Positions 1 through 64,000 of a stretch of DNA of 64,000 nt are shown here, one piece after another. Every line of letters begins with the position of its first letter. Position 1 is the first letter of the stretch. The notes beneath the pieces were generated by a model. The model made no database searches and was not told the origin of the DNA. It saw nothing but the letters and a program-made list of their open reading frames with translations. Source of the DNA: Quillaja saponaria. Taxonomy: Eukaryota; Streptophyta; Magnoliopsida; Fabales; Quillajaceae. The translations under genes and the position numbers were made by a program. Location of the stretch: the NCBI GenBank assembly GCA_029379385.1, contig CM055608.1, positions 17,668,350 through 17,732,349 on the forward strand, given 5' to 3'.

Positions 1-2272
1 TGTTTCTCACACTCATGATGATGGCTGATGGTTCCTTACTTCACGTCAGATTCATTCTAGAGTTAGAAGAAGAGACAAACAGACTAAATTAACTTAAAAT
101 ATTTAAAATCTAATCTTGTTGATTTATTTGTGGGCTAATAATTTTAGGACTATTTATTTTTTGAAATTAAGTGGGAGCCAAATTTATTTTTTTACATAAT
201 CCAGTGGGGTCAATTTCATAATTTATTTATACTTATAGGATAATTTTTATAAATCAGTGGGATCAGCTGACCACATCAACCTTAACCTTTGTCCACCCCT
301 GAAAACAACGATGCCGAGCATAATGGATGCAAATCCTCCTAAATTTCTGACAAGAGTGAAAAAAAATTTTAAAAATTTGAGCATGGTGAAAGAAAGAAGA
401 AGAGGGATGGATTAAAATTTGAAAATATTTCTAGCGTCCACATAAAATGAATGCTATTAATAATAATAAAAAATAATGAGTGTACGCATTAGTTAAAGTG
501 GATGTTAAAAGTATCCACAATAACGAACGTTGATAAATAACAAAATGGACGATAATACTTTCGCTGAAAATGGTATGAAACTTTGTTGATCATCAGCGTC
601 TATTTTCTCTTATCAGTGTCTTTTAATTTATTTTCTCAAAATTTATCAGCATTTACATATTTGCAGACACGGATGATTAATCCATGGGATGTTGATACTA
701 TTTTTTATTGGAGTGATAGGTTTGTCCAAGGCTTCCACATAGGAATTGTCTGTCAACGTTACCTCCTTCTAAGTTAATTTAGATGCAAAGTGATGATAAA
801 GACGTAATTGACCGAATTTTGAAATGAAAGGGACCTTATTATAGCATTTCGAAATATAGGAAATAAATTAGAATTTATTGTAAATCATGGGAACCAATAA
901 TATAATTTTTCCAATAATAAAAGATACTATAAATCCTTTTAAATTAACTAATTGAAGGTAATAAATAGACACTACGTTTCATTATAAATAATCACTCAGC
1001 TACTAATTATTTGTTATAATTAAAATTTAAACTAAATTAAATTGTGACACATTTGTACTGTGATACTTTAATTGTATTTTATGAAAACTTTGTTTTTCTT
1101 TTTTTCTTCAAAAAGAAACAATACAGTCAATCAGAACACGCAAATCTCCTTTGACAAATAAATGAAATATGTGATGTGACAAACTCTTGAAAGTTTATAT
1201 CCAAATGTACTCCATCTAATTATAAAGTTTTAGATATGTGATAGTTATATTATTTGAAACTTACACTAATCATAGCAATGAAATTTTCCAAACAATTTCT
1301 TTTGTGATATGTTTAACTATAATTAAAGATTTTGAATGCAATCATTAATGTCCACTGAAACTAAGTTGTCCAACCGAGAAGTTTTTTTGGTATTGTTCTA
1401 AGAAAGTGAAATCGAATTCCACCTACACAAAAAATTAAAAAATTTATAAGAATTAAAAGAGTTATCTCTGATTATATAAAGCTTTCTATGACCAAAATTT
1501 AAAAATCTGATCTTACTAATTATTAGTCATCAAATCAGTAAATATATTATTTATGTATTAATTTAAATCAAACTATAATATTTTATATCTTTATTAATAT
1601 ATACATACTAGTCCTTTAACACATGTTTACAGAGGCTTTAATTTATTTTAATTAAAATTATCTAATTTATTTAAAAAAATTATCTGTACGACTTATGAAA
1701 AGATAATGTTCTCCAGTACATAGGATATGAGAGAAATGGATAGTTCATAGAATTTTAAAACTTAAATGATTTTTTAGTAATTTTGAATTGATATATTTTT
1801 TAAATTTGTATATAATATATGGTAAGAAACCATAGATATAATCAAATTTCAACATGGATACTAACATAATCTCTGCTTAAGTATTGACTTCCTTTAATAA
1901 TTAGCAGTGTAAGGGGGTAAAAAAATGTAATTTCCACCGGAACTCACATGGCATTTCTTTTTCTTTTTATTTATTTCTATTTATTCAGCAAAGATTATCG
2001 GCAAAAAAAATTAAAAAACAGAAGAAGCTATCTGCCTCAATTCTTAAAGAATGCATCGAAAATCCTAATCCGAGGAAATCGATAATTAAATCTAGTTCGT
2101 CATATAAAGTTGTTAATAGTGTTAATACAAATTGTAAATAAAAGATGCCCTGCCTCTTAATTAAAAAAGTAAAACAAGAATGAAGACTACATTTATATTA
2201 TACACATAATTTTACAAGTAGGTTTATGTCCTCTTGGAAAATTTACTTATTATTCCTGTAATCACACATGAA
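1..2272. other. AT-rich flank downstream of the SET pseudogene
   Basis: No coding region, RNA gene or transposon end could be recognised here. The sequence is strongly AT-rich with many short A and T runs. The only open frames are short and show no codon structure or motif. The right end should hold the 3' UTR of the minus-strand SET gene, but no poly(A) signal stands out. Confidence 0.5.
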
Positions 2273-2419
2273 CTAAGTGGTCAAGGTAGCACAGTAGTAC
2301 TTTAACCAAGCAGAAGCAGATTTAAGAATGCGAATTTCTCCACCGAGAAGATCCCGAGCCATTTGCATTCTAGTAGGAATGTTTTCACACATGGAAAGAG
2401 AATTGACAGGATCCAATGT
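2273..2419 (-). pseudogene. SET pseudogene exon 13 (terminal)
   Basis: After acceptor TGTGTACAG, 48 codons and a TAG (2275-2273) follow. It starts TLDPVNSLSMCENIPTRMQM and continues ARDLLGGEIRILKSASAWLK to YYCATLTT. The M-A-R-D-L-L-x-G-E block is the conserved C-terminal helix of the Rubis-subs-bind domain. The frame is intact. Intron 12 (2420-2676) is 257 bp and T-rich on the sense strand. Confidence 0.9.
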
Positions 2420-2676
2420 CTGTACACAAACACAAGCACAGATATCAAATATGAACTCAAGACAGGAAATCTTCTAGGTAACACCGTGCAGTATAACATC
2501 ATGGATTGGCTGAAGACTGCAGATCCATTTTCTTTCCGGAAAATAACGTAAGCCGTCTTGGATTGGTGAACATACCAAATCAGACTTGCTAACCCACATT
2601 TTACTGGTTTCAGTGTCTAATTTGTAAGGTGATTTAAGAATAAACTTCAAATAAGGTAACAATGCCAAGTCTTTAC

Positions 2677-2823
2677 CTTAATAACTTCACGCTCATCAAT
2701 TAATTGAGTGATTATTGATAACAACATCATATGTGCTTCAATCTCTTTGCTGATGTTATTTTAAAGGACGCTGCGCCGGCCTTCCATCATTTTGTGCAGC
2801 TTCTGTGGCCAAATTCTTGAGCT
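2677..2823 (-). pseudogene. SET pseudogene exon 12, frameshifted
   Basis: After acceptor TTTCCAG, it reads ELKNLATEAAQNDGRPAQRP then LK and a stop (TAA 2756-2758). One frame over, ISKEIEAHMMLLSIITQLID then EREVIK continues to donor ATTAAG|GTAAAG. AAQNDGR and E-I-E-A-H are Rubis-subs-bind signatures. The length between the phase-1 entry and phase-0 exit is off by one (or minus two), so an indel near 2755-2762 broke the frame. Confidence 0.88.
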
Positions 2824-2937
2824 CTGGAAATCCAATTATAATAAATAATGATGACGTATGCAATATCAGATATAGCTTATGTAAGACGTCTAAAAGTATT
2901 GTGCTGAACAAATAGAGTAACATGATATAAAGAAGAC

Positions 2938-3026
2938 CTTGAGGAGTGGTTCAGGAAAGAATTCGAGCAACTGCACGATGTGATTGGGGAATACCCTTCC
3001 CTTTTCCTGTACGAGATCTCACTTCC
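2938..3026 (-). pseudogene. SET pseudogene exon 11, with a premature stop
   Basis: The exon starts in the phase left by exon 10 and reads EVRSRTGKGKGIPQSHRAVA then R-I-L-S, TGA, T-T-P-Q, to donor CTCAAG|GTCTTC. GKGKGIPQS is a strong family signature in the linker to the Rubis-subs-bind domain. The TGA (2951-2953) stands where I expect a Cys codon, one base away. Intron 11 is 114 bp. Confidence 0.88.
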
Positions 3027-3389
3027 CTACGTGATTATTAGTTTACAGCTTTACTAGGAAAAAATAAACATTATGATGTGTCAGAAAATAAAAGATTGAC
3101 AAATTTTTTGACGAATATCACATGAAGGCATCGAGTAGGAAAGGGCATCAATGACATAAGGATACAGGCCAAAACACAAACGCAGTGTTGCAACTTAAAC
3201 TGAATTCAGCGTTTTAGTATAGGCGATGTATTAGCTGCAAAAACTACAACTAGTTACTGTGCTAGAAACCACAAGACCTTATTCTTGTTACTTTAAGTCC
3301 TTCTACTTATAAAAATCGCAAGACCTTATTCTTTCCAAAAAAAAAAATATGGTTCAAGTTCTATATATATATCTAGGGTTTAAAAAAAT

Positions 3390-3710
3390 CCACATAAGAG
3401 TTACGTCAAGAACATTTATGGTTCAAGTTCTACTACTAAGAACAATGCACATGAGCATGATGAGTTATTAGAAGAAGATGATGAAGGTTATAATTGTAAT
3501 AATAGTGATTGAGGTGATGTTGGTCCTACAAGTATTGATGAGGATGAGACAATGAGCAACTCATGAGTAGGAGGAAGAACTATTTTTTGAAAGATGCTTG
3601 CATTTGAATTTTACGTTTACTTTCATGTTTGAACTTGACTTTTGAAATGGCTCATTTGTTATTCTATAAGTTTTAAATGCTTCAAATATTTAATACAATG
3701 TTTTTTACGG

Positions 3711-3743
<33 letters not shown>

Positions 3744-3911
3744 TAAGTTTAATCTCACATTCTCACTATCATTATATATGTCTTCTCTTAAGAGTATTTT
3801 AATTCTTTTTACTTAAGTGCGCCTAGGCATGAACCTGCACCTTGTGCTTGGCGTGCGTAGGCAATAAAAGCCCTTATCGCCTAAATGCACCTAGCACTTT
3901 TTATAACATTG
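3390..3911 (+). mobile_element. hAT element remnant (right end)
   Basis: Around 3460-3570 the plus strand reads as an acidic tail (LLEEDDEGYNCNNSD, then DVGPTSIDEDE) like the C-terminus of plant hAT transposases. The end CACCTAGCACTTTTTATAACATTG (3888-3911) matches the right terminus of the 35775-36652 element (CACCTAGAGCCTTTGATAACAATG). The left end was not found. It abuts copia C at the start of its reverse transcriptase, so it probably inserted there. Confidence 0.55.
3711..3742. repeat. (TA)n(TG)n microsatellite
   Basis: An uninterrupted run of about nine TA units is followed by about seven TG units, inside the hAT remnant. Confidence 0.95.
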
Positions 3912-4328
3912 TAAAAGATACAAAGCAAGACTAGTTGCCAAGGCTTTCACTCAAACAAATGGAGTGAATTATGAAAAAACTTTTACTCCTATTGCTAAGA
4001 TGAATTCCATTAGAGTTCTTATATCTTATACAGCCAATCTTTGTTAGGATTTGCAGTAACTAGATGTAAAAAATAAATTCTAGCATAGGAATCTAGCTAA
4101 GGAAGTTTCCCTTGGTTTTCCTGGTTAGAAAGCTGAAGGTAAAGTATGCAGATTGAGAAAATCTATATATGGGCTCAAACAATCTCCTAGAGCATGGTTT
4201 GAAAGATTTAGGAGGACGATGATATCTTTTGGATTCCAACATAGCAATGTTGATCACACAATGTTTATTAAGCATTACAATGGGAAGATTAATGTTTTTA
4301 TTGTTTATGTTGATGATATAGTTGTGAC

Positions 4329-7300
4329 CAAGGTTGTCAAGATCGAGATCTTAAGCAGGATCAACTCGTAAGATCGAATCGGTAGAATCGGAAAAACTTA
4401 CAAATTTTGTAAAATAGTTATTAGAGTATATTTTAATGTACATAATTTATTGTAAGTATGTGTATTTTGTTATAAACAAACACAATTTGTATATAGCTCC
4501 CACTATGTTTTTTATTCTAAAGCAAAATATTCAACAAATTCATCAATAAGATAAAATAACTACTCAAAGAGAGTACAAGTACAAACATAAAACATCCAAT
4601 ACGAACATCAAATTCATAACATTAATTTCATAAATCCAAATATAAGTTCATAAACAAAATATCCATACAAAGATTCTTAATACCACAAAATTAAAATCCT
4701 ATTTGCATTATTTAGTCTAAACCAAAATTAGTCCCTTCTTCATAAACATCACAATTATCTTCTTCATCATCACCACTTTCTCCATCATCATCCCCATCAT
4801 CATCTCCATTGCCAACATCATTGTCATCATTACCATCTTCATTGTCAATGGGGTTTCCACCATCATTGGCATTAGAAGAACCATCAAGAACACATAGCCA
4901 TTCATTTGATGAAGAATCTACAAGATCTTCTTTTAGAGTTATCCATTCATCATCTGAGGAGAGATCATCCAATTTCAAGCTCGAACTCGAATATTTTTTG
5001 GTTTGCCTTTCATTCAACTTGCAATTGTACATAACAAACACTAAGTCATTCATTTTCTTTTGATGCAAACGGTTCCTTTTCTTTGTATGCACCTAAAAAA
5101 GTAGTAAATTATTTATAAGAAATCAATACTAAAAACAAGAATTATAAAATCAAAATAATATATACTATCAACTTATATTTATCATCTCAAATGCGCTCCA
5201 ATTATGTTCGCATCCAAAAGAACTACAAGTCAGGCTTAAGATCTGAATGGAAAACCTTTGTAACTCATGGCATTCGTCTCCATAAGAATACCACCATTCA
5301 GCTGGAGTTTTTTTCTCCCTCATTGCCTTTGCAGCTAAGATTCCAAATAATCCTCTAGCATTTTTGAAATTTTCAAGTTGCAAATCAATTGTATTTCTCT
5401 CATTTGAATCTCAAACCAATCTCTCCAAGCAACTGTAAAGTCCACGTTTAACTTCAAAATCACCTTTGAAGTTAGGACTATAATAATATTGAGGATTTAA
5501 ATAGTAAGTTGTAGCATGCAAAGGCCTATGAAACTGCATCTCCCATCTCTCATCAATAATGTTTCAAATCGGCTCATACCTATAAAGGTTAATTAGAAAT
5601 TTAGGATTAGTTGACACAAAAAATAATATGAAAATATGTGAAGTTACTACTTACTAGTTTAAAAAAACAAAACCTAACCTCTTTTTAACGTTGCCAAAAT
5701 TCAATTGTATATTTTCTTTTGCCCGATCCATTTCTTCATAAATAAATCCCATAGTCGGTTTCCCTTCTGAATCCACTAACCTGAGCACCTTAATAAGAGG
5801 ATTAGCAACCTTAAGACATTCAACAACTTTCTTCCAAAACTCATTGTTTAGAATAGTTCTTGCAACTTTCTTTCCTTTTTCTGTGTTTGAAGAAATGCTT
5901 GCTTTCCACTTTTGAGAAGAAAACATTCTCTTCAATGTTGCTTTTAATTCAAGAAGACACCCCAAAGTCAAGTACGAAGTAGCAAACCGGGTCGCAGCAG
6001 GTCTAATTAAATCTCTCCCTTTGGTGAAACTCCTCAACATAGCAATGAGCATGTTTATTCCATAAATGTATTTAGTAATTCTCTTTCATTTTTCAATAGT
6101 CACAGAATGCATTTTTAATTTTTTTGCAAAATCCTCCAATATCAAATCAATGCAGTGTGTTGCACATGGTGTCCAATATAAGCTCTTTCTTTTTTCATCA
6201 ATATTTCACCAGCTACTTTGTAGTTTGCTAGATTATCAATAATCACCTTGCACCACATTCTGCTCCTTAAATCTTCTCCACAACATCATCTAACATCTCA
6301 AAAATTTTGACGGCAGTTTTAGAGAAGTTTGATGTCTCCACTAATGATAAAAATATAGTCCTTTTCGGACTATTAACCAAAAAATTGCATTTAGAAAGTC
6401 GTTTCCTATATGTCCAACCATCAGACATTAGAGAACATCTTGTTTTTTTCCATTCTAGTTTGTACTCCTCAAGAAGGCCCATAGTTTTACTTACTTCTAT
6501 CTTCAAGAATTTTTTTCTCAATTCATGATAAGAGGGACCTTTCATCAGCCCACAACCATACCTCCCAATTGCTTCTAATATTTCAGCAAATTTAGGATTT
6601 TTCACACAAGTAAAAGGGATAGCACTTATGTAAAAAAATTGAGCTATATTTGAACATGCTTCTTCTCGCAAATCCTTTATGACCCATTGATTCATTGTTG
6701 TTTGTGTTTTGTTGCTTCCAACCCCACTAGAATTTTGTACAAAATATCCCTTAATTTCTTTTCCTTTCCCTTTACTTGTTCGCACAATTTCTACATCTTC
6801 CATATCGCCATCACTATCTTCTAAAATTCTCCTTTTCTTCACTTTTTTCACTTCTAATTTATCTAAGACAACTCTCATTTTATTTTTCACATCATCCGAA
6901 ACACTCACACATGCTATTGTATCTTCTCCAGTGCTTGCAAGATGGTGCTTGAACCGAAAAATTCCACCCATTACAATCTTTGAACAATATTTGTATTTCA
7001 CTTTTCTCTTGTTTTCTTCTACTGGGATACTATATTCCCAACTCACATCAGTTCTACTTCCCGAAGCATTTTTTCTACTCTTAGAAGAACTAGAAGGAGG
7101 CATTTTCCTTTAAAACAAGAAGTCATCAACAAATCAAATGCACCATCATCAAATTAGCAACTAAGGAATAAATAATTTTATCCAATAAATCTAAATTTAA
7201 TAGCAAATCAAATTAGCAACCAGAAGGAGGCATTTTCCTTTAAATTTTGTTGCTGTTTGAAACTAAAAAACTGATTCTATTTATGGCACTTCAAAATTTC

Positions 7301-8274
7301 ACCAGTTCATATGCTTTAAGCAAAGCTGCTAGACATTTAAGAAAGGCACTTCCTGAAGTATTGATTCCAATTTAATAGCAATAACAAAAGAGATATTTTA
7401 AATTCTTTTGAATTCTAGCTGCAAACCACCAATTGAAAATAAAATCATACATGATAATGATAAAATAACATCTTAAATGAGAATCACAAATGACCAATTA
7501 AATGATATAATCATCTAATACATATATAAAATAATACACTATATATGTCAAATGGTACATTACATTTACATATTATACAAATATTATTATTTTTTTTCAA
7601 TATTATTACCATGATAATAATCCCCAATTAGCTAGAAAGTAATTTAAAGGATGAACAATCATCTATTACATTATACATATCTAATAATACACTATATATT
7701 TCAACTGTACACCGTTTTACATATTATACAAATAATTTTTTTTCTTTTTCAATATTATTACATGATAATCCCCATTTAGCCTAAAAAAAATACCTTCTTC
7801 GTCAAAACTGAAACTCGAAAGTGGTTGCCCATTATTCCCTTACTTTGCAAAGGCAAACAGAAAGCAAAATCGCATTCCAACTGCAAGTTTAGCTGCAGGT
7901 ATTACTTTGTAGCTTCGATCCGTGAGTGCATAAGTGATCTTCTTACTTCAAGAGATGAAGATGGGAAGAGGAAGAGGTCTATGGTCTGCCTTCTAAGCAG
8001 CAAGGGTTCGAACAGAAGAAAAGGGTTCAATTCCAAAATATCCATATTACCTTTGAAATCGATTCGGGTCTCTGAAGCCCAATTAAAAATTCAACCCATG
8101 TGGCTCTCTGCAGAATAGTTCAAACTCGCGATTTCATGATCTTGCTGCCCAGTTCACGATCTTGCTTCCGTTTTTTGAAGACACCGATCTTCTTGCCATG
8201 ACAACTTGGAATGCTAGCTTCAGATCGTAAGATCGTACGATCTTACGTTCCAAAGCCCGATCTTGACAACACTG
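4329..8274 (-). mobile_element. hAT DNA transposon (3.9 kb) nested in copia C
   Basis: Terminal inverted repeats are CAAGGTTGTCAAGATCGAGA (left) and, reading inward from the right, CAGTGTTGTCAAGATCGGGC. The flanks GTTGTGAC (4321-4328) and GTTATGAC (8275-8282) are an 8-bp target duplication with one transition, the length typical of hAT. Subterminal regions are full of AAGATCG/CGATCTT words, for example around 8226-8245, likely transposase-binding sites (inference). The element carries a broken transposase on the minus strand. It lies within the IVVT codons after the YVDD motif of copia C. Confidence 0.92.
4712..7103 (-). pseudogene. hAT transposase, broken into several frames
   Basis: The first block (7103-6267) starts MPPSSSSKSRKNASG, has a BED-like zinc-finger segment (YKYCSKI, then FRFKHHLA), and then a DUF659 core with SLMSDGWT and NFLVNSP. 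In the BED finger the first expected Cys reads Tyr (KYKYC). Further blocks follow at 6052-5654 (ATRFATSYLTL, KVLRLVDSEGKPTMGFIYE) and 5383-5168, the hAT dimerisation domain (WWYSYGDECHELQRFSIQIL, CSSFGCEHNWSAF). An acidic tail rich in Asp and Gly ends at 4712. The blocks lie in different frames separated by stops, so no active protein is expected. Confidence 0.88.
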
Positions 8275-9209
8275 GTTATGACAAGAGACAATTCTGAAGA
8301 TGTATCTAAACTAAATAATCACCTTGCTAAAGAGTTTGAGAACAAGGACTTAGGAAACCTCTGGGAATTGAAGTAGCTCGGTTTGAAAAAAGGTATATTC
8401 TTATCTCAAAGGAAGTATGTCCTTGACCTGTTGAAGAAGATTGGTATGCTTGAGTGCAGGCCCACAAACACACCTATAGAAACTAATCACAAGTTGCAAA
8501 TTGGTGATAGGGAATGTGTTAATAAGAAGAGATACCAGAGATTGGTTAGGAAGCTAATTTATCTCTCACACTCATCCTGACATAGCCTATGTTGTCAGTG
8601 TGATTAGTCAGTTTACGCATGATCCTCGCTTTACTTATTTAGATGCAGTTTACCGTATACTGCAGTACTTGAAATCTACTCCTAATAAAGGACTTCTATT
8701 TGAAAATTGTAAAAGTCTAAAGATAGAAACTTATACAGATGCAAACTAAGCTAGATCTATTGATGATAGAAGGTTCACATCAGAATATTGGACCTTTGTT
8801 GGCCGGAATCTAGTCTCTTCGAGAAGTAAGAAGTAAGTTGTGGTTGTTAGATCCAATGCAGAAACAGAGTACAGAGTAATGACACATGAAACTGGTGTGT
8901 TATTACAGTTTAAAAAGCTAATGGAAGATCTACAACTATTTGTAAAAAAGCCACTATTACTATATTGTGACAACACTACAGTTATAACCATAGCCCACAA
9001 TCTAGTCCAACATGATAGAACAAAACACATTGAGATAGATAGGTATTTTATAAAGGAAAAGCTAGATACAATACAAATTTGTATACCTTTTGTAAGATCT
9101 AAACAACAATTAGCATATATCTTCATAAAAAGTCTTAGTAGTTGTAGTTTTCATTATATTCTTTACAAGATGGGCATGAAAGATATTTATGCTCCATCTT
9201 GAGAGGGAG

Positions 9210-9329
9210 TGTTGACTGTAAATATTGTGTACAAGGGTATAAAGGTACTTACTCTTCCAGGAGTGTATAAACTAGATTGTAATTGTGTGAATAATAAAAC
9301 AAGACATAACTTTTCCACAAAATTCAACT
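9210..9329 (+). repeat. 3' LTR of copia C (about 120 bp)
   Basis: It follows the polypurine tract directly, begins TGTTGACTGTAAATA, and ends near 9329 where sequence matching copia B begins. It shares the word order of the copia D LTR (TTGTAATTGT, then an A-rich AAAACAAGA segment). Confidence 0.7.
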
Positions 9330-10128
9330 CCAATTCTACTCTTACTTCCACTACTTTCATTCCCGAAGCTGACAACTTCCTTTGACATACTTAAGTAGAA
9401 GAAATCAGCAAAGGAAAAGCATCAAGATATCAATAAAAAAACCATAACCATAAAGGGCTCCTACACCTTACCAACCACACGATCAACAAAGTGCCTAACC
9501 CTCTCAGCAATACCTTCAAATCACTACCCAGAAGCTAGGAACACCTGCACAAACCAAACACTCAGCTAGCCTTCGAAAAAAAACACAACCCACAGCCAAA
9601 AACTTTTGAAGTTGTGAGCCACTTCTCCAAAAACACTTCCTCCCTTCAAATCAACCCTAGAGATCCCCTCCACTACCCTAATTGAAGCCAATAAGGGCCT
9701 ACAGTAAGAGAAATATGCTAAGAAAACCCTAGAGTCGAAGGATTTCAGAGTTAGGTTAAGAACAGAAAAATGCCAAATTAACCCTTGTAACAGCAGCAAA
9801 TGGGAAGGAAACTTTGGGGGGTTTTGTTCGCCTTCTCTAGGTGAATCAGCCGGTAGTTTCAAATCTAAAAAAGGTCTCGGGAAACGCTGCCATGCAAAAG
9901 GCCGCCAGACACTGCCGTGCACTGCAGTGCCAGCAGGGGTCAACGACGATGGTGGCGGCGATCAAGGTAGAGGTTAGGGTTTTTCACTTTGTAAGCTCTG
10001 ATACCTTGATGAGTTGTGTAGAATCAATGTATTTATTCAAATTCAAAAACATGTACAACCTAAGATATATATACTCTACAAAGGTTATTACCCAATATTA
10101 CTCCCTAAACATATACACATAGACAACA
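9330..10128 (-). mobile_element. copia fragment B (5' LTR, primer site, leader)
   Basis: The 5' LTR is 10007-10128 in minus orientation, starting TGTTGTCTATGTGTATATG and ending CTCATCA. A primer-binding site AGGTATCAGAGC (reverse complement at 9995-10006) follows, then a leader matching copia A (compare 9355-9990 with 20130-20800). The fragment stops at the start of gag near 9340, where it meets the 3' LTR of copia C in opposite orientation. GC content rises in the leader around 9890-9970. Confidence 0.8.
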
Positions 10129-11827
10129 TAACATGAGAGGCCTTTTTGTGCCTAGCCAAAACTCTTCCATTCACCTCTTAAGCACAATTTGGATAATTTA
10201 AATCCTTTCCAAGTTCTGCATATACTTCCACTATCTAAAAACCATAAAAAATGAAAATGTGAATGGAAATTGGAAAACTCAAAAAGTGAGAACGTAAACT
10301 TGTAAAATCTTATGGTTTAAAAGCCTTTAGGTTTCAAGTTTATAAAAATGACACACTAAGATAAAACCAAGCCCTACTCATAATTTCATTGACAAAAGCA
10401 GGTAGGCCATCCAAAGCCATAAGTAAACTGATGCCACAATCAATATACATAAGATATCAATGGCAATATGGTGCAAGATCAATGCACATCAAGTTAGTTT
10501 ATTAGGGGACTCTCTTCTACAAGGCATTCTGTGTAGGAAAGTTTTCGATGAGGATCCAATCTAACATCAGAAACTAGCCAACAAAATGTCCTATGTAAAA
10601 GCACTTCCGGAAACTAACTACTTCAAAGCATTAACTCTTTGAAATTCATTTTGGAAGTAGATCAGATGTGAAATTCTCTTTAACATTTCCAAACCAACAC
10701 ATAACTATGAGCAGTTTCCTTAAAATAAAAACACTTCCCAAAACAGATTGCAATCGTGACTTTGCAACAGAAATTGTTAGCATTCAGACTTCCCAAAATA
10801 TGCAAACCTTAGTCTTTTCATTCATCCATGCAATCTTCAAAATTTTACAAAGAACTTCAAAATTCTATTTATTCAAAATCTCTAATTAACTTTACCAAAA
10901 CAATCAAAATTGTGATTCAATTCAAGAACCAATTATTAATTCCAAAACAAGCTAATTTCAGTTCATGAGCCAGTTATTAATTCCAAAACAAGCTAACAAA
11001 GTCAAGCAAAGAGAATAGGATATGCATATCACTGTTTCTTAGCCAAATTCATGGAAATTAAGCAATTGTCAAGAAAACTCTACTCGAACTTGTAAAATAC
11101 ATTTAGAGCTATCAATCCTTTCAAAATTCTGACCACAAATCAACATGCAATATAACCAAATCACATAAAAACCAGGTTTAAAATCCAAGGGTAAACAATT
11201 TGGATTTCGCAATTTCACTTACCCAGTTCAAACCCAATTTTGCCTCCTCTCAAAACCCTTTTCTTAAGCTCCCATTCTTCAATTCCAGTGCCCAGTTGAG
11301 AATCTAGCGTCAAATTGCAGTAGCGAATTTCAGTTCCTGATTCTTCAACCTAGGGTCAAAATAGCTCTTACAGTTACTGGTGGCTGGAAGCCACAAAAAC
11401 CCTAAACCGATAAATCCACTCCCTCATGTAACTTCAACTATCAGGAGATGGAAGTTGCAAAGCTCCTCCCGTAAGAGACAAGGTCCAACAATGAAACGTT
11501 GTTATCCCAATCCTCTCTCTTGCTTCCCTCAGATTTCCCTCCTTCCCACGGCAACTAGGGCTCCCAAATTCAAAGCTCACAGTCCCATTCTTTAAACTCT
11601 TCTCTGCCTGCAACAAGTGCAAGTGGACTGTGATTATGTCTTAGCCTCCAAGTAAAACACCACAAGTTTAAGGGATGTGGGATTGGGCAATTCTCCCATC
11701 TATTCACTTAAAGCCCCAATTATTTAATTAATTAACATGCAATCCAAATATATGTGTAGTTTTCACTTAAACCCTTAAGTCGATTTTCCTAGCTCTAATA
11801 TCTATATTTTTTTTTTGACAGAAAAAA
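10129..11827. other. unassigned intron sequence
   Basis: No coding exon or element end was recognised. At 11220-11610 the composition changes to CT-rich on the plus strand, resembling an LTR-element leader, but no LTR or primer site supports it. A 27-bp word with CCAATTATTAATTCC followed by AAAACAAGCTAA occurs twice, at 10929-10955 and 10970-10996. Confidence 0.4.
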
Positions 11828-13646
11828 TGTTGAATCAAATAATTATTTAATTCAATAATTCATTTTGATGATGACTAATAAATGTGGAATAATCTTTGAA
11901 AATATTATTTTTATTGCATGCACGATCGACTAAAATGAAAAGTCAACAATTGTCATCATTCATTCATCAGCTGAAGACCATTTAGTGAATCATCTATTCA
12001 GTAAGTTGAAAGACTCAAATGACAATGTTCCACTAAAGTAGTCAGCTAAAGATGCTTAGTTGTTCAAATTATCAGTCAGCTGTTGATCATACTACGAAAG
12101 CGAGTTAGCTGAAATTACTCAGTAGATATCACCTCAGTCAGCTAAAGTTAGGGGTGTGCAAGATTCAGTTTGGTTCATTTTTGAAGAAAATTATAACCAA
12201 TCCAAATAATTCGATTTACAATTAACGATAACCATCCTCGATTTATATGAGAGAAAGTTTAGTTTTTTAAGAATATGTATACATATAAAATTAAATATTC
12301 AATAATATTAAATTTTATATATATATATCTATATACACACACATATAATATACGATTCGGTTTCGATTTTGATTAACCAAGAAATTTTTTATAACCAAAT
12401 GTGTTTTAAAAAATAACCAACAAAAAAACCAGTTATAAAAAATAACCAAACCAACCCAAATTTTTAGGGTGGTTTGGGTTAGCTTGCTTGGTTTAACCAA
12501 CACATGAACACCCCCAACTGAAGCTACTCACTGGATTTAATGTCAATCAACTAAAGTTTCAAACAAGAACATTTCATTTATTATTGTCAATTAAACTTTA
12601 AGAAAAAAAAAACCAATGCAATGCCATTCCACTAAACGATTAACTAAAATTCATCAATTGTGCTTTCAACTGTCAACTGAAGAAGATCATCTCATCAATC
12701 AAACGATGACATTTTGGAAGTCAATCAACTAAAGCTTTATAACTTGTCGATTGAACTTCTCAACTGAAGACATTTCTTCAGTCAACTGAACTTTATCTTC
12801 TTCCTCAGCTAATCTGCTCGTTCGTATCATTGATTAGATACAAACAAACTTTCATATCTCAGAGGATAAGGATAGTGTCACTACCACTCTCAGAGCTTAC
12901 AAGGCACTACCTTATCAGAATTATAGCAAACTATCAAATTTTTAGAAAAATGGCATTACATGACAAGCTCTTGTTCAAGCTATGTGTATGACAACAATCT
13001 GATATTTTATGTGGAACAACTAGAAATCAGCTCTCCTTATGTACTGAATAACTCAAGATCAAACCATAAGGAATTAGGAATCAAATTGCACCATTGTAAC
13101 ACTGCTGCAAAATTCAATACTCAAGCTTTCACATTCAAATTCGAATTTCCAAAGAACAAAGCCTATAACTTTCATACCTCAAGACTCTGCATGCTCAAGA
13201 TCAAAGCTTAAATTTTTCACATTCTTCTTAGCTTTGTTATTTGAGTGTTCTTGTGATTTTCATATCACATACTCTTTGTAAAAAGTGAGTGAGTGAAAAA
13301 GTAGAGCTTAAGATTAAGCTTGAAACATTGCTACTTGCTTTTGATGTTGTGAAGCTCGTATAGGCTGCTGAGACCCTAAATTCAGTGTTGTAAAGGTTGA
13401 TGACATGTGAATTCAGTTGTTAGTCTCTCAAGTGGAGATAGAGGAGTGAACATAACAAAAGGATTTGGTGAACCACTATAAAAAGCATAGTCTGCAATCT
13501 TTCTTAGCTCTACTCTTTTATTTTCACTAATAATTGATTGATTACTGTGTGGTGTGTGTGTTTTATAATCTAAAAGAAAAAAAGGTTGAAGTTTTAATTT
13601 GTAAAAACTATTCACCTCCTCTAATTTTTCCTTTTGAGCTAAACCA
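11828..13646 (+). mobile_element. solo LTR of a SIRE/Maximus-like copia element
   Basis: It starts TGTTGAATCAAATAATTATT, has the TTTTGATGATGACTAATAAATG word seen near the start of SIRE-type LTRs, and many cagtcaactgaa-like repeats (11960-12800). It ends in a TTCACCTCCTCTAATTTTTCC tract followed by GAGCTAAACCA. The flanks AAAAA and AAAAG suggest a 5-bp target duplication. No internal region adjoins, hence a solo LTR. A MITE lies inside it. The 3' third matches 58750-59117. Confidence 0.65.
12151..12514. mobile_element. MITE-like element inside the SIRE LTR
   Basis: The ends are GGGGTGTGCA and TGAACACCCC, an imperfect terminal inverted repeat extended by GGTTTGGTT/AACCAA words at both ends. 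The middle is AT-rich with a TATATA/CACACA run. It interrupts the repeated CAACTGAAG/CAGCTAAAG motifs of the LTR. A clear target duplication was not found, so the superfamily is left open. Confidence 0.6.
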
Positions 13647-13749
13647 AAAAGAAGCTTTATTGATAAAGAAATTAGAAATGCAAGGGATGACAAGGAATCC
13701 TCTTAAACAGAAATAAAATAGTAAAGAAAAATAAAATCTTGAAAAAATA

Positions 13750-13950
13750 AGGCTTGTCAATCATACTGTATATCTACTATAGAAACACCAAGAAAATCTC
13801 CTAAAACAAAACACTAAAGAGAGGCTAAGCCATAGGAGATTCCATGAAAGTTTACGAGGATGAAAAATCCTCCCATTTCGTTCCAACCATACTCTGCAAA
13901 TCACTGGTAAAGAAAGAACATCTCCATAAATACTTAACATCACTACAGGA
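13750..13950 (-). mobile_element. LINE scrap
   Basis: A short minus-strand stretch reads VWLERNGRIFHPRKLSW. It resembles the W-x-x-R-N-x-R-I-F motif between the zinc-knuckle region and RNase H of plant L1-type LINEs. Nothing else of the element is visible here. Confidence 0.45.
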
Positions 13951-15282
13951 ATAATGCTTATGAAGGTCTCCTCATATGCAACAAATTATTAGTATTAACT
14001 TTATCAAGAACTAATGATCAATCTTAAAAGCCTTAGGTTTAATTAAATTCTCATCTAATTCGTGCTTTATTTTTAATAACACTTCCTAAGAAAATTATTA
14101 GCTTTCAGTAATTAGGAGAATATCACAATCAACACTAACAATCTCTGCTTAGTGACAGTGTAAATGATTCAAAAATGAGGGAGGCGTCATTAGAAATAAC
14201 AAAGAGAACCTTTTTACTCGTGGTTCTAATGGATGCCCATTCAACATTCTTTTCACTCCATTCTGTAATTCATTTGTGTGATTATCAATACAGAATTATC
14301 TTTTTCTTGTAGTTTTCTTTCCATGTTGTTTGTTATATCTTATTAGTTGTTCGGGAAAACCCTTGTTTCCAAGTTGGATTATCCCATAAATATTGGGTTA
14401 GGATCTAACACTAACAACCAACCAAGAAAAAGACAGATGGATCTACAATCTCCAGAGATGATAAAAAGCAAACAATTATGCATAATATATAAGAAAGAAA
14501 AACACTGTAGCAAAAAGGAAATTGAAAAAAAAAAAAAAAAAAAAAAAAAACTAATAAGAGCATACCCCAAATTATACCAAATCAGTGGTTGAGGGATTTG
14601 TATGTACATTTCAGGGAAATTTAAAACAAGAAGGGTCAGACAAGATTCATCAAATTTTAAAAGGTGCAGTAACTCCCTTTTAGAATTCTTCTGGGATATA
14701 TTACTAATGTTCCAAGTGTTGCAATATCAACATACTACTTTAAAATTGCTTACAGCTTTCTTTCAGAAAAAAAAGAAAAAGATAAATATTTTTCTGACGA
14801 TGTTATACAATGATCAATGGTAACTGCCAACTAGTTAAGTAAGTACTTTTAGAACAGCAAGGAATCCTTTGGGCTATGAAAACACAAGGTTGGTTGTATT
14901 CAAAGTCTACAAGACAATGTTACCATTGAAGTTCTTCGAAATATAAGCATTATTTTATTATTATAAAAGAATCAAAACCATACATTTCATGCTTCCTTAA
15001 TTCTTGGAATTGAGTAATAGTTGGTGCTACTAAGAAAGTTCACTTCCACGCCAAAATTCAAGAGACAAGTGCCCACCTAAAAGCCATTCCTTAATCCTTA
15101 GAAATGAACAAAAGCATACCAAACAAAATTTTGCACTTCCTGTTCTATATTTTTTTTAGTGACCACATTGTTCTCAAACACAACCAAAAGCATTTAGTAT
15201 CATTTATATCATGTATACCAACATCAAGGAGCAATTGAGACTCAATTAAAATCAGAAGCATTTTTCATTTTGTTTATGCTCA
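13951..15282. other. unassigned intron sequence
   Basis: AT-rich sequence without recognised exons. It includes an A-run at 14525-14550 on the plus strand. No terminal repeats or coding blocks were seen. Confidence 0.4.
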
Positions 15283-15299
15283 AGTTCTGCTTCCCTTGC

Positions 15300-15403
15300 C
15301 AGGACCCTTAGTGGTCCAGCGGCACTCCCCTCCTCCCCCTCCCGAGGTCCAGGGTTCGAGCCCTGCCCTCCCCCCTTCAAAAAACACAACAAAAAAAAAA
15401 AAA
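15300..15403 (+). mobile_element. tRNA-derived SINE
   Basis: An RNA polymerase III A box TGGTCCAGCGG (15312-15322) and B box GTTCGAGCC (15354-15362) stand about 31 bp apart. A GC-rich body then leads into a 3' A-run (15391-15404). The flanks AGTTCTGCTTCCCTTGC (15283-15299) and AGTTATGCTTCTCTTTT (15404-15420) match at 13 of 17 positions, a plausible old target duplication. The body is far more GC-rich than its surroundings. Confidence 0.8.
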
Positions 15404-16111
15404 AGTTATGCTTCTCTTTTACTTTTGCTTTCATTATAATAATGCCTTATATTATTTGAATAAACTTACATTCAACAATGAAGAACCAAGCATCATTACT
15501 AACCTAATTGTAAATGAATCCTTAGCACATTTGTAGGCATTGGCATCTTTCGTAGTTAGCACAAAATGTCGCTACAAGAGCTCTATTTTCATGTCACGTA
15601 GCGGATCATGGTTAGTGATGGATTGTTGAATTAATATGTTCTATTCAAATTCAAAACATGTACATCCTATGATATTTACTATACAATAATTATTTCCCAA
15701 ACACCCTTATTACTCCTTAACATATACACATAGACAACACTCCCCCTCAAGATGGTGCATAAATATCTCTCATGCCCATCTTGCAAACTGTAGGATGAAA
15801 AACTACACTAATAAGTCCTTTTGTAAAGATATCGGCCAATTGGCTTTCAGATCTTACAAAAGGTATACAAATAAGACGAGAGTCTAGCTTCTCTTTAATG
15901 AAATGTCTATCAATTTCAATATGTTTGTACGGTCATACTAGACTGGGTTGTGTGCTATATTGATTGCAGCTGTGTTGTCACAATATAGAAAAAGAGGTTT
16001 TTCCCAAGATAATTTGAGATATTCTATCAACTTCTTAAGCCATAACAACTCACAAGTCCTGTGAGCCATCGCTCTGTATTCTGCTTCAACACTGGACCTA
16101 GCAACCACTGT

Positions 16112-17017
16112 CTACTTCTTACTTCTCCATGACACTAAGTTCACACTAAAAAATGTGCAATATCCTGAAGTATACCTCATATCATCAAGTGATCTAGCCC
16201 AATCTGCATCTGTATAGGCTTCTAACTTTAGGCTTCTATTATTTTCAAAGAGAAGTCTCTTCCCAGGTGCAGATTTCAGGTATAACAGTATACGATGAAC
16301 TATATCCAAATGGTCAGAACAAGGGTCATGCATAAACTGACTAACCACACTTACAGCATAGGCTATGTCTGGACAAGTATGAGATAGATAAATTAGTCTT
16401 CCAATCAGTCGTTGGTATCTCTCTCTATCAACATATTCTCCATCACCACTTTGTAACTTGTGGTTTGCCTCAATAGGTGTAGCAGTAAGCCTACATCCAA
16501 GCATACTTGTCTCATCTAACAAATCAAGAACATATTGTCTTTGAGATAGAAAGATACCCTTGTCTGAATCAGCAACTTCAAACCCAAGAAAGTAGCAAAG
16601 CTTCCCTAAGTCCTTGATTTTGAATTCCTTAGCAAGATGACTTTTCAACTTGGATATCTCTGCAGGATTATCTCTTGTCACTATTATATCATCAACATAG
16701 ACAATAAGAATAGTAATCTTCCCATGACAATGTTTTACAAACATGGTATGATTTGCAGGGCTCTATTGGTACCCAAAAGAAAGCATCGCTTTTCGAAATC
16801 TAACAAACCAGGCTCGGGGTGACTGTTTGAGGCAATACAAGGACTTCCTCAACTTGCATACCTTACTTTCAGTCTTTTGACATAAGAAGCCTGGGAGAAT
16901 CTCCATATAAACTTCCTCAATAAGATCTCCATGCAAGAAAGTATTCTTTACATCCAATTGCTGAAAGTCCCAACCAAGATTTATTGCACAAGAGATAAGA
17001 ACTCTAATAGAATTCAT
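16112..17017 (-). pseudogene. copia A reverse transcriptase
   Basis: Two open blocks in different frames cover the domain. The first (17017-16763) reads MNSIRVLISCAINLGW, QQLDVKNTFLHGDL and LKQSPRAWFVRFRKAMLSFG. The second (16744-16112) reads ILIVYVDDIIVT with an intact YVDD, then GIFLSQRQYVLDLLDE, LIGRLIYLSHTCPDIAYAVS and the first RNase H segment (AYTDADWARS). RNase H continues with breaks to about 15752. Confidence 0.88.
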
Positions 17018-17930
17018 CTTTGCAACAAGAGCAAAGGTTTTTTGATAATCAACTCCATAAGTTTGAGTGAATTCTCTTACAACAAGTCTCGCTTTGTATC
17101 TCTCAATTGTCCCATCAGCTTTCTTTTTAATGGTAAAGACCCATTTACAACCAACAGCTCATTTTCTATGAGGGAGACTAGCAAGTTCCCAAGTATCATT
17201 TTTGGATAACACTCTCATTTCTTCAACCATGACATTCTCCCATTTTTGGACAAGGATTTATATGAGACATGATTAGAGATAGGATGATGAGTACAAGTCC
17301 TAATGCTTTTCTAATTGCAATAAGAAGATTAGTATCATCAATGGCAGGAGAATCATAAGGTAAGTTTGAAGAAGGAATATCATTAGGAGACTTGCAAGGT
17401 TGTACCGGTGTGGAAGCTAGGTCTGGAGAGAACTCTTGGCTAGGTAAAGCAGGCTCGATGGCTGTATTTCTATGTTGTCTACGTCTATACTTAAGCAAAT
17501 CCAGCTTTTCCAACATCAGATGAGTCTCAGTATCCCTTATATGAGTCTAAGTATCCCTCACTTCTTCCTGTATACTCTCCTTGTTTATACTCTCATCCTG
17601 TTTTGCTTAATCTTCCTTTTCCTCTTTTATGTCCTCCATTAACAACTTAGGTAACTCAAGTAACCACTCCCCCTTACTTAAATGAGACAACTTTTCCTCG
17701 CTGTTACTTTCCCCCTGAAGAGGTGTCGAGGAGAAATAAGCATTACATTCATGAAAAGTGACATTCATAACATAAGTCTTCCTAGTATGAGGATGGTAGC
17801 ACTTGTATCACTTCTGAGCGGCAGAGTACCCAATAAATATACCTTTCAATGCTCGGTGATCAAGCTTACTGATGTTATTCCTGTGTTCATGAACAAAGCA
17901 AACACAACCAAATACTTTAGGAAGGACCAC

Positions 17931-18572
17931 CTAGAAACAATTATCTTGAAGAACATGTATAAGAGTTTTAAAATAAAGAGTCTGAAGAGGCATACGGTTA
18001 ATGAGATAAATTGCAGAGAGAACTGCATCTCCCCAATAAGCCTTAAAGACATTCATAGTAAACATTAGGGACTTTGCCACCTCTAAAAGATATCGATTTT
18101 TGAGCTCTGTTGTACCATTCTGAGCAGAGGTATCAACACAACTAATTTGATGCATTATGCCATGATCCCGAAGATAATTTTGAAAATTACCTTCTGTATA
18201 CTCTGTACCGTTATCACTTCTTAAAATCTTAACTTTAGCATCAAACTGTGTACAAATCAGCTTAGGGAACATCTGAAAACAACTGAACATTTCATTCTTA
18301 GCATGCAATAAGTACACCCAGGTAGTACGACTGAAGCAACCAATGAATGTAACAAACCACTTGTAACAAGATAAAGAAACAACATGACTGCGACGCCAAA
18401 CATCTGAATGAATAAAAGAAAAAAGAGCAGTACTTTTATTATTCATTAAAGGATAAGAGGCACGCTTATGTTTAGCAAATTCACAAGCATCACATAACAA
18501 ATTGTTCATAGTATAATGCTTAAATAAATTTGGAAACATATTTCCTAGAACCAAAAAAGAAGGATGTCCCAA
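17931..18572 (-). pseudogene. copia A integrase
   Basis: The block starts MGHPSFLVLGNMFPNLF and carries the CDACEFAKHKR end of the HHCC zinc-binding domain. The rve core follows: FIHSDVW (first Asp), RSDNGTEY (second Asp) and the QNGTTELKNRYLLEVAKS segment that bears the Glu. The N-terminal histidines lie just upstream, after a stop. The chain ends in RMPLQTLYFKT, the usual start of the integrase tail. Confidence 0.88.
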
Positions 18573-18636
18573 ACGGCGATGCTACTGAATCAACTGCTGC
18601 TGAGAAATAATAGAAGCACTACTCTGAAGGGACTGA

Positions 18637-19095
18637 CTAGAAGATAGTGTTTGCCAAAATACTAGGACCATATTCCAATAAGTATAGCTCATCTTGCTCT
18701 TTACCATAGCCAATCGTTCTACCTGTTCCTAGTTCCTGAAATTTACAACAACAAGAATCAAATATAGCTTGACAATTTAAGTCTTTAGTGATCGAGCTAA
18801 TTGATAAGAGATTCATGGAGAATTTAGGAACGTGAAGAATAGAAGACAATGTTAAGGTAAAAGTACACTGAACAGAACCTTTCCCAGAAATAGAGGACAA
18901 TGAGTCATTGGCAACCCTCACCTTGTCTTTACTAGAGCAATGAAAATAAGTAGAAAATTTTCTAGAAGTACCAGTCATATGGTCAGAAGCTCCTGAATCA
19001 ATGATCCAAGACTCTGAATCTATTGTGGAATGAGTGCCAAGGGTATGATGAGAAGATGTAGTTGAAGTGGAAAGACAACAATCAAGTTTTGCCAT
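18637..19095 (-). pseudogene. copia A protease and gag-pre-integrase region
   Basis: The block holds WIIDSGASDHMTG, the aspartic-protease active-site motif (Asp in DSGA) of copia elements. It is followed by the conserved ILHVPKFSMNLLS segment and the GTGRTIGYGKEQDELYLLE start of the gag-pre-integrase domain. The reading frame is open for 152 residues and ends before the HHCC part, which continues at 18572. Confidence 0.88.
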
Positions 19096-19127
19096 CAGAC
19101 GCCGAAGATGTTACATTTCTTCAGGAT

Positions 19128-20217
19128 TCAGTGCATTTGATTTTGTAGAAGATGATGACTCAATAGTTTCTGAGAAATGACCTCATGATCTAGGTCGTTC
19201 AACAACCCTACCACCTCTGCCTCTAGTTGGACAACCATGTAGCTTCTAACATGTATCTCTGGTATGGCAGGTCTTACCACAATAATCACACTGCAAGTCA
19301 TCCTTATCATGACCCCTTGTAATCTCACTTCCTCTGGTATGGCAGGTCTTACCACAATAATCACACTGCAAGTCATCCTTATCATGACCCCTTGTAATCT
19401 CACTTCCTCTGGTATGCACTCCTATAGATTCTTTCGAAATAGGAGTTGTAAACATTGCAGACCTCTCGTGGGCTCCTACATTAAGCATAGTTGTCATCCT
19501 GCTTTCTTTTTACTGCACATAAGCATATATCTGTCTCAAGTTTGGAAATAGATCTCTTCCTAAAACCTGAACCATAATTTGATCATACTCAAGATTAAGT
19601 CCAGCCAAAAAATCATACACTCTCTCCTTATCCACCACCTTTTGGTAAGAAGCTACATCCTCATGACATACTGGTTAAAATTCTTGATAGTAATCCAATT
19701 ATTGCTGTAGACTACTCAATTCAGCAAAATATTGAGCAATAATCATTTCCCCCTGCTTAGTCTCGTGAAGCTTCCTCTTAAGTTCAAAAACTTGAAGATC
19801 ATTTCCAGCCTGAGAATAAGTTTAGGACATAGCTGTCCACATCTTACATGCAGAGTCAAGGAGCAAATAACTACGAGAGATTTGTGGTTGCATAGAGTTA
19901 ATCAACCATGACATTACCAAGGAGTTTTCAGAAATCCACAACTCCAACAATGGATCTTCTCCCGCTCGTTTTGTTTTCTTACCGGTAATATAACTAGACA
20001 ACCCACGTGACTGAATAAACAATAGGCAAGAACGAGACCAAGCCAAGAAATTGTTGCCATCAAGCTTTACAGAACTAGTTTGGAGGGAGGGATTATCGTT
20101 AGGGATTCCAACCCTACTCCCCTTCCTACTACTTCCATTCCCGAAGCTGACAACTTCCTCTAACATTCTTACATAAAGCAAGCAGCAAAGAACAAAAAAA
20201 CACAAAAATATCAACAA
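19128..20217 (-). pseudogene. copia A gag, with a duplicated zinc knuckle
   Basis: Gag begins near 20160 (MLEEVVSFGNGSSRKGSR) and continues KLDGNNFLAWSRSCLLFIQS, LWISENSLVMSWLINSM and YFAELSSL, the typical UBN2-type copia gag. Several stops split it. Near the C-terminus the zinc knuckle CDYCGKTCHTRDTC is preceded by an in-frame 25-codon copy whose final Cys is lost (CDYCGKTCHTRGSE). The two 75-bp units are identical (19261-19335 and 19336-19410). Confidence 0.85.
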
Positions 20218-20947
20218 CAGAGAAGGCTCCTACACCTTACCACCCACACAATCAAAAAACCACCTAACCCTCTAAGTAATCCATTGAAGCCACAACCCTG
20301 TAGCCAGAAACTCGGAACCTGTAGCCTAATACTCGTGAATTTCAGCCAGAAAATTTCAGAGCATCAAACTAGCCTTTCAAGATTGCAACAGGAGGATTCA
20401 ACCAGCCTTCGAAAAAACCCCAACCCGCAGCCAACAATTTTCGCCCGTGAGCTACTTCTCCAAAAACACTTCCTCCCTTCAAATCAGCCTTAGAGATCCC
20501 CTCCACTACCTAATCAAAGCCAATAGAGGCTTGCAGTAAGAGAAATCTGCTGAAAAACACTCAGAATCGAAGGATTTCTGAGTTAGGTCACGAACAGAAC
20601 ATGGCCAAATTAACCTCTGAAACAGCAACAAATGGGAACGAAATTTTAGGGGTTTTATTCTCCTCTTCGAGGCGAACTAGATGGTGATTTCAAAGCTGAA
20701 AAATGTCGCCGGAAACTGCCTTACACAGCAGCAGCCGCGGCAACGATCAAGGGCAGCAAAGGCGGCGATCAACGACTGAGGTTAGGTTTTCTTCACTTTG
20801 CGAGCTTTGATAACATGATGGATTGTTGAATTAATATATTCTATTCAAATTCAAAACATGTACATCCTAGGATATATACTATACAAGGATTATTACCCAA
20901 ACATATACACATAGACCACAGTTAAGTATATGAACCTGGATCTGAAC

Positions 20948-22243
20948 CTGATATTAGTCAACATTATCAATAAAAATATTAAGGAAGCAATATCATCAAA
21001 GAGCAAGGTTAAAATACCACCATCATAAACCTCTTTTTGTTTTTCCATGCAATTTTTGGATTATTGTATGAATTATACAATAAAATATAAAACTAATGAA
21101 GGACATTTCTTATCATGGTGAACCAGAAATATTAATGGACAGAACTAGTGGGGCTCGATGGAATAGAATGAAATAAACAAACTTCACAGTTCCTATTAAA
21201 TAATATATGAAATCGAGCCAACATGAAGAAGTTCTGGTAGTCAAGGTAACTTCAAGGTTGCATTAGACATGGAACGAGAACAGGGATGAAATTCTATGAC
21301 ATCTAGTTCATCATTGTTCCATCTGCAACCTAATTAGACATGTCACCCTAGAGGTGGCATATATGGAGTCTTGTAGAAGAGCCATTAATTTAAGGGAAAG
21401 CAAGTGCCTTAATGAGAAGTACCCTTATTAAAAGTGCTGCAATAGAAAACATTTAAATAAAAAAGGTACGAGACATGACATCATGGGTATTTATGTTTCT
21501 CCAACTCTTTGCCCCCTCCCTTCGTTGTTGACACAACAGAGAAAGAAAAGGAAAAACATACAAGTAATAAGTTATCAAAAGAAAACTACATTGTTAACAG
21601 TCAAGAGCAGTTGATTGTTTTTTATTTTATTTTATTTTTTTATAAAAAAAGTAAGTTGTATTAAAAAGATAGAATTGAAGTACAATGATGAGGAGTACAC
21701 ACAGGGTGAACACATGTAGGAAAACCATTAAGTGGTGGAGAAACATGACTATAGATAGCTTTAGTCGGACTAAAGCTGGCAATGTTGCAATTTGCATCAA
21801 TCTTTATTCTCAATTAATCTGCCTGCCCACTACTTTGAGAAAACAAACTAGCCCTGACTACAAACAGGGTGGCCCATATGATGTTGGTCTCCACTCGCTC
21901 AAACATAAAGACAATTTCCTTTCCTAAATAATAAGACAAATTTTAATTTTTTTAACTCATCGAAATGAAAATGAGGAGGAACCTAACTACCACAAGAGAG
22001 GGTGGAGGTCAGAACACTCTGCCTCACCTCCAGTAGTAAAGGCTTGGATAGGATTCGGGATGAAATTCTATGACATATATGAGGTCTTGTAGAAGAGCCA
22101 TCAATTTAAAGGAAAGCAAGTGCCTTAATGAGAAGTACCCTTATCAAAATCATGTTAAAGCATGCAAATACACATGTTCATTGCAGGAGAGAAAATGTAT
22201 CCAAGTACTGAAATACTTTTCGTAATTTGTAAACAATAAATAC
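20948..22243. other. intron 9 of the SET pseudogene, with local repeats
   Basis: No exon lies here. A segment of about 85 bp containing GTCTTGTAGAAGAGCCAT and GGAAAGCAAGTGCCTTAATG occurs at 21285-21435 and again at 22059-22150. Between the copies a T-rich tract and a GTTGTATTAAAAAGATAG word (21605-21680) resemble a LINE 3' end on the minus strand, but this is weak. Confidence 0.5.
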
Positions 22244-22327
22244 CTGGTCATAAGTGTTGCACAGAAGTGTAAACCCGAAATCCAACATCAGGTTAGCATT
22301 TGAAAATTTTCCATATCTTATCAGTAC
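22244..22327 (-). pseudogene. SET pseudogene exon 9 (end of SET domain)
   Basis: An 84-nt, 28-codon exon lies between acceptor ACATTTTTTAG and donor GACCAG|GTATTT. It reads VLIRYGKFSNANLMLDFGFT and ends YDQ. The Y-G-K-x-S-N-A and L-D-F-G-F blocks are the post-catalytic end of the SET domain. Phase is 0 at both ends and the frame is intact. The number assumes one missing exon (8) upstream. Confidence 0.9.
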
Positions 22328-22599
22328 CTAAAAAATGTTTAAAAAATACAATAGAAAACCTTAGCACGGCTTGATATTTCTAGTAGTTGATCACAAAAGT
22401 ATCCCACATAATTAAAGTGAATATGATATTTATTCTAAATAATGATACTAACTATAATAGTAGCAGCCATAACAACAACTAGCACAGACATAATGTATCA
22501 TTCTCATTCTTGGTATTATCACGTTGATCAAATAAAACATATGGGTTTCTAGGGAGAATACTCAACTAACTCTTAAAATCTCAAACTTGTTAAGGTCAA

Positions 22600-22790
22600 C
22601 TATATAGAATTATTTTTTTTCTATTTGCATCGATCCAAAGCATCACTTTTGATGATGCCCATAACAATCATATCTATTTCACTTATCCCCCATGTAATTC
22701 TAGGTCTCTCTTTACCTTTTCCTAATCTCTTCTACCTGCACCAAGTCACATTTCCTACCTATGGCATCCACTAGCATACATTAGATATAT
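22600..22790 (-). mobile_element. RTE-type LINE scrap
   Basis: On the minus strand the sequence reads RPRITWGISE and, a little later, KSDALDRCK. This resembles the R-P-x-x-T-W and D-A-x-D-R motifs at the C-terminus of plant RTE LINE ORFs. It is short and not open throughout. Confidence 0.4.
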
Positions 22791-22794
22791 CCAA

Positions 22795-23040
22795 ATTATA
22801 AATACTAGAAAGAGAGAAACTCAAAGTATTTGGGTTTATTAGTTGAGAATTCCTCATACCAAGACAATATATTTATTATGAAATTGCATGGAAAGTCAAC
22901 AGGTACATAACAAGAAAACTAGTTATGAATAAAGAAACTGACTAAGATAATAATATTTACACTAACACTCCCCCTCAAGTTGGAGCATATAGATTGTATG
23001 TTCCAAGCTTGTTATATAGTGTATGCACCATAATTTTAGA
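22795..23040 (-). mobile_element. LTR-element 3' end remnant
   Basis: A minus-strand polypurine tract (plus strand CTCCCCCTCAAG at 22967-22978) is followed by TTGGAGCATATAGA, the reverse of the usual end of copia RNase H. The LTR-like sequence to its left ends ACACTAACA at 22966, the reverse of TGTTAGTGT. The internal part breaks off near 23040, where copia H begins in the other orientation. Confidence 0.5.
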
Positions 23041-23044
23041 GTTA

Positions 23045-25500
23045 TCGTCAACTGAAATAATTGATTACATTAAGGGACAATTAGCTACATTTTAATTTTT
23101 GTCAAAAAGTACTTAAAAAATTGCATTTAGTGCACGTTCCTTTGTTGATTTAGAACCATGGATTACAGATGTTGATGTTCCCAATCATATCACAAGTACT
23201 TCTAGTAGTTTTCCTAGCTTCCATGCTTAGGTAAAGAAAAAGTTTGTGTAGCTGAAGATTCCCTGTCATGTCTCATTGAAAGGTTCCATTCAGTGTACAG
23301 CTACCTTAATCTTATTATCTACTCTACATGTTCCTAAGTTTTTGAATAACCTATTATCAATCAATACTATCACTAAAGATTTGAACTGTCGAGCCATTTT
23401 TTATTCTTCTTGGTGTGTTTTCAAGACCTAGAGATGCGGAGAACAAAAAGAACAAGATGAACCGTACTTGTTGAAATATGGTCCACAGTTTTTGTCTAAC
23501 ACTGGTGCTTATGGTCAAGCTCTTCAAAACAATGGTTCTATTTTCTCTCAGCAACAGTTGGTTCAATGGCGTCACAATTTAGAGCATCCATCCTTTTTGG
23601 TTCTAGGAATTATGTTTCCTAATTTGATTAAACATTGTACTATGAACAATCTATCACGTGAAGCATGTGAATTTGCTAAACACAAGTGTGCCTCTTATCT
23701 TTTAATGAATAACAAGAGTACTTCCCTTTTTGCACTTGTCCATTCTAGTGTATGAGGTCCTCCTCGTGTAGTTTCATTACCTAGTTACAAGTGGTTTGTT
23801 ACCTTCATTGTTTGTTATAGTCAAACTACTTGAGTTTACTTGATGCTTATAAAGAATTAAGTGTTCACTTGTCTTTTGATGTATCATATGATGGTATGTA
23901 CTTAGTATAGTTCTTTCCAAAACTATTTTTTTGATCATGGCATAATTTACCAAACCAGTTGTTTTGATAACTCAATTTAGAATGGCATAGCGAAAAGAGA
24001 AAATTGACATCTATTGGAAGTGGCAAGTCCATTAATGTTCAGTATGACTTTCCCAGAGCATATTGAGGGAATACAATTCTCTCTGCAACTTATCTATCTA
24101 TGCCTCTTTGGGTTCCTGATTTTAAGACCCTTAGGATGTTCAAGTTGACTCTTCTTTTATTATTCCTCCTAAAGACTTTGGTTGTATTTGCTTTTGTGCA
24201 TGAGAATAAGAAAAATATTAGCAAACTTGATCTTCAAGCATTTGAAAGTATTTTTATTAAGTACTCTGCAACTCAGAAGTGATACAAGTGCTACTACCTT
24301 CTTACCAAGAAAACTTATGTTAGCATGGATGTCACCTTTCATGAGTTCACTGCTTACTTCTCCCAGCCATATCTTGAGGAGGAGAGTAATAGTCATAAGG
24401 AGGAAGAGTTAACCTATGAAAGTAAAAGGGAATGATTATCACCCGACTTGTTAGAAGAAAGATAAAGGAAGAAGGAAGATAATGGAAAAAAGGATGAGAC
24501 TATAAACAATGACAGTATACCTAAGGTTGAGGTTAGTGAAGGATAATGAGAATCCTATAAAGATTGCATTCGAACGTGCTTTACTTGGCCAAGAGTCATC
24601 TCCTAACTCAATAACACAACATGTACAAGCTTGTAAGTCTTCAAAGCCTATTCTTTCTTCTTCAAATTTACCTTGTGCTCTTCCGATTATTGGTGATAAT
24701 AGTTTTCTTGTTGCAACTAGAAAGGAGTAACGAGTTGTACTCATTAACCCATCTTGAATTATATCTCATATAAATCGTTGTCATCCTATGTAGGCTTCTT
24801 TGTCCTATATATCTATTACACGGTGATTGGAGAAAGCACCTACTGACCCTAAATGGAAGGATGTCTTGATTGAAAAAATAAAAGCACTTGCCAAGAATGA
24901 TACATGGAAACTTACAAGCTTTCCCAAGAAAAAACAAGTGTTGACTGTAAATGGGTCTTCACCATTAAAAGAAAGGCTGATATGACAATTGAAAAATACA
25001 AAACAATACTAGTTGTGTGGGGATTCACTCAAACTTATGGGTGGATTATCAAAAAACTGTTGATCCTTTGCTAAGATAAATTCCATTAGATTTCTTATGT
25101 CTTGTGCAGCCAATCTTGGTTAGGATTTCCATCAACTAGATGTCAAGAATGCATTGTTGCATGGTGGTCTTCTTGAAAAAATTTATATAGAGATTCCTTC
25201 TAGATTCTCGTCAAAAGACTAAAAGTTATATAGGTCGAGGAAGTCCTAATATGGCCTCATAAAGTCACCCAAGCATGGTTTAATACATTTTAGAGGGAGA
25301 TACTTTCATTTGGGTATAAACAAAGTAATGTTGATCATACCATGATTATTGAGCATTGCAATAGAAAAATTTTTGTCCTTATTATTTATATTCATAATAT
25401 AGCTATGACAAGGTTTTGAAAGAGTAGCCAAATTGAAAATTCATCTTCTAGGAATTTGAGATTAAGGATTTGAGAAAACTCGATGACTTCCTTAGAGCCA
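23045..25500 (+). mobile_element. copia element H, heavily decayed, no LTRs found
   Basis: From left to right one can read a protease remnant (LEPWITDVDVPNHIT), the pre-integrase segment with HVPKFLNNLLS and LVQWRHNLEHPSFLVLG, integrase (EACEFAKHKCASY, YKWFVTFI), and the integrase tail. Reverse transcriptase follows from about 24880 (KKTVDP, LDVKNALLHG, LIIYIHNIAMT). The catalytic YVDD has become YIHN. Many stops and frameshifts are present. It belongs to the same family as copia A, D and G. Confidence 0.75.
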
Positions 25501-25504
25501 AACA

Positions 25505-26800
25505 TCTTTGACCATGAGTCATCAAGGCCAATCATTGAATGTTTCTTTATCAGTAGTCGATTTTGATGACTTTTTACAGTACCAGGCTACCAAGCAATCT
25601 TCATTAGCTCCTCCTAATAATTTTCCTTAGCTCCTTATGGTAATTTTGTCGCATGCCTCTCTCAACACACATCATCCAAAAATTAGGTACTTGATTCCAG
25701 TTCATCTGATCATATCTTTGATAACCCTAAACTTTTCTCTCATATTACTAATAATTCTTCATACTTAAGGAGTCTAGAGCAATTACCAAAGGCATAGGTC
25801 AGGCTTCACTATTGTCATCTTTACCTTTAGACTTTGTACTCTTTATTCTTGAATGCCCTTTCAGCTTAATATATGTTAATAAATTAACCCGTTCTCTTAA
25901 TTGCTCCATTCTATTTATTGATGATTCCTTTGTTATAGAAGATTGAGGTACGAGACAACCAATTGGCACCAGGCATGAATCTCAAGATCTTTATCAACTT
26001 ATAACATCAATAACCTGCTCTACAAATATTCTCCTCTTATCATTCACAATCGCTTGGGTTATTCGAGTCTCTCCAAACTCCATAAGATGGTTCCTCACTT
26101 ATCTTCTTTGTCATCCTTAGACTGTGAGTCATGTCAACTTAGCAAGCACACATGCCACATTTTCAAAGCATAGTTGTTTTAAAGTAGTCTCCCTTTCACC
26201 TTGTTCACAGTGATATTTGGGGACCTAATCATGTCAAGTAGTACATTAGGTTATCAATATTTTATTATATTTATTAATGATTATTCTCATTGTACTTGAT
26301 TATTTTTAATAAAAAATTATTCATAGTTAATTTTCATTTTTCAACAATTTTATATTGAAATTCAAACTCAATTTAGGTGTCTATTTGCATTTTACGAAGT
26401 GATAATGCTCGCAAATATTTTTCTACATCCTTTCAAAATTTTATGACATCATAAGATATGCTCCATCAATACTCGTGCGCTCATACTTGAAACAAGATAT
26501 GCTATTTTTTTTTAAAATGAATGAGAGATATTTATGCCCGAGAGGGAATGTTGAATGCAAAAACGGTACATGGGTAAACACACATTTTGGGTATATATTC
26601 TTGGTTGTAATAATTTGTAGGATATACGAGAAACATAATTTCTCATTGCAAACAGCTTCCAAGAAACATTTGAAGACAAATGGAAGAATATGAGAGAAGG
26701 AAAGAGGGAGAGAGGGAGAGAGAGAGAGAGACAACTTCTGAACATTGTTTGTCTTCATCATTCAATACAATTGCTTCCAAAGTCTCGTCGTGATTTTAGA
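25505..26800 (+). mobile_element. copia remnant K (family F-like body, short 3' end)
   Basis: 25505-26450 matches the gag/protease/integrase region of the element at 41281-42389 (for example FVACLSQT and the HDNAR-like segment). It then jumps to a copia 3' end, GAGAGATATTTATGCCCGAGAGGGAA (26525-26548), followed by an LTR start TGTTGAATGCAAAAACGG at 26549. Integrase end, reverse transcriptase and RNase H are missing. A GA-rich microsatellite lies in the LTR (26706-26732). The LTR's right end was not fixed. Confidence 0.6.
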
Positions 26801-27816
26801 AGACTGCGAATGGAATCTATAAAAGAGTGTTACAAATTTAAACAGATACAATTAGATAGACAATGAAAGGCATCCTTAAAATAGAAATACCAAAGATAAT
26901 CCCTTCGCGCTTCCCCATTCTCGAGAACTAACTCATAGGTTCAATTGAAATTTGTTAGATAAGATAACAAATTTTCAATTTCCACAACCAATGTAACAAA
27001 GATAAACAGATAATTGATTTGAATAATTACTTCAACAAATAAGGCTTGTAAACATTGTATCAAAAGGACAAGTCTTAAAAAATTTCTTAATTAAAAAAAT
27101 AAAACAGTATGGATGTTTCAACAGAGATAAGATATGCCACAGCAGAGAATGATCTGCTCACAGTCCTCAACAAAAATACAAGAATGTTATCAAAGATAAC
27201 AACAGCTCCAACATGAACATATTGTTATATTAGCTGTTATTAAGTTGTTCTTTCTATAGTAAAAGGTGCAGCGAAACCTCGAGTCAAATGAAAAAACAAA
27301 AAATCAAACTTCTCTAAGTCTTACAAGTATACCACACAATAACAATGATAACAATGCCAGTAAGTAATAGATTAATATATCTAGGAAAGACGAACATTCT
27401 GGATTTTTCCACATTGAAACCATTAGATCAATTTGAAATAGGATCCACTCAAACAATAAATGAAAAAGAGAAATAAAATTTTAGGAATCTATCATAAGAA
27501 TGAGAAATACAGATATATGAATACGTGATATCAACAAATATTGAGCATCTAACAATGACATCTTATATCAGCAGAGTAAGATCCTCATCAATAAATTAAA
27601 CATGTTACAAAATTTTCAATTATTTTGGCACAGGTTTATGATTGACCAAATATCTCTAGCTGACATGTATAACATAAAAGACAAATTATGAAACTGTACA
27701 GGTACAAATTAGCCTCCACAAATCAGAGGCAACAGAGACTAAATTGACAAGCCTCTTTTTAGAAGAACTAGTTGTAAAGCACGCATTTCAAAAGGCATAC
27801 ACTTGAAGTTGCTTAC
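26801..27816. other. unassigned intron sequence between exons 7 and 9
   Basis: AT-rich sequence. I searched it on the minus strand for the missing SET-core exon (GSRAW and NHD-like motifs) and did not find it. Confidence 0.45.
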
Positions 27817-27886
27817 CTACCGTACATGAATGCATAAAATCCTCAAATGTGAAACTTCCAAAAGTTTTGGGAAAATATTCAAAAAC
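27817..27886 (-). pseudogene. SET pseudogene exon 7
   Basis: After acceptor ATTTCAG, it reads VFEYFPKTFGSFTFEDFMHS and CTV, then G split by the donor GTAG|GTAAGC in phase 1. The F-E-D-F-M-H block leads in the family to a GSRAW motif in the next exon. That exon was not found. The frame of this exon is intact. Confidence 0.88.
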
Positions 27887-28528
27887 CTGAAATCAAATAG
27901 ATCATATCACAATCTAGGTACTCAATTCCGTTCTCTAAATCTTCAATATTGAAAATTACATAATTGGAATACTTTAACTAAGAAAATGTACCCAATAATA
28001 TATACATTGCATCATTTTGATGTTAGCAAAATCAAGATATATATGTTGAGCTTTCTTCTAAAACAATTATCAAAATGTTAAACTATAAAAAGTGAGACAT
28101 TTCTAGCACCTGCCCCATTATATGTACCGCTAAAACATTGTAACCAAAATGCTCGCCTCTGCATTTAGTGAAGACTCTCAAGCCAGAAAAATATACAACC
28201 AGAGTTCTCTGGATGCTGCTCAATTTCAATTGTTCCAAGGTACACAAACAATCATCATTGCCAATAATACACATAATATTTTCCATGTCATTAAGTTATT
28301 TTTCTAATGCAATGATCCCTCTGTTTTAGCCAGTGAGAATGACAGTCAATATGCAATCACCCAAATAGAGAAAAAAAAATTACTGAGAGATGAATAAATA
28401 TCTTAGTAAATATACATGCACATCCAGGTAGACACGTGCATTAACACTCAAACATGATCAGAACTCAATTGAATCTAAGAGAAAACAACCGACTAAGAGA
28501 CGAACACACAAGAAAATGGAGTACTCAC

Positions 28529-28636
28529 TTGCCTAACGGCCAAAAAATCCTTTTCAATTTGGGACCTTTGATTGTTAGTTTTCAGATATACTGAGCTTGG
28601 ACGAATCATCTCCAATTCACTTTGGCTCCAAAATAT
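28529..28636 (-). pseudogene. SET pseudogene exon 6
   Basis: The exon is 36 codons between acceptor CTTTCTAG and donor GGCAA|GTGAGT, phase 0 at both ends. It starts IFWSQSELEMIRPSSVY and ends QIEKDFLAVRQ. The F-W-S-x-x-E-L-x-x-I-R block is characteristic of the insert of the Rubisco-methyltransferase type of SET protein. The reading frame is intact. Confidence 0.88.
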
Positions 28637-29226
28637 CTAGAAAGGTAAAACTAGGCACATGAGTTACTTGCATATTCTTAAGAACCAGTATCAATAAATC
28701 ATATCAGATATCAATTAACAACATAAAAATAAATCATATCAAACATAGGTTTAGTAATTAAAAGAGAAACACAAAAAAACCAGGGAGCTCTCACATTGGA
28801 GACTGTCCACTAGTGCACTGAATAAAAGAATAAGAGACAGAACATGTAAAATGCTTAAGAATATATACATAAACGGAATATTAGACATTTGTGTCCTAAT
28901 GAGATAAATGAAAAGCAATTGTGCTGATATAGAGCATATACAGAAACATAATAGCATGGTTTTATGTTGCAAGTATATACTTGCACTGTATTATGCATCT
29001 ATTAGAAAACTATAAAAGGAGATCCAAACATTATTGTATTTATACATGAATTAAAAGAGGTCCGAATTCAGATAAAGTTATTGACCTCTTCTACTTCCAC
29101 TTTGGAATTTAGAGAGAACTACTATTCCAGAATCTACTAAGAAATGAATCAAAGTTAAATTATGACTATTGTGGTTTGGTTCCATTAAACCAACAAATCA
29201 AATTTAATTCAAACCTCCTAGATTTT
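28637..29226. other. intron 5, unassigned part
   Basis: No coding block, LTR or terminal repeat was recognised between exon 6 and the sequence into which copia G inserted. Confidence 0.4.
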
Positions 29227-29383
29227 ATTTTCTGGATAGAGAAATAAGTTTTATTAAGGCAACAGAATAAGTACAGGAAGCAAAGGATAATGAATCATTC
29301 TAATCAGAAGAAGTGGAACAAAAAATAGACAAAGATGAACAAGAAGCTAACAAAATACAGCTCTGTTGATCCCTTAGTACATT

Positions 29384-32300
29384 TGTTGTTATATGTGAGA
29401 AATATATATTTCATTCTATGTTCAAACATGTACAACCTAGAATATATACTCTAGTATGGGTAATGACCCAAACGCCCTTATTATAGTCAACGCTCCCTCT
29501 CAAGATAGTGCATAAATATCTCTCATTTCCATCTTGCTAACAATACGATGGAAATCTACACTACTAAAACCTTTTTGTGAAGATATTGACTAGTTGGTTC
29601 TCAAACGTTACAAAAGGTCTGCAAATTAATCGAGAATCTAGTTTTTCTTTAATGAAATGTCTTTCAATCTCAATGTGCTTCGTACGATCATGCTAGACTA
29701 GATGGTGAGCTATGTTGATAACTGCAGTGTAATCACAATACAGTATGAGAGGATTTTCTCTAGTTAATCTGAGACATTCCATTAGCTTCTTAAGCCATAA
29801 CAACTCGCAAGTTCCATTCCCATCACTTTGTATTCTGCTTCAGCACTAGATCTAGCAACCATAGTTTGATTCTTGCTTCTCCATGACACTAAGTTGTAGC
29901 ATTCTAAAGTAGACCTCCTATCATCAAGTATTCTGTATAGGTATCCCGTGAGCCACTGATTTGTATTCTGCTTCAGCACTAGATTTAGTGTTATCATCAT
30001 TGCTTTGTCGGTAGCCAAAGGAGCCCAAAATCAACCAAATTAGGTTTGGGGTGACTCTTTGAGGGCATATAGGGGACTTCCTCAACCAGCATACCTTCCC
30101 TTCAATCTTTTAACAAGAGAAGCCTATAGAATCTCCATATAAACTTCCTTTGCAAGATCTCTATGCAAAAAAAGCATTCTTCATATCTAATTGTTGCAAA
30201 TCTCAATCAAGATTCACTGCACAAGATATAAGAACTCTTATAGAATTCATTTTGAAAACTAGAGCAAAGGTTGATAATCCACCCCGTTTGAGTGAATCCC
30301 TATGCAACAAATCTCACTTTGTATCTCTCAATTGCTCCATCTGGTCTCCTCTTTAATAGTAAACACCCACCAACTGTCTGTTTTCCATGAGTAAGGCTAA
30401 CAAGTTCCCAAATATCATTTTTGGATAAGGCTTTCATTTCTTCAACCATGGAATCCTTCCATTTAGGTTCTACAAAAACTTCCTCTCAATCTTGTAGAAT
30501 AGACAAACGACAAAAGAGATACAAAAGCTTTATACGAAGGAGACAATGACGTATATAAGACATGATTACAGATATGATGATGAATCATTCTAATCAAAAG
30601 AAGTGGAACAAAAAATAGACAAAGATGAACAACAAGCTAACAAAATGCAGCTCTGTTGATCCCTCAGTACATTTGTTGTTATATGTAAGAAATATATATT
30701 TCATTCTATGTTCAAACATGTACAACCTAGAATATATACTCTAGTATGGGTAATGACCCAAACGCCCTTATTATAGTCAACGCTCCCTTAATATAAGTCA
30801 TAACACCATTTATTGTTGTAACAAGAAGGTTAGTATCATTAATAAGAGGAGAATCACAAGGTAAGTTTGAAGAAGAGGGAATAGCACTAGGAGACTTGCA
30901 AGTTTGAACTGGTGGTGGAGCTAGGTCTGGGGATGACTCTTAGCTAGGTAAAGCAGGCTCAATAGTTGTATTTCTAAGTTACCTGAGGCTATACTTAAGC
31001 AAATCCGGTTTTGCCATCCTCACGGGAATCTCAATACCCCTCACCACCTCGGGTATACTCTCATTGTTTACAATCCAAATGCTCTATTTTGTCCTCAAAC
31101 AAAAACTCCGGTAGCATTAACCCCTTACTCCCATGAGACAACTCTTCCTCATTACTGTTACTCAAGTAGCCACATCTCAATGCTCAATGGATTATGCATG
31201 ATCAAAGACATAATTTTGAAAATTGCCTTCTGTATACTCCGTAACATTATCACTCCTCATAATTTTAACTTCAGCATCAAACTGTGTTCAAATCAATTTA
31301 TGAAACATCTGAAAACAAGTGAATACCTCATTTTTAGCATGCATCAAGTACACCCAAGTAGTGCAGCTACAACGATCAATGAATGTAACAAACCATGTGT
31401 AACCAGATAAGGAAACAACATAACTATGGGCCAAAACATCATAATAAATAAGTGCAAAATGAGTAGTGCTCTTATTATTCATTGAATGATAAGAGGCATG
31501 TTCATGTTTAGAACTTCAGATGCATCACATGTCTGATTGTTCATAGTATGATTTTTAGGTAAATTAGGAAACATAACCAAAAAGATGGGTATACAAAACA
31601 ATGATGTCAGTGAACCACCTGTTGCTGGGAGGTTATGGAAACACTACTCTGACAAGCCTGACCTTAAACAACAGTGCTAGCCAAAATATTCATACCATAT
31701 TCTAACAAGTATTGCCCATTTTGCTCTTAACCATAGCCAATCATTCTTCTCGTGCCCAATTCTTGAAAGACACACCAAGAAGAATCAAATATGGCTTGAC
31801 AATTTGAATCTTTAGTAATAGAACTAATTAATAAGAGCTTCATGGAAAAAATAGGAACATGGAGAATAGAAGATAAGGTTAAGGTAGGAGTACAATGAAT
31901 ATAACATTTCCTTGAAATAAATAACTAGGAAACAGCTGCTACCCGAACTTTCTCCTTACCTTAGCATGGTAAATAAGTGGGACATTACCAAAATTACTAG
32001 CCATATGGTCAAAGGCCTCAAAGTCAATGATCCAAGGCATAATAAGAAGATGCGGGTGAAGTAGCGGAACAACAATCTAATTTGGCCATCAAACGCCTTA
32101 GATGTTGCAATTCCTTAGTATTTAGTGTATTGGACTCTGTGAGAGGTGAGAACCCGATAGTTTCAAAAAAGTGAACTTGGGATCTAGATGGTCCTAAACC
32201 CCTGCCACCTCAGCCTCTAGTAGGGCAACCATGTTACTTCTACTATGTTTCTCTGGTAGGGGCAGGTCTTATCACAATAATCACATTGCAAATTATCTTT

Positions 32301-33572
32301 TTCACTTGTCATCCGTGTCTCACTCCTTCAAGGTTTAGTCTAGCTTAAAAATCATAAACCCTCTCCTTATCCACCATTTTCTAATAAGAGATTGAATCAA
32401 CAAAACATGCTGGCTGATATTCCTGATAATAATCTAGTACTTTCCACAAACCACTCAATTCAGAAAAATATTGAGCAATAGTTATTTCTTCTTGTTCAAT
32501 CTCATGAAGCTTTTTCCTATGCTCAAAGACTTGAACACCATTTCCAACTTGAGAATAAGTTTGGCATACAGCAGTATAAATCTTATAGGTAGAATCAAGC
32601 AGGAAATAACCATGAGAAATTCGTGGCTCCACAAAATTAATCAACAAAACATCACCAAGGAATTTTCAGATATCCATGGTTCAAACAACAGATCTCCACT
32701 GGTTGGTTTTGTCTTGCAAACTATTATGTAGCCATATGATCCAAGTGCTTCAATGAATAATAAGCACGAGTGAGACCAAGCCAAGAAATTGTTCCCATCG
32801 AACCAACTTGATGGGAAGCATTATCGTTAGGAATTACAATCCTACTTCCGCTCCCACTCCCACTACTTCCATTCTCGGTGTCAGCGGTAGCCTGATGGGC
32901 ATTTACAACTTCCTCTGACATCTTCAAGAGGCAAAAACAAGAGAAAAAAACAATCACCCACAACCAAAAAAATGCCTACAATTCCTCAAATCACTGCCCA
33001 AAGCATAAAGAACCTGCAAATAGCACAACCCAGCACAAACAGCCCCGAAACAGAAGAAAACAGCCTCGAAACAGACGAACTCGCAACAGTACCAAGAACA
33101 CACAAATCTCAAGAAATCCTTCCAAAAAAGCTCTCTCTTTCCAAATCATCCTTGGGGATATCTTTCATCACTCAAATCTAAGCCAATAAGGGCCAAGAAG
33201 TGGATAAATCTGCAGAAAAAAACGCTTGAATAGAAGAATTTCAGAAAAGGGAATCTCAGGTTGCAAATCTGAAATATTGAAATTACTCTTTGGTGACCTT
33301 GGGGGTTTTGATAACCAGAAAGAGGCGATTCTGGATCTACAATTTTTTCCAGTCAGGGTCACCGAAAACCACCGTGCACGGTAGTAGCAGCGGCGACCGA
33401 AAACTGCAATCAATGGCAACTATAGTAGAGATTAGGGTTTTTTTCTTTGTAGCTCTAATACAATGTTGTTATAAGTGAGAATTCTAGATTTCATTGTATG
33501 TTCAAACATGTACAACCTAGAATATATACTCTAGCATGGGTAGTGACTCAAATAGCCTTGTTATAGTCAACA
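29384..33572 (-). mobile_element. copia element G, full-length but decayed
   Basis: Two 109-bp LTRs (33464-33572 and 29384-29492) run TGTTGACTATAATA... to ...AACAACA on the minus strand. The 5' LTR is followed by a primer site TTGTATTAGAGC. The 3' LTR is preceded by a CTTGAGAGGGAG tract. Flanks ACATT and ACATC form the target duplication. Gag (SEEVVNAHQATADT; SRISHGYFLLDST), protease, integrase (FVTFIDRCSCTTWVYLMHAKN) and RNase H (WRSKNQTMVARSSAEAEYKVM) are recognisable. Reverse transcriptase has lost its YVDD part. A 212-bp patch copied from its own 3' end lies at 30577-30788. Confidence 0.88.
30577..30788. repeat. duplicate of copia G 3' LTR plus flank
   Basis: This segment repeats 29287-29498 at a constant offset of 1290 bp with only a few differences and no net length change. 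The source includes about 97 bp outside copia G and the whole 109-bp LTR. The copy sits inside the integrase-RT linker of the same element. Confidence 0.9.
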
Positions 33573-33957
33573 ACATCTAATAAAGAAAACCCTCTGAGAA
33601 AACCCAAAACAGAGAATAGAACCAAAAATAAGTGAACAAGACAATTTTGTCAACAAGGAGAAGCAGCATCAAGAAATAATCCTTTAAATTCCTTGAATTA
33701 CGCTCTAATCCAAGACACTGTCATTGCAAATGCAGTACACCTCCAAAGCCAAATCTACAACAACATAGTAGCTGTGCTGCCAGCAACCCACCAAAAGGGA
33801 TTTATTTTGGTACCAATCTACCACCCTCTTGCCTTTCTAGTAGCCGACTTCAAAAAAAAGTCTTTTCTAAATTTCAGTAAAATTAGTACCACTTTTGCCA
33901 AGATGTCATGAGTAGCTTATTCTATGCCTAACCAGCCATGATATCAAAATCAAGATT
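33573..33957. other. host/intron sequence between copia G and copia D
   Basis: Without copia G, this segment would continue from 29227-29383. The A-rich GAAATAAGTTTTATTAAGG word at 29244 and the general layout resemble the 3' UTR of a minus-strand LINE, but no ORF confirms this. Copia D starts at 33958. Confidence 0.4.
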
Positions 33958-35774
33958 TGTTGGATGTTAATACTTAGTTACATAGGGTCATTTCAGTATT
34001 TGTCCTTTAGGAGTGTATATATTATATGTTGTAATTGTTTGAAAAACAAGAAGATATTTTTCTCAAAACTAAACTCAGTATAAGAACAGAAACCGTAACC
34101 TCCACTTCAAAACTATCGTTGACCAACTTTGACTGCCATTGATTGTTGTTGACTGCCAATTGTGATCGGAACGAAGCCCAGATTTCAATTCGCCTCGACC
34201 TCGCAAGCAAAACCATAGCAAATCCACTATGGTTTTGTCAGATTTTGACTTTATTCCGGGGAGTAATCTCATTTTTTCAGTTCATGACCTAAACTTCAAA
34301 TTTTTGAAATTCTCAAATTCCCTGGATCTCAGCTGGTTTTCTTCACACCTAGTGCCCTCTATGGCTTAGATTCAAGTGTTGGAGTTGCCCTTAAGGCTGA
34401 TTTCGAAGGAGAGAGTTCTTTTAGAATGTTTACTTTGCGATTTATGGATTCTTCCCTTTTGTTTGTCGTGGATTTGTGCTATTTAGGCTGACTGGTTGTG
34501 TTGGGTTGCTATATGCAGGTTTTCAGCATTGGTTGGTGATTTGAAGTGTGTTTTTGGGTTATTTCTTGGTTGTTTGGCTGCTGCTCAATGTACTTAACTT
34601 TCAGGCTACGATTTGCCTAGGAGTTACTCTTTGTTGCTCTTGTTAGGAGCTGTTTACTTACAGGTTGAATATCAGGAGGTGTCTTTTTGAGATTATTTGC
34701 TCTTCTCTCTCTTTTAGCACTCATTGGGTATGTCGAAGGTTAAAGGTGTTCCTCGAAGTATAGATATTACGATTACAAGTATGAGTATGAGTAGAATTGA
34801 GGCCTTGAATGATATTCCCTCACTTCATAAGTCAAACTTGGGAATTAATTTTTCTCGGAAGGAGTTCAAAGAGGGTCAGCCCAGGATAGTGATTTGGGAG
34901 GTAGCAGTGATGAGAATTATGCGCCTCCTAGTAAAGAAGAATTATATTATCTCAAGTACTTGTTGGCTAGACTAGATTGTAATTCTCATATGGGATATTC
35001 TTCTAGTTTTGCTACTGCTCTCAATGCACATTCATTTATTGATTCAAAACCATGTATTATAGACTCCGGTGCTTCAGATCATATGACGGTACCTCTAATA
35101 GTTTTTTTTTCATACTTTCCTTGCTCAAGTAAAGAAAAAGTTTGAATCGTCGATGGTGTTCCCTATCATCAATTTCAGGAAAATGTTTCATTTATTGTAC
35201 TACTTTCTTGACCTTGTCATCTATACTTCATGTCCCTGAGTTTTTCATGAATCATTTATCTATTAGTACTATTACTAAAGAATTATATTGTACAGTATTT
35301 TTTATTCTTCTTGTTGTGTCTTTCAGGAATTGGGAACTGGGAAGAAAATTGGTTATATATAGCACGATGGTTGTCCTAAGAGACGATTCTACTGAACCAT
35401 CGCTTGTTTCCTAATTTAAGCAGTGTGCTCTAAGCAATTTAACTTGTAATGCTTGTGATTTTGCAAAACATACACACTCCTCTTATCCTCCAATGAACAT
35501 TAAGAGTACTTCTCCATTTGTGCTTATACATTCTGATATATGGAGCACTAGTCGGGTTGCCTCATTATCTGGTTATAGGTGATTTGTTACCTTTATTGAT
35601 TATTTTAGTCGAACTACCTAGGTGTATCTGATGCGTGCAAAGAATGAAATGTTTAAGTGCTTTCAAATGTTTCACAAGATGATTTGCACTCAATTTGATG
35701 TTAAAGTTAAAGCTTTGAGAAGTGATAACGGTACTAAGTATACAGAAAAGTCCTTCCAAATCTATCTTTATAAT

Positions 35775-36652
35775 CAGTGTTATTAAAGGCGTGCCTTTGG
35801 CGCAAGGCACAGACCCCCTCGCCTCTGCACCTCTAAAGGCGGGCACTCACACTAAGGTGCCATATAGGCTCACAAGGTGAGCGCCTTTTTCATGTTTTGA
35901 GGGGCCATGAGGCACACTTAAGACAAACAGAAGGCGCTGCAAGTTATTTTTTTGAACAAAACTCTTTAGTTTTTCTTTTTAAGGAAAACTCTTTAGTTTT
36001 TTAGTTTCCTCATAAATAAGAAAAGTCAAATATTAGAAAAAGTCCTAATATAAACCTGAAAGGTCCCTACAACATTAAAAAAAACCCTAACACAATAGCT
36101 GAACTAAAATCCTGATACTAAGCAGCCTACAAAGTCTGAGTTTCCCTGGCCAAAAAGCAGAGCATATTTTCAGTGTAAGTAAGTCTTCTTCTTCATCTTC
36201 TGCTTAGTCTAATCTCTGCTATTATACACAAAAAGCAAAGCATTTATATGGCTTAAACCTTAACTATCTCAACCTTGTTTTGTACCTAAAAAACAGAGGA
36301 TACTTAACAATAAACCTTAGTTATCTCTGCCCTTTTCAAGAAAGAAGTATAAATTCAATTTTTACTTGTTAGCTTAGTGGACTACTTGCTTGACATATTT
36401 ACTTTACCTAGATCGGTTTTATCAACCTTTATTTTCTACTTGCTAGAATTCTTATCTGTGAATACTTTTTTCTATGTCATAACTTAATGGTGTTAGTTTC
36501 TAATTGCTGTAAGCTTAGAATTATTGTATGTAGATTTTTTTTATTAGATGTGCACCTAACTTTACAAAGGCACGAGCCTGTGCCCTGCGTCTTGCGTCTA
36601 GGCTCCAGGAACCCCTGGCGCCTAGGTGCACCTAGAGCCTTTGATAACAATG
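35775..36652. mobile_element. non-autonomous hAT (878 bp) in the integrase of copia D
   Basis: Ends are CAGTGTTATTAAAGGCG and, reading inward from the right, CATTGTTATCAAAGGCTC. The flanks TTTATAAT (35767-35774) and TTTGTAAT (36653-36660) form an 8-bp duplication with one transition. Subterminal GGCGC/GCACCT/AGGCG-like words recur at both ends. No transposase is encoded. Its right end matches the hAT remnant ending at 3911, so both belong to one family. Confidence 0.9.
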
Positions 36653-37773
36653 TTTGTAATTATGACATAATTCATTAAACGAATTATGTTAATATCTTTA
36701 CTCAAAATAGTGTTGCAGGATTAAAAAACCAATATCTATTGAAGATAGCAAGGTCGTTGATGTTCACTATGAATGTTCCAAAATCTTATTAAGGGGATGC
36801 AGTTCTCTCAGCTACTTATCTTATAAATCGGATGCCATTACAAGCTATCAATTTTAAGACTCCTCTAAATCTTCTTCTAGGGAATTGCTCATTCATTGTT
36901 CCTCCAAAGATTTTTGGTTGTGTTTGTTTTGTGTATGAGCATAGAAATAATATCAGCAAGCTTGATCCCAAAGCTCTTAAATGCATCTTTATTGGATACT
37001 CAACAACTCAAAAAGCATACAAGTGTTACCACCCACCTACAAAGAAAACTCATGTTAGCATGGATGTCACCTTTTAAGAATCCAATGCTTGTTTCTCACT
37101 GTCATCTCTTCAGGGGGAGAACTATCTTGAGGAAGAGTTGACTTATGAGTTGAGGGAGAGTGATGTCATTGTTGAAGTTGACTTATGAAAGTCGAGGGGA
37201 GTGTATACCATCTTTGGAGGAGAGTAACAGGGAGAAGGGAGATGAAGAGATTATAAATAAAGAAAGGTTACCTGAGCTTGAAAAAGGGAATGATGGTAAA
37301 ACTCATATTTGCAGTGAAACTTCTATGAGACTGGCAAATGATGATTTGCTTACATACAGTTGTTAGAAACATAAAGTTACAACCCTTAAAAGCGCTTTAC
37401 CTAGCCAAGATTCAATCCCAATCTCAAAACAAATTCTTGTGAATTGTAAGCCTTCAGATCCTACTTTTTCTTCTCTTTCTTTTTCACATCTACCTTGCAT
37501 ATTCCTATTATTAATACCATTAATCTTCCTACTTCAATTAGAAAAAGAGTTAGAACATGTACTCAACATCCGATTTCTAACCATGTCTCATATAATAAAT
37601 TGTATCTACCTTATAGAGCTTTCTTGTCTTCTTTGTCCTTTATATCTATTCCCCAGGGTTAAAGAAAACATCTATTAAACCTAAATAGAAGGATGCCATG
37701 GTTAAGGAAATGAAAGCCTTGTCCAAAAAGGATACTTGGGAACTTACTAGTCTTCCTCAAGGAAAATGGGCAA

Positions 37774-38215
37774 TTGGCTGTAAATGGATCTTTACCATTA
37801 AGAGAAAAGCTGATGGGGACAATTGACAGATACATAGCGAGACTTGTTCTCAAGGGCTTCACTCAAACTTATAGGGTGGATTATCAAGAAACGTTTGCTC
37901 CAGTTGCCAACATGAAATCTATCAATGTTCTTATCTCTTGTACAGTGAATCTTGGTTGGGATTTGCAACAACTAGATGAAAAGAATGCCTTCTTGCATGG
38001 AGATCTTGCAAAGGAAGCTTATAAGGAGATTTCTCTAGGTTTCTCTTGTCAAAAAACTAAAGGGAAGGTATGCAGGTTGAGGAAGTCCTTGTATGGCTTC
38101 AAACAGTTAACTCGAGCCTCGTTTGATAGATTTCATCACACCATGTATATTAAACATTGCAACGAAAGGGTTCTATTCTTATTGTTTATGTTGATAATAT
38201 AATTGTGACGAGATA
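37774..38215 (+). pseudogene. copia D reverse transcriptase N-terminal half
   Basis: The largest open block of the element reads LVLKGFTQTYRVDYQETFAP, then VNLGWDLQQLDEKNAFLHGD, CQKTKGKVCRLRKSLYGFKQ and RASFDRFHHTMYIKHCN. A one-base shift then gives IVYVDNIIVT, so the second catalytic Asp is Asn. Thumb and RNase H follow after 38220 in other frames. Confidence 0.85.
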
Positions 38216-38489
38216 ATTCTACAAAGGTATCCAAGCTGAAAAATCATCTTGTCAGGGAATTTGAGATCAAGGATTTGGGGAGGCTTAGTTACTACCTTGG
38301 GATCGAAGTTGCTCATTCTGCAAATGGTATCTTCCTACCTCAAAGGAAGTATGTCATTGATCTGCTAGAGGAGACAGTTATGCTTGGATGTAGGCCTGCA
38401 AACACACCTATTGAAGCAAACCATAATACAAAGTGGTGATGGAGAATGTGTTGATAAAGAGAGATACCAACGATTGGTTGGAAAGCTGC

Positions 38490-38780
38490 TGTTAAACAGA
38501 AGCTATAAAAGGATAAAATCTAGAACTGAAAAACGAAAATGAAAAAGAAAGAACTCAATCTAGCCTACTGTCTCATTGAAAAAAATCAAAATTCACTATT
38601 CTGTTCTTGAAGAAAATACAAGTGTTTAGCTCAAAAAACATACTGAAACCCTAGAGCTAACCGCCTTTATATATAAGCTACAAAAAAGAAACCCTAAAAA
38701 ATTATTTTTGGGTCGTAATTATCCAACGGCTCCCACCGCAAAACTTTAACCCAAACCAATAAACAAGACAAAACATAATA
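38490..38780 (-). mobile_element. solo LTR inserted in copia D
   Basis: The insert is flanked by GCTGC (38485-38489 and 38781-38785), a 5-bp duplication. Removing it and one copy restores the RT-end reading GKLLYLSHT. On the minus strand it runs TATTATGTTTTGTC... to ...TTCTGTTTAACA and contains a TATATATAAAGG box with AGGGTTT words downstream, as in an LTR promoter. I do not recognise the parent element. Confidence 0.75.
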
Positions 38781-39819
38781 GCTGCTTTATTTATCCCACA
38801 CTCGTCTAGACATAGCCTATACTGTTAGTGTGCGTAGCCAATTTATGCATGATCCTCATTTAGCTCACTTGGATGCAATTTATTGTATACTGCAATACTT
38901 GAAATCTGCATCTGGGAAGGGTCTCCTTTTTGAAAACTGTTAGAAGCCTATACAAATGCATATGGGGCTGGATCACTTGATGATAGTGATGATAGGAGAT
39001 CTACTTCAAGATATTGCACCTTTATTGGTGAGAATCTAATGTCATGGAGAAGCAAGAAATAAACTGTAGTTGCTAGATCTAGTGCTGAAACAAAATATAG
39101 AGCGATGGCTCACGGGACTTATGTGTTGTTATGGCTTAAAAAGGTAATGGAAGATCTCATATAAACTAGAGAAAAACCTCTTGTGTTGTATTTGTGACAA
39201 CATCTCAACTATCAATATAGTTCACAATCCAGTCCAGCATAATCGTACGAAACATATCAAGATTGATAGGCATTTTATCAAGGAAAAGCTACACTCTAGG
39301 CTCATTTGTATACCTTTTGTAAAGTATGAGAATTAATTAGTTGATGTCTTCACAAAAGGTCTTGGTAGCTGTGATTTTCATCCCTATTGTTTATAAGATG
39401 GGCATGAGAGATACCTATGCTCCATCTTGAGAGAGAGTGTTGGATGTAAATACTTAGTTGCATAGGGGTATTTCAGTATTTATCCGGAGTGTATATATAT
39501 TATATGTTGTAATTGTTTGAAAAACAACAAGATATTTTCCTCAAAACTCAACTAGATTCACTTCTAAGAAGGATCCAAAAGACACAAACATTCATCTTTA
39601 CAAAGAATCTAAAAATTCAAGGTTCATGCTCTTCCTAGAGCTATTTTTTACACCTAACATGTTTAAAAATTATACACCATCAAAAAGAGAGAGAAGCCAA
39701 CTTCTGCTTCAAAGAAGGTATAGAGAACAAATTGTATTACATAATACCTTGTATTTAAGCATAATCAGGTGTTTGAACAAAAGAGTAGTAGTACAAAAGT
39801 TGAAAAAGAAAACACTTGC

Positions 39820-39885
39820 CTTATTATTTAGCTCTCCCAGCTGAGGAAAACAGCTGATGTAAGGAGCCCATTCACATTCTTGCAT
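39820..39885 (-). pseudogene. SET pseudogene exon 5, with a GC splice donor
   Basis: The exon reads QECEWAPYISCFPQLGELNN then K, matching the conserved W-A-P-Y-I-S segment. The donor is AAG|GCAAGT, a textbook GC-AG donor. The acceptor side is poor: the sequence before the conserved codons is TTTTTCCTGTCATGCAA, with no AG in the right phase, so the acceptor may have mutated. Intron 4 is about 155 bp. Intron 5 is about 11.2 kb and holds copia D and copia G. Confidence 0.8.
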
Positions 39886-40039
39886 GACAGGAAAAAACTA
39901 AATGAGCAAATGACTTTAGTTACTTGGAATTTGTTTAAAAGTCAGATTGGGCTATACAGTGCATAAGGCTATAGGAAATACTATTAAGTTCAGAACTACT
40001 TCTCATAAAAACAAAAATGGATAAGAAGGTTATCTGAAC

Positions 40040-40145
40040 CATTTTCTGCTCAGCCAGAACTAAAAGTGCCAATTTCGCCGATGTTTCCAACTTCATCACC
40101 TAGTAAGGATCTGATTTCTGCAAGGAGATTGTCAGGAGTTATTTG
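40040..40145 (-). pseudogene. SET pseudogene exon 4, with a one-base frameshift
   Basis: After the acceptor TGCAG, it reads QITPDNLLAEIRSLLGDEVG and N-I, then leaves frame. In the next frame AKLALLVLAEQKM continues to the donor AAAATG|GTTCAG. The exon is 106 nt where 105 (35 codons) would keep frame, so one G near 40078-40079 is extra. Without the shift the exon matches the family. As it stands, translation would stop at TGA soon afterwards. Confidence 0.85.
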
Positions 40146-40260
40146 CTGCAGTCAAGAAAGGACGATATTAACTTTAACTTGACATGGTCACAGAGTGAAA
40201 TTCATATCAGAAAGCTTTGACAAAGTTCAGCAATGTATATTGTACCACATTATAAGGAAC

Positions 40261-40309
40261 CTTCAAAATGCTTTCTCCAGCTTGTATAGTCTTGGAAGCA
40301 TATAAACAC
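40261..40309 (-). pseudogene. SET pseudogene exon 3
   Basis: The 49-nt exon lies between acceptor GCATGCAG and donor GAAG|GTTCCT. Its first G completes the Arg codon from exon 2, then CLYASKTIQAGESILK follows. The A-S-K-x-I-x-A-G-E-x-I-L block is the early SET strand that contacts the cofactor in this family (family knowledge). It ends in phase 0, matching exon 4. The upstream intron 2 is 7.4 kb and holds the composite LTR element. Confidence 0.85.
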
Positions 40310-40704
40310 CTGCATGCAGCACAAGAATTTTAAACCTTATATGACAAAAGGAAACATGAGCGAGAAGTTTTTTTTACATAGATACCCATAAGGCCAGCAC
40401 ACATACATCATCAGTTGTTTTCTTATAAAGTAATACAAGGTTACAAGCCTAGACTATCTATAAGCAGCATTTAGTTCAGAAACTGCTTTACATCTTGTTC
40501 AATGCCACTTTTACTGGTTAGGTTTGGTCTGTTTCCTAACATGTCTGAGCTTTGAATAGGCTTCACAATCAGAATATATTTCCTAGTGGTCTGATATTAA
40601 TGTTCGACTTCATACCCAACATACGAGTTCTTCTTCTTTAGAGCTAATTTGTATCACTCTTTGGTGCATTTGGAAGGCAAGAAATGGCCAGATTTTCAAC
40701 AATG

Positions 40705-40984
40705 CTTTTTTATTAGAGAATAGATTTATTAAGAGAGAAGGAAATTACAAGGATCGAGGACAAGAAAGCCTCCTAATAATACATCAAAGAGGAAAATAAC
40801 ACAAAGAGAAGCGAGCTGAAACAAAATGGAGTCTATCAGAGATACACCGTAAAAAGCACCTGCTGCAAAGCACCAAGGAGATGCCAAAAAGCATAGTACA
40901 GCGAATGACAGCCCAACACTCTGTTTCATAAAGCATAGCACGGCATATGACTGTTTCATAAAATTTACCGTTTAGCTTTGAAGG
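40705..40984. other. possible LINE 3' end (minus strand)
   Basis: The TTTTTTATTAGAGAATAGATTTATTAAGAGAG word, followed by CCTCCTAATAATACATCAAAG-like sequence, resembles the 3' UTR of plant L1 LINEs read from the minus strand. No ORF supports it. The composite LTR element starts at 40985. Confidence 0.35.
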
Positions 40985-41280
40985 TATTAGGAATATAATA
41001 TTATTATATTGTGTAGTCCTACATTGTTTAGATGTGAAAGTCTATGTTCTATTATTTACTATAAATAAAGCTTATGGGTGTAGGCTTTGAAATATCAATC
41101 AATGCCACAATCTTTTCCTTATTCTATTTTATTTAACATGGTATCAGAGCTTAGAAAGAAAAAAAAAAAAAACCCTAATTTTTATTTTCCGCTGTGTTTC
41201 TTTCCAGCGTGTCTCTCTATTGCTGCGTTTCATTCCAACAGTACGATTATTGTTCATCGGGGTATTGTTTATCAGTATGT

Positions 41281-42389
41281 CTACCTCTGAAAAATCTAAA
41301 ATCGGTATGTCAAAACCTAGTACTTTTACCTCTGTGTTTTCTAGATCCCCTGTTATTACTACAGCTAACATTGTTCAATCAGCCAATTCACTTGAAGTTT
41401 CACCATCTAAAGACAAGCCTATTAATGTCTCATTATCAGCTACTGAATATGATAAGTTCCTACAATATCAAGCTACCCAGCAATTTTCTCATAGTAATTT
41501 TGTCGCTTGCCTCTCTCAAACCCCTTCTGACACTTGGATTCTTGATTCTGGTACCTCTGATCACATATCTGGTAATCCCAAACTTTTTTCTAGTATTAGT
41601 AATCCATCATCACTTTCCACTATTACTATAGCTAATGGCTCCATAACCATTGCTAAAGGTATAGGCCAAGCTAAACCATTATCTTCTTTGCCTTTAGAAT
41701 CTGTGTTTTATGTCCCTGAATATTCATTCAGTCTGATTTCTATTAGTCAATTGACTCGTTCTCTCAATTGTTCTGTCACTTTTATTGATGATTTTTTTAC
41801 TATACAGGACCGACGTACGGGACGAACGATTGGCACAAGGCATGAGTCACATGGCCTCTACCATCTTACCACACTACCTACATCTTCAGTGACTTGCTCT
41901 ATAGATGTATCACCTATTCTCATTCACAGTCGATTGAGTCATCCTAGTCTATCTAAGCTTCAAAAAATGGTTCCTCGTTTGTCATCTCTGTCATCTTTAA
42001 ATTGTGAATCGTGTCAGCTTGGCAAGCACACACGTGCTCCGTTTCCAAAGCATAGTCGTTTTAGAGCAGAGTCTCCCTTTCATCTTGTTTATACTGATGT
42101 TTGGGGTCCTAGTCGTGTTAGTTCATCTTTGGAATTTCAGTATTTCGTAACCTTTATTGATGACTATTCTCGTTGCACGTGGTTATTTTTAATGAAAAAT
42201 CGTTCTGAGTTATTTTCTATATTCCAACAGTTTTGTGCTGAAATTAAAACACAATTTGGTGTTTCTATTCGTATTTTGCATAGTGATAATGCACGTGAAT
42301 ATTTTTCTACATCATTTCAACACTTTATGACATCTCAAGGTATGCTGCATCAATCATCTTGTTCTCACACCCCTCAACAAAATTGTTGA
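41281..42389 (+). pseudogene. copia F gag end, protease and integrase
   Basis: A long open block starts MSTSEKSKIGMSKPST and soon reaches the protease motif WILDSGTSDHISG. Most of gag, including any zinc knuckle, is missing. It continues with VFYVPEYSFSLISISQL, the pre-integrase HSRLSHPSLSKLQKM, CESCQLGKHTRAPFP, and integrase YTDVWGPS (first Asp) and LHSDNAREYF (second Asp). It stops at TPQQNC, where a small deletion removes the Gly codon before VERKNRNLIETART, so the segment bearing the Glu continues in the next frame (42390-42600). Confidence 0.9.
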
Positions 42390-43002
42390 GCGCAAAAACA
42401 GAAATTTAATTGAAACAGCTCGCACTTTATTACTTCATGGTCATGTTCCACTTCGGTTTTGGGATGATGCTGTACTTACTGCATGCTACCTTATTAATCG
42501 CATGCCATCTTCTACATTGCATAATAAAATTCCATATTCTATCATCTTTCCTGATCATCCCTTATAATCACTTCCGCTTCGTATCTTTGGTTGCATTTGT
42601 TTTGTTCATGATCTAACACCTGGACAGGATAAACTCTCTTCCAAATCATTTAAGTGCATATTCTTGGGTTATTCTCGTCTTTAAAAAGGGTATAAATGTT
42701 ACTGTCCAGATAAGAATCGTTACTTTATCTCCGCTGATGTTACATTTTTTGAGGAATCTTCATTCTTTTCCTCGACTATTCCCGAGTCACCTTCTATCTC
42801 TGAGGCTCTTCCGGTTCCTTATCTTGGACCAAATGACTATGTATCATCTGCACCACTACCTGATCTTCCAGAAGACATTGTTGATGTATCTGATGACTCA
42901 CCTTCTGTCCCAACACCTTCCCGTGCCTCGGATCCTGCTTCACCACCTATTTTATGCAGAGATACTCGTTCAACTCGTAATCCTTATCCTATTTATACTT
43001 TT

Positions 43003-43932
43003 TTGAGTTATCATCGTTTATCTTCACCCTATTATGCATTTGTCTCCTCTTTGTCTTCTATTTCTATTCCAAAGTCCACCAGTGATGTTCTTGCTCATCC
43101 CGAATGGCGGCAAGCCATGATTGATGAAATGAACGCCTTATATACTAATGGTACTTGGGAACTGGTCTCTTTACCTTCTAAAAAATCCACTATTGGCTGT
43201 AAATGGGTATACACCGTAAAAGTTCATCCTGATGGTTCTATTGATCGCTTAAAGGCTAGATTGGTAGCAAAAGGCTACACTCAGGTCTATGGTGTGAATT
43301 ATTCAAAAACTTTCTCTCCCGTGGCTAAAATTACATCTGTCAGGGTATTTATATCTCTAGCTGCTATTTTTGATTGGCCACTCAATCAATTGGACATCAA
43401 AAATGCTTTCTTACATGGTGACCTTGATGAAGAAGTCTTTATGGAGCAACCACCTGGTTTTGTTGCTCAGGGGGAGTCCGGTATGGTGTGTCGATTGAAA
43501 AAGTTTCTATATGGCTTAAAACAATCTCCTAGAGCTTGGTTTAGTAGATTCAGTGAATTTGTTCTTAGTTTTGGCCTTCAGAGGTGTACTGTTGATCACT
43601 CAGTTTTCTATAAACATACACCTAATGGCAGAATTCTTTTAATTGTATATGTGGATGATATTGTGATTACAGGTGATAATAATCATGGGATTCAGCAATT
43701 GAAATCATTCCTACAGTCTGAGTTTCAAACTAAAGACATAGGACAGCTAAAATACTTCTTGGGCATTGAGGTTGCAAGATCACAATTGGGTATTTGCCTT
43801 TCTCAAAGAAAGTATTGTCTAGATGTCTTGAGTGATATAGGTATGTTGGATTCCAAACCTGTAGATACTCCTATGGAACCCAAAACTAAACTTGTACCAG
43901 ATGAGGGGGAGCTACTGACTAATCCTGAGTAA
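43003..43932 (+). pseudogene. copia F reverse transcriptase
   Basis: A 309-residue open block begins MSYHRLSSPYYAFVSSLS. RVT_2 motifs are complete: HPEWRQAMIDEMNAL, IGCKWVYTVKVHPDGSIDRL, KARLVAKGYTQ, LDIKNAFLHGDLDEEV, YGLKQSPRAWF and LLIVYVDDIVITGDN with an intact YVDD. It ends in a TAA in place of the Q/E codon before YRHLVGKLNYLT. It is the best preserved polymerase in the window. Confidence 0.92.
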
Positions 43933-44658
43933 TATAGACATCTTGTTGGTAAGCTGAATTATCTCACAGTCACTAGACCAGATATTGCTTTTGCAACTAG
44001 TATGGTTAGCCAATTTCTTTCTCAGCCTCGAACATCTCATTGGAATGCTGTTGTTCGTATCCTACGATACCTTAAAACTGCATCCGGAAAGGGATTATTA
44101 TATAAGAATCATGGGCACACTCTAGTTTGAGGACATGGTCATGGTCATACATTAGTCCATAAACATATTTCTACTCCAGTTCAAGATTATAGCGATGCTG
44201 ATTGGGCAGGCTCTCAATTTGACAAAAGATCTACTACAAGATATTGTATATTTCTGAGTGGAAATCTTGTTTCATGGAAAAATAAAAAGCAGACTGTTGT
44301 TGCAAGATCCAGTGTTGAATCTGAATATAGGGTCATGACTCATACCACTGCTGAGTTAGTTTAGCTGAAAAATCTATTAGACGAACTTGGATTTCAGCAC
44401 TCACAGCCTATGGAGTTAGTATTTGATAATCAAGCTGCATTACATATTGCATCAAATCCAGTCTTTCATGAACGAACAAAACATATAGAAGTTGACTGTC
44501 ATTTCGTTCGTGAGAAGCTTATGGATAATACAATCAAGACTACATATGCAAAATCAGAATATCAGTTAGCAGACTTATTCACAAAATCTTTGACAGGAAA
44601 CCGATTGCGATATCTATGCAACAAGCTTGGAACATATAATCTTTATGCTCCAGCTTGA
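43933..44658 (+). pseudogene. copia F RNase H
   Basis: It continues the reverse transcriptase with RHLVGKLNYLTVTRPDIAFA, DYSDADWAGSQFDKRSTTRY, VVARSSVESEYRVM and VFDNQAALHIASN, ending KLGTYNLYAPA and TGA. These carry the RNase H acidic residues (Asp in DADW, Glu in SSVESEY, Asp in FDNQAA). Two in-frame stops and a small imperfect duplication (HGHTLV, then GHGHGHTLVHKH, near 44110-44170) break it. Confidence 0.88.
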
Positions 44659-44665
44659 GGGGGAG

Positions 44666-44889
44666 TGTTAGAGTGTAAATATAGGCAGCTTAATTAGTGG
44701 GTCAAATTTCCTTATTTATAGTTTCCTTCCTTATTTATAGTTTCCTTATTTCTGTGTAATTTATATTACGTATTTGGTTCATATTTAGTCTAAGTTCACT
44801 ATGGTAGGTTAAATACTTTAGCCTATAAATAAAGGCTCCTTCTTGTATATTAAAAATCATCTTAATATACATTCTTCTTATATTCAACA
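44666..44889 (+). repeat. internal LTR of family F (224 bp)
   Basis: It starts TGTTAGAGTGTAAATATAGG directly after a polypurine tract and ends CTTCTTATATTCAACA directly before a primer-binding site. Inside is a duplicated word, CCTTATTTATAGTTTCCTT, and a TATAAATAAAGG box. It has no similarity to the outer LTRs apart from the ends. No second copy lies in the window. Confidence 0.88.
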
Positions 44890-45610
44890 TGGTATTAGAG
44901 CGGGTTTGAAACCCAAGCCCGATCTTGGCCCGATTTTGAAAAGAACCCTAATCTTCTTTTTCTTTTATCTAGCCGCCACATGAAGAAAAAAAAGAATAAA
45001 AAAAAAAAAAGCTTTGCAACCAGCTATCATTAAGCCTAGTTATTTCTTCCATTCAAGCCTCATTATTTCTTTTCTATCCCTAATTATCTCTTTCATCTAA
45101 AAGACGGCTCACTCCCCTTTTCTTTTCAAGCCTATTTAGGGTTTGACGGCTCAAAAAATTTGACAGTTCAATAGTACCTTCATGAACTTCCCGTTGTGTC
45201 TCTTTCCAGCGGTGCTCTTTTTATTTTTCTGAAAAATCCCGTTGTGCATTTTTCCAACGGTGCTCTTTTTATTTTTTCGAAAAATCCGGCTGTGTCTTTT
45301 TTCAGCCAACACGAGTACTATTCATGGGTACCAATATGTTCATCAAACGGATTGAAGCTTCACCTAGATTGTTGTAAGTAAAGAGGAGTGTAGAGATTGG
45401 TAATTGAGTTTTATTTGTACAAGAATGAGCATTATATGCTCCATCTTGAGGGGGAGTATTAGGAATATAATATTATTATTTTGTGTAGTCCCACATTGTT
45501 TAGATGTAGAAGTCTATGTTTTATTATTTACTATAAATAAAGCTTATGGGTGTAGGTTTTGAGATATCAATCAAGGCCACAATCCTTTCCTTATTCTATT
45601 TTATTTAATA

Positions 45611-47668
45611 GAATGTATCCTACAATCACACAAAACTCACAAAGCGTTTCCCCATTTCAGCCAATTAGATCTAACACTGAAACATCATATTCCATTTCTC
45701 CATCATGTTGATATTATATTTGATACAAGATACTTAAAGTACTCGCTAGAATCTCTTGACCATCGATGCTAACTAAGCAAGCAATCCTCTTTCTACCTTG
45801 CGAAACCTACATTTCATATAGAGTTCTACTAAATCTAAAGCTTCTAGATGTCACCATAGTTTTAGATTAGCGTTGAGCCCTATCTTGGTTTTACACTATA
45901 TCATCCACTTTCCTTTAAACCACATCTTTAGCTTGGAAAAGAGTGACTTTCAGGCTTCTAGTATAAAATATTAGAGTTTCTAACTTCTATCCACACCACT
46001 AGCAAGACAGTAGCCACTCAGAAGATGGAAATTCTGGCAATTCATGAACATAAAGTCCAAATGAGTAAACAGTTCTCCAACCTGCTTGAACTATTGTATC
46101 TTATTACCTTTAAGTCAAAGAGGATCCACTGATAAGTCAATTATCGATGTTCTAAAATTCATGCAAGATATTAAATCTTAAGTAGCATATTTGATCCCAA
46201 CGGCCCCCTGAGAAGTATGAAGAGTCTCATCTTCATACAACTAGTTCTAATTTTTATATGAATTTACTCTTATCATTCTAAAATTGTGAATTTTCAGGCA
46301 ACAATACTTAAACTATCTATATGTATTGAGTGAAGAGAATAATTTCGGGTGTTTCAATAATTAAAATGAGAAGATTTAGTAACCCACAGATCAATGAAAT
46401 TGCGATTTTGCATGTGCCAAAAGAGGCCCCATGTGTCATGGATTTTTCTTAACAGAGATGAACTCATCCATGAAAACCAAAACATGTGGCAGCTGATTTT
46501 TATATCTCGAAACATCTTATGACATTTTCAGGGGAAGTGCTTTAGTCGAGATATTTGAACTTAATTTCTTAAATCTTTTTCGGATTTCTGCTATATAAAT
46601 CTAAAAACAACAAACAAAAAAACTTACATTTTCTTTAACACTATTATCATGATCACCAGAACACCTCTAAGAACAAATCCATTGACCCAAGTCTGTAAAT
46701 GTTTAAAGAACCTTCTTCTAATTCCATGTTTTATCATGCCTCTAATTTCATTACATCTACCACATGCATATCCAATAATTTACTAGAAATCTTTCATCTG
46801 CTAGAAGTTGCGATGCAATTTTGGTTTTCATAATAGTGCAAAGAATCAAAAGACGACTCGATATAACTCCTTCAAGAATTTTCTGTGGGTTTCAATTCAG
46901 CTGCAAATAAACATTGGAACTATCTTAGTAATAGATATTTCCATTTAAATTATCTATGTTTGCCCTTGTATATAGGATATTATACATATACAATTTATTT
47001 ATTTCATGCTGTTCAGAATTCTAGTATCAATTTCGGTAGCCATCTTGATAACTTATAAGTTATCAGTTATCATTACACTCAAAAGGCCCATTGTAAAATT
47101 GACTATCTGCCACACTACAATATGCAAGCAAAACCAAAGTGATACTGCAAATCAGTCACTCTGTACCATTAAATCACAGAAAGTGTATTTCCATATTCTG
47201 ATCATACCAGCTCTTGATCAACCAGCCCAGCTAACCAGCCCTTTATAACTACTTCACAACTTTAAACAGTTAGATTGCATTGATGATCCTTACAACTTAA
47301 GTTCCTATTTCCTAGTAAGTGAGACGATGAGTGTCATAACAAGATTTCAGGAGCAAAAAATTAGTTGTGATATGGAATTATGGATTACAATTTGAACTGA
47401 TCATGAGAATGGATTTTAAAATAATAATAAGAAATATTTAAAAAATCAGCACTGTAAGCTTTTTTCTTTAATTTTTTTAATTTAAAAATAATTACAATCA
47501 AGATATTAGTCAGCTGAATATTTCAACTTTAAATTAGAAAGTTAGCGGGGTAATTTAAACTTCACAAGATTTATTGAAACTAAAGCCCTTACACTGAAAC
47601 ATAATGAAGTGGAATTGCAATGGTGATAAGATACTAGTGAGCTTCAAAACTAAGATATGCATAGAAAC
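45611..47668. other. intron 2, unassigned part
   Basis: AT-rich sequence between the composite element and exon 2. I found no exon, terminal repeat or coding block in it. Confidence 0.4.
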
Positions 47669-47773
47669 CTGCCATGTGCGGATTTCCCAATTGAAAGCAC
47701 TGACGAAATCCCAACACCAGCTTTCCGTTCTAACCATGGCAAAAAATCATCACAATCCTCGTCGTTTAGACAC
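47669..47773 (-). pseudogene. SET pseudogene exon 2, with a one-base frameshift
   Basis: After the acceptor CTCAG, the exon reads as the acidic stretch DEDCDD followed by FLPWLERKAGV and IGKSAHG, the usual start of the SET fold in this family. Donor GGCAG|GTTTCT leaves phase 2, which joins exon 3 as Arg (GKSAHG-R). Exon 1 ends in phase 0, but the conserved frame here needs one base fewer near 47765-47767, where AAA should be AA. With one A removed the junction would read V-S-N-D-E-D. Confidence 0.85.
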
Positions 47774-47881
47774 CTGAGACAAAAATGCTAAAATAGTTCA
47801 AACTGTAACCTCACTGTTGGGGTGCTGAGAGAAAGAAGGAAAATTGGATTTGTTTAGCAAAGCAAATGTGTTACAGTTAAC

Positions 47882-47992
47882 CTGGGCCACCAATAAGGAA
47901 GATAAGTTGAACTGAATGAACAAACTGTGAGGGGTGCTGAAAAGGGGATGTAGAGGCCACCAGAGGTGTGTGGTGCGAGCTACTAGTAACAT
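47882..47992 (-). pseudogene. SET pseudogene exon 1 (start codon)
   Basis: This exon has 37 codons from ATG (47992-47990) to a donor CAG|GTTAAC, ending in phase 0. The N-terminus is MLLVARTTHLWWPLHPLF, rich in hydrophobic, Ser and Thr residues and nearly free of acidic ones, so it could be an organelle transit peptide (inference). I chose the ATG because the only in-frame codon further upstream in the same open frame is a TTG. Intron 1 is 108 bp and ends TTTTTGTCTCAG. Confidence 0.7.
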
Positions 47993-48009
47993 TACGTAGA
48001 GCTTCAAGC

Positions 48010-49263
48010 GGGGGCGGGGGGTACATAGTCGTTTAGGGGTTCCTCAATCAAGTATTCCGAAGACATGGCATAAATATATGCCATGACAACTTGGAATATG
48101 CAAAAAAACCCATGGTAATGGGGGATTGAGTTAGATATTTAATCCAATTCAATATCAATGAACTAAGTTAATATCTTATATGTTAGATCAGCTTCTCAAT
48201 TCGATTGGATTAAGTCGAGTCAAACATGATCAAATTTTTTTCTTTATTATTCCCAAATTTAATTCAAGCTTTTTACATTTATTTACTTGATATATTCAAC
48301 TCTTTGTAATAAATTAAAAGAATATCAACAATTGATTAAATGAAAAACAAGAATAATCTAGAAAATTTTACATAATAAATTTACTGAAGAACCTATTTGT
48401 TTTTACTTAATATTATTTTATTATAATTGATAGTCAGATTACTAATAAATTAAGAATTATGAGTCTATTTAGTTAAGCTTTGCAAAAAAATATCTTTCAA
48501 TAGAGTTATATAAAAAGCTAAAAACAATTATTTGAATGAGTTAACGTAAAAGTACTGTGAGATAAAAAAAATTTATTTTATTTTATTTTTTTAAATGATA
48601 TTGAGTATTAAAATTACTAAAAAGACAATTTTGACAAATATTATAGTTATATTTTTCTAAATAAAATAATTATTAAAATTTATTTGAACTCCACTTATTT
48701 TCTACTTGAAAATACTTATTTTTCTAATCTCAGCATTTAGCAACTTTTATAATTCAAAAAGCCTAAAAATGCTTCTCCTTAAGTCTTAAAAAATAAAATT
48801 TCTTTTACCAAATAACTTTGAAGAAAATTTTAAACCCAAAAACTATTTTAAAAGCTAAACCGGTTATATTTGAGTTTTAAATTATGTAAAAACTGTATAA
48901 AACATTTAGTAAAAATTATTTGTAATATGTGAAATTACTAATTAAAATTGTATTTGTATGTGATAAAATAATTGTTTAGTTAATTATTTTCTAATAAAAT
49001 TATCAAGAAGGGGTATTGGAGTGAAGTTGTGGTATGTGAGTGATGTGTTAAGGATACTGTATGTTATTTATAGAAATGATAGAGACATCATAGTATTTTA
49101 TTTGGTTAAACATAATTATTATGAAACCTAATTATAAGCTAAAAAAAAATTCAAGCATCAAATCCTTACTCTTTTTTTCTGATTTTAATTAGAAATATTT
49201 TAAAAAAATAATCAAATTATAAGGAACAAAAAATTCCTAACCAAATCCTCAACATCCAAAATC
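48010..49263. other. upstream flank of the SET pseudogene
   Basis: A short G-rich run (48009-48021) lies just upstream of exon 1, so the promoter region would be about 48010-48300. No confident TATA box is visible. 48470-48870 holds AAAGCTAAAAACAATTATTTG- and AAAAAGCCTAAAAATGCTT-like words typical of short plant MITE remnants, but ends were not defined. The rest is AT-rich without features. Confidence 0.4.
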
Positions 49264-49586
49264 TTTTTTTTTTTTTTTTTTTTTTAAACTAGAACTTGGG
49301 TTAACCTTAAATTTTATTAATAATTAAAAAAAACCGAGAAAAAAAAAGGTCATGACACAAATTCAAAACTCCTGAACAAACAAGAAACAAAATATATATA
49401 TATATATATATATATAGAAAAGAGAAACAGATAAATAAGGGAGACTCTTCCCTTGCAAGAAACAAAAACTAAAACAAAGAAATTATGGAGACTCTCCTTT
49501 ACACTATATACCTCTTTCAAAAACTAGCTAAACCTTAGTAATCCGGACTAAGAACCCATGTTGATACCGAATGGAGGTTTTCTCTA

Positions 49587-49907
49587 TTAAAAAGTGTCCA
49601 ACTTTGAACCGAATGTCCAATTTTGAAAGGAGATCAGCCAACTTGTTACCTTCCCATAACATATGAGAAATCGACCATGACAAAGTAAAAACCAAAAACT
49701 TCTAATCAAGTAAACTAAATTCCAAGGTATATCCATCAAACCCTGTAAGATCTCTACTAATACTTTAGAGTCACATTCTACTTGAACGGAAGTAAAACCA
49801 AAAAGAGTGGCGATCAGCAAACCATTTACCAAAGCTCTTGTTTTAGCAACCATGTTCGAATAAGGACCATTTTCGTTACAAAAAGCTACTTGTGGGTCAT
49901 TTTTCAA
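49587..49907 (-). pseudogene. LINE RNase H domain (RVT_3)
   Basis: The open block starts MKNDPQVAFCNENGPYSNMV and contains KTRALVNGLLIATLFGFTSV then QVECDSKVLVEIL. This is the A-x-x-x-A-L-x-x-G-L and V-E-x-D-S-K pattern of the RNase H domain found at the C-terminus of plant L1 elements. The N-terminal D-G-S strand lies just upstream in another frame. Confidence 0.85.
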
Positions 49908-51775
49908 GTTATGAATTATTCCTCCTCCTACCCCATGCCCATTTACAATAGACCCATCGGTATTAAGTTTAAATCCTGAAAAAGGAGGGTTCCACTTGAT
50001 ACAAGATTATTGCATATGAGAAGAAATGCACAAAAAATGCAAAGCAGTAATAATAATGCAATCTTGGAAAGATAAAGAAATCTTAGGTGTGTATATGCCG
50101 AAATAAACGGGTGAGCAGAGAATGAATTGTATGAATTATCACCCTAGCATCCATGGGGACGCCCTCAAAAATAATTTTATTTATTCCTTGCCACAACTCT
50201 TAAAGGCAGCCAAAGAAATAAATTGAACGAGCCATACCAACTTGGGAGCGGGGAGAACTATTGGCAATCCAATTATCACCAAATCCACTAAATGTAGTAG
50301 ATGATCTAATATTAAACAGTTGACCAAAATGTGAGAACACCCAAACAACACAGTCCTCATGCATAAAAAGATGAGAATAAGGTTCCACTTAAGGATCAAT
50401 GCAACAAGAATATTGAGAAACAATGGGGATACCCAATCTTTGTAATTAATCATTTGTAGCAACAGAATTACACAAGAGTTTCACAATCAAACATTAGATA
50501 CGAAGAGGAATCAATTTATGCCATAGTCTCTCATACTATCCAAAGTCAGAGCCTCTAGCACAATGAATGTACCAAAACGAATAAATTTTGACACGTCTAG
50601 AAGGATGAGTAGTCCAAACTAAACGTTCTTAAATAGAAGAATCTAGATGAACAGTGGAGAGCGTCAAAGTCTCTCCCAGATGAGACTAAGCTAGACTAGA
50701 CACCTTAGAGATAATTGTAACCATATATATAGAAAATGATAGCAATGGAATGCCAATCCTTTCTGTATCCCCAATTCAATATAGATAGATATATATCAAA
50801 TTTTTTTTTTTTTTTTTATATGCTCCTCTTTCTCTCATTTTTTTTCTCATGCAATTTTCTCAATTAATCCCTTGTTACTACTTAAAAGATAAGTAGCATG
50901 CATAGCACCCATTGTTTCAGCCAGATAGGGAATCCCCAAATTGCCTTCTTAAAAAGGCATACAGATATCTTTCCATGCTATATCCAAATATGACATTTGT
51001 CCGGGGAGTGATTCTAGAAAAAATTGATAAATAGTTTTGCCATAGTAATTAAGAATTGTATGGAGAACTTTAACATAAGCCAACATGTGAATCGGGATAG
51101 AGGAAAGCATGCTCCTAAGAAGGGTAAACTTGTCAACAGGAGATAAAAGACTACCTACCCAACGAGTCAAATTATTGAATCCATTCATCTACAAGTGAAA
51201 AAAGAGCCTGAGTAACTCTACCTTAAATAAAGGAAACTCCAAGATAGATGAAAGGAAGGGCTTTGTAATGGAAACCCATCCCAGAATGCAATAAATTCCA
51301 GCAATGCCTTGAAATAGTAGAGGCTACTGTAAATGAGCCCTTATTCAGATTCATTTGCTGCCCTAAAGCCTGCTCATACCTGTGAAACAGATTCAGATAT
51401 GCCTGAAGAGAAGATTTACAACCATTTAAAGAAGTAACATATCACCCGCTTATAGTAAGTGAAAAAAACAAGTGGCTTGGCCTGATATGTGAAATCTCTG
51501 AATAAATCCCTCTGCAATAGCCTAATTCAAATTGCGAGAAAAAACATCATGGGATAAAAAAAAATGAAGCGAGGGAAAGAAGATGATCTTGCTGAAGGCC
51601 CCTAGAATGTATAAAAAAACCATATTTACCACCATTGAGTAGCACCAAATACCAGCAGTTTGAAATGGAACGGAAAATTCAGTCACACCATAGTTCAAAA
51701 AAAACCAAATTTATGAGGAACATTTAACAAAAAGGAATTATATTCGATCATAAGCCTTGGACATATCAATTTTGA

Positions 51776-53783
51776 CACTACAAGAAAACTGGGCTTTTCC
51801 TACGAACTAGGTTTGTGGGAAAAGGGTCTTTCATTTGTAGGAAAAAGGGTTACCGACAAAAGGTTTGTAAGCAAAGTTAAGTACCCACTTAACTTTTGTA
51901 TTACCTACAAACCAAGAAGGTTTGTCAGAAATACTGACGAACCATTTGTAGGTAAAGCATGTTTTAGGCTACTTAAGTTTGTCAGTAAATGAAACATTAC
52001 CTACAAACTTGATTTGTAGGTAATACCTACAAACGAAGTACATAGGTATTACCTTAGGTAATACTAAGTACTTGAATATGACAGTGCAGACAGTTAAAAA
52101 TCATGCTTGATAAAGTTGAATTATGTAGAAAGACATCTAACTGGGAATCCATGGAGACTGCATTTCCTGTATATGAATCTTGCAATGAAAACCAAAATAT
52201 CAAGGCCTATAAGATGCCAATGAAGTCTAACTAATGCACCACTGTCAAAAGAGTTTGGAATGAGGTTCTTCATGATAACCTACACCAATGATGATGATGC
52301 ATTCTAAAATTGTGCATGTGAACAGTGGTAACATGCATCTCTAACAAAGATAGGAAGGGAGTTTGTCCCTTTTCATTCCCTCATGTCATAAGACTATTGT
52401 TAATGAACCCTTACTGAGAACATACACTATACAGGTTAATAGAAGCTCATAACCTTGGATTAAGTTTACTAACCAGAATACAAGTATAGAATAAGGGAAG
52501 TTTTCTGACACCAACAAAAGAAAATCCAAATTAAAAAACTCAATAAATACTGCAAAGTCACACCGACAAGAGGAAGAAAGAACAAAGATCCACAATTTTT
52601 TTGAAGGTGGAAATCACATTATCAAAGATCATAAATCTTTCCATAATTGACACATTATCTGAGAGTTGTCTAACACTACTTAACAAAAATAATATTTAGT
52701 AATCAAGAGACGTAGAAGAAGCTGAAAAAGAGAACAAGGCAATTGACTAAAAAAGAGAACAGGACGACTGACTGTAAAAATAGATTGAACCCATTTCTGA
52801 TTTCTCCATTTTTTCGGTTATTCACAATAAATACGAGCTTCTATAGGTCTAAACATGGAAACTCGTCTTGGGTCTCTTCTCTTTGATCCCTTAACAACCT
52901 AAGCATCCACATATCTTCGACTACTTAACTCTAACCAAGTCTGAGTCATGGGTTGCTACCAATCCTCACTTTTAACAGAAATTTACCAAAAAAATGATCA
53001 TAACCTACAATCCAACCTCATCCATACCCACAATCATACTACCAGACCCACCCATCTTCCGTTGGATTGGACCCATCAGCTGGAGTAGGAAAAGAAGGAA
53101 TATGCACCTCTTGTGCCCTTAGAATACACCCATTCCAAATGAATAACACCCTAGAGATCCTTAGAACCCATTATACTAAGGACAAAGTTTAATAGAAAAT
53201 TGACCCATAGTGCAGAGAAGGCGAACCAAAGTGGAAGCCCAACTGAGAGAGGAACCAGAGAGGAAATTCCACCAAATACAACCAACGAAATCCACCACGA
53301 TCTGAATCCCCAAAATCAATCTCAAAGCTTCGCAAGGGAGGAAAATATTTAGAAATAAGAAATTAAACCGAAAAGTAAGTAACGGAGAATTTTGAATTTA
53401 GGAATTTCAAACCCATCAATGAACCTTGAGTTTGTCGGTACGTATAAAATAAAATATTGCTTTTTGAACACCAACGAGAAAAGGTTTGTTGGTACTATTA
53501 AAAAAAAATTACCTACAAACTTTGGTTTGTCGGTACTGTTAAAAAGCATTTCCTACAAACTAAATTTGTTGGTACTTGTAAATAATAATTTTACCTATAA
53601 ACTTAGTTTGTCGGTAATTCACGCCATTTTGTAGCCAATATATCAACAAAATTAACGACAAATAGTTTGTTAATAAAAAAAATTATTTGTTCGCCAGTAA
53701 GTTAGTAGGTATTATATCCCTTTACCTACAAAATTAGGTTTGTAGGTAAGGGTTTGTAAGAGAAGCCCAATTTTCTTGTAGTG
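51776..53783. mobile_element. non-autonomous CACTA element (2.0 kb) in the LINE
   Basis: Terminal inverted repeats are CACTACAAGAAAACTGGGC (left) and CACTACAAGAAAATTGGGC (right, inward). The 3-bp target duplication TGA is perfect (51773-51775, 53784-53786). Subterminal arrays repeat TACCTACAAAC and GGTTTGT(A/C)GGTA many times in both orientations (51800-52050 and 53430-53760), likely transposase-binding sites. No transposase is encoded. The centre (52080-53340) is unlike either end and may be captured host sequence. It interrupts the LINE just before the KIDMSKAYDR motif. Confidence 0.95.
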
Positions 53784-54829
53784 TGAGAACAAGATTCCTG
53801 CCATACCTTTTTTTTTTATTAATATCATAAATTATCTCTTGAGCAAAAGCTATGTTCTCATGAATTGACCGTCCTAGAATAAAACCAGACTATTTTCCAG
53901 AAAAAAATCGAGAGAGAAAAACATTCAATCTATCCATCAAGATTCTAAAGATTACCTTATGAAAGAAGGTGTTAAGACTAGTAAGTGTGTAGCAGAGAAA
54001 TTGTCGACTTTGTCTATTTTTGGGATCAACACCATAATTGTAGAGGAAAAGCTTTAGGAAGAGTACTCCCTCTAAAATAGTCCTGAAATTACTTCCAAGT
54101 GGATAGTATCACAACAAACAACATAAAAGTGACCAGTGAAACCATCAATACATGGTGCACTATCTAGATTTAAATCTTTCACAACTAATAAAATCTCTAA
54201 TTCTCAAAGGATAGATGTAAGCATGTATTTGTTCAGATCTGATATCAAACTATGAATGCAATCCAGCGTACTAGCATCTCTGTAAGAAGTAGCGAAAAAG
54301 AAGATATGCGAGAAAAAAATGATCACTTTTGTACGTAGAATAACATTATATGTTTTAAGAGATCCATTGCTCCGTCTCAAATGGAAACATCTAACTTACG
54401 TTCCACATGACCAAAAGTCTTCCAATTCCATTTTTGAAAATTCTTTTATAGCCAACATAGTTTTTGGTGCAAAATAATCATAGGAGACCCTGTAAATTTC
54501 TTTTGCCAAATCTCAGCTACAAAAGGCTCAAAATTATCATGAGAAACCAAGGCCTTAAAAAATTTAAATTAAGCCTTAAACTAACTATGAGGTAAAATAT
54601 AAAAAAGAAGAGGGTTGTGTTTGATAATATTTTTTAAGAGGGTTCTTTAACTATTAAAAAGATACAATACCTAAATATTATTTGGTTACTTTTACGAACC
54701 ACAATAACTTATATAAAAAAAATAAAATTTACCAAATAAGGTTTCTATGACTTTTTGACAGTTGATTTTCATAGCATGAAAATCATAATAACTTTTTAAA
54801 AACCACAATATTACCAAACCAAGTATAAG

Positions 54830-57800
54830 TGTGACTCTTTACACAATTACTTGCACAAAAATAGTTAATAGTGTGATAAGGAAAATTTTAACATTATTAT
54901 TTTTTTTTTTTTGAATAGTGGATGAAACCACTTGCTAGTTTTTCTAGATATTAGATTTCAAAAAGATTCAAAATGATAATTTTTTCCTTGATGGAAGAAA
55001 AAAGTTATGTGCAAAATTATATATGAGTCCTTGTCTTAGTCTATAAAAGCATGTATCACCATCCGCACTCAAGTATCAAGTTTCTCTCAGACATAAACAA
55101 GAAAAACTTTGTGAAAAAAAAAAGAAAAAAAAGAAAAAATTAAGTGTGTTTTGAAATTGTGTTCACTCTTATCTTTTACATTATGATACAAAGTATTTGA
55201 TCAAAAATGATAAAGATATGAAATTTATTTTAAAGTATATTTATGTTATTAACATAAATATTAATAACAAGTGGAATCAAGAGTCACCTTCAAGCTAAGT
55301 TGTTTGGTATAAAGAAAATCACATGTTTTTAATTTATTTATTTTTTGAAATATAATTTATAAATGAAATTCTACTCATGTGTCATAATTCAAAATCTGAT
55401 GCATACAAATAAATTATATGTGTCAACAGCTTTAATAATGTCATTGGAAGTTAATTAGATAAACAATTAGATTATCAGTATCATAAGCTTTATGATTATT
55501 GATGATTATATATTACTTTGCTACATTAATTGCTGAAATTAATTTAAGAAATTCATATATTAATTATTCTCAAAATTAATCAATAAATATTCTATTGTCC
55601 ACATTGTGAATTTCTTGAATTCAACTTTTTTATTGAGTCTGGTTATTATTTATCTTCTAGTTAAAATCGTAAATGAAATTGAATTTGTCTGGAGTGTATG
55701 ATGATTTTGACACATAGTGGTTTATCATAATAAAGTCTTGTCACTTAATTTTTTATCACCATTTAATTAAATTTCACTTAAATTTTCAATATGAATGGTA
55801 CTATTAAATAAAGGCATTATCATGATATAGTTCTATATTGCAAATCTTTTACTTAGTGTTATTTTGTTTCATTTCCATACATGTCTAACATTAAAAATAT
55901 TTTTTTATGCCAAAATTTAGTGTTAGTTTGTTTTAGTTGCACATATATCTATTTTTTTATGCCAAATATTTATTTTAGTACTATCTTAAAGTTAATTTTA
56001 TATTTTTACGGATTCATTTATGGAAGATTTTTATGAGAATAATTGGGATTAAAAATATTGTAATATATCAACATGAAGAAATTAGTTGACATTGTAGTTT
56101 ATTAGCATGTCATTTTAAAATTTGTAAATCAATGATTTAAGAGTAGACATAGCCTCTTAAATCTTAAAAATATTTGTTGTAGTCATAAATATTTGAATTA
56201 TTACACTACATGAAACTAAATGACATTTAATAGTTGTAATTAATTTGTGAAAATAATTTACTTTAGCTAAGAGGAATTTATTTTTATTTCATAAATTTAT
56301 TGGAATAAGTTTATGAATTTGAATATTGAAGTAGATAATCTTATGCTCACATTAGATTTTTTATTACTTTTGTTATTATAAGTTTTACTGGGAAAGTTTT
56401 GGCTTATAGAATGACATGTGAAATTGCTTGGTTAGTTGGTGTTATTTCAACTATGTTTCTTAATGATTATTCTCCTATTAGTATGTTATGTTGTTACATT
56501 ATTTTACTGAAAATAAAATACAGTTTTAACCATTGGGTGCATAGACTTTAATTTGGATTTTGTGTAAATGAACCACTCGTTTCCATAAATTAAGTATATA
56601 TCATCTGATAAAGATTTAAATGAGTGGTGGGAGCAATCCATTTGCCTAAATCTAATACTCATTAAATCTCATATTAGTAAAGTTATAATTTTCTACCATG
56701 ATTGTAAGGAGGTCGAGTATTTTGCAAGCTTTAAGAATTGATTTACAAAATCGGATAAGTTATTGGCTGGCACCCGAATAAAGAAGCTTTTGGGCATAAA
56801 GTTTCACAATTTCAAAATATGTGCGTGAGCACATTATGGAATAAGGGATAAAATTTGCTCAACTGTATTTTTGAAACTTGAAATTATGGAACTATCTCTT
56901 GTACATTTAAACTCTATTTCTAACGAGTTTGAACCATACAATATACCTTATGACACATTTAAAGCAAATTGATCATTTAATAAACTCTAATCAATGTGTG
57001 TTTAAGAGAAAGAGAGATTGATTATGGAAAACTAGTCATAAATCTAGTAACTCATGATAAAGACAAAGATAAAGAAAGGAAAAAGTGTTTCAAAATGAAA
57101 AAGGAAGGTATAACACATATTTTTAACAAAATTGGATACACAAAGAAAATGTGCCTTTTGATTTCTTTATGTATAAGAAATCCTATATAGTAGTAGTAGC
57201 ATCATGGATAGTTAAACCAAATTTAATACACCATGTATTATCATAATAGAAGCAATGAAAACTTTTCAGAATTTTGTATATATATATATTGGCTTCATTT
57301 TAATTTTAAAATATATTTATATTCCATCATTTTCTAGAAAGTAATATTTTATTTTAAATTATTTGAGGATGAATAAACCAATTTTTAAAATTATGTTTTT
57401 CAAATTTTGATTAAGAATTCATTATTAAATTTAAAAGATTAATTAACCATTTATAGATATTTCACTTAAATTTCAAATATGAATGTGGTCTTGGGACTGT
57501 AAATAAATATTTTAAAATTAAAGAATGTATTATCAATTAAAATTTCTCTAAATTGTAGCATAGTATATAAAATGACAACTCTATAAAGAGTATAAAAAGA
57601 TTAGTAAAATAGCATCTTATAAGCTCTTGAATTTACTAATTTTGACACATGAATTAGTTGCACAAATGAGAAGCAAACCAATAAGTCTACTAAAAATACT
57701 AAGAGAAATTTTTAAGGTACTTGAGATTATACATATAGTAAGTTATATGATTAATAATTCTAATCTCCCTTCAAGTTTATGAAGTGAAACATTGAAGAAT

Positions 57801-58620
57801 ATAATGTGTGTCTTGAAATAAAGTTTCACAAAAATTGTTCCTTTAACTTTTTTTAAAATAAAGGAATAGATGATCGAAACTCGGTTTAAGATATTGTACA
57901 TTTTTGTTGTCCAGTATAAGTGAGGGTTTGTAACCTATAACATAAATAAACTAGACTCAAATATAGTTAGTGTATTGTTCATTGGCTATGCGGTGAGCTC
58001 CGAAGAGATTTAGAATGTATTGTCCCTCAAATACATTTAAAATCGTCAAAATTAGAAATATAAGGTTTCTTGAGGATCTTGAACTTAGTGGGAGTGAACT
58101 TTCTTATTTATTAAGAAATTAAAGAAATCACTTAAAAAAATCATGATGGTTTGATTGATTTCTTTTTATGTTATTCCATTAGAGAATTCATAAAGACAAC
58201 CAAATCAAATACAACCTTGCATATGAGCACCTCCTCCTGAGGAACAAGTTACCACTGTGCCTACTACCAAAATTATGAAATTCCATAACAGATAGAACTA
58301 AAGAGATGCATAAAAGTTAGCTAGTAATTTTATTGCATGGCTATTATAATATGACTATGTTGTCGAATCTAAAGATGATCTATCTTCATTTACACAAGTC
58401 ATAAATAAAGTTAACAATTGTGTATTACCTTAAGGTCAGTGGTAGTAAAGTTATATTCATATTCCTATACGTAGACAATATTCTACTTACGAGTAATGAA
58501 TAAAGTTTGCTATACGAGATAAAAGATTTCTTTTACAAAACTTTAAAATGAAAAATTTAGCTGAAATCAATGCATCATACGCAAAAAGATTCACTAGGGA
58601 TAATTTTATAAGACTATTTT
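54830..58620 (+). mobile_element. ancient copia element J
   Basis: A primer-binding-like site TGGAATCAAGAG (55272-55283) follows an LTR-like stretch with a CTATAAAAGC box (55040). Gag is visible at 56850-57150: LSLVHLNSISNEFEPYNIPY, then ERERLIME, and a decayed zinc-knuckle segment (CFKMKKEG, KIGYTKKMC). Integrase tail appears near 57980 (VLFIGYAVSSEE). Reverse transcriptase appears near 58400-58560 (VYLKVSGSKVIFIFLYVDNI with YVDN). It is of a different copia lineage from A, D and G and much more decayed. The left LTR boundary and the 3' LTR were not fixed. Confidence 0.65.
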
Positions 58621-58749
58621 ATTATTTTAGAAAGTCTATAATGAAAAAGATTTTGAAATTTTTTTTTTAATGTAGTATTGTACACCTATAATAGTAGTAT
58701 CACCCATTGTAATGGGATGAATTGCAGTTTAAAATAATTTCACTTTAAA

Positions 58750-59117
58750 AGAAAGGAGAGAAAACAAATTTCCCATGCAATTGATGAGTCTTGTGAATTT
58801 AATTTTGAAGGTTGTTGAGCCATGTTAATTCAGTTAGATTACTGATTACTGAAATTCAGTGAAATTCTCAATTGGAGTTTGGAGGGTGAATGTAGCCAAG
58901 GGCTTTTGTGAACCAATATAAAAATCTTTGTGCAATCTCTCTTTATTCCTAAACTGTTTACTTTTAGAAGTTATATATCTTTATCTGTTAAATATACATT
59001 GTGTTTATTGGTTTATGATTGCTAATCTGTATTAAGTGTCTTTTTACTACAATAAAATGTAGGGTATTTTTAATTGGCCAAACTATTTACTTTTCTCCTA
59101 TTGTTCTTGGTCTAACA
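58750..59117 (+). mobile_element. 3' part of a SIRE-like LTR
   Basis: It shares the order of words of 13370-13646: an AATTCAGTGAAATTCTC region, GGAGGGTGAATGTA, GTGAACCAATATAAAAAT, CTCTTTATTCC, and an ending AACTATTTACTTTTCTCCTATTGTTC, GGTCTAACA. No internal region was recognised next to it. Confidence 0.5.
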
Positions 59118-59157
59118 ATTAGGAAAAATGATTCATAAAATAAGAAAAAAATTCTTC

Positions 59158-59217
59158 AACAAATAAGAAACTCAAGAAGATCAACGAACTTGAGAGAGAG
59201 ATCCAGAATCTGAAGGT
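59158..59217 (+). other. short exon-like stretch
   Basis: The plus strand reads NKKLKKINELEREIQNLK, a coiled-coil-like heptad pattern, ending at AAG|GTATCA, a possible splice donor. No acceptor or partner exon was found. It could be a scrap of a coiled-coil gene or of an LTR-element ORF. Confidence 0.25.
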
Positions 59218-59567
59218 ATCATATATGTCACAATATTGCTTTTTCAAATTTGTGTTTAACAAACTGAAAAGATTTTATATTGGCATACGCTCTTTATTAT
59301 ATCACTTAGAATAATATAATTTGTCTTTTGTGGCAAAATGATCTTCTTTCTTGCAAGTTTGTTTCAAAGGGAAGGTATAGTGGCTTTTAAGAAATATAAA
59401 ATCTGAATTATTACATCTGGTTGAAGCTTGCAAGTCTCAACTATCTTCATGGATCTAAATATATATTTTCAAAAGAAGGTTCTCTCATTAAATAACAAAA
59501 CTTATCAATGATTTGATCAAATACTCTATTCGATAATTTTCATTCCATCTTGTGTTTAAATAATTGT

Positions 59568-60462
59568 TGTTAAATAAAATAGAATAAAGAAAAGGATTGC
59601 GGGCTTGTTTGATATCTCAATGCTTACACCCATAAACTTTATTTATAATAAATAATAAAACATAAACTTCTACATCTAAACAATGTGAAATTACACAATA
59701 AATAATATTATATTCCTAACACTCTCACTTAAGATAGAGCATATAATGCTTAATTTTGTACAAATAAAACATAATTATCAACCTCAGTACTGCCCCTTAT
59801 TTACAACAACCTAAGAACAATAGGTAAAATTTTAATCTATTTAATGAACCTAATGGTACCCATGAACAATACTCGTGTTGGCTAGAAAAAGACAACCAGA
59901 TTTGCCAGAAAAGTAAAAAGAGCAACGCTGGAAATAGGCATCGTGAAATTTTTTAGGAAAATAAAAAAAGCACTACTGGAAAGAGATATAGTGTGAAAGT
60001 TCACGAACGTCCTGTTGAACCATCAAACTTTTGAGCTATCAAAAATAAAAGAGGCTTGGAAAGAAAATGGGTTGAGCCATCATTTAGACGCAATGGATAA
60101 CTAAGGATAAAGAAAAATAGGAGTAATTAAGATTGAAAAGAGAAAATAATTAGGTCTCGATTGACGAAATAACTAGACTAAATGATGGCTAGATGCAAAG
60201 CCTTTTTTTTCTTTTCTTTTTTCATGTGTCAACTAGAGAAAATATAGAGATGATTAAGATTTTGGAAATGGGGCTAAGATCTTGGGTTTTAAACTCTCTC
60301 TAATACTATGTTAAATAAAATAGAATAAGAAAAAATATTGCGGGCTTGATTGATAACTTCAAGCCTATACCTATAAACTTGATTTATAGTAAATAATAAA
60401 ACATAGATTTTCACATCTAAATAACGTGAGATTACACAATAAATAATATTATTTTCCTAACA
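59568..60462 (-). mobile_element. complete non-autonomous LTR element (TRIM/SMART-like, 895 bp)
   Basis: Two 154-bp LTRs (60309-60462 and 59568-59721) start TGTTAGGAATATAAT... on the minus strand and end TTATTTAACA. A primer site TAGTATTAGAGA follows the 5' LTR, and a purine tract CTTAAGTGAGAG precedes the 3' LTR. The 587-bp interior has no coding capacity. Flanks ATTGT and ACTGC agree at 3 of 5 positions, the other two being C/T differences. LTRs and leader match the outer LTRs and second leader of 40985-45610. Confidence 0.92.
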
Positions 60463-60465
60463 ACT

Positions 60466-60757
60466 GCATTTTTATCTGTGATGCTATGAGAGATCTAAAA
60501 ATCAGTTAAAAATTATCATCAAAGTATGAGATGCTAATTTGTAGTCACTTGGGCTTAACTGAGAAGAAAGAACAAAATATATACTTCTGCTGAATAGTTA
60601 TCAACAAATCCGCATTTTTATCTGTGATGCTATGAGAGATCTAAAAAATCAGTTAAAAATTATCATCAAAGTGTGAGATGCTAATTTGTAATCACTTGGG
60701 CTTAACTGAGAAGAAAGAACAAAATATATACTTCTGCTGAATAGTTATCAACAAATC
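60466..60757. repeat. 146-bp tandem duplication
   Basis: Two units (60466-60611 and 60612-60757) starting GCATTTTTATCTGTGATGCT differ at only a few positions. The first unit begins within the target site of the adjacent LTR element. Confidence 0.93.
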
Positions 60758-62159
60758 AATTTAATATTTTTTTATCTTTTCTTCATTATGACATACGTCA
60801 TCACATAAGTTATCACTCAAGTGAAGACAATTGATCTTATTGCTAAAACTTCAACTAAACGAATCTCTATTGTTTTATTAACTAACTTTAAGCCAAATGA
60901 TCAAATCAGTAGATCATTAGATTATTTCATCAACTAGAAATGAAATTTAAACTGAGCATGCTAGTTGCAAGTGGATTAGATAGAAGGTTGTTATTTTTTA
61001 AATTGGTCATTCAAAAATGACTTAAAGGTAAGTTTTTCTCATTTAAGTAATCTTTAAGGGTTTATTTGAGAGTTTGGAGGGAAAAGAGAGTAGAATAGAG
61101 AGAAACACTTGTCATTTCTTTTAATTAGGAGTTTAAAAATATTAAATGAAATGAAATGAAAGGATAAAATACAATTCTTATTTGGGAGTTGAGTAGAAAT
61201 GAAAGGAAATTATATATTATTAAATACTTTTACAATTATATTTTTTATTTCACCTGATTTGGTACTATGCAAGAGGAGCCAAGAATGGAGGCCAATGCGT
61301 AGAGCTTATAAGGCAGTGCAAGGATAACATGGATGCAAACCAAATATACTATTCCTAGTGATTGAAAGGCAGAAGTTGTTTATGACTTAGATATTCAGCT
61401 TTATTAAATAATAAAAATAAAATAAAAGCACTTTTGAGAATCAAATTAAATAACTATTGCTTACTGCTTCGTAATTATTTCTTTCACTTATGCATGTTGA
61501 ACAAATTAGAATATGACATGCAACAGAATAGTGTATGTGAGATTTTACATATATAAATTGCAGGAAACAAGAAAAGTAAGTTGATATATTTTGGATTTTT
61601 TTTTTTCATAAGAAATATGCATGAATTTGAAAGTTCATCAACCGAATGTAGAAATGGGTAATGATAAAATAGATGAATGAAAGAAAACATCTAATTCAAT
61701 ATGAATGTAATTCATGTTGAAATAATATTTGAAAGCATAGTTTAAAAGAGGCATATCTTTTTTCTCCAAAAAAAATCTGACATCTATAAGAATATGAATA
61801 AGAGAATAAAAGTTTAAGTCTCACATCCACATAATAAAATAGACAAGTTTTAATTTTTCATCCACAAATAAATTCTCAAAAGTAAGTTTGTTACTAACCA
61901 AAATACAATTCAAAAGTGATGACAAAATACTTTAAAAATAACAATTTCAGCCCAAATTGAATAACAATGTCAAAATACTTCAAAATTTTGAAGCGTTAAA
62001 AAAAGCAAACACCATTCGTAACAATATCTCTTTGCATCTCTCTCATGGACATTCAAATATTACTCTTAACTTGTCAGGATGTTCAACCCAATAAAGATAA
62101 GTAGTAATTAACAAGTCAGACTCAACTTCTAAATAGAATTAAAAGACTCCAAATCTCTT
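60758..62159. other. unassigned AT-rich sequence
   Basis: No gene was recognised. 61055-61215 has two similar purine-rich words (GAGAGTTTGGAGGGAAAAGAG; GGGAGTTGAGTAGAAATGAAAGG) like the ends of short plant MITEs, without defined boundaries. Confidence 0.35.
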
Positions 62160-62492
62160 GTTCTGAAATTGGAAGTCATTACTTCACCTTCTCATAAATA
62201 GCATTTTCCCTTCTTAGTGCTTCAACAACATGATGAAGTGCATCTTTCATAACTTGAACATTTTTTCATCCTTAGATGTCTTTGCTTTTTTAGCTTTTTT
62301 ACTAGTTGTAACTTCAAAACTAGTTCGAGAGGATGCACCAAGGGATGCCAAGAATTTAACATTATCATCGTCACACAGTCTATCAGAATTCTCTAAATTT
62401 ATCTCATTTTGAGAGACAATTTCATCAATATCATTATTAGTGTGTACAAAGAAATAGATAATTTTTCCTACCACGATATCTAGAAGCATCAA
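62160..62492 (-). pseudogene. Myb/SANT-like protein remnant of a PIF/Harbinger element
   Basis: The minus strand reads FLASLGASSRTSFEVTTSKK then AKKAKTSKDEK, a Ser/Thr/Lys-rich linker. After a one-base shift, VMKDALHHVVEALRRENAIY then EKVK and a stop follow. This resembles the C-terminal region of the Myb/SANT-like DNA-binding protein (second ORF) of plant Harbinger elements. The N-terminal Myb domain was not found here. Confidence 0.5.
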
Positions 62493-62594
62493 CGGCTAGC
62501 ACTTTTACACACACATGTTTAATCAATTGCTCTAATACAATCCTAACATTATATTTTTATATCAATACTAATTTAATAAACATATTTATAAATT

Positions 62595-63000
62595 TTATCT
62601 TAAAAAGAATAAAGTGCTCACATTAAAGTAGGGATAAAATCTATTGCTTTTAAGAATTTTTTCTGAAATTTCTGAACCATTAGATTGTCTAAGGAATCTC
62701 TCTTCTAACTCGATTATAGATCTTAACACACGATGGACATGACGACCATTTGTCTCACAAGAATATCGAAACCAAAAATCTAACTCTTCATATATGACAT
62801 TATGTGTCAATATAAAAGAGTTTTACGTGACTTGTTATTCTACAGTCACTTGTTGCATATGTTTCAACCAACCATTTCTTTTTAACATACCACACAAGTA
62901 TAAAAAAAAATTTGGACCCATCCTTACTAGCTTATGACTTCGTTGAGTACTAATAATGTGGCTCATTATCTCTTCTCTTACTCATTCTCTTTCTAAATCC
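62595..63000 (-). pseudogene. PIF/Harbinger transposase N-terminal fragment
   Basis: The minus strand reads LVRMGPNFFYTLCGMLKRNG then WLKHMQQVTVE (62940-62850), and in another frame GRHVHRVLRSIIELEERFLR and NRFYPYF (62770-62620). These are the N-terminal blocks of plant HARBI1-like nucleases, normally followed by a C-I-G-A-I-D-G-T-H catalytic segment, which is absent. The fragment is truncated and frameshifted. Confidence 0.65.
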
Positions 63001-64000
63001 ATAGTATAACTAATATGTGATCTTCTTCGAAGAGAATACCAATAAACATAATACAAACAACTTGAACAATTATCATTTGATATTTTTCTTTTTATCTAAA
63101 GAATGCAATACTTCTCTCATTTCTTTGATTATTCATCTATAATATCAAATATATGTTTATCAAAAACCAAATGAGCATAATTTTGTTTCTTTAAGATAGT
63201 TTAAGCATACTAATCGCATATTCAAAACTAAACCATAAAATTATATAAAGGATAACATTCTACCACAAGCAACGTGCATTACAATGATAATTTAGCAAGC
63301 CAAGTAAAATGGTTTTAGCAACCAACTACCCAAAAAAAATAATATAGTTGCACAATTTTGAATATATCGCCTCATTGTCACAACTCATAAATCACGACCA
63401 ATTTGTTTAACAGATTTGTCATAGACAAACACTATACCATAATGCATACACATAATTAAATACCCAATATATACCACATTAGAAGAAACAAGTTCAGTAA
63501 TTTGTGCCAAAAAGTAAGCAAACAACACCCAATAATATTTTTGAACCTAGCATATACATCACTACTATAAGCATACACCAAACATGTGATTGTGCAAAAG
63601 ACATTTCTATGATGCAAGCTTGTTGAAAAATATGAAGAATATCAAAATATAAAAACTTTGAAAAATGACAGATATGGCAACAAACATTTACCAGTTATAG
63701 AATACTTACTTGTGATCAAAACCAGATTGGTTTCATTGGGGCTGAAGCTTGATGAAGGAGAAGATCGCTCTGAAGCTTTTCACTTGCTTGGGTTGTCAAG
63801 TGTGTTTTTGGAGATAGCGTGCGTATTTTATTTTGGAGAAAGAGATGAGTTAATTTGATATAACTCGTATTTAGCAAAAAGAGTAAGTGTATATTTGTCC
63901 ATTTATGTAAAAAATATAAAGCCTCTATCTTCTCCTTCCATATCCCACCAATTTAGAGGAATTAAAATATTAGCTTTTTGATGGATACATGTATCTTTCC
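63001..64000. other. unassigned AT-rich end of window
   Basis: No coding region or element boundary was recognised. A short plus-strand frame near 63658-63858 (LGLKLDEGEDRSEAFHLLG) shows no known motif. Confidence 0.4.

Follow-up and report, generated by a model that had tools for sequence, protein, structure and literature searches.

We take AT3G55080 to be the Arabidopsis member of a type of plant SET/Rubisco-LSMT-like protein methyltransferase gene to which the gene described here probably also belongs. AT3G55080.1 is tabulated as AT-SETC2 (PMC4822149). Another source gives At1g14030 as the aldolase enzyme, and the SET rows consulted in its plastid table do not include At3g55080 (PMC3991674). 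Unitary pseudogenes (UPGs) have been defined as unprocessed, with their introns kept, and without a functioning counterpart (PMC5187791).

We analyzed a window of 64,000 nucleotides of Quillaja saponaria DNA, in which a first-pass annotation had read one SET-domain gene on the minus strand at 2273..47992, decaying and laden with transposons. That reading is borne out, its coordinates included, by a chain of homology that is colinear from the ATG to the natural TAG, and by eleven lesions along it. We consider it very likely that the locus is the Quillaja saponaria orthologue of the SET/Rubisco-LSMT-like methyltransferase gene and that it is now a unitary pseudogene.

All seven of the intact homologues tested, out of 120 listed, gave a single colinear minus-strand chain of 12 to 14 blocks, scoring 500 to 591 bits and covering 387 to 451 amino acids. 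By comparison, shuffling five of the seven homologues 20 times each gave 100 decoys that chained at 126 bits or less, with a mean of 57, and the five reversed decoys chained at 62 to 103 bits. This separation sustains the proposed Rubisco-methyltransferase/SETD3-like family. The exons were first located with a probe that approximates the consensus of the plant family, whereas real proteins served as queries for the chain scores and decoys. In total, 464 homologues of the gene were found, the best at 581 bits and 64% identity. Among the 120 of these that were listed, the nearest are Fagales and legume proteins, and those that are named come from flowering plants. The protein is recognizable for most of its length, from ATG to stop.

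Domain profiles were less informative. The read-through of the gene scored 17.7 bits against Pfam PF09273 (Rubis-subs-bind), under the cutoff of 21.6, and had no match to the Pfam SET domain at E values up to 0.1 (the intact Fagus homologue P0001 scores 29.2 bits). Scans of the genome with PF00856 (SET) and PF09273 returned 31 and 7 matches, respectively, none of them inside the window, and the family assignment therefore rests on full-length homology. Motif regular expressions recovered only three true pieces of the gene, and Rfam reported nothing in the window at gathering scores.

The exons are colinear on the minus strand, as the first-pass annotation had it, but its twelve exons of 49 to 147 nt become 14 (1a, 1b, and 2 to 13) in 15 pieces of 22 to 147 nt (Table 1). 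The introns between them measure 74 to 12,477 bp, the longest agreeing with the separation of up to 12.5 kb described previously. By inference, the N-terminal stretch of exon 1a is transit-peptide-like. Homology served to set where exons 4 and 7 begin. The matching phases that had been claimed hold for exons 1b to 13 if two one-base shifts (exons 3 and 12) are allowed, apart from the outgoing phase of exon 8, which is lost with its 3' end, but 1a joins 1b in phase only if a weak donor near 47892 is used instead, or if there is one more shift. Likewise, the majority of splice sites remain canonical, but the dinucleotides at the exon 3 donor and at the exon 4 and exon 7 acceptors do not.

Table 1. 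Exons of the gene and Copia elements, in window coordinates.
Feature	Position	Strand	Evidence
Exon 1a; ATG at 47992 and N-terminal stretch	47882..47992	-	tblastn to homologue P0007, 42% over 33 aa; donor gt
Exon 1b	47669..47773	-	81% over 37 aa to P0007, alignment overruns exon by a few codons; ag/gt
Exon 2	40246..40309	-	homologue alignment and splice sites
Exon 3; one-base shift between 40083 and 40078; donor AT	40034..40145	-	two frames needed along homologues
Exon 4; acceptor AA, donor GC	39820..39879	-	homologue alignment and splice sites
Exon 5	28529..28636	-	homologue alignment and splice sites
Exon 6	27821..27886	-	homologue alignment and splice sites
Exon 7; acceptor GA	26891..26932	-	homologue alignment and splice sites
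Exon 8; stop TAA 26798-26796; CT microsatellite in place of 3' end and donor	26730..26816	-	
Exon 9	22244..22327	-	homologue alignment and splice sites
Exon 10, piece 1, upstream of Copia insertion	20926..20947	-	acceptor ag, VQIQVHI
Exon 10, piece 2; stop TAG 15574-15572	15504..15615	-	
Exon 11; stop TGA 2953-2951	2938..3026	-	
Exon 12; TAA 2758-2756 and one-base shift within 2761-2752	2677..2823	-	
Exon 13 and natural stop TAG ending at 2273	2273..2419	-	64% over 50 aa to P0007
Copia element within exon 10, 5.3 kb	15616..20920	-	LTRs, target duplication, domain order
Second Copia, intron 1b-2	40984..45608 (exact ends approximate)	+	LTR-like ends 40984-41136 and 45456-45608 (144/153 identical)

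An intact paralogue, for which the first-pass annotation proposed a search, was not found with either the read-through or the Fagus protein in the one Quillaja saponaria assembly searched (352 Mb in 213 contigs, possibly incomplete), by a search that scores the best candidates only. With the read-through as query, 13 of 14 matches lay in the window, at E values of 3.4e-4 or better, and the fourteenth had an E value of 0.25. The intact Fagus protein recovered no second copy; 8 of its 11 matches fell in the window (five at E values below 0.001 and three at 0.002 to 0.02; 45 to 73% identity), and the three outside had E values of 0.07 to 0.19 and 25 to 29% identity. A control search with the same tool, in which the query was a profile rather than a protein, gave seven Rubis-subs-bind matches elsewhere (on C10, C8, C4, C3, and C6), so other members of the family are present in this assembly.

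Pseudogenes in plants are mostly of the duplicated type, and this locus could in principle be a spare copy with an intact paralogue at work elsewhere, which an assembly of 213 contigs could miss. We regard this as improbable, given that neither of two different queries turned up a second copy although one of them retrieved eight pieces in the window, that other members of the family were found in the same assembly, and that no Quillaja protein was seen among the 120 homologues listed of 464, several of whose names end before the species. Since neither query revealed an intact copy, the locus is most likely a unitary pseudogene rather than a spare duplicate: its frame is disabled, it is unprocessed and retains its introns, and no working counterpart was found in the one assembly.

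Four in-frame stops, a one-base shift in each of exons 3 and 12, three non-canonical splice dinucleotides, a missing exon end, and an insertion make up the eleven lesions, which are of five kinds and hit seven exons (3, 4, 7, 8, 10, 11, and 12); the GC donor of exon 4 was counted as whole. The stop in exon 8 sits just ahead of what we take to be the SET NH motif, and exon 9 presumably carries the SET YG motif. The lost 3' end of exon 8 was sought on the minus strand over 26760-22300 and was not found. The stop and the missing end interrupt the SET region. In a comparison with 95 of the 120 listed proteins (those of 445 to 510 amino acids; 25 were left out), the gene is changed at 3 of 46 invariant columns and at 17 of 134 columns that are at least 90% conserved, the latter a share exceeding that of every one of the 95 homologues in a leave-one-out test.

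The insertion is a Copia (Ty1) LTR element with a near-identical 5-bp target duplication. Its LTRs (20920-20816 and 15739-15616) are identical at 98 of 105 aligned bases, with a 19-base gap, and its flanks, TTAAC (20925-20921) and CTAAC (15615-15611), differ at one of five bases. Gag, Pol_BBD, integrase, and RVT_2 domains follow in that order on the minus strand, and homology to the gene family resumes across the insertion site. Transposons had been said to separate the exons; the introns are indeed laden with them, but this Copia element splits an exon itself. The insertion is absent from the first-pass annotation.

It is very improbable that the gene still works, with transposons filling giant introns and with lesions that are assembly errors or are spliced around. 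In favor of this reading, most of the protein is readable, and canonical splice sites predominate. In a quick tree of 30 rows built without bootstrap, with 29 of the 120 listed homologues hand-picked for named species, the window row is sister to eight legumes (SH-aLRT, 95), the place of an orthologue from a Fabales plant. Its root-to-tip length of 0.989, which also speaks for a working gene, is within the range of intact rows, so most of the divergence predates decay. Against a working gene stand the number and variety of the lesions, the broken SET region, a loss of conserved columns above that of all 95 intact homologues, and a Copia element in coding sequence that base-level assembly errors would hardly produce.

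By self-comparison, 20,397 of the 45,720 bases of the gene span (45%) have a further copy in the window, a figure that misses elements with no second copy there and includes a few local duplications. A second Copia element, in intron 1b-2, encodes Pol_BBD, gag_pre-integrs, rve, and RVT_2 domains. Transposons can carry gene fragments, yet we discount almost entirely the idea that unrelated captured SET fragments lie in order by chance, as the pieces share one strand and order, cover one protein nearly completely from ATG to stop, fit in phase over most introns, and have 0 bases in dispersed window repeats (15 of 15 pieces).

Returning to the loss of the gene, we estimated divergences per lineage, given without conversion to years. 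The values were 0.035 (0.013 to 0.069) for the LTRs of the exon 10 Copia element, 0.031 (0.013 to 0.056) for the intron 1 Copia element, 0.058 (0.012 to 0.17) from three stops, with the TAA next to the shift in exon 12 excluded, and 0.065 (0.013 to 0.19) from three splice changes in 23 sites. Those sites exclude the junction of 1a with 1b and the donor missing from exon 8, and the GC donor is scored among them as whole. LTR and lesion divergences agree within broad intervals, and the order of events cannot be read from them. We infer that selection on the gene ceased, that LTR retrotransposons, probably joined by a hAT-like element, built up in the introns, and that the exon 10 insertion, with or near in time to the point lesions, would have ended the full-length product. 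A bolder version, in which the whole Quillaja lineage lost a long-kept methyltransferase, the exon 10 Copia element was the killing event, and the locus is a natural knock-out datable by its LTRs, is possible but doubtful.

The locus records at base level how one tree lost a methyltransferase gene that many flowering plants besides it retain. As a natural null, it could aid in finding the substrate of the enzyme, whose mark should be absent in Quillaja. It also illustrates that a transposon-rich window can hide a whole dead gene from domain scans, here those with PF00856 and PF09273.

Among known systems, the AT3G55080 (AT-SETC2) type shares full-length homology with the Quillaja copy, which differs in lacking an intact frame and in having a SET region that Pfam does not score. 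The Rubisco LSMT and LSMT-like aldolase methyltransferases (pea 1MLV and At1g14030) are related by sequence, albeit only distantly; in a comparison with 1mlv_A, the Fagus protein P0001 scores 68 bits. Homologues of the gene bear the name Rubisco large-subunit methyltransferase in databases, and, given this distance, the name is probably borrowed. As a probable unitary pseudogene, the locus is of the same kind as others in plants, to which it adds an exon insertion with comparable LTRs.

The earlier reading of this locus as one 45.7-kb, transposon-riddled SET-domain pseudogene is real and right in the main, as judged from its exon chain, its lesions, and an insertion within an exon. The gene was first detected by visual inspection of the window translation and with a rough consensus probe for the plant family; the test was then redone with real proteins. 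Aligned back to the window, each of seven intact homologues (P0001 from Fagus crenata, P0002, P0003, P0007, P0008, P0011, and P0013) gave a single colinear minus-strand chain of 12 to 14 blocks scoring 500 to 591 bits, far above shuffled (maximum, 126 bits; n = 100) and reversed (maximum, 103 bits; n = 5) decoys. Its first codon is an ATG at 47992 and its last a TAG that finishes at 2273, so the chain matches the bounds (2273..47992) proposed in the first-pass annotation exactly. The read-through (the joined exon translation, with X at each lesion) matched 464 proteins at E values up to 0.001; among the 120 listed, P0001 ranked first (581 bits, 64% identity, entire query covered), followed by many legume and Fagales proteins.

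The 14 exons, in 15 pieces, total 1,356 bases, all on the minus strand, and are separated by introns of 74 to 12,477 bp. Once two one-base shifts are allowed and homology is used to place the starts of exons 4 and 7, phases agree from exon 1b to exon 13 except at exon 8, whose end is missing: its 3′ part passes into a CT microsatellite, and a search between 26760 and 22300 did not recover the ~10 residues that come next in homologues. Because the phases of 1a and 1b agree only with a weak alternative donor near 47892 or a further shift, the split of exon 1 is a tentative placement. The exon 4 donor is GC, which may be tolerated.

Exons, lesions, and major Copia elements of the gene (window coordinates)
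Feature	Position	Strand	Remark
Exon 1a	47992-47882	-	
Exon 1b	47773-47669	-	
Copia element, intron 1b-2	40984-45608		ends 144/153 identical
Exon 2	40309-40246	-	
Exon 3	40145-40034	-	
One-base shift, exon 3	between 40083 and 40078	-	
Exon 3 donor			altered, reads AT
Exon 4	39879-39820	-	
Exon 4 acceptor			altered, reads AA
Exon 5	28636-28529	-	
Exon 6	27886-27821	-	
Exon 7	26932-26891	-	
Exon 7 acceptor			altered, reads GA
Exon 8	26816-26730	-	
In-frame stop, exon 8	26798-26796	-	
Exon 9	22327-22244	-	
Exon 10, two pieces	20947-20926 + 15615-15504	-	
Copia element, between exon 10 pieces	20920-15616	-	5,305 bp
In-frame stop, exon 10	15574-15572	-	
Exon 11	3026-2938	-	
In-frame stop, exon 11	2953-2951	-	
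Exon 12	2823-2677	-	
One-base shift, exon 12	within 2761-2752	-	
In-frame stop, exon 12	2758-2756	-	
Exon 13	2419-2273	-	

The Copia element in exon 10 has LTRs of 105 and 124 bases (98/105 aligned bases identical, one 19-base gap), is flanked by TTAAC on one side and CTAAC on the other, and carries, in order on the minus strand, frames for Copia gag, Pol_BBD, gag_pre-integrase plus integrase, and RVT_2, the last spread over two frames. One homologous stretch resumes across it, with VQIQVHI in the first exon piece and NHDPLRD in the second. Therefore, a transposon entered the coding sequence of exon 10. Two Copia fragments in the exon 10-11 intron (8279-10128) are ~74 to 75% like parts of this element: 8279-9217 corresponds to 15732-16680, inverted, and 9329-10128 to 20107-20920 (LTR included) in the same orientation. 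They may represent an insertion that was rearranged or doubled.

Self-comparison alone shows 20,397 of the gene's 45,720 bases to recur in the window; all 15 exon pieces lie outside these repeats. Additional Copia remnants lie in other introns, as does a DUF659 frame (6270-7109) that is probably hAT-like. Between exons 4 and 5 is a 213-base direct repeat (29286-29498 and 30576-30788; 97% identical, 1,290 bases apart), at which no matching short flanking duplication was seen. Upstream of the gene is an RVT_3 (reverse transcriptase-like) frame at 49590-50006, probably a retroelement fragment. Two LTR-like copies at 59568-60462 are 86% alike and share homology with the LTR-like ends of the Copia element in intron 1; a 147-bp tandem pair occupies 60466-60757. 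About 10 to 30 kb beyond the window, two stretches, L032 (95-4286, minus strand) and L033 (6608-9999, plus strand), hold long open frames, three of 301 to 613 aa in L032 and up to 932 aa in L033, with the common start QTGVKSFAGQFSDFIAGVPIKKRRFPLIRPSS on opposite strands. Three of these frames had no Pfam family at an E value of 0.01; the frames are perhaps a duplicated host gene.

Pfam did not recognize SET in the read-through and scored Rubis-subs-bind under the cutoff, and genome-wide scans with the two profiles gave no match inside the window. P0001 itself scores 68 bits against pea LSMT and 73 to 77 bits against SETD3, and the database names "Rubisco" and "aldolase" methyltransferase probably come from a distant relative. 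The Arabidopsis member of this type is presumably AT3G55080. That locus tag is listed as AT-SETC2 (PMC4822149). Among the papers listed for Quillaja and pseudogene, no title or abstract opening concerned this gene.

An intact SUVH1-like frame of 663 aa in this assembly matches a Quillaja saponaria protein at 100% identity, against 70% or less for the other hits listed, and the host is accordingly taken to be Quillaja saponaria (Quillajaceae, Fabales). The assembly (351,790,203 bases, 213 contigs; window at C4:17668350-17732349) was searched for an intact paralogue with the read-through and the Fagus protein, and none was found. Of the 14 matches to the read-through, 13 fall within the window (E of 3.4e-4 or better), and the remaining one is on contig C6 (E of 0.25). 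The Fagus protein gave 11, of which 8 lie in the window at 45 to 73% identity (5 at E below 0.001, 3 at 0.002 to 0.02) and 3 outside it at 25 to 29% identity (E of 0.07 to 0.19). As a control, the Rubis-subs-bind profile found 7 matches, on C10, C8, C4 (7.06 Mb), C3, and C6, so members of the wider family are present in the assembly. Read most simply, these results mean that the genome lacks an intact copy.

An ancient paralogue is countered by a quick gene tree (30 rows, SH-aLRT, no bootstrap), in which the window sequence is sister to eight legume proteins (SH-aLRT, 95) and three Fagales rows fall outside. Quillajaceae has been described as the closest non-legume family (PMC13224818), and this is where a member of that family (Fabales) should fall. 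The root-to-tip length of the window row (0.989) is inside the range of intact rows, and we therefore infer that constraint on the gene persisted through most of its history. Its loss of conserved columns exceeds that of every one of 95 intact homologues, at 3/46 invariant columns (6.5%; intact maximum, 4.2%) and 17/134 columns with at least 90% conservation (12.7%; intact maximum, 11.1%). Estimates of substitutions per site per lineage were 0.035 from LTRs, 0.058 from stops, and 0.065 from splice sites, with broad, overlapping intervals. Together with the root-to-tip length and the column losses, these indicate that decay was probably late, near the age of the Copia insertions, without singling out a first lesion. 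Most likely, this plant gene is a unitary pseudogene, one of whose exons carries a transposon, and it is ordinary in kind.
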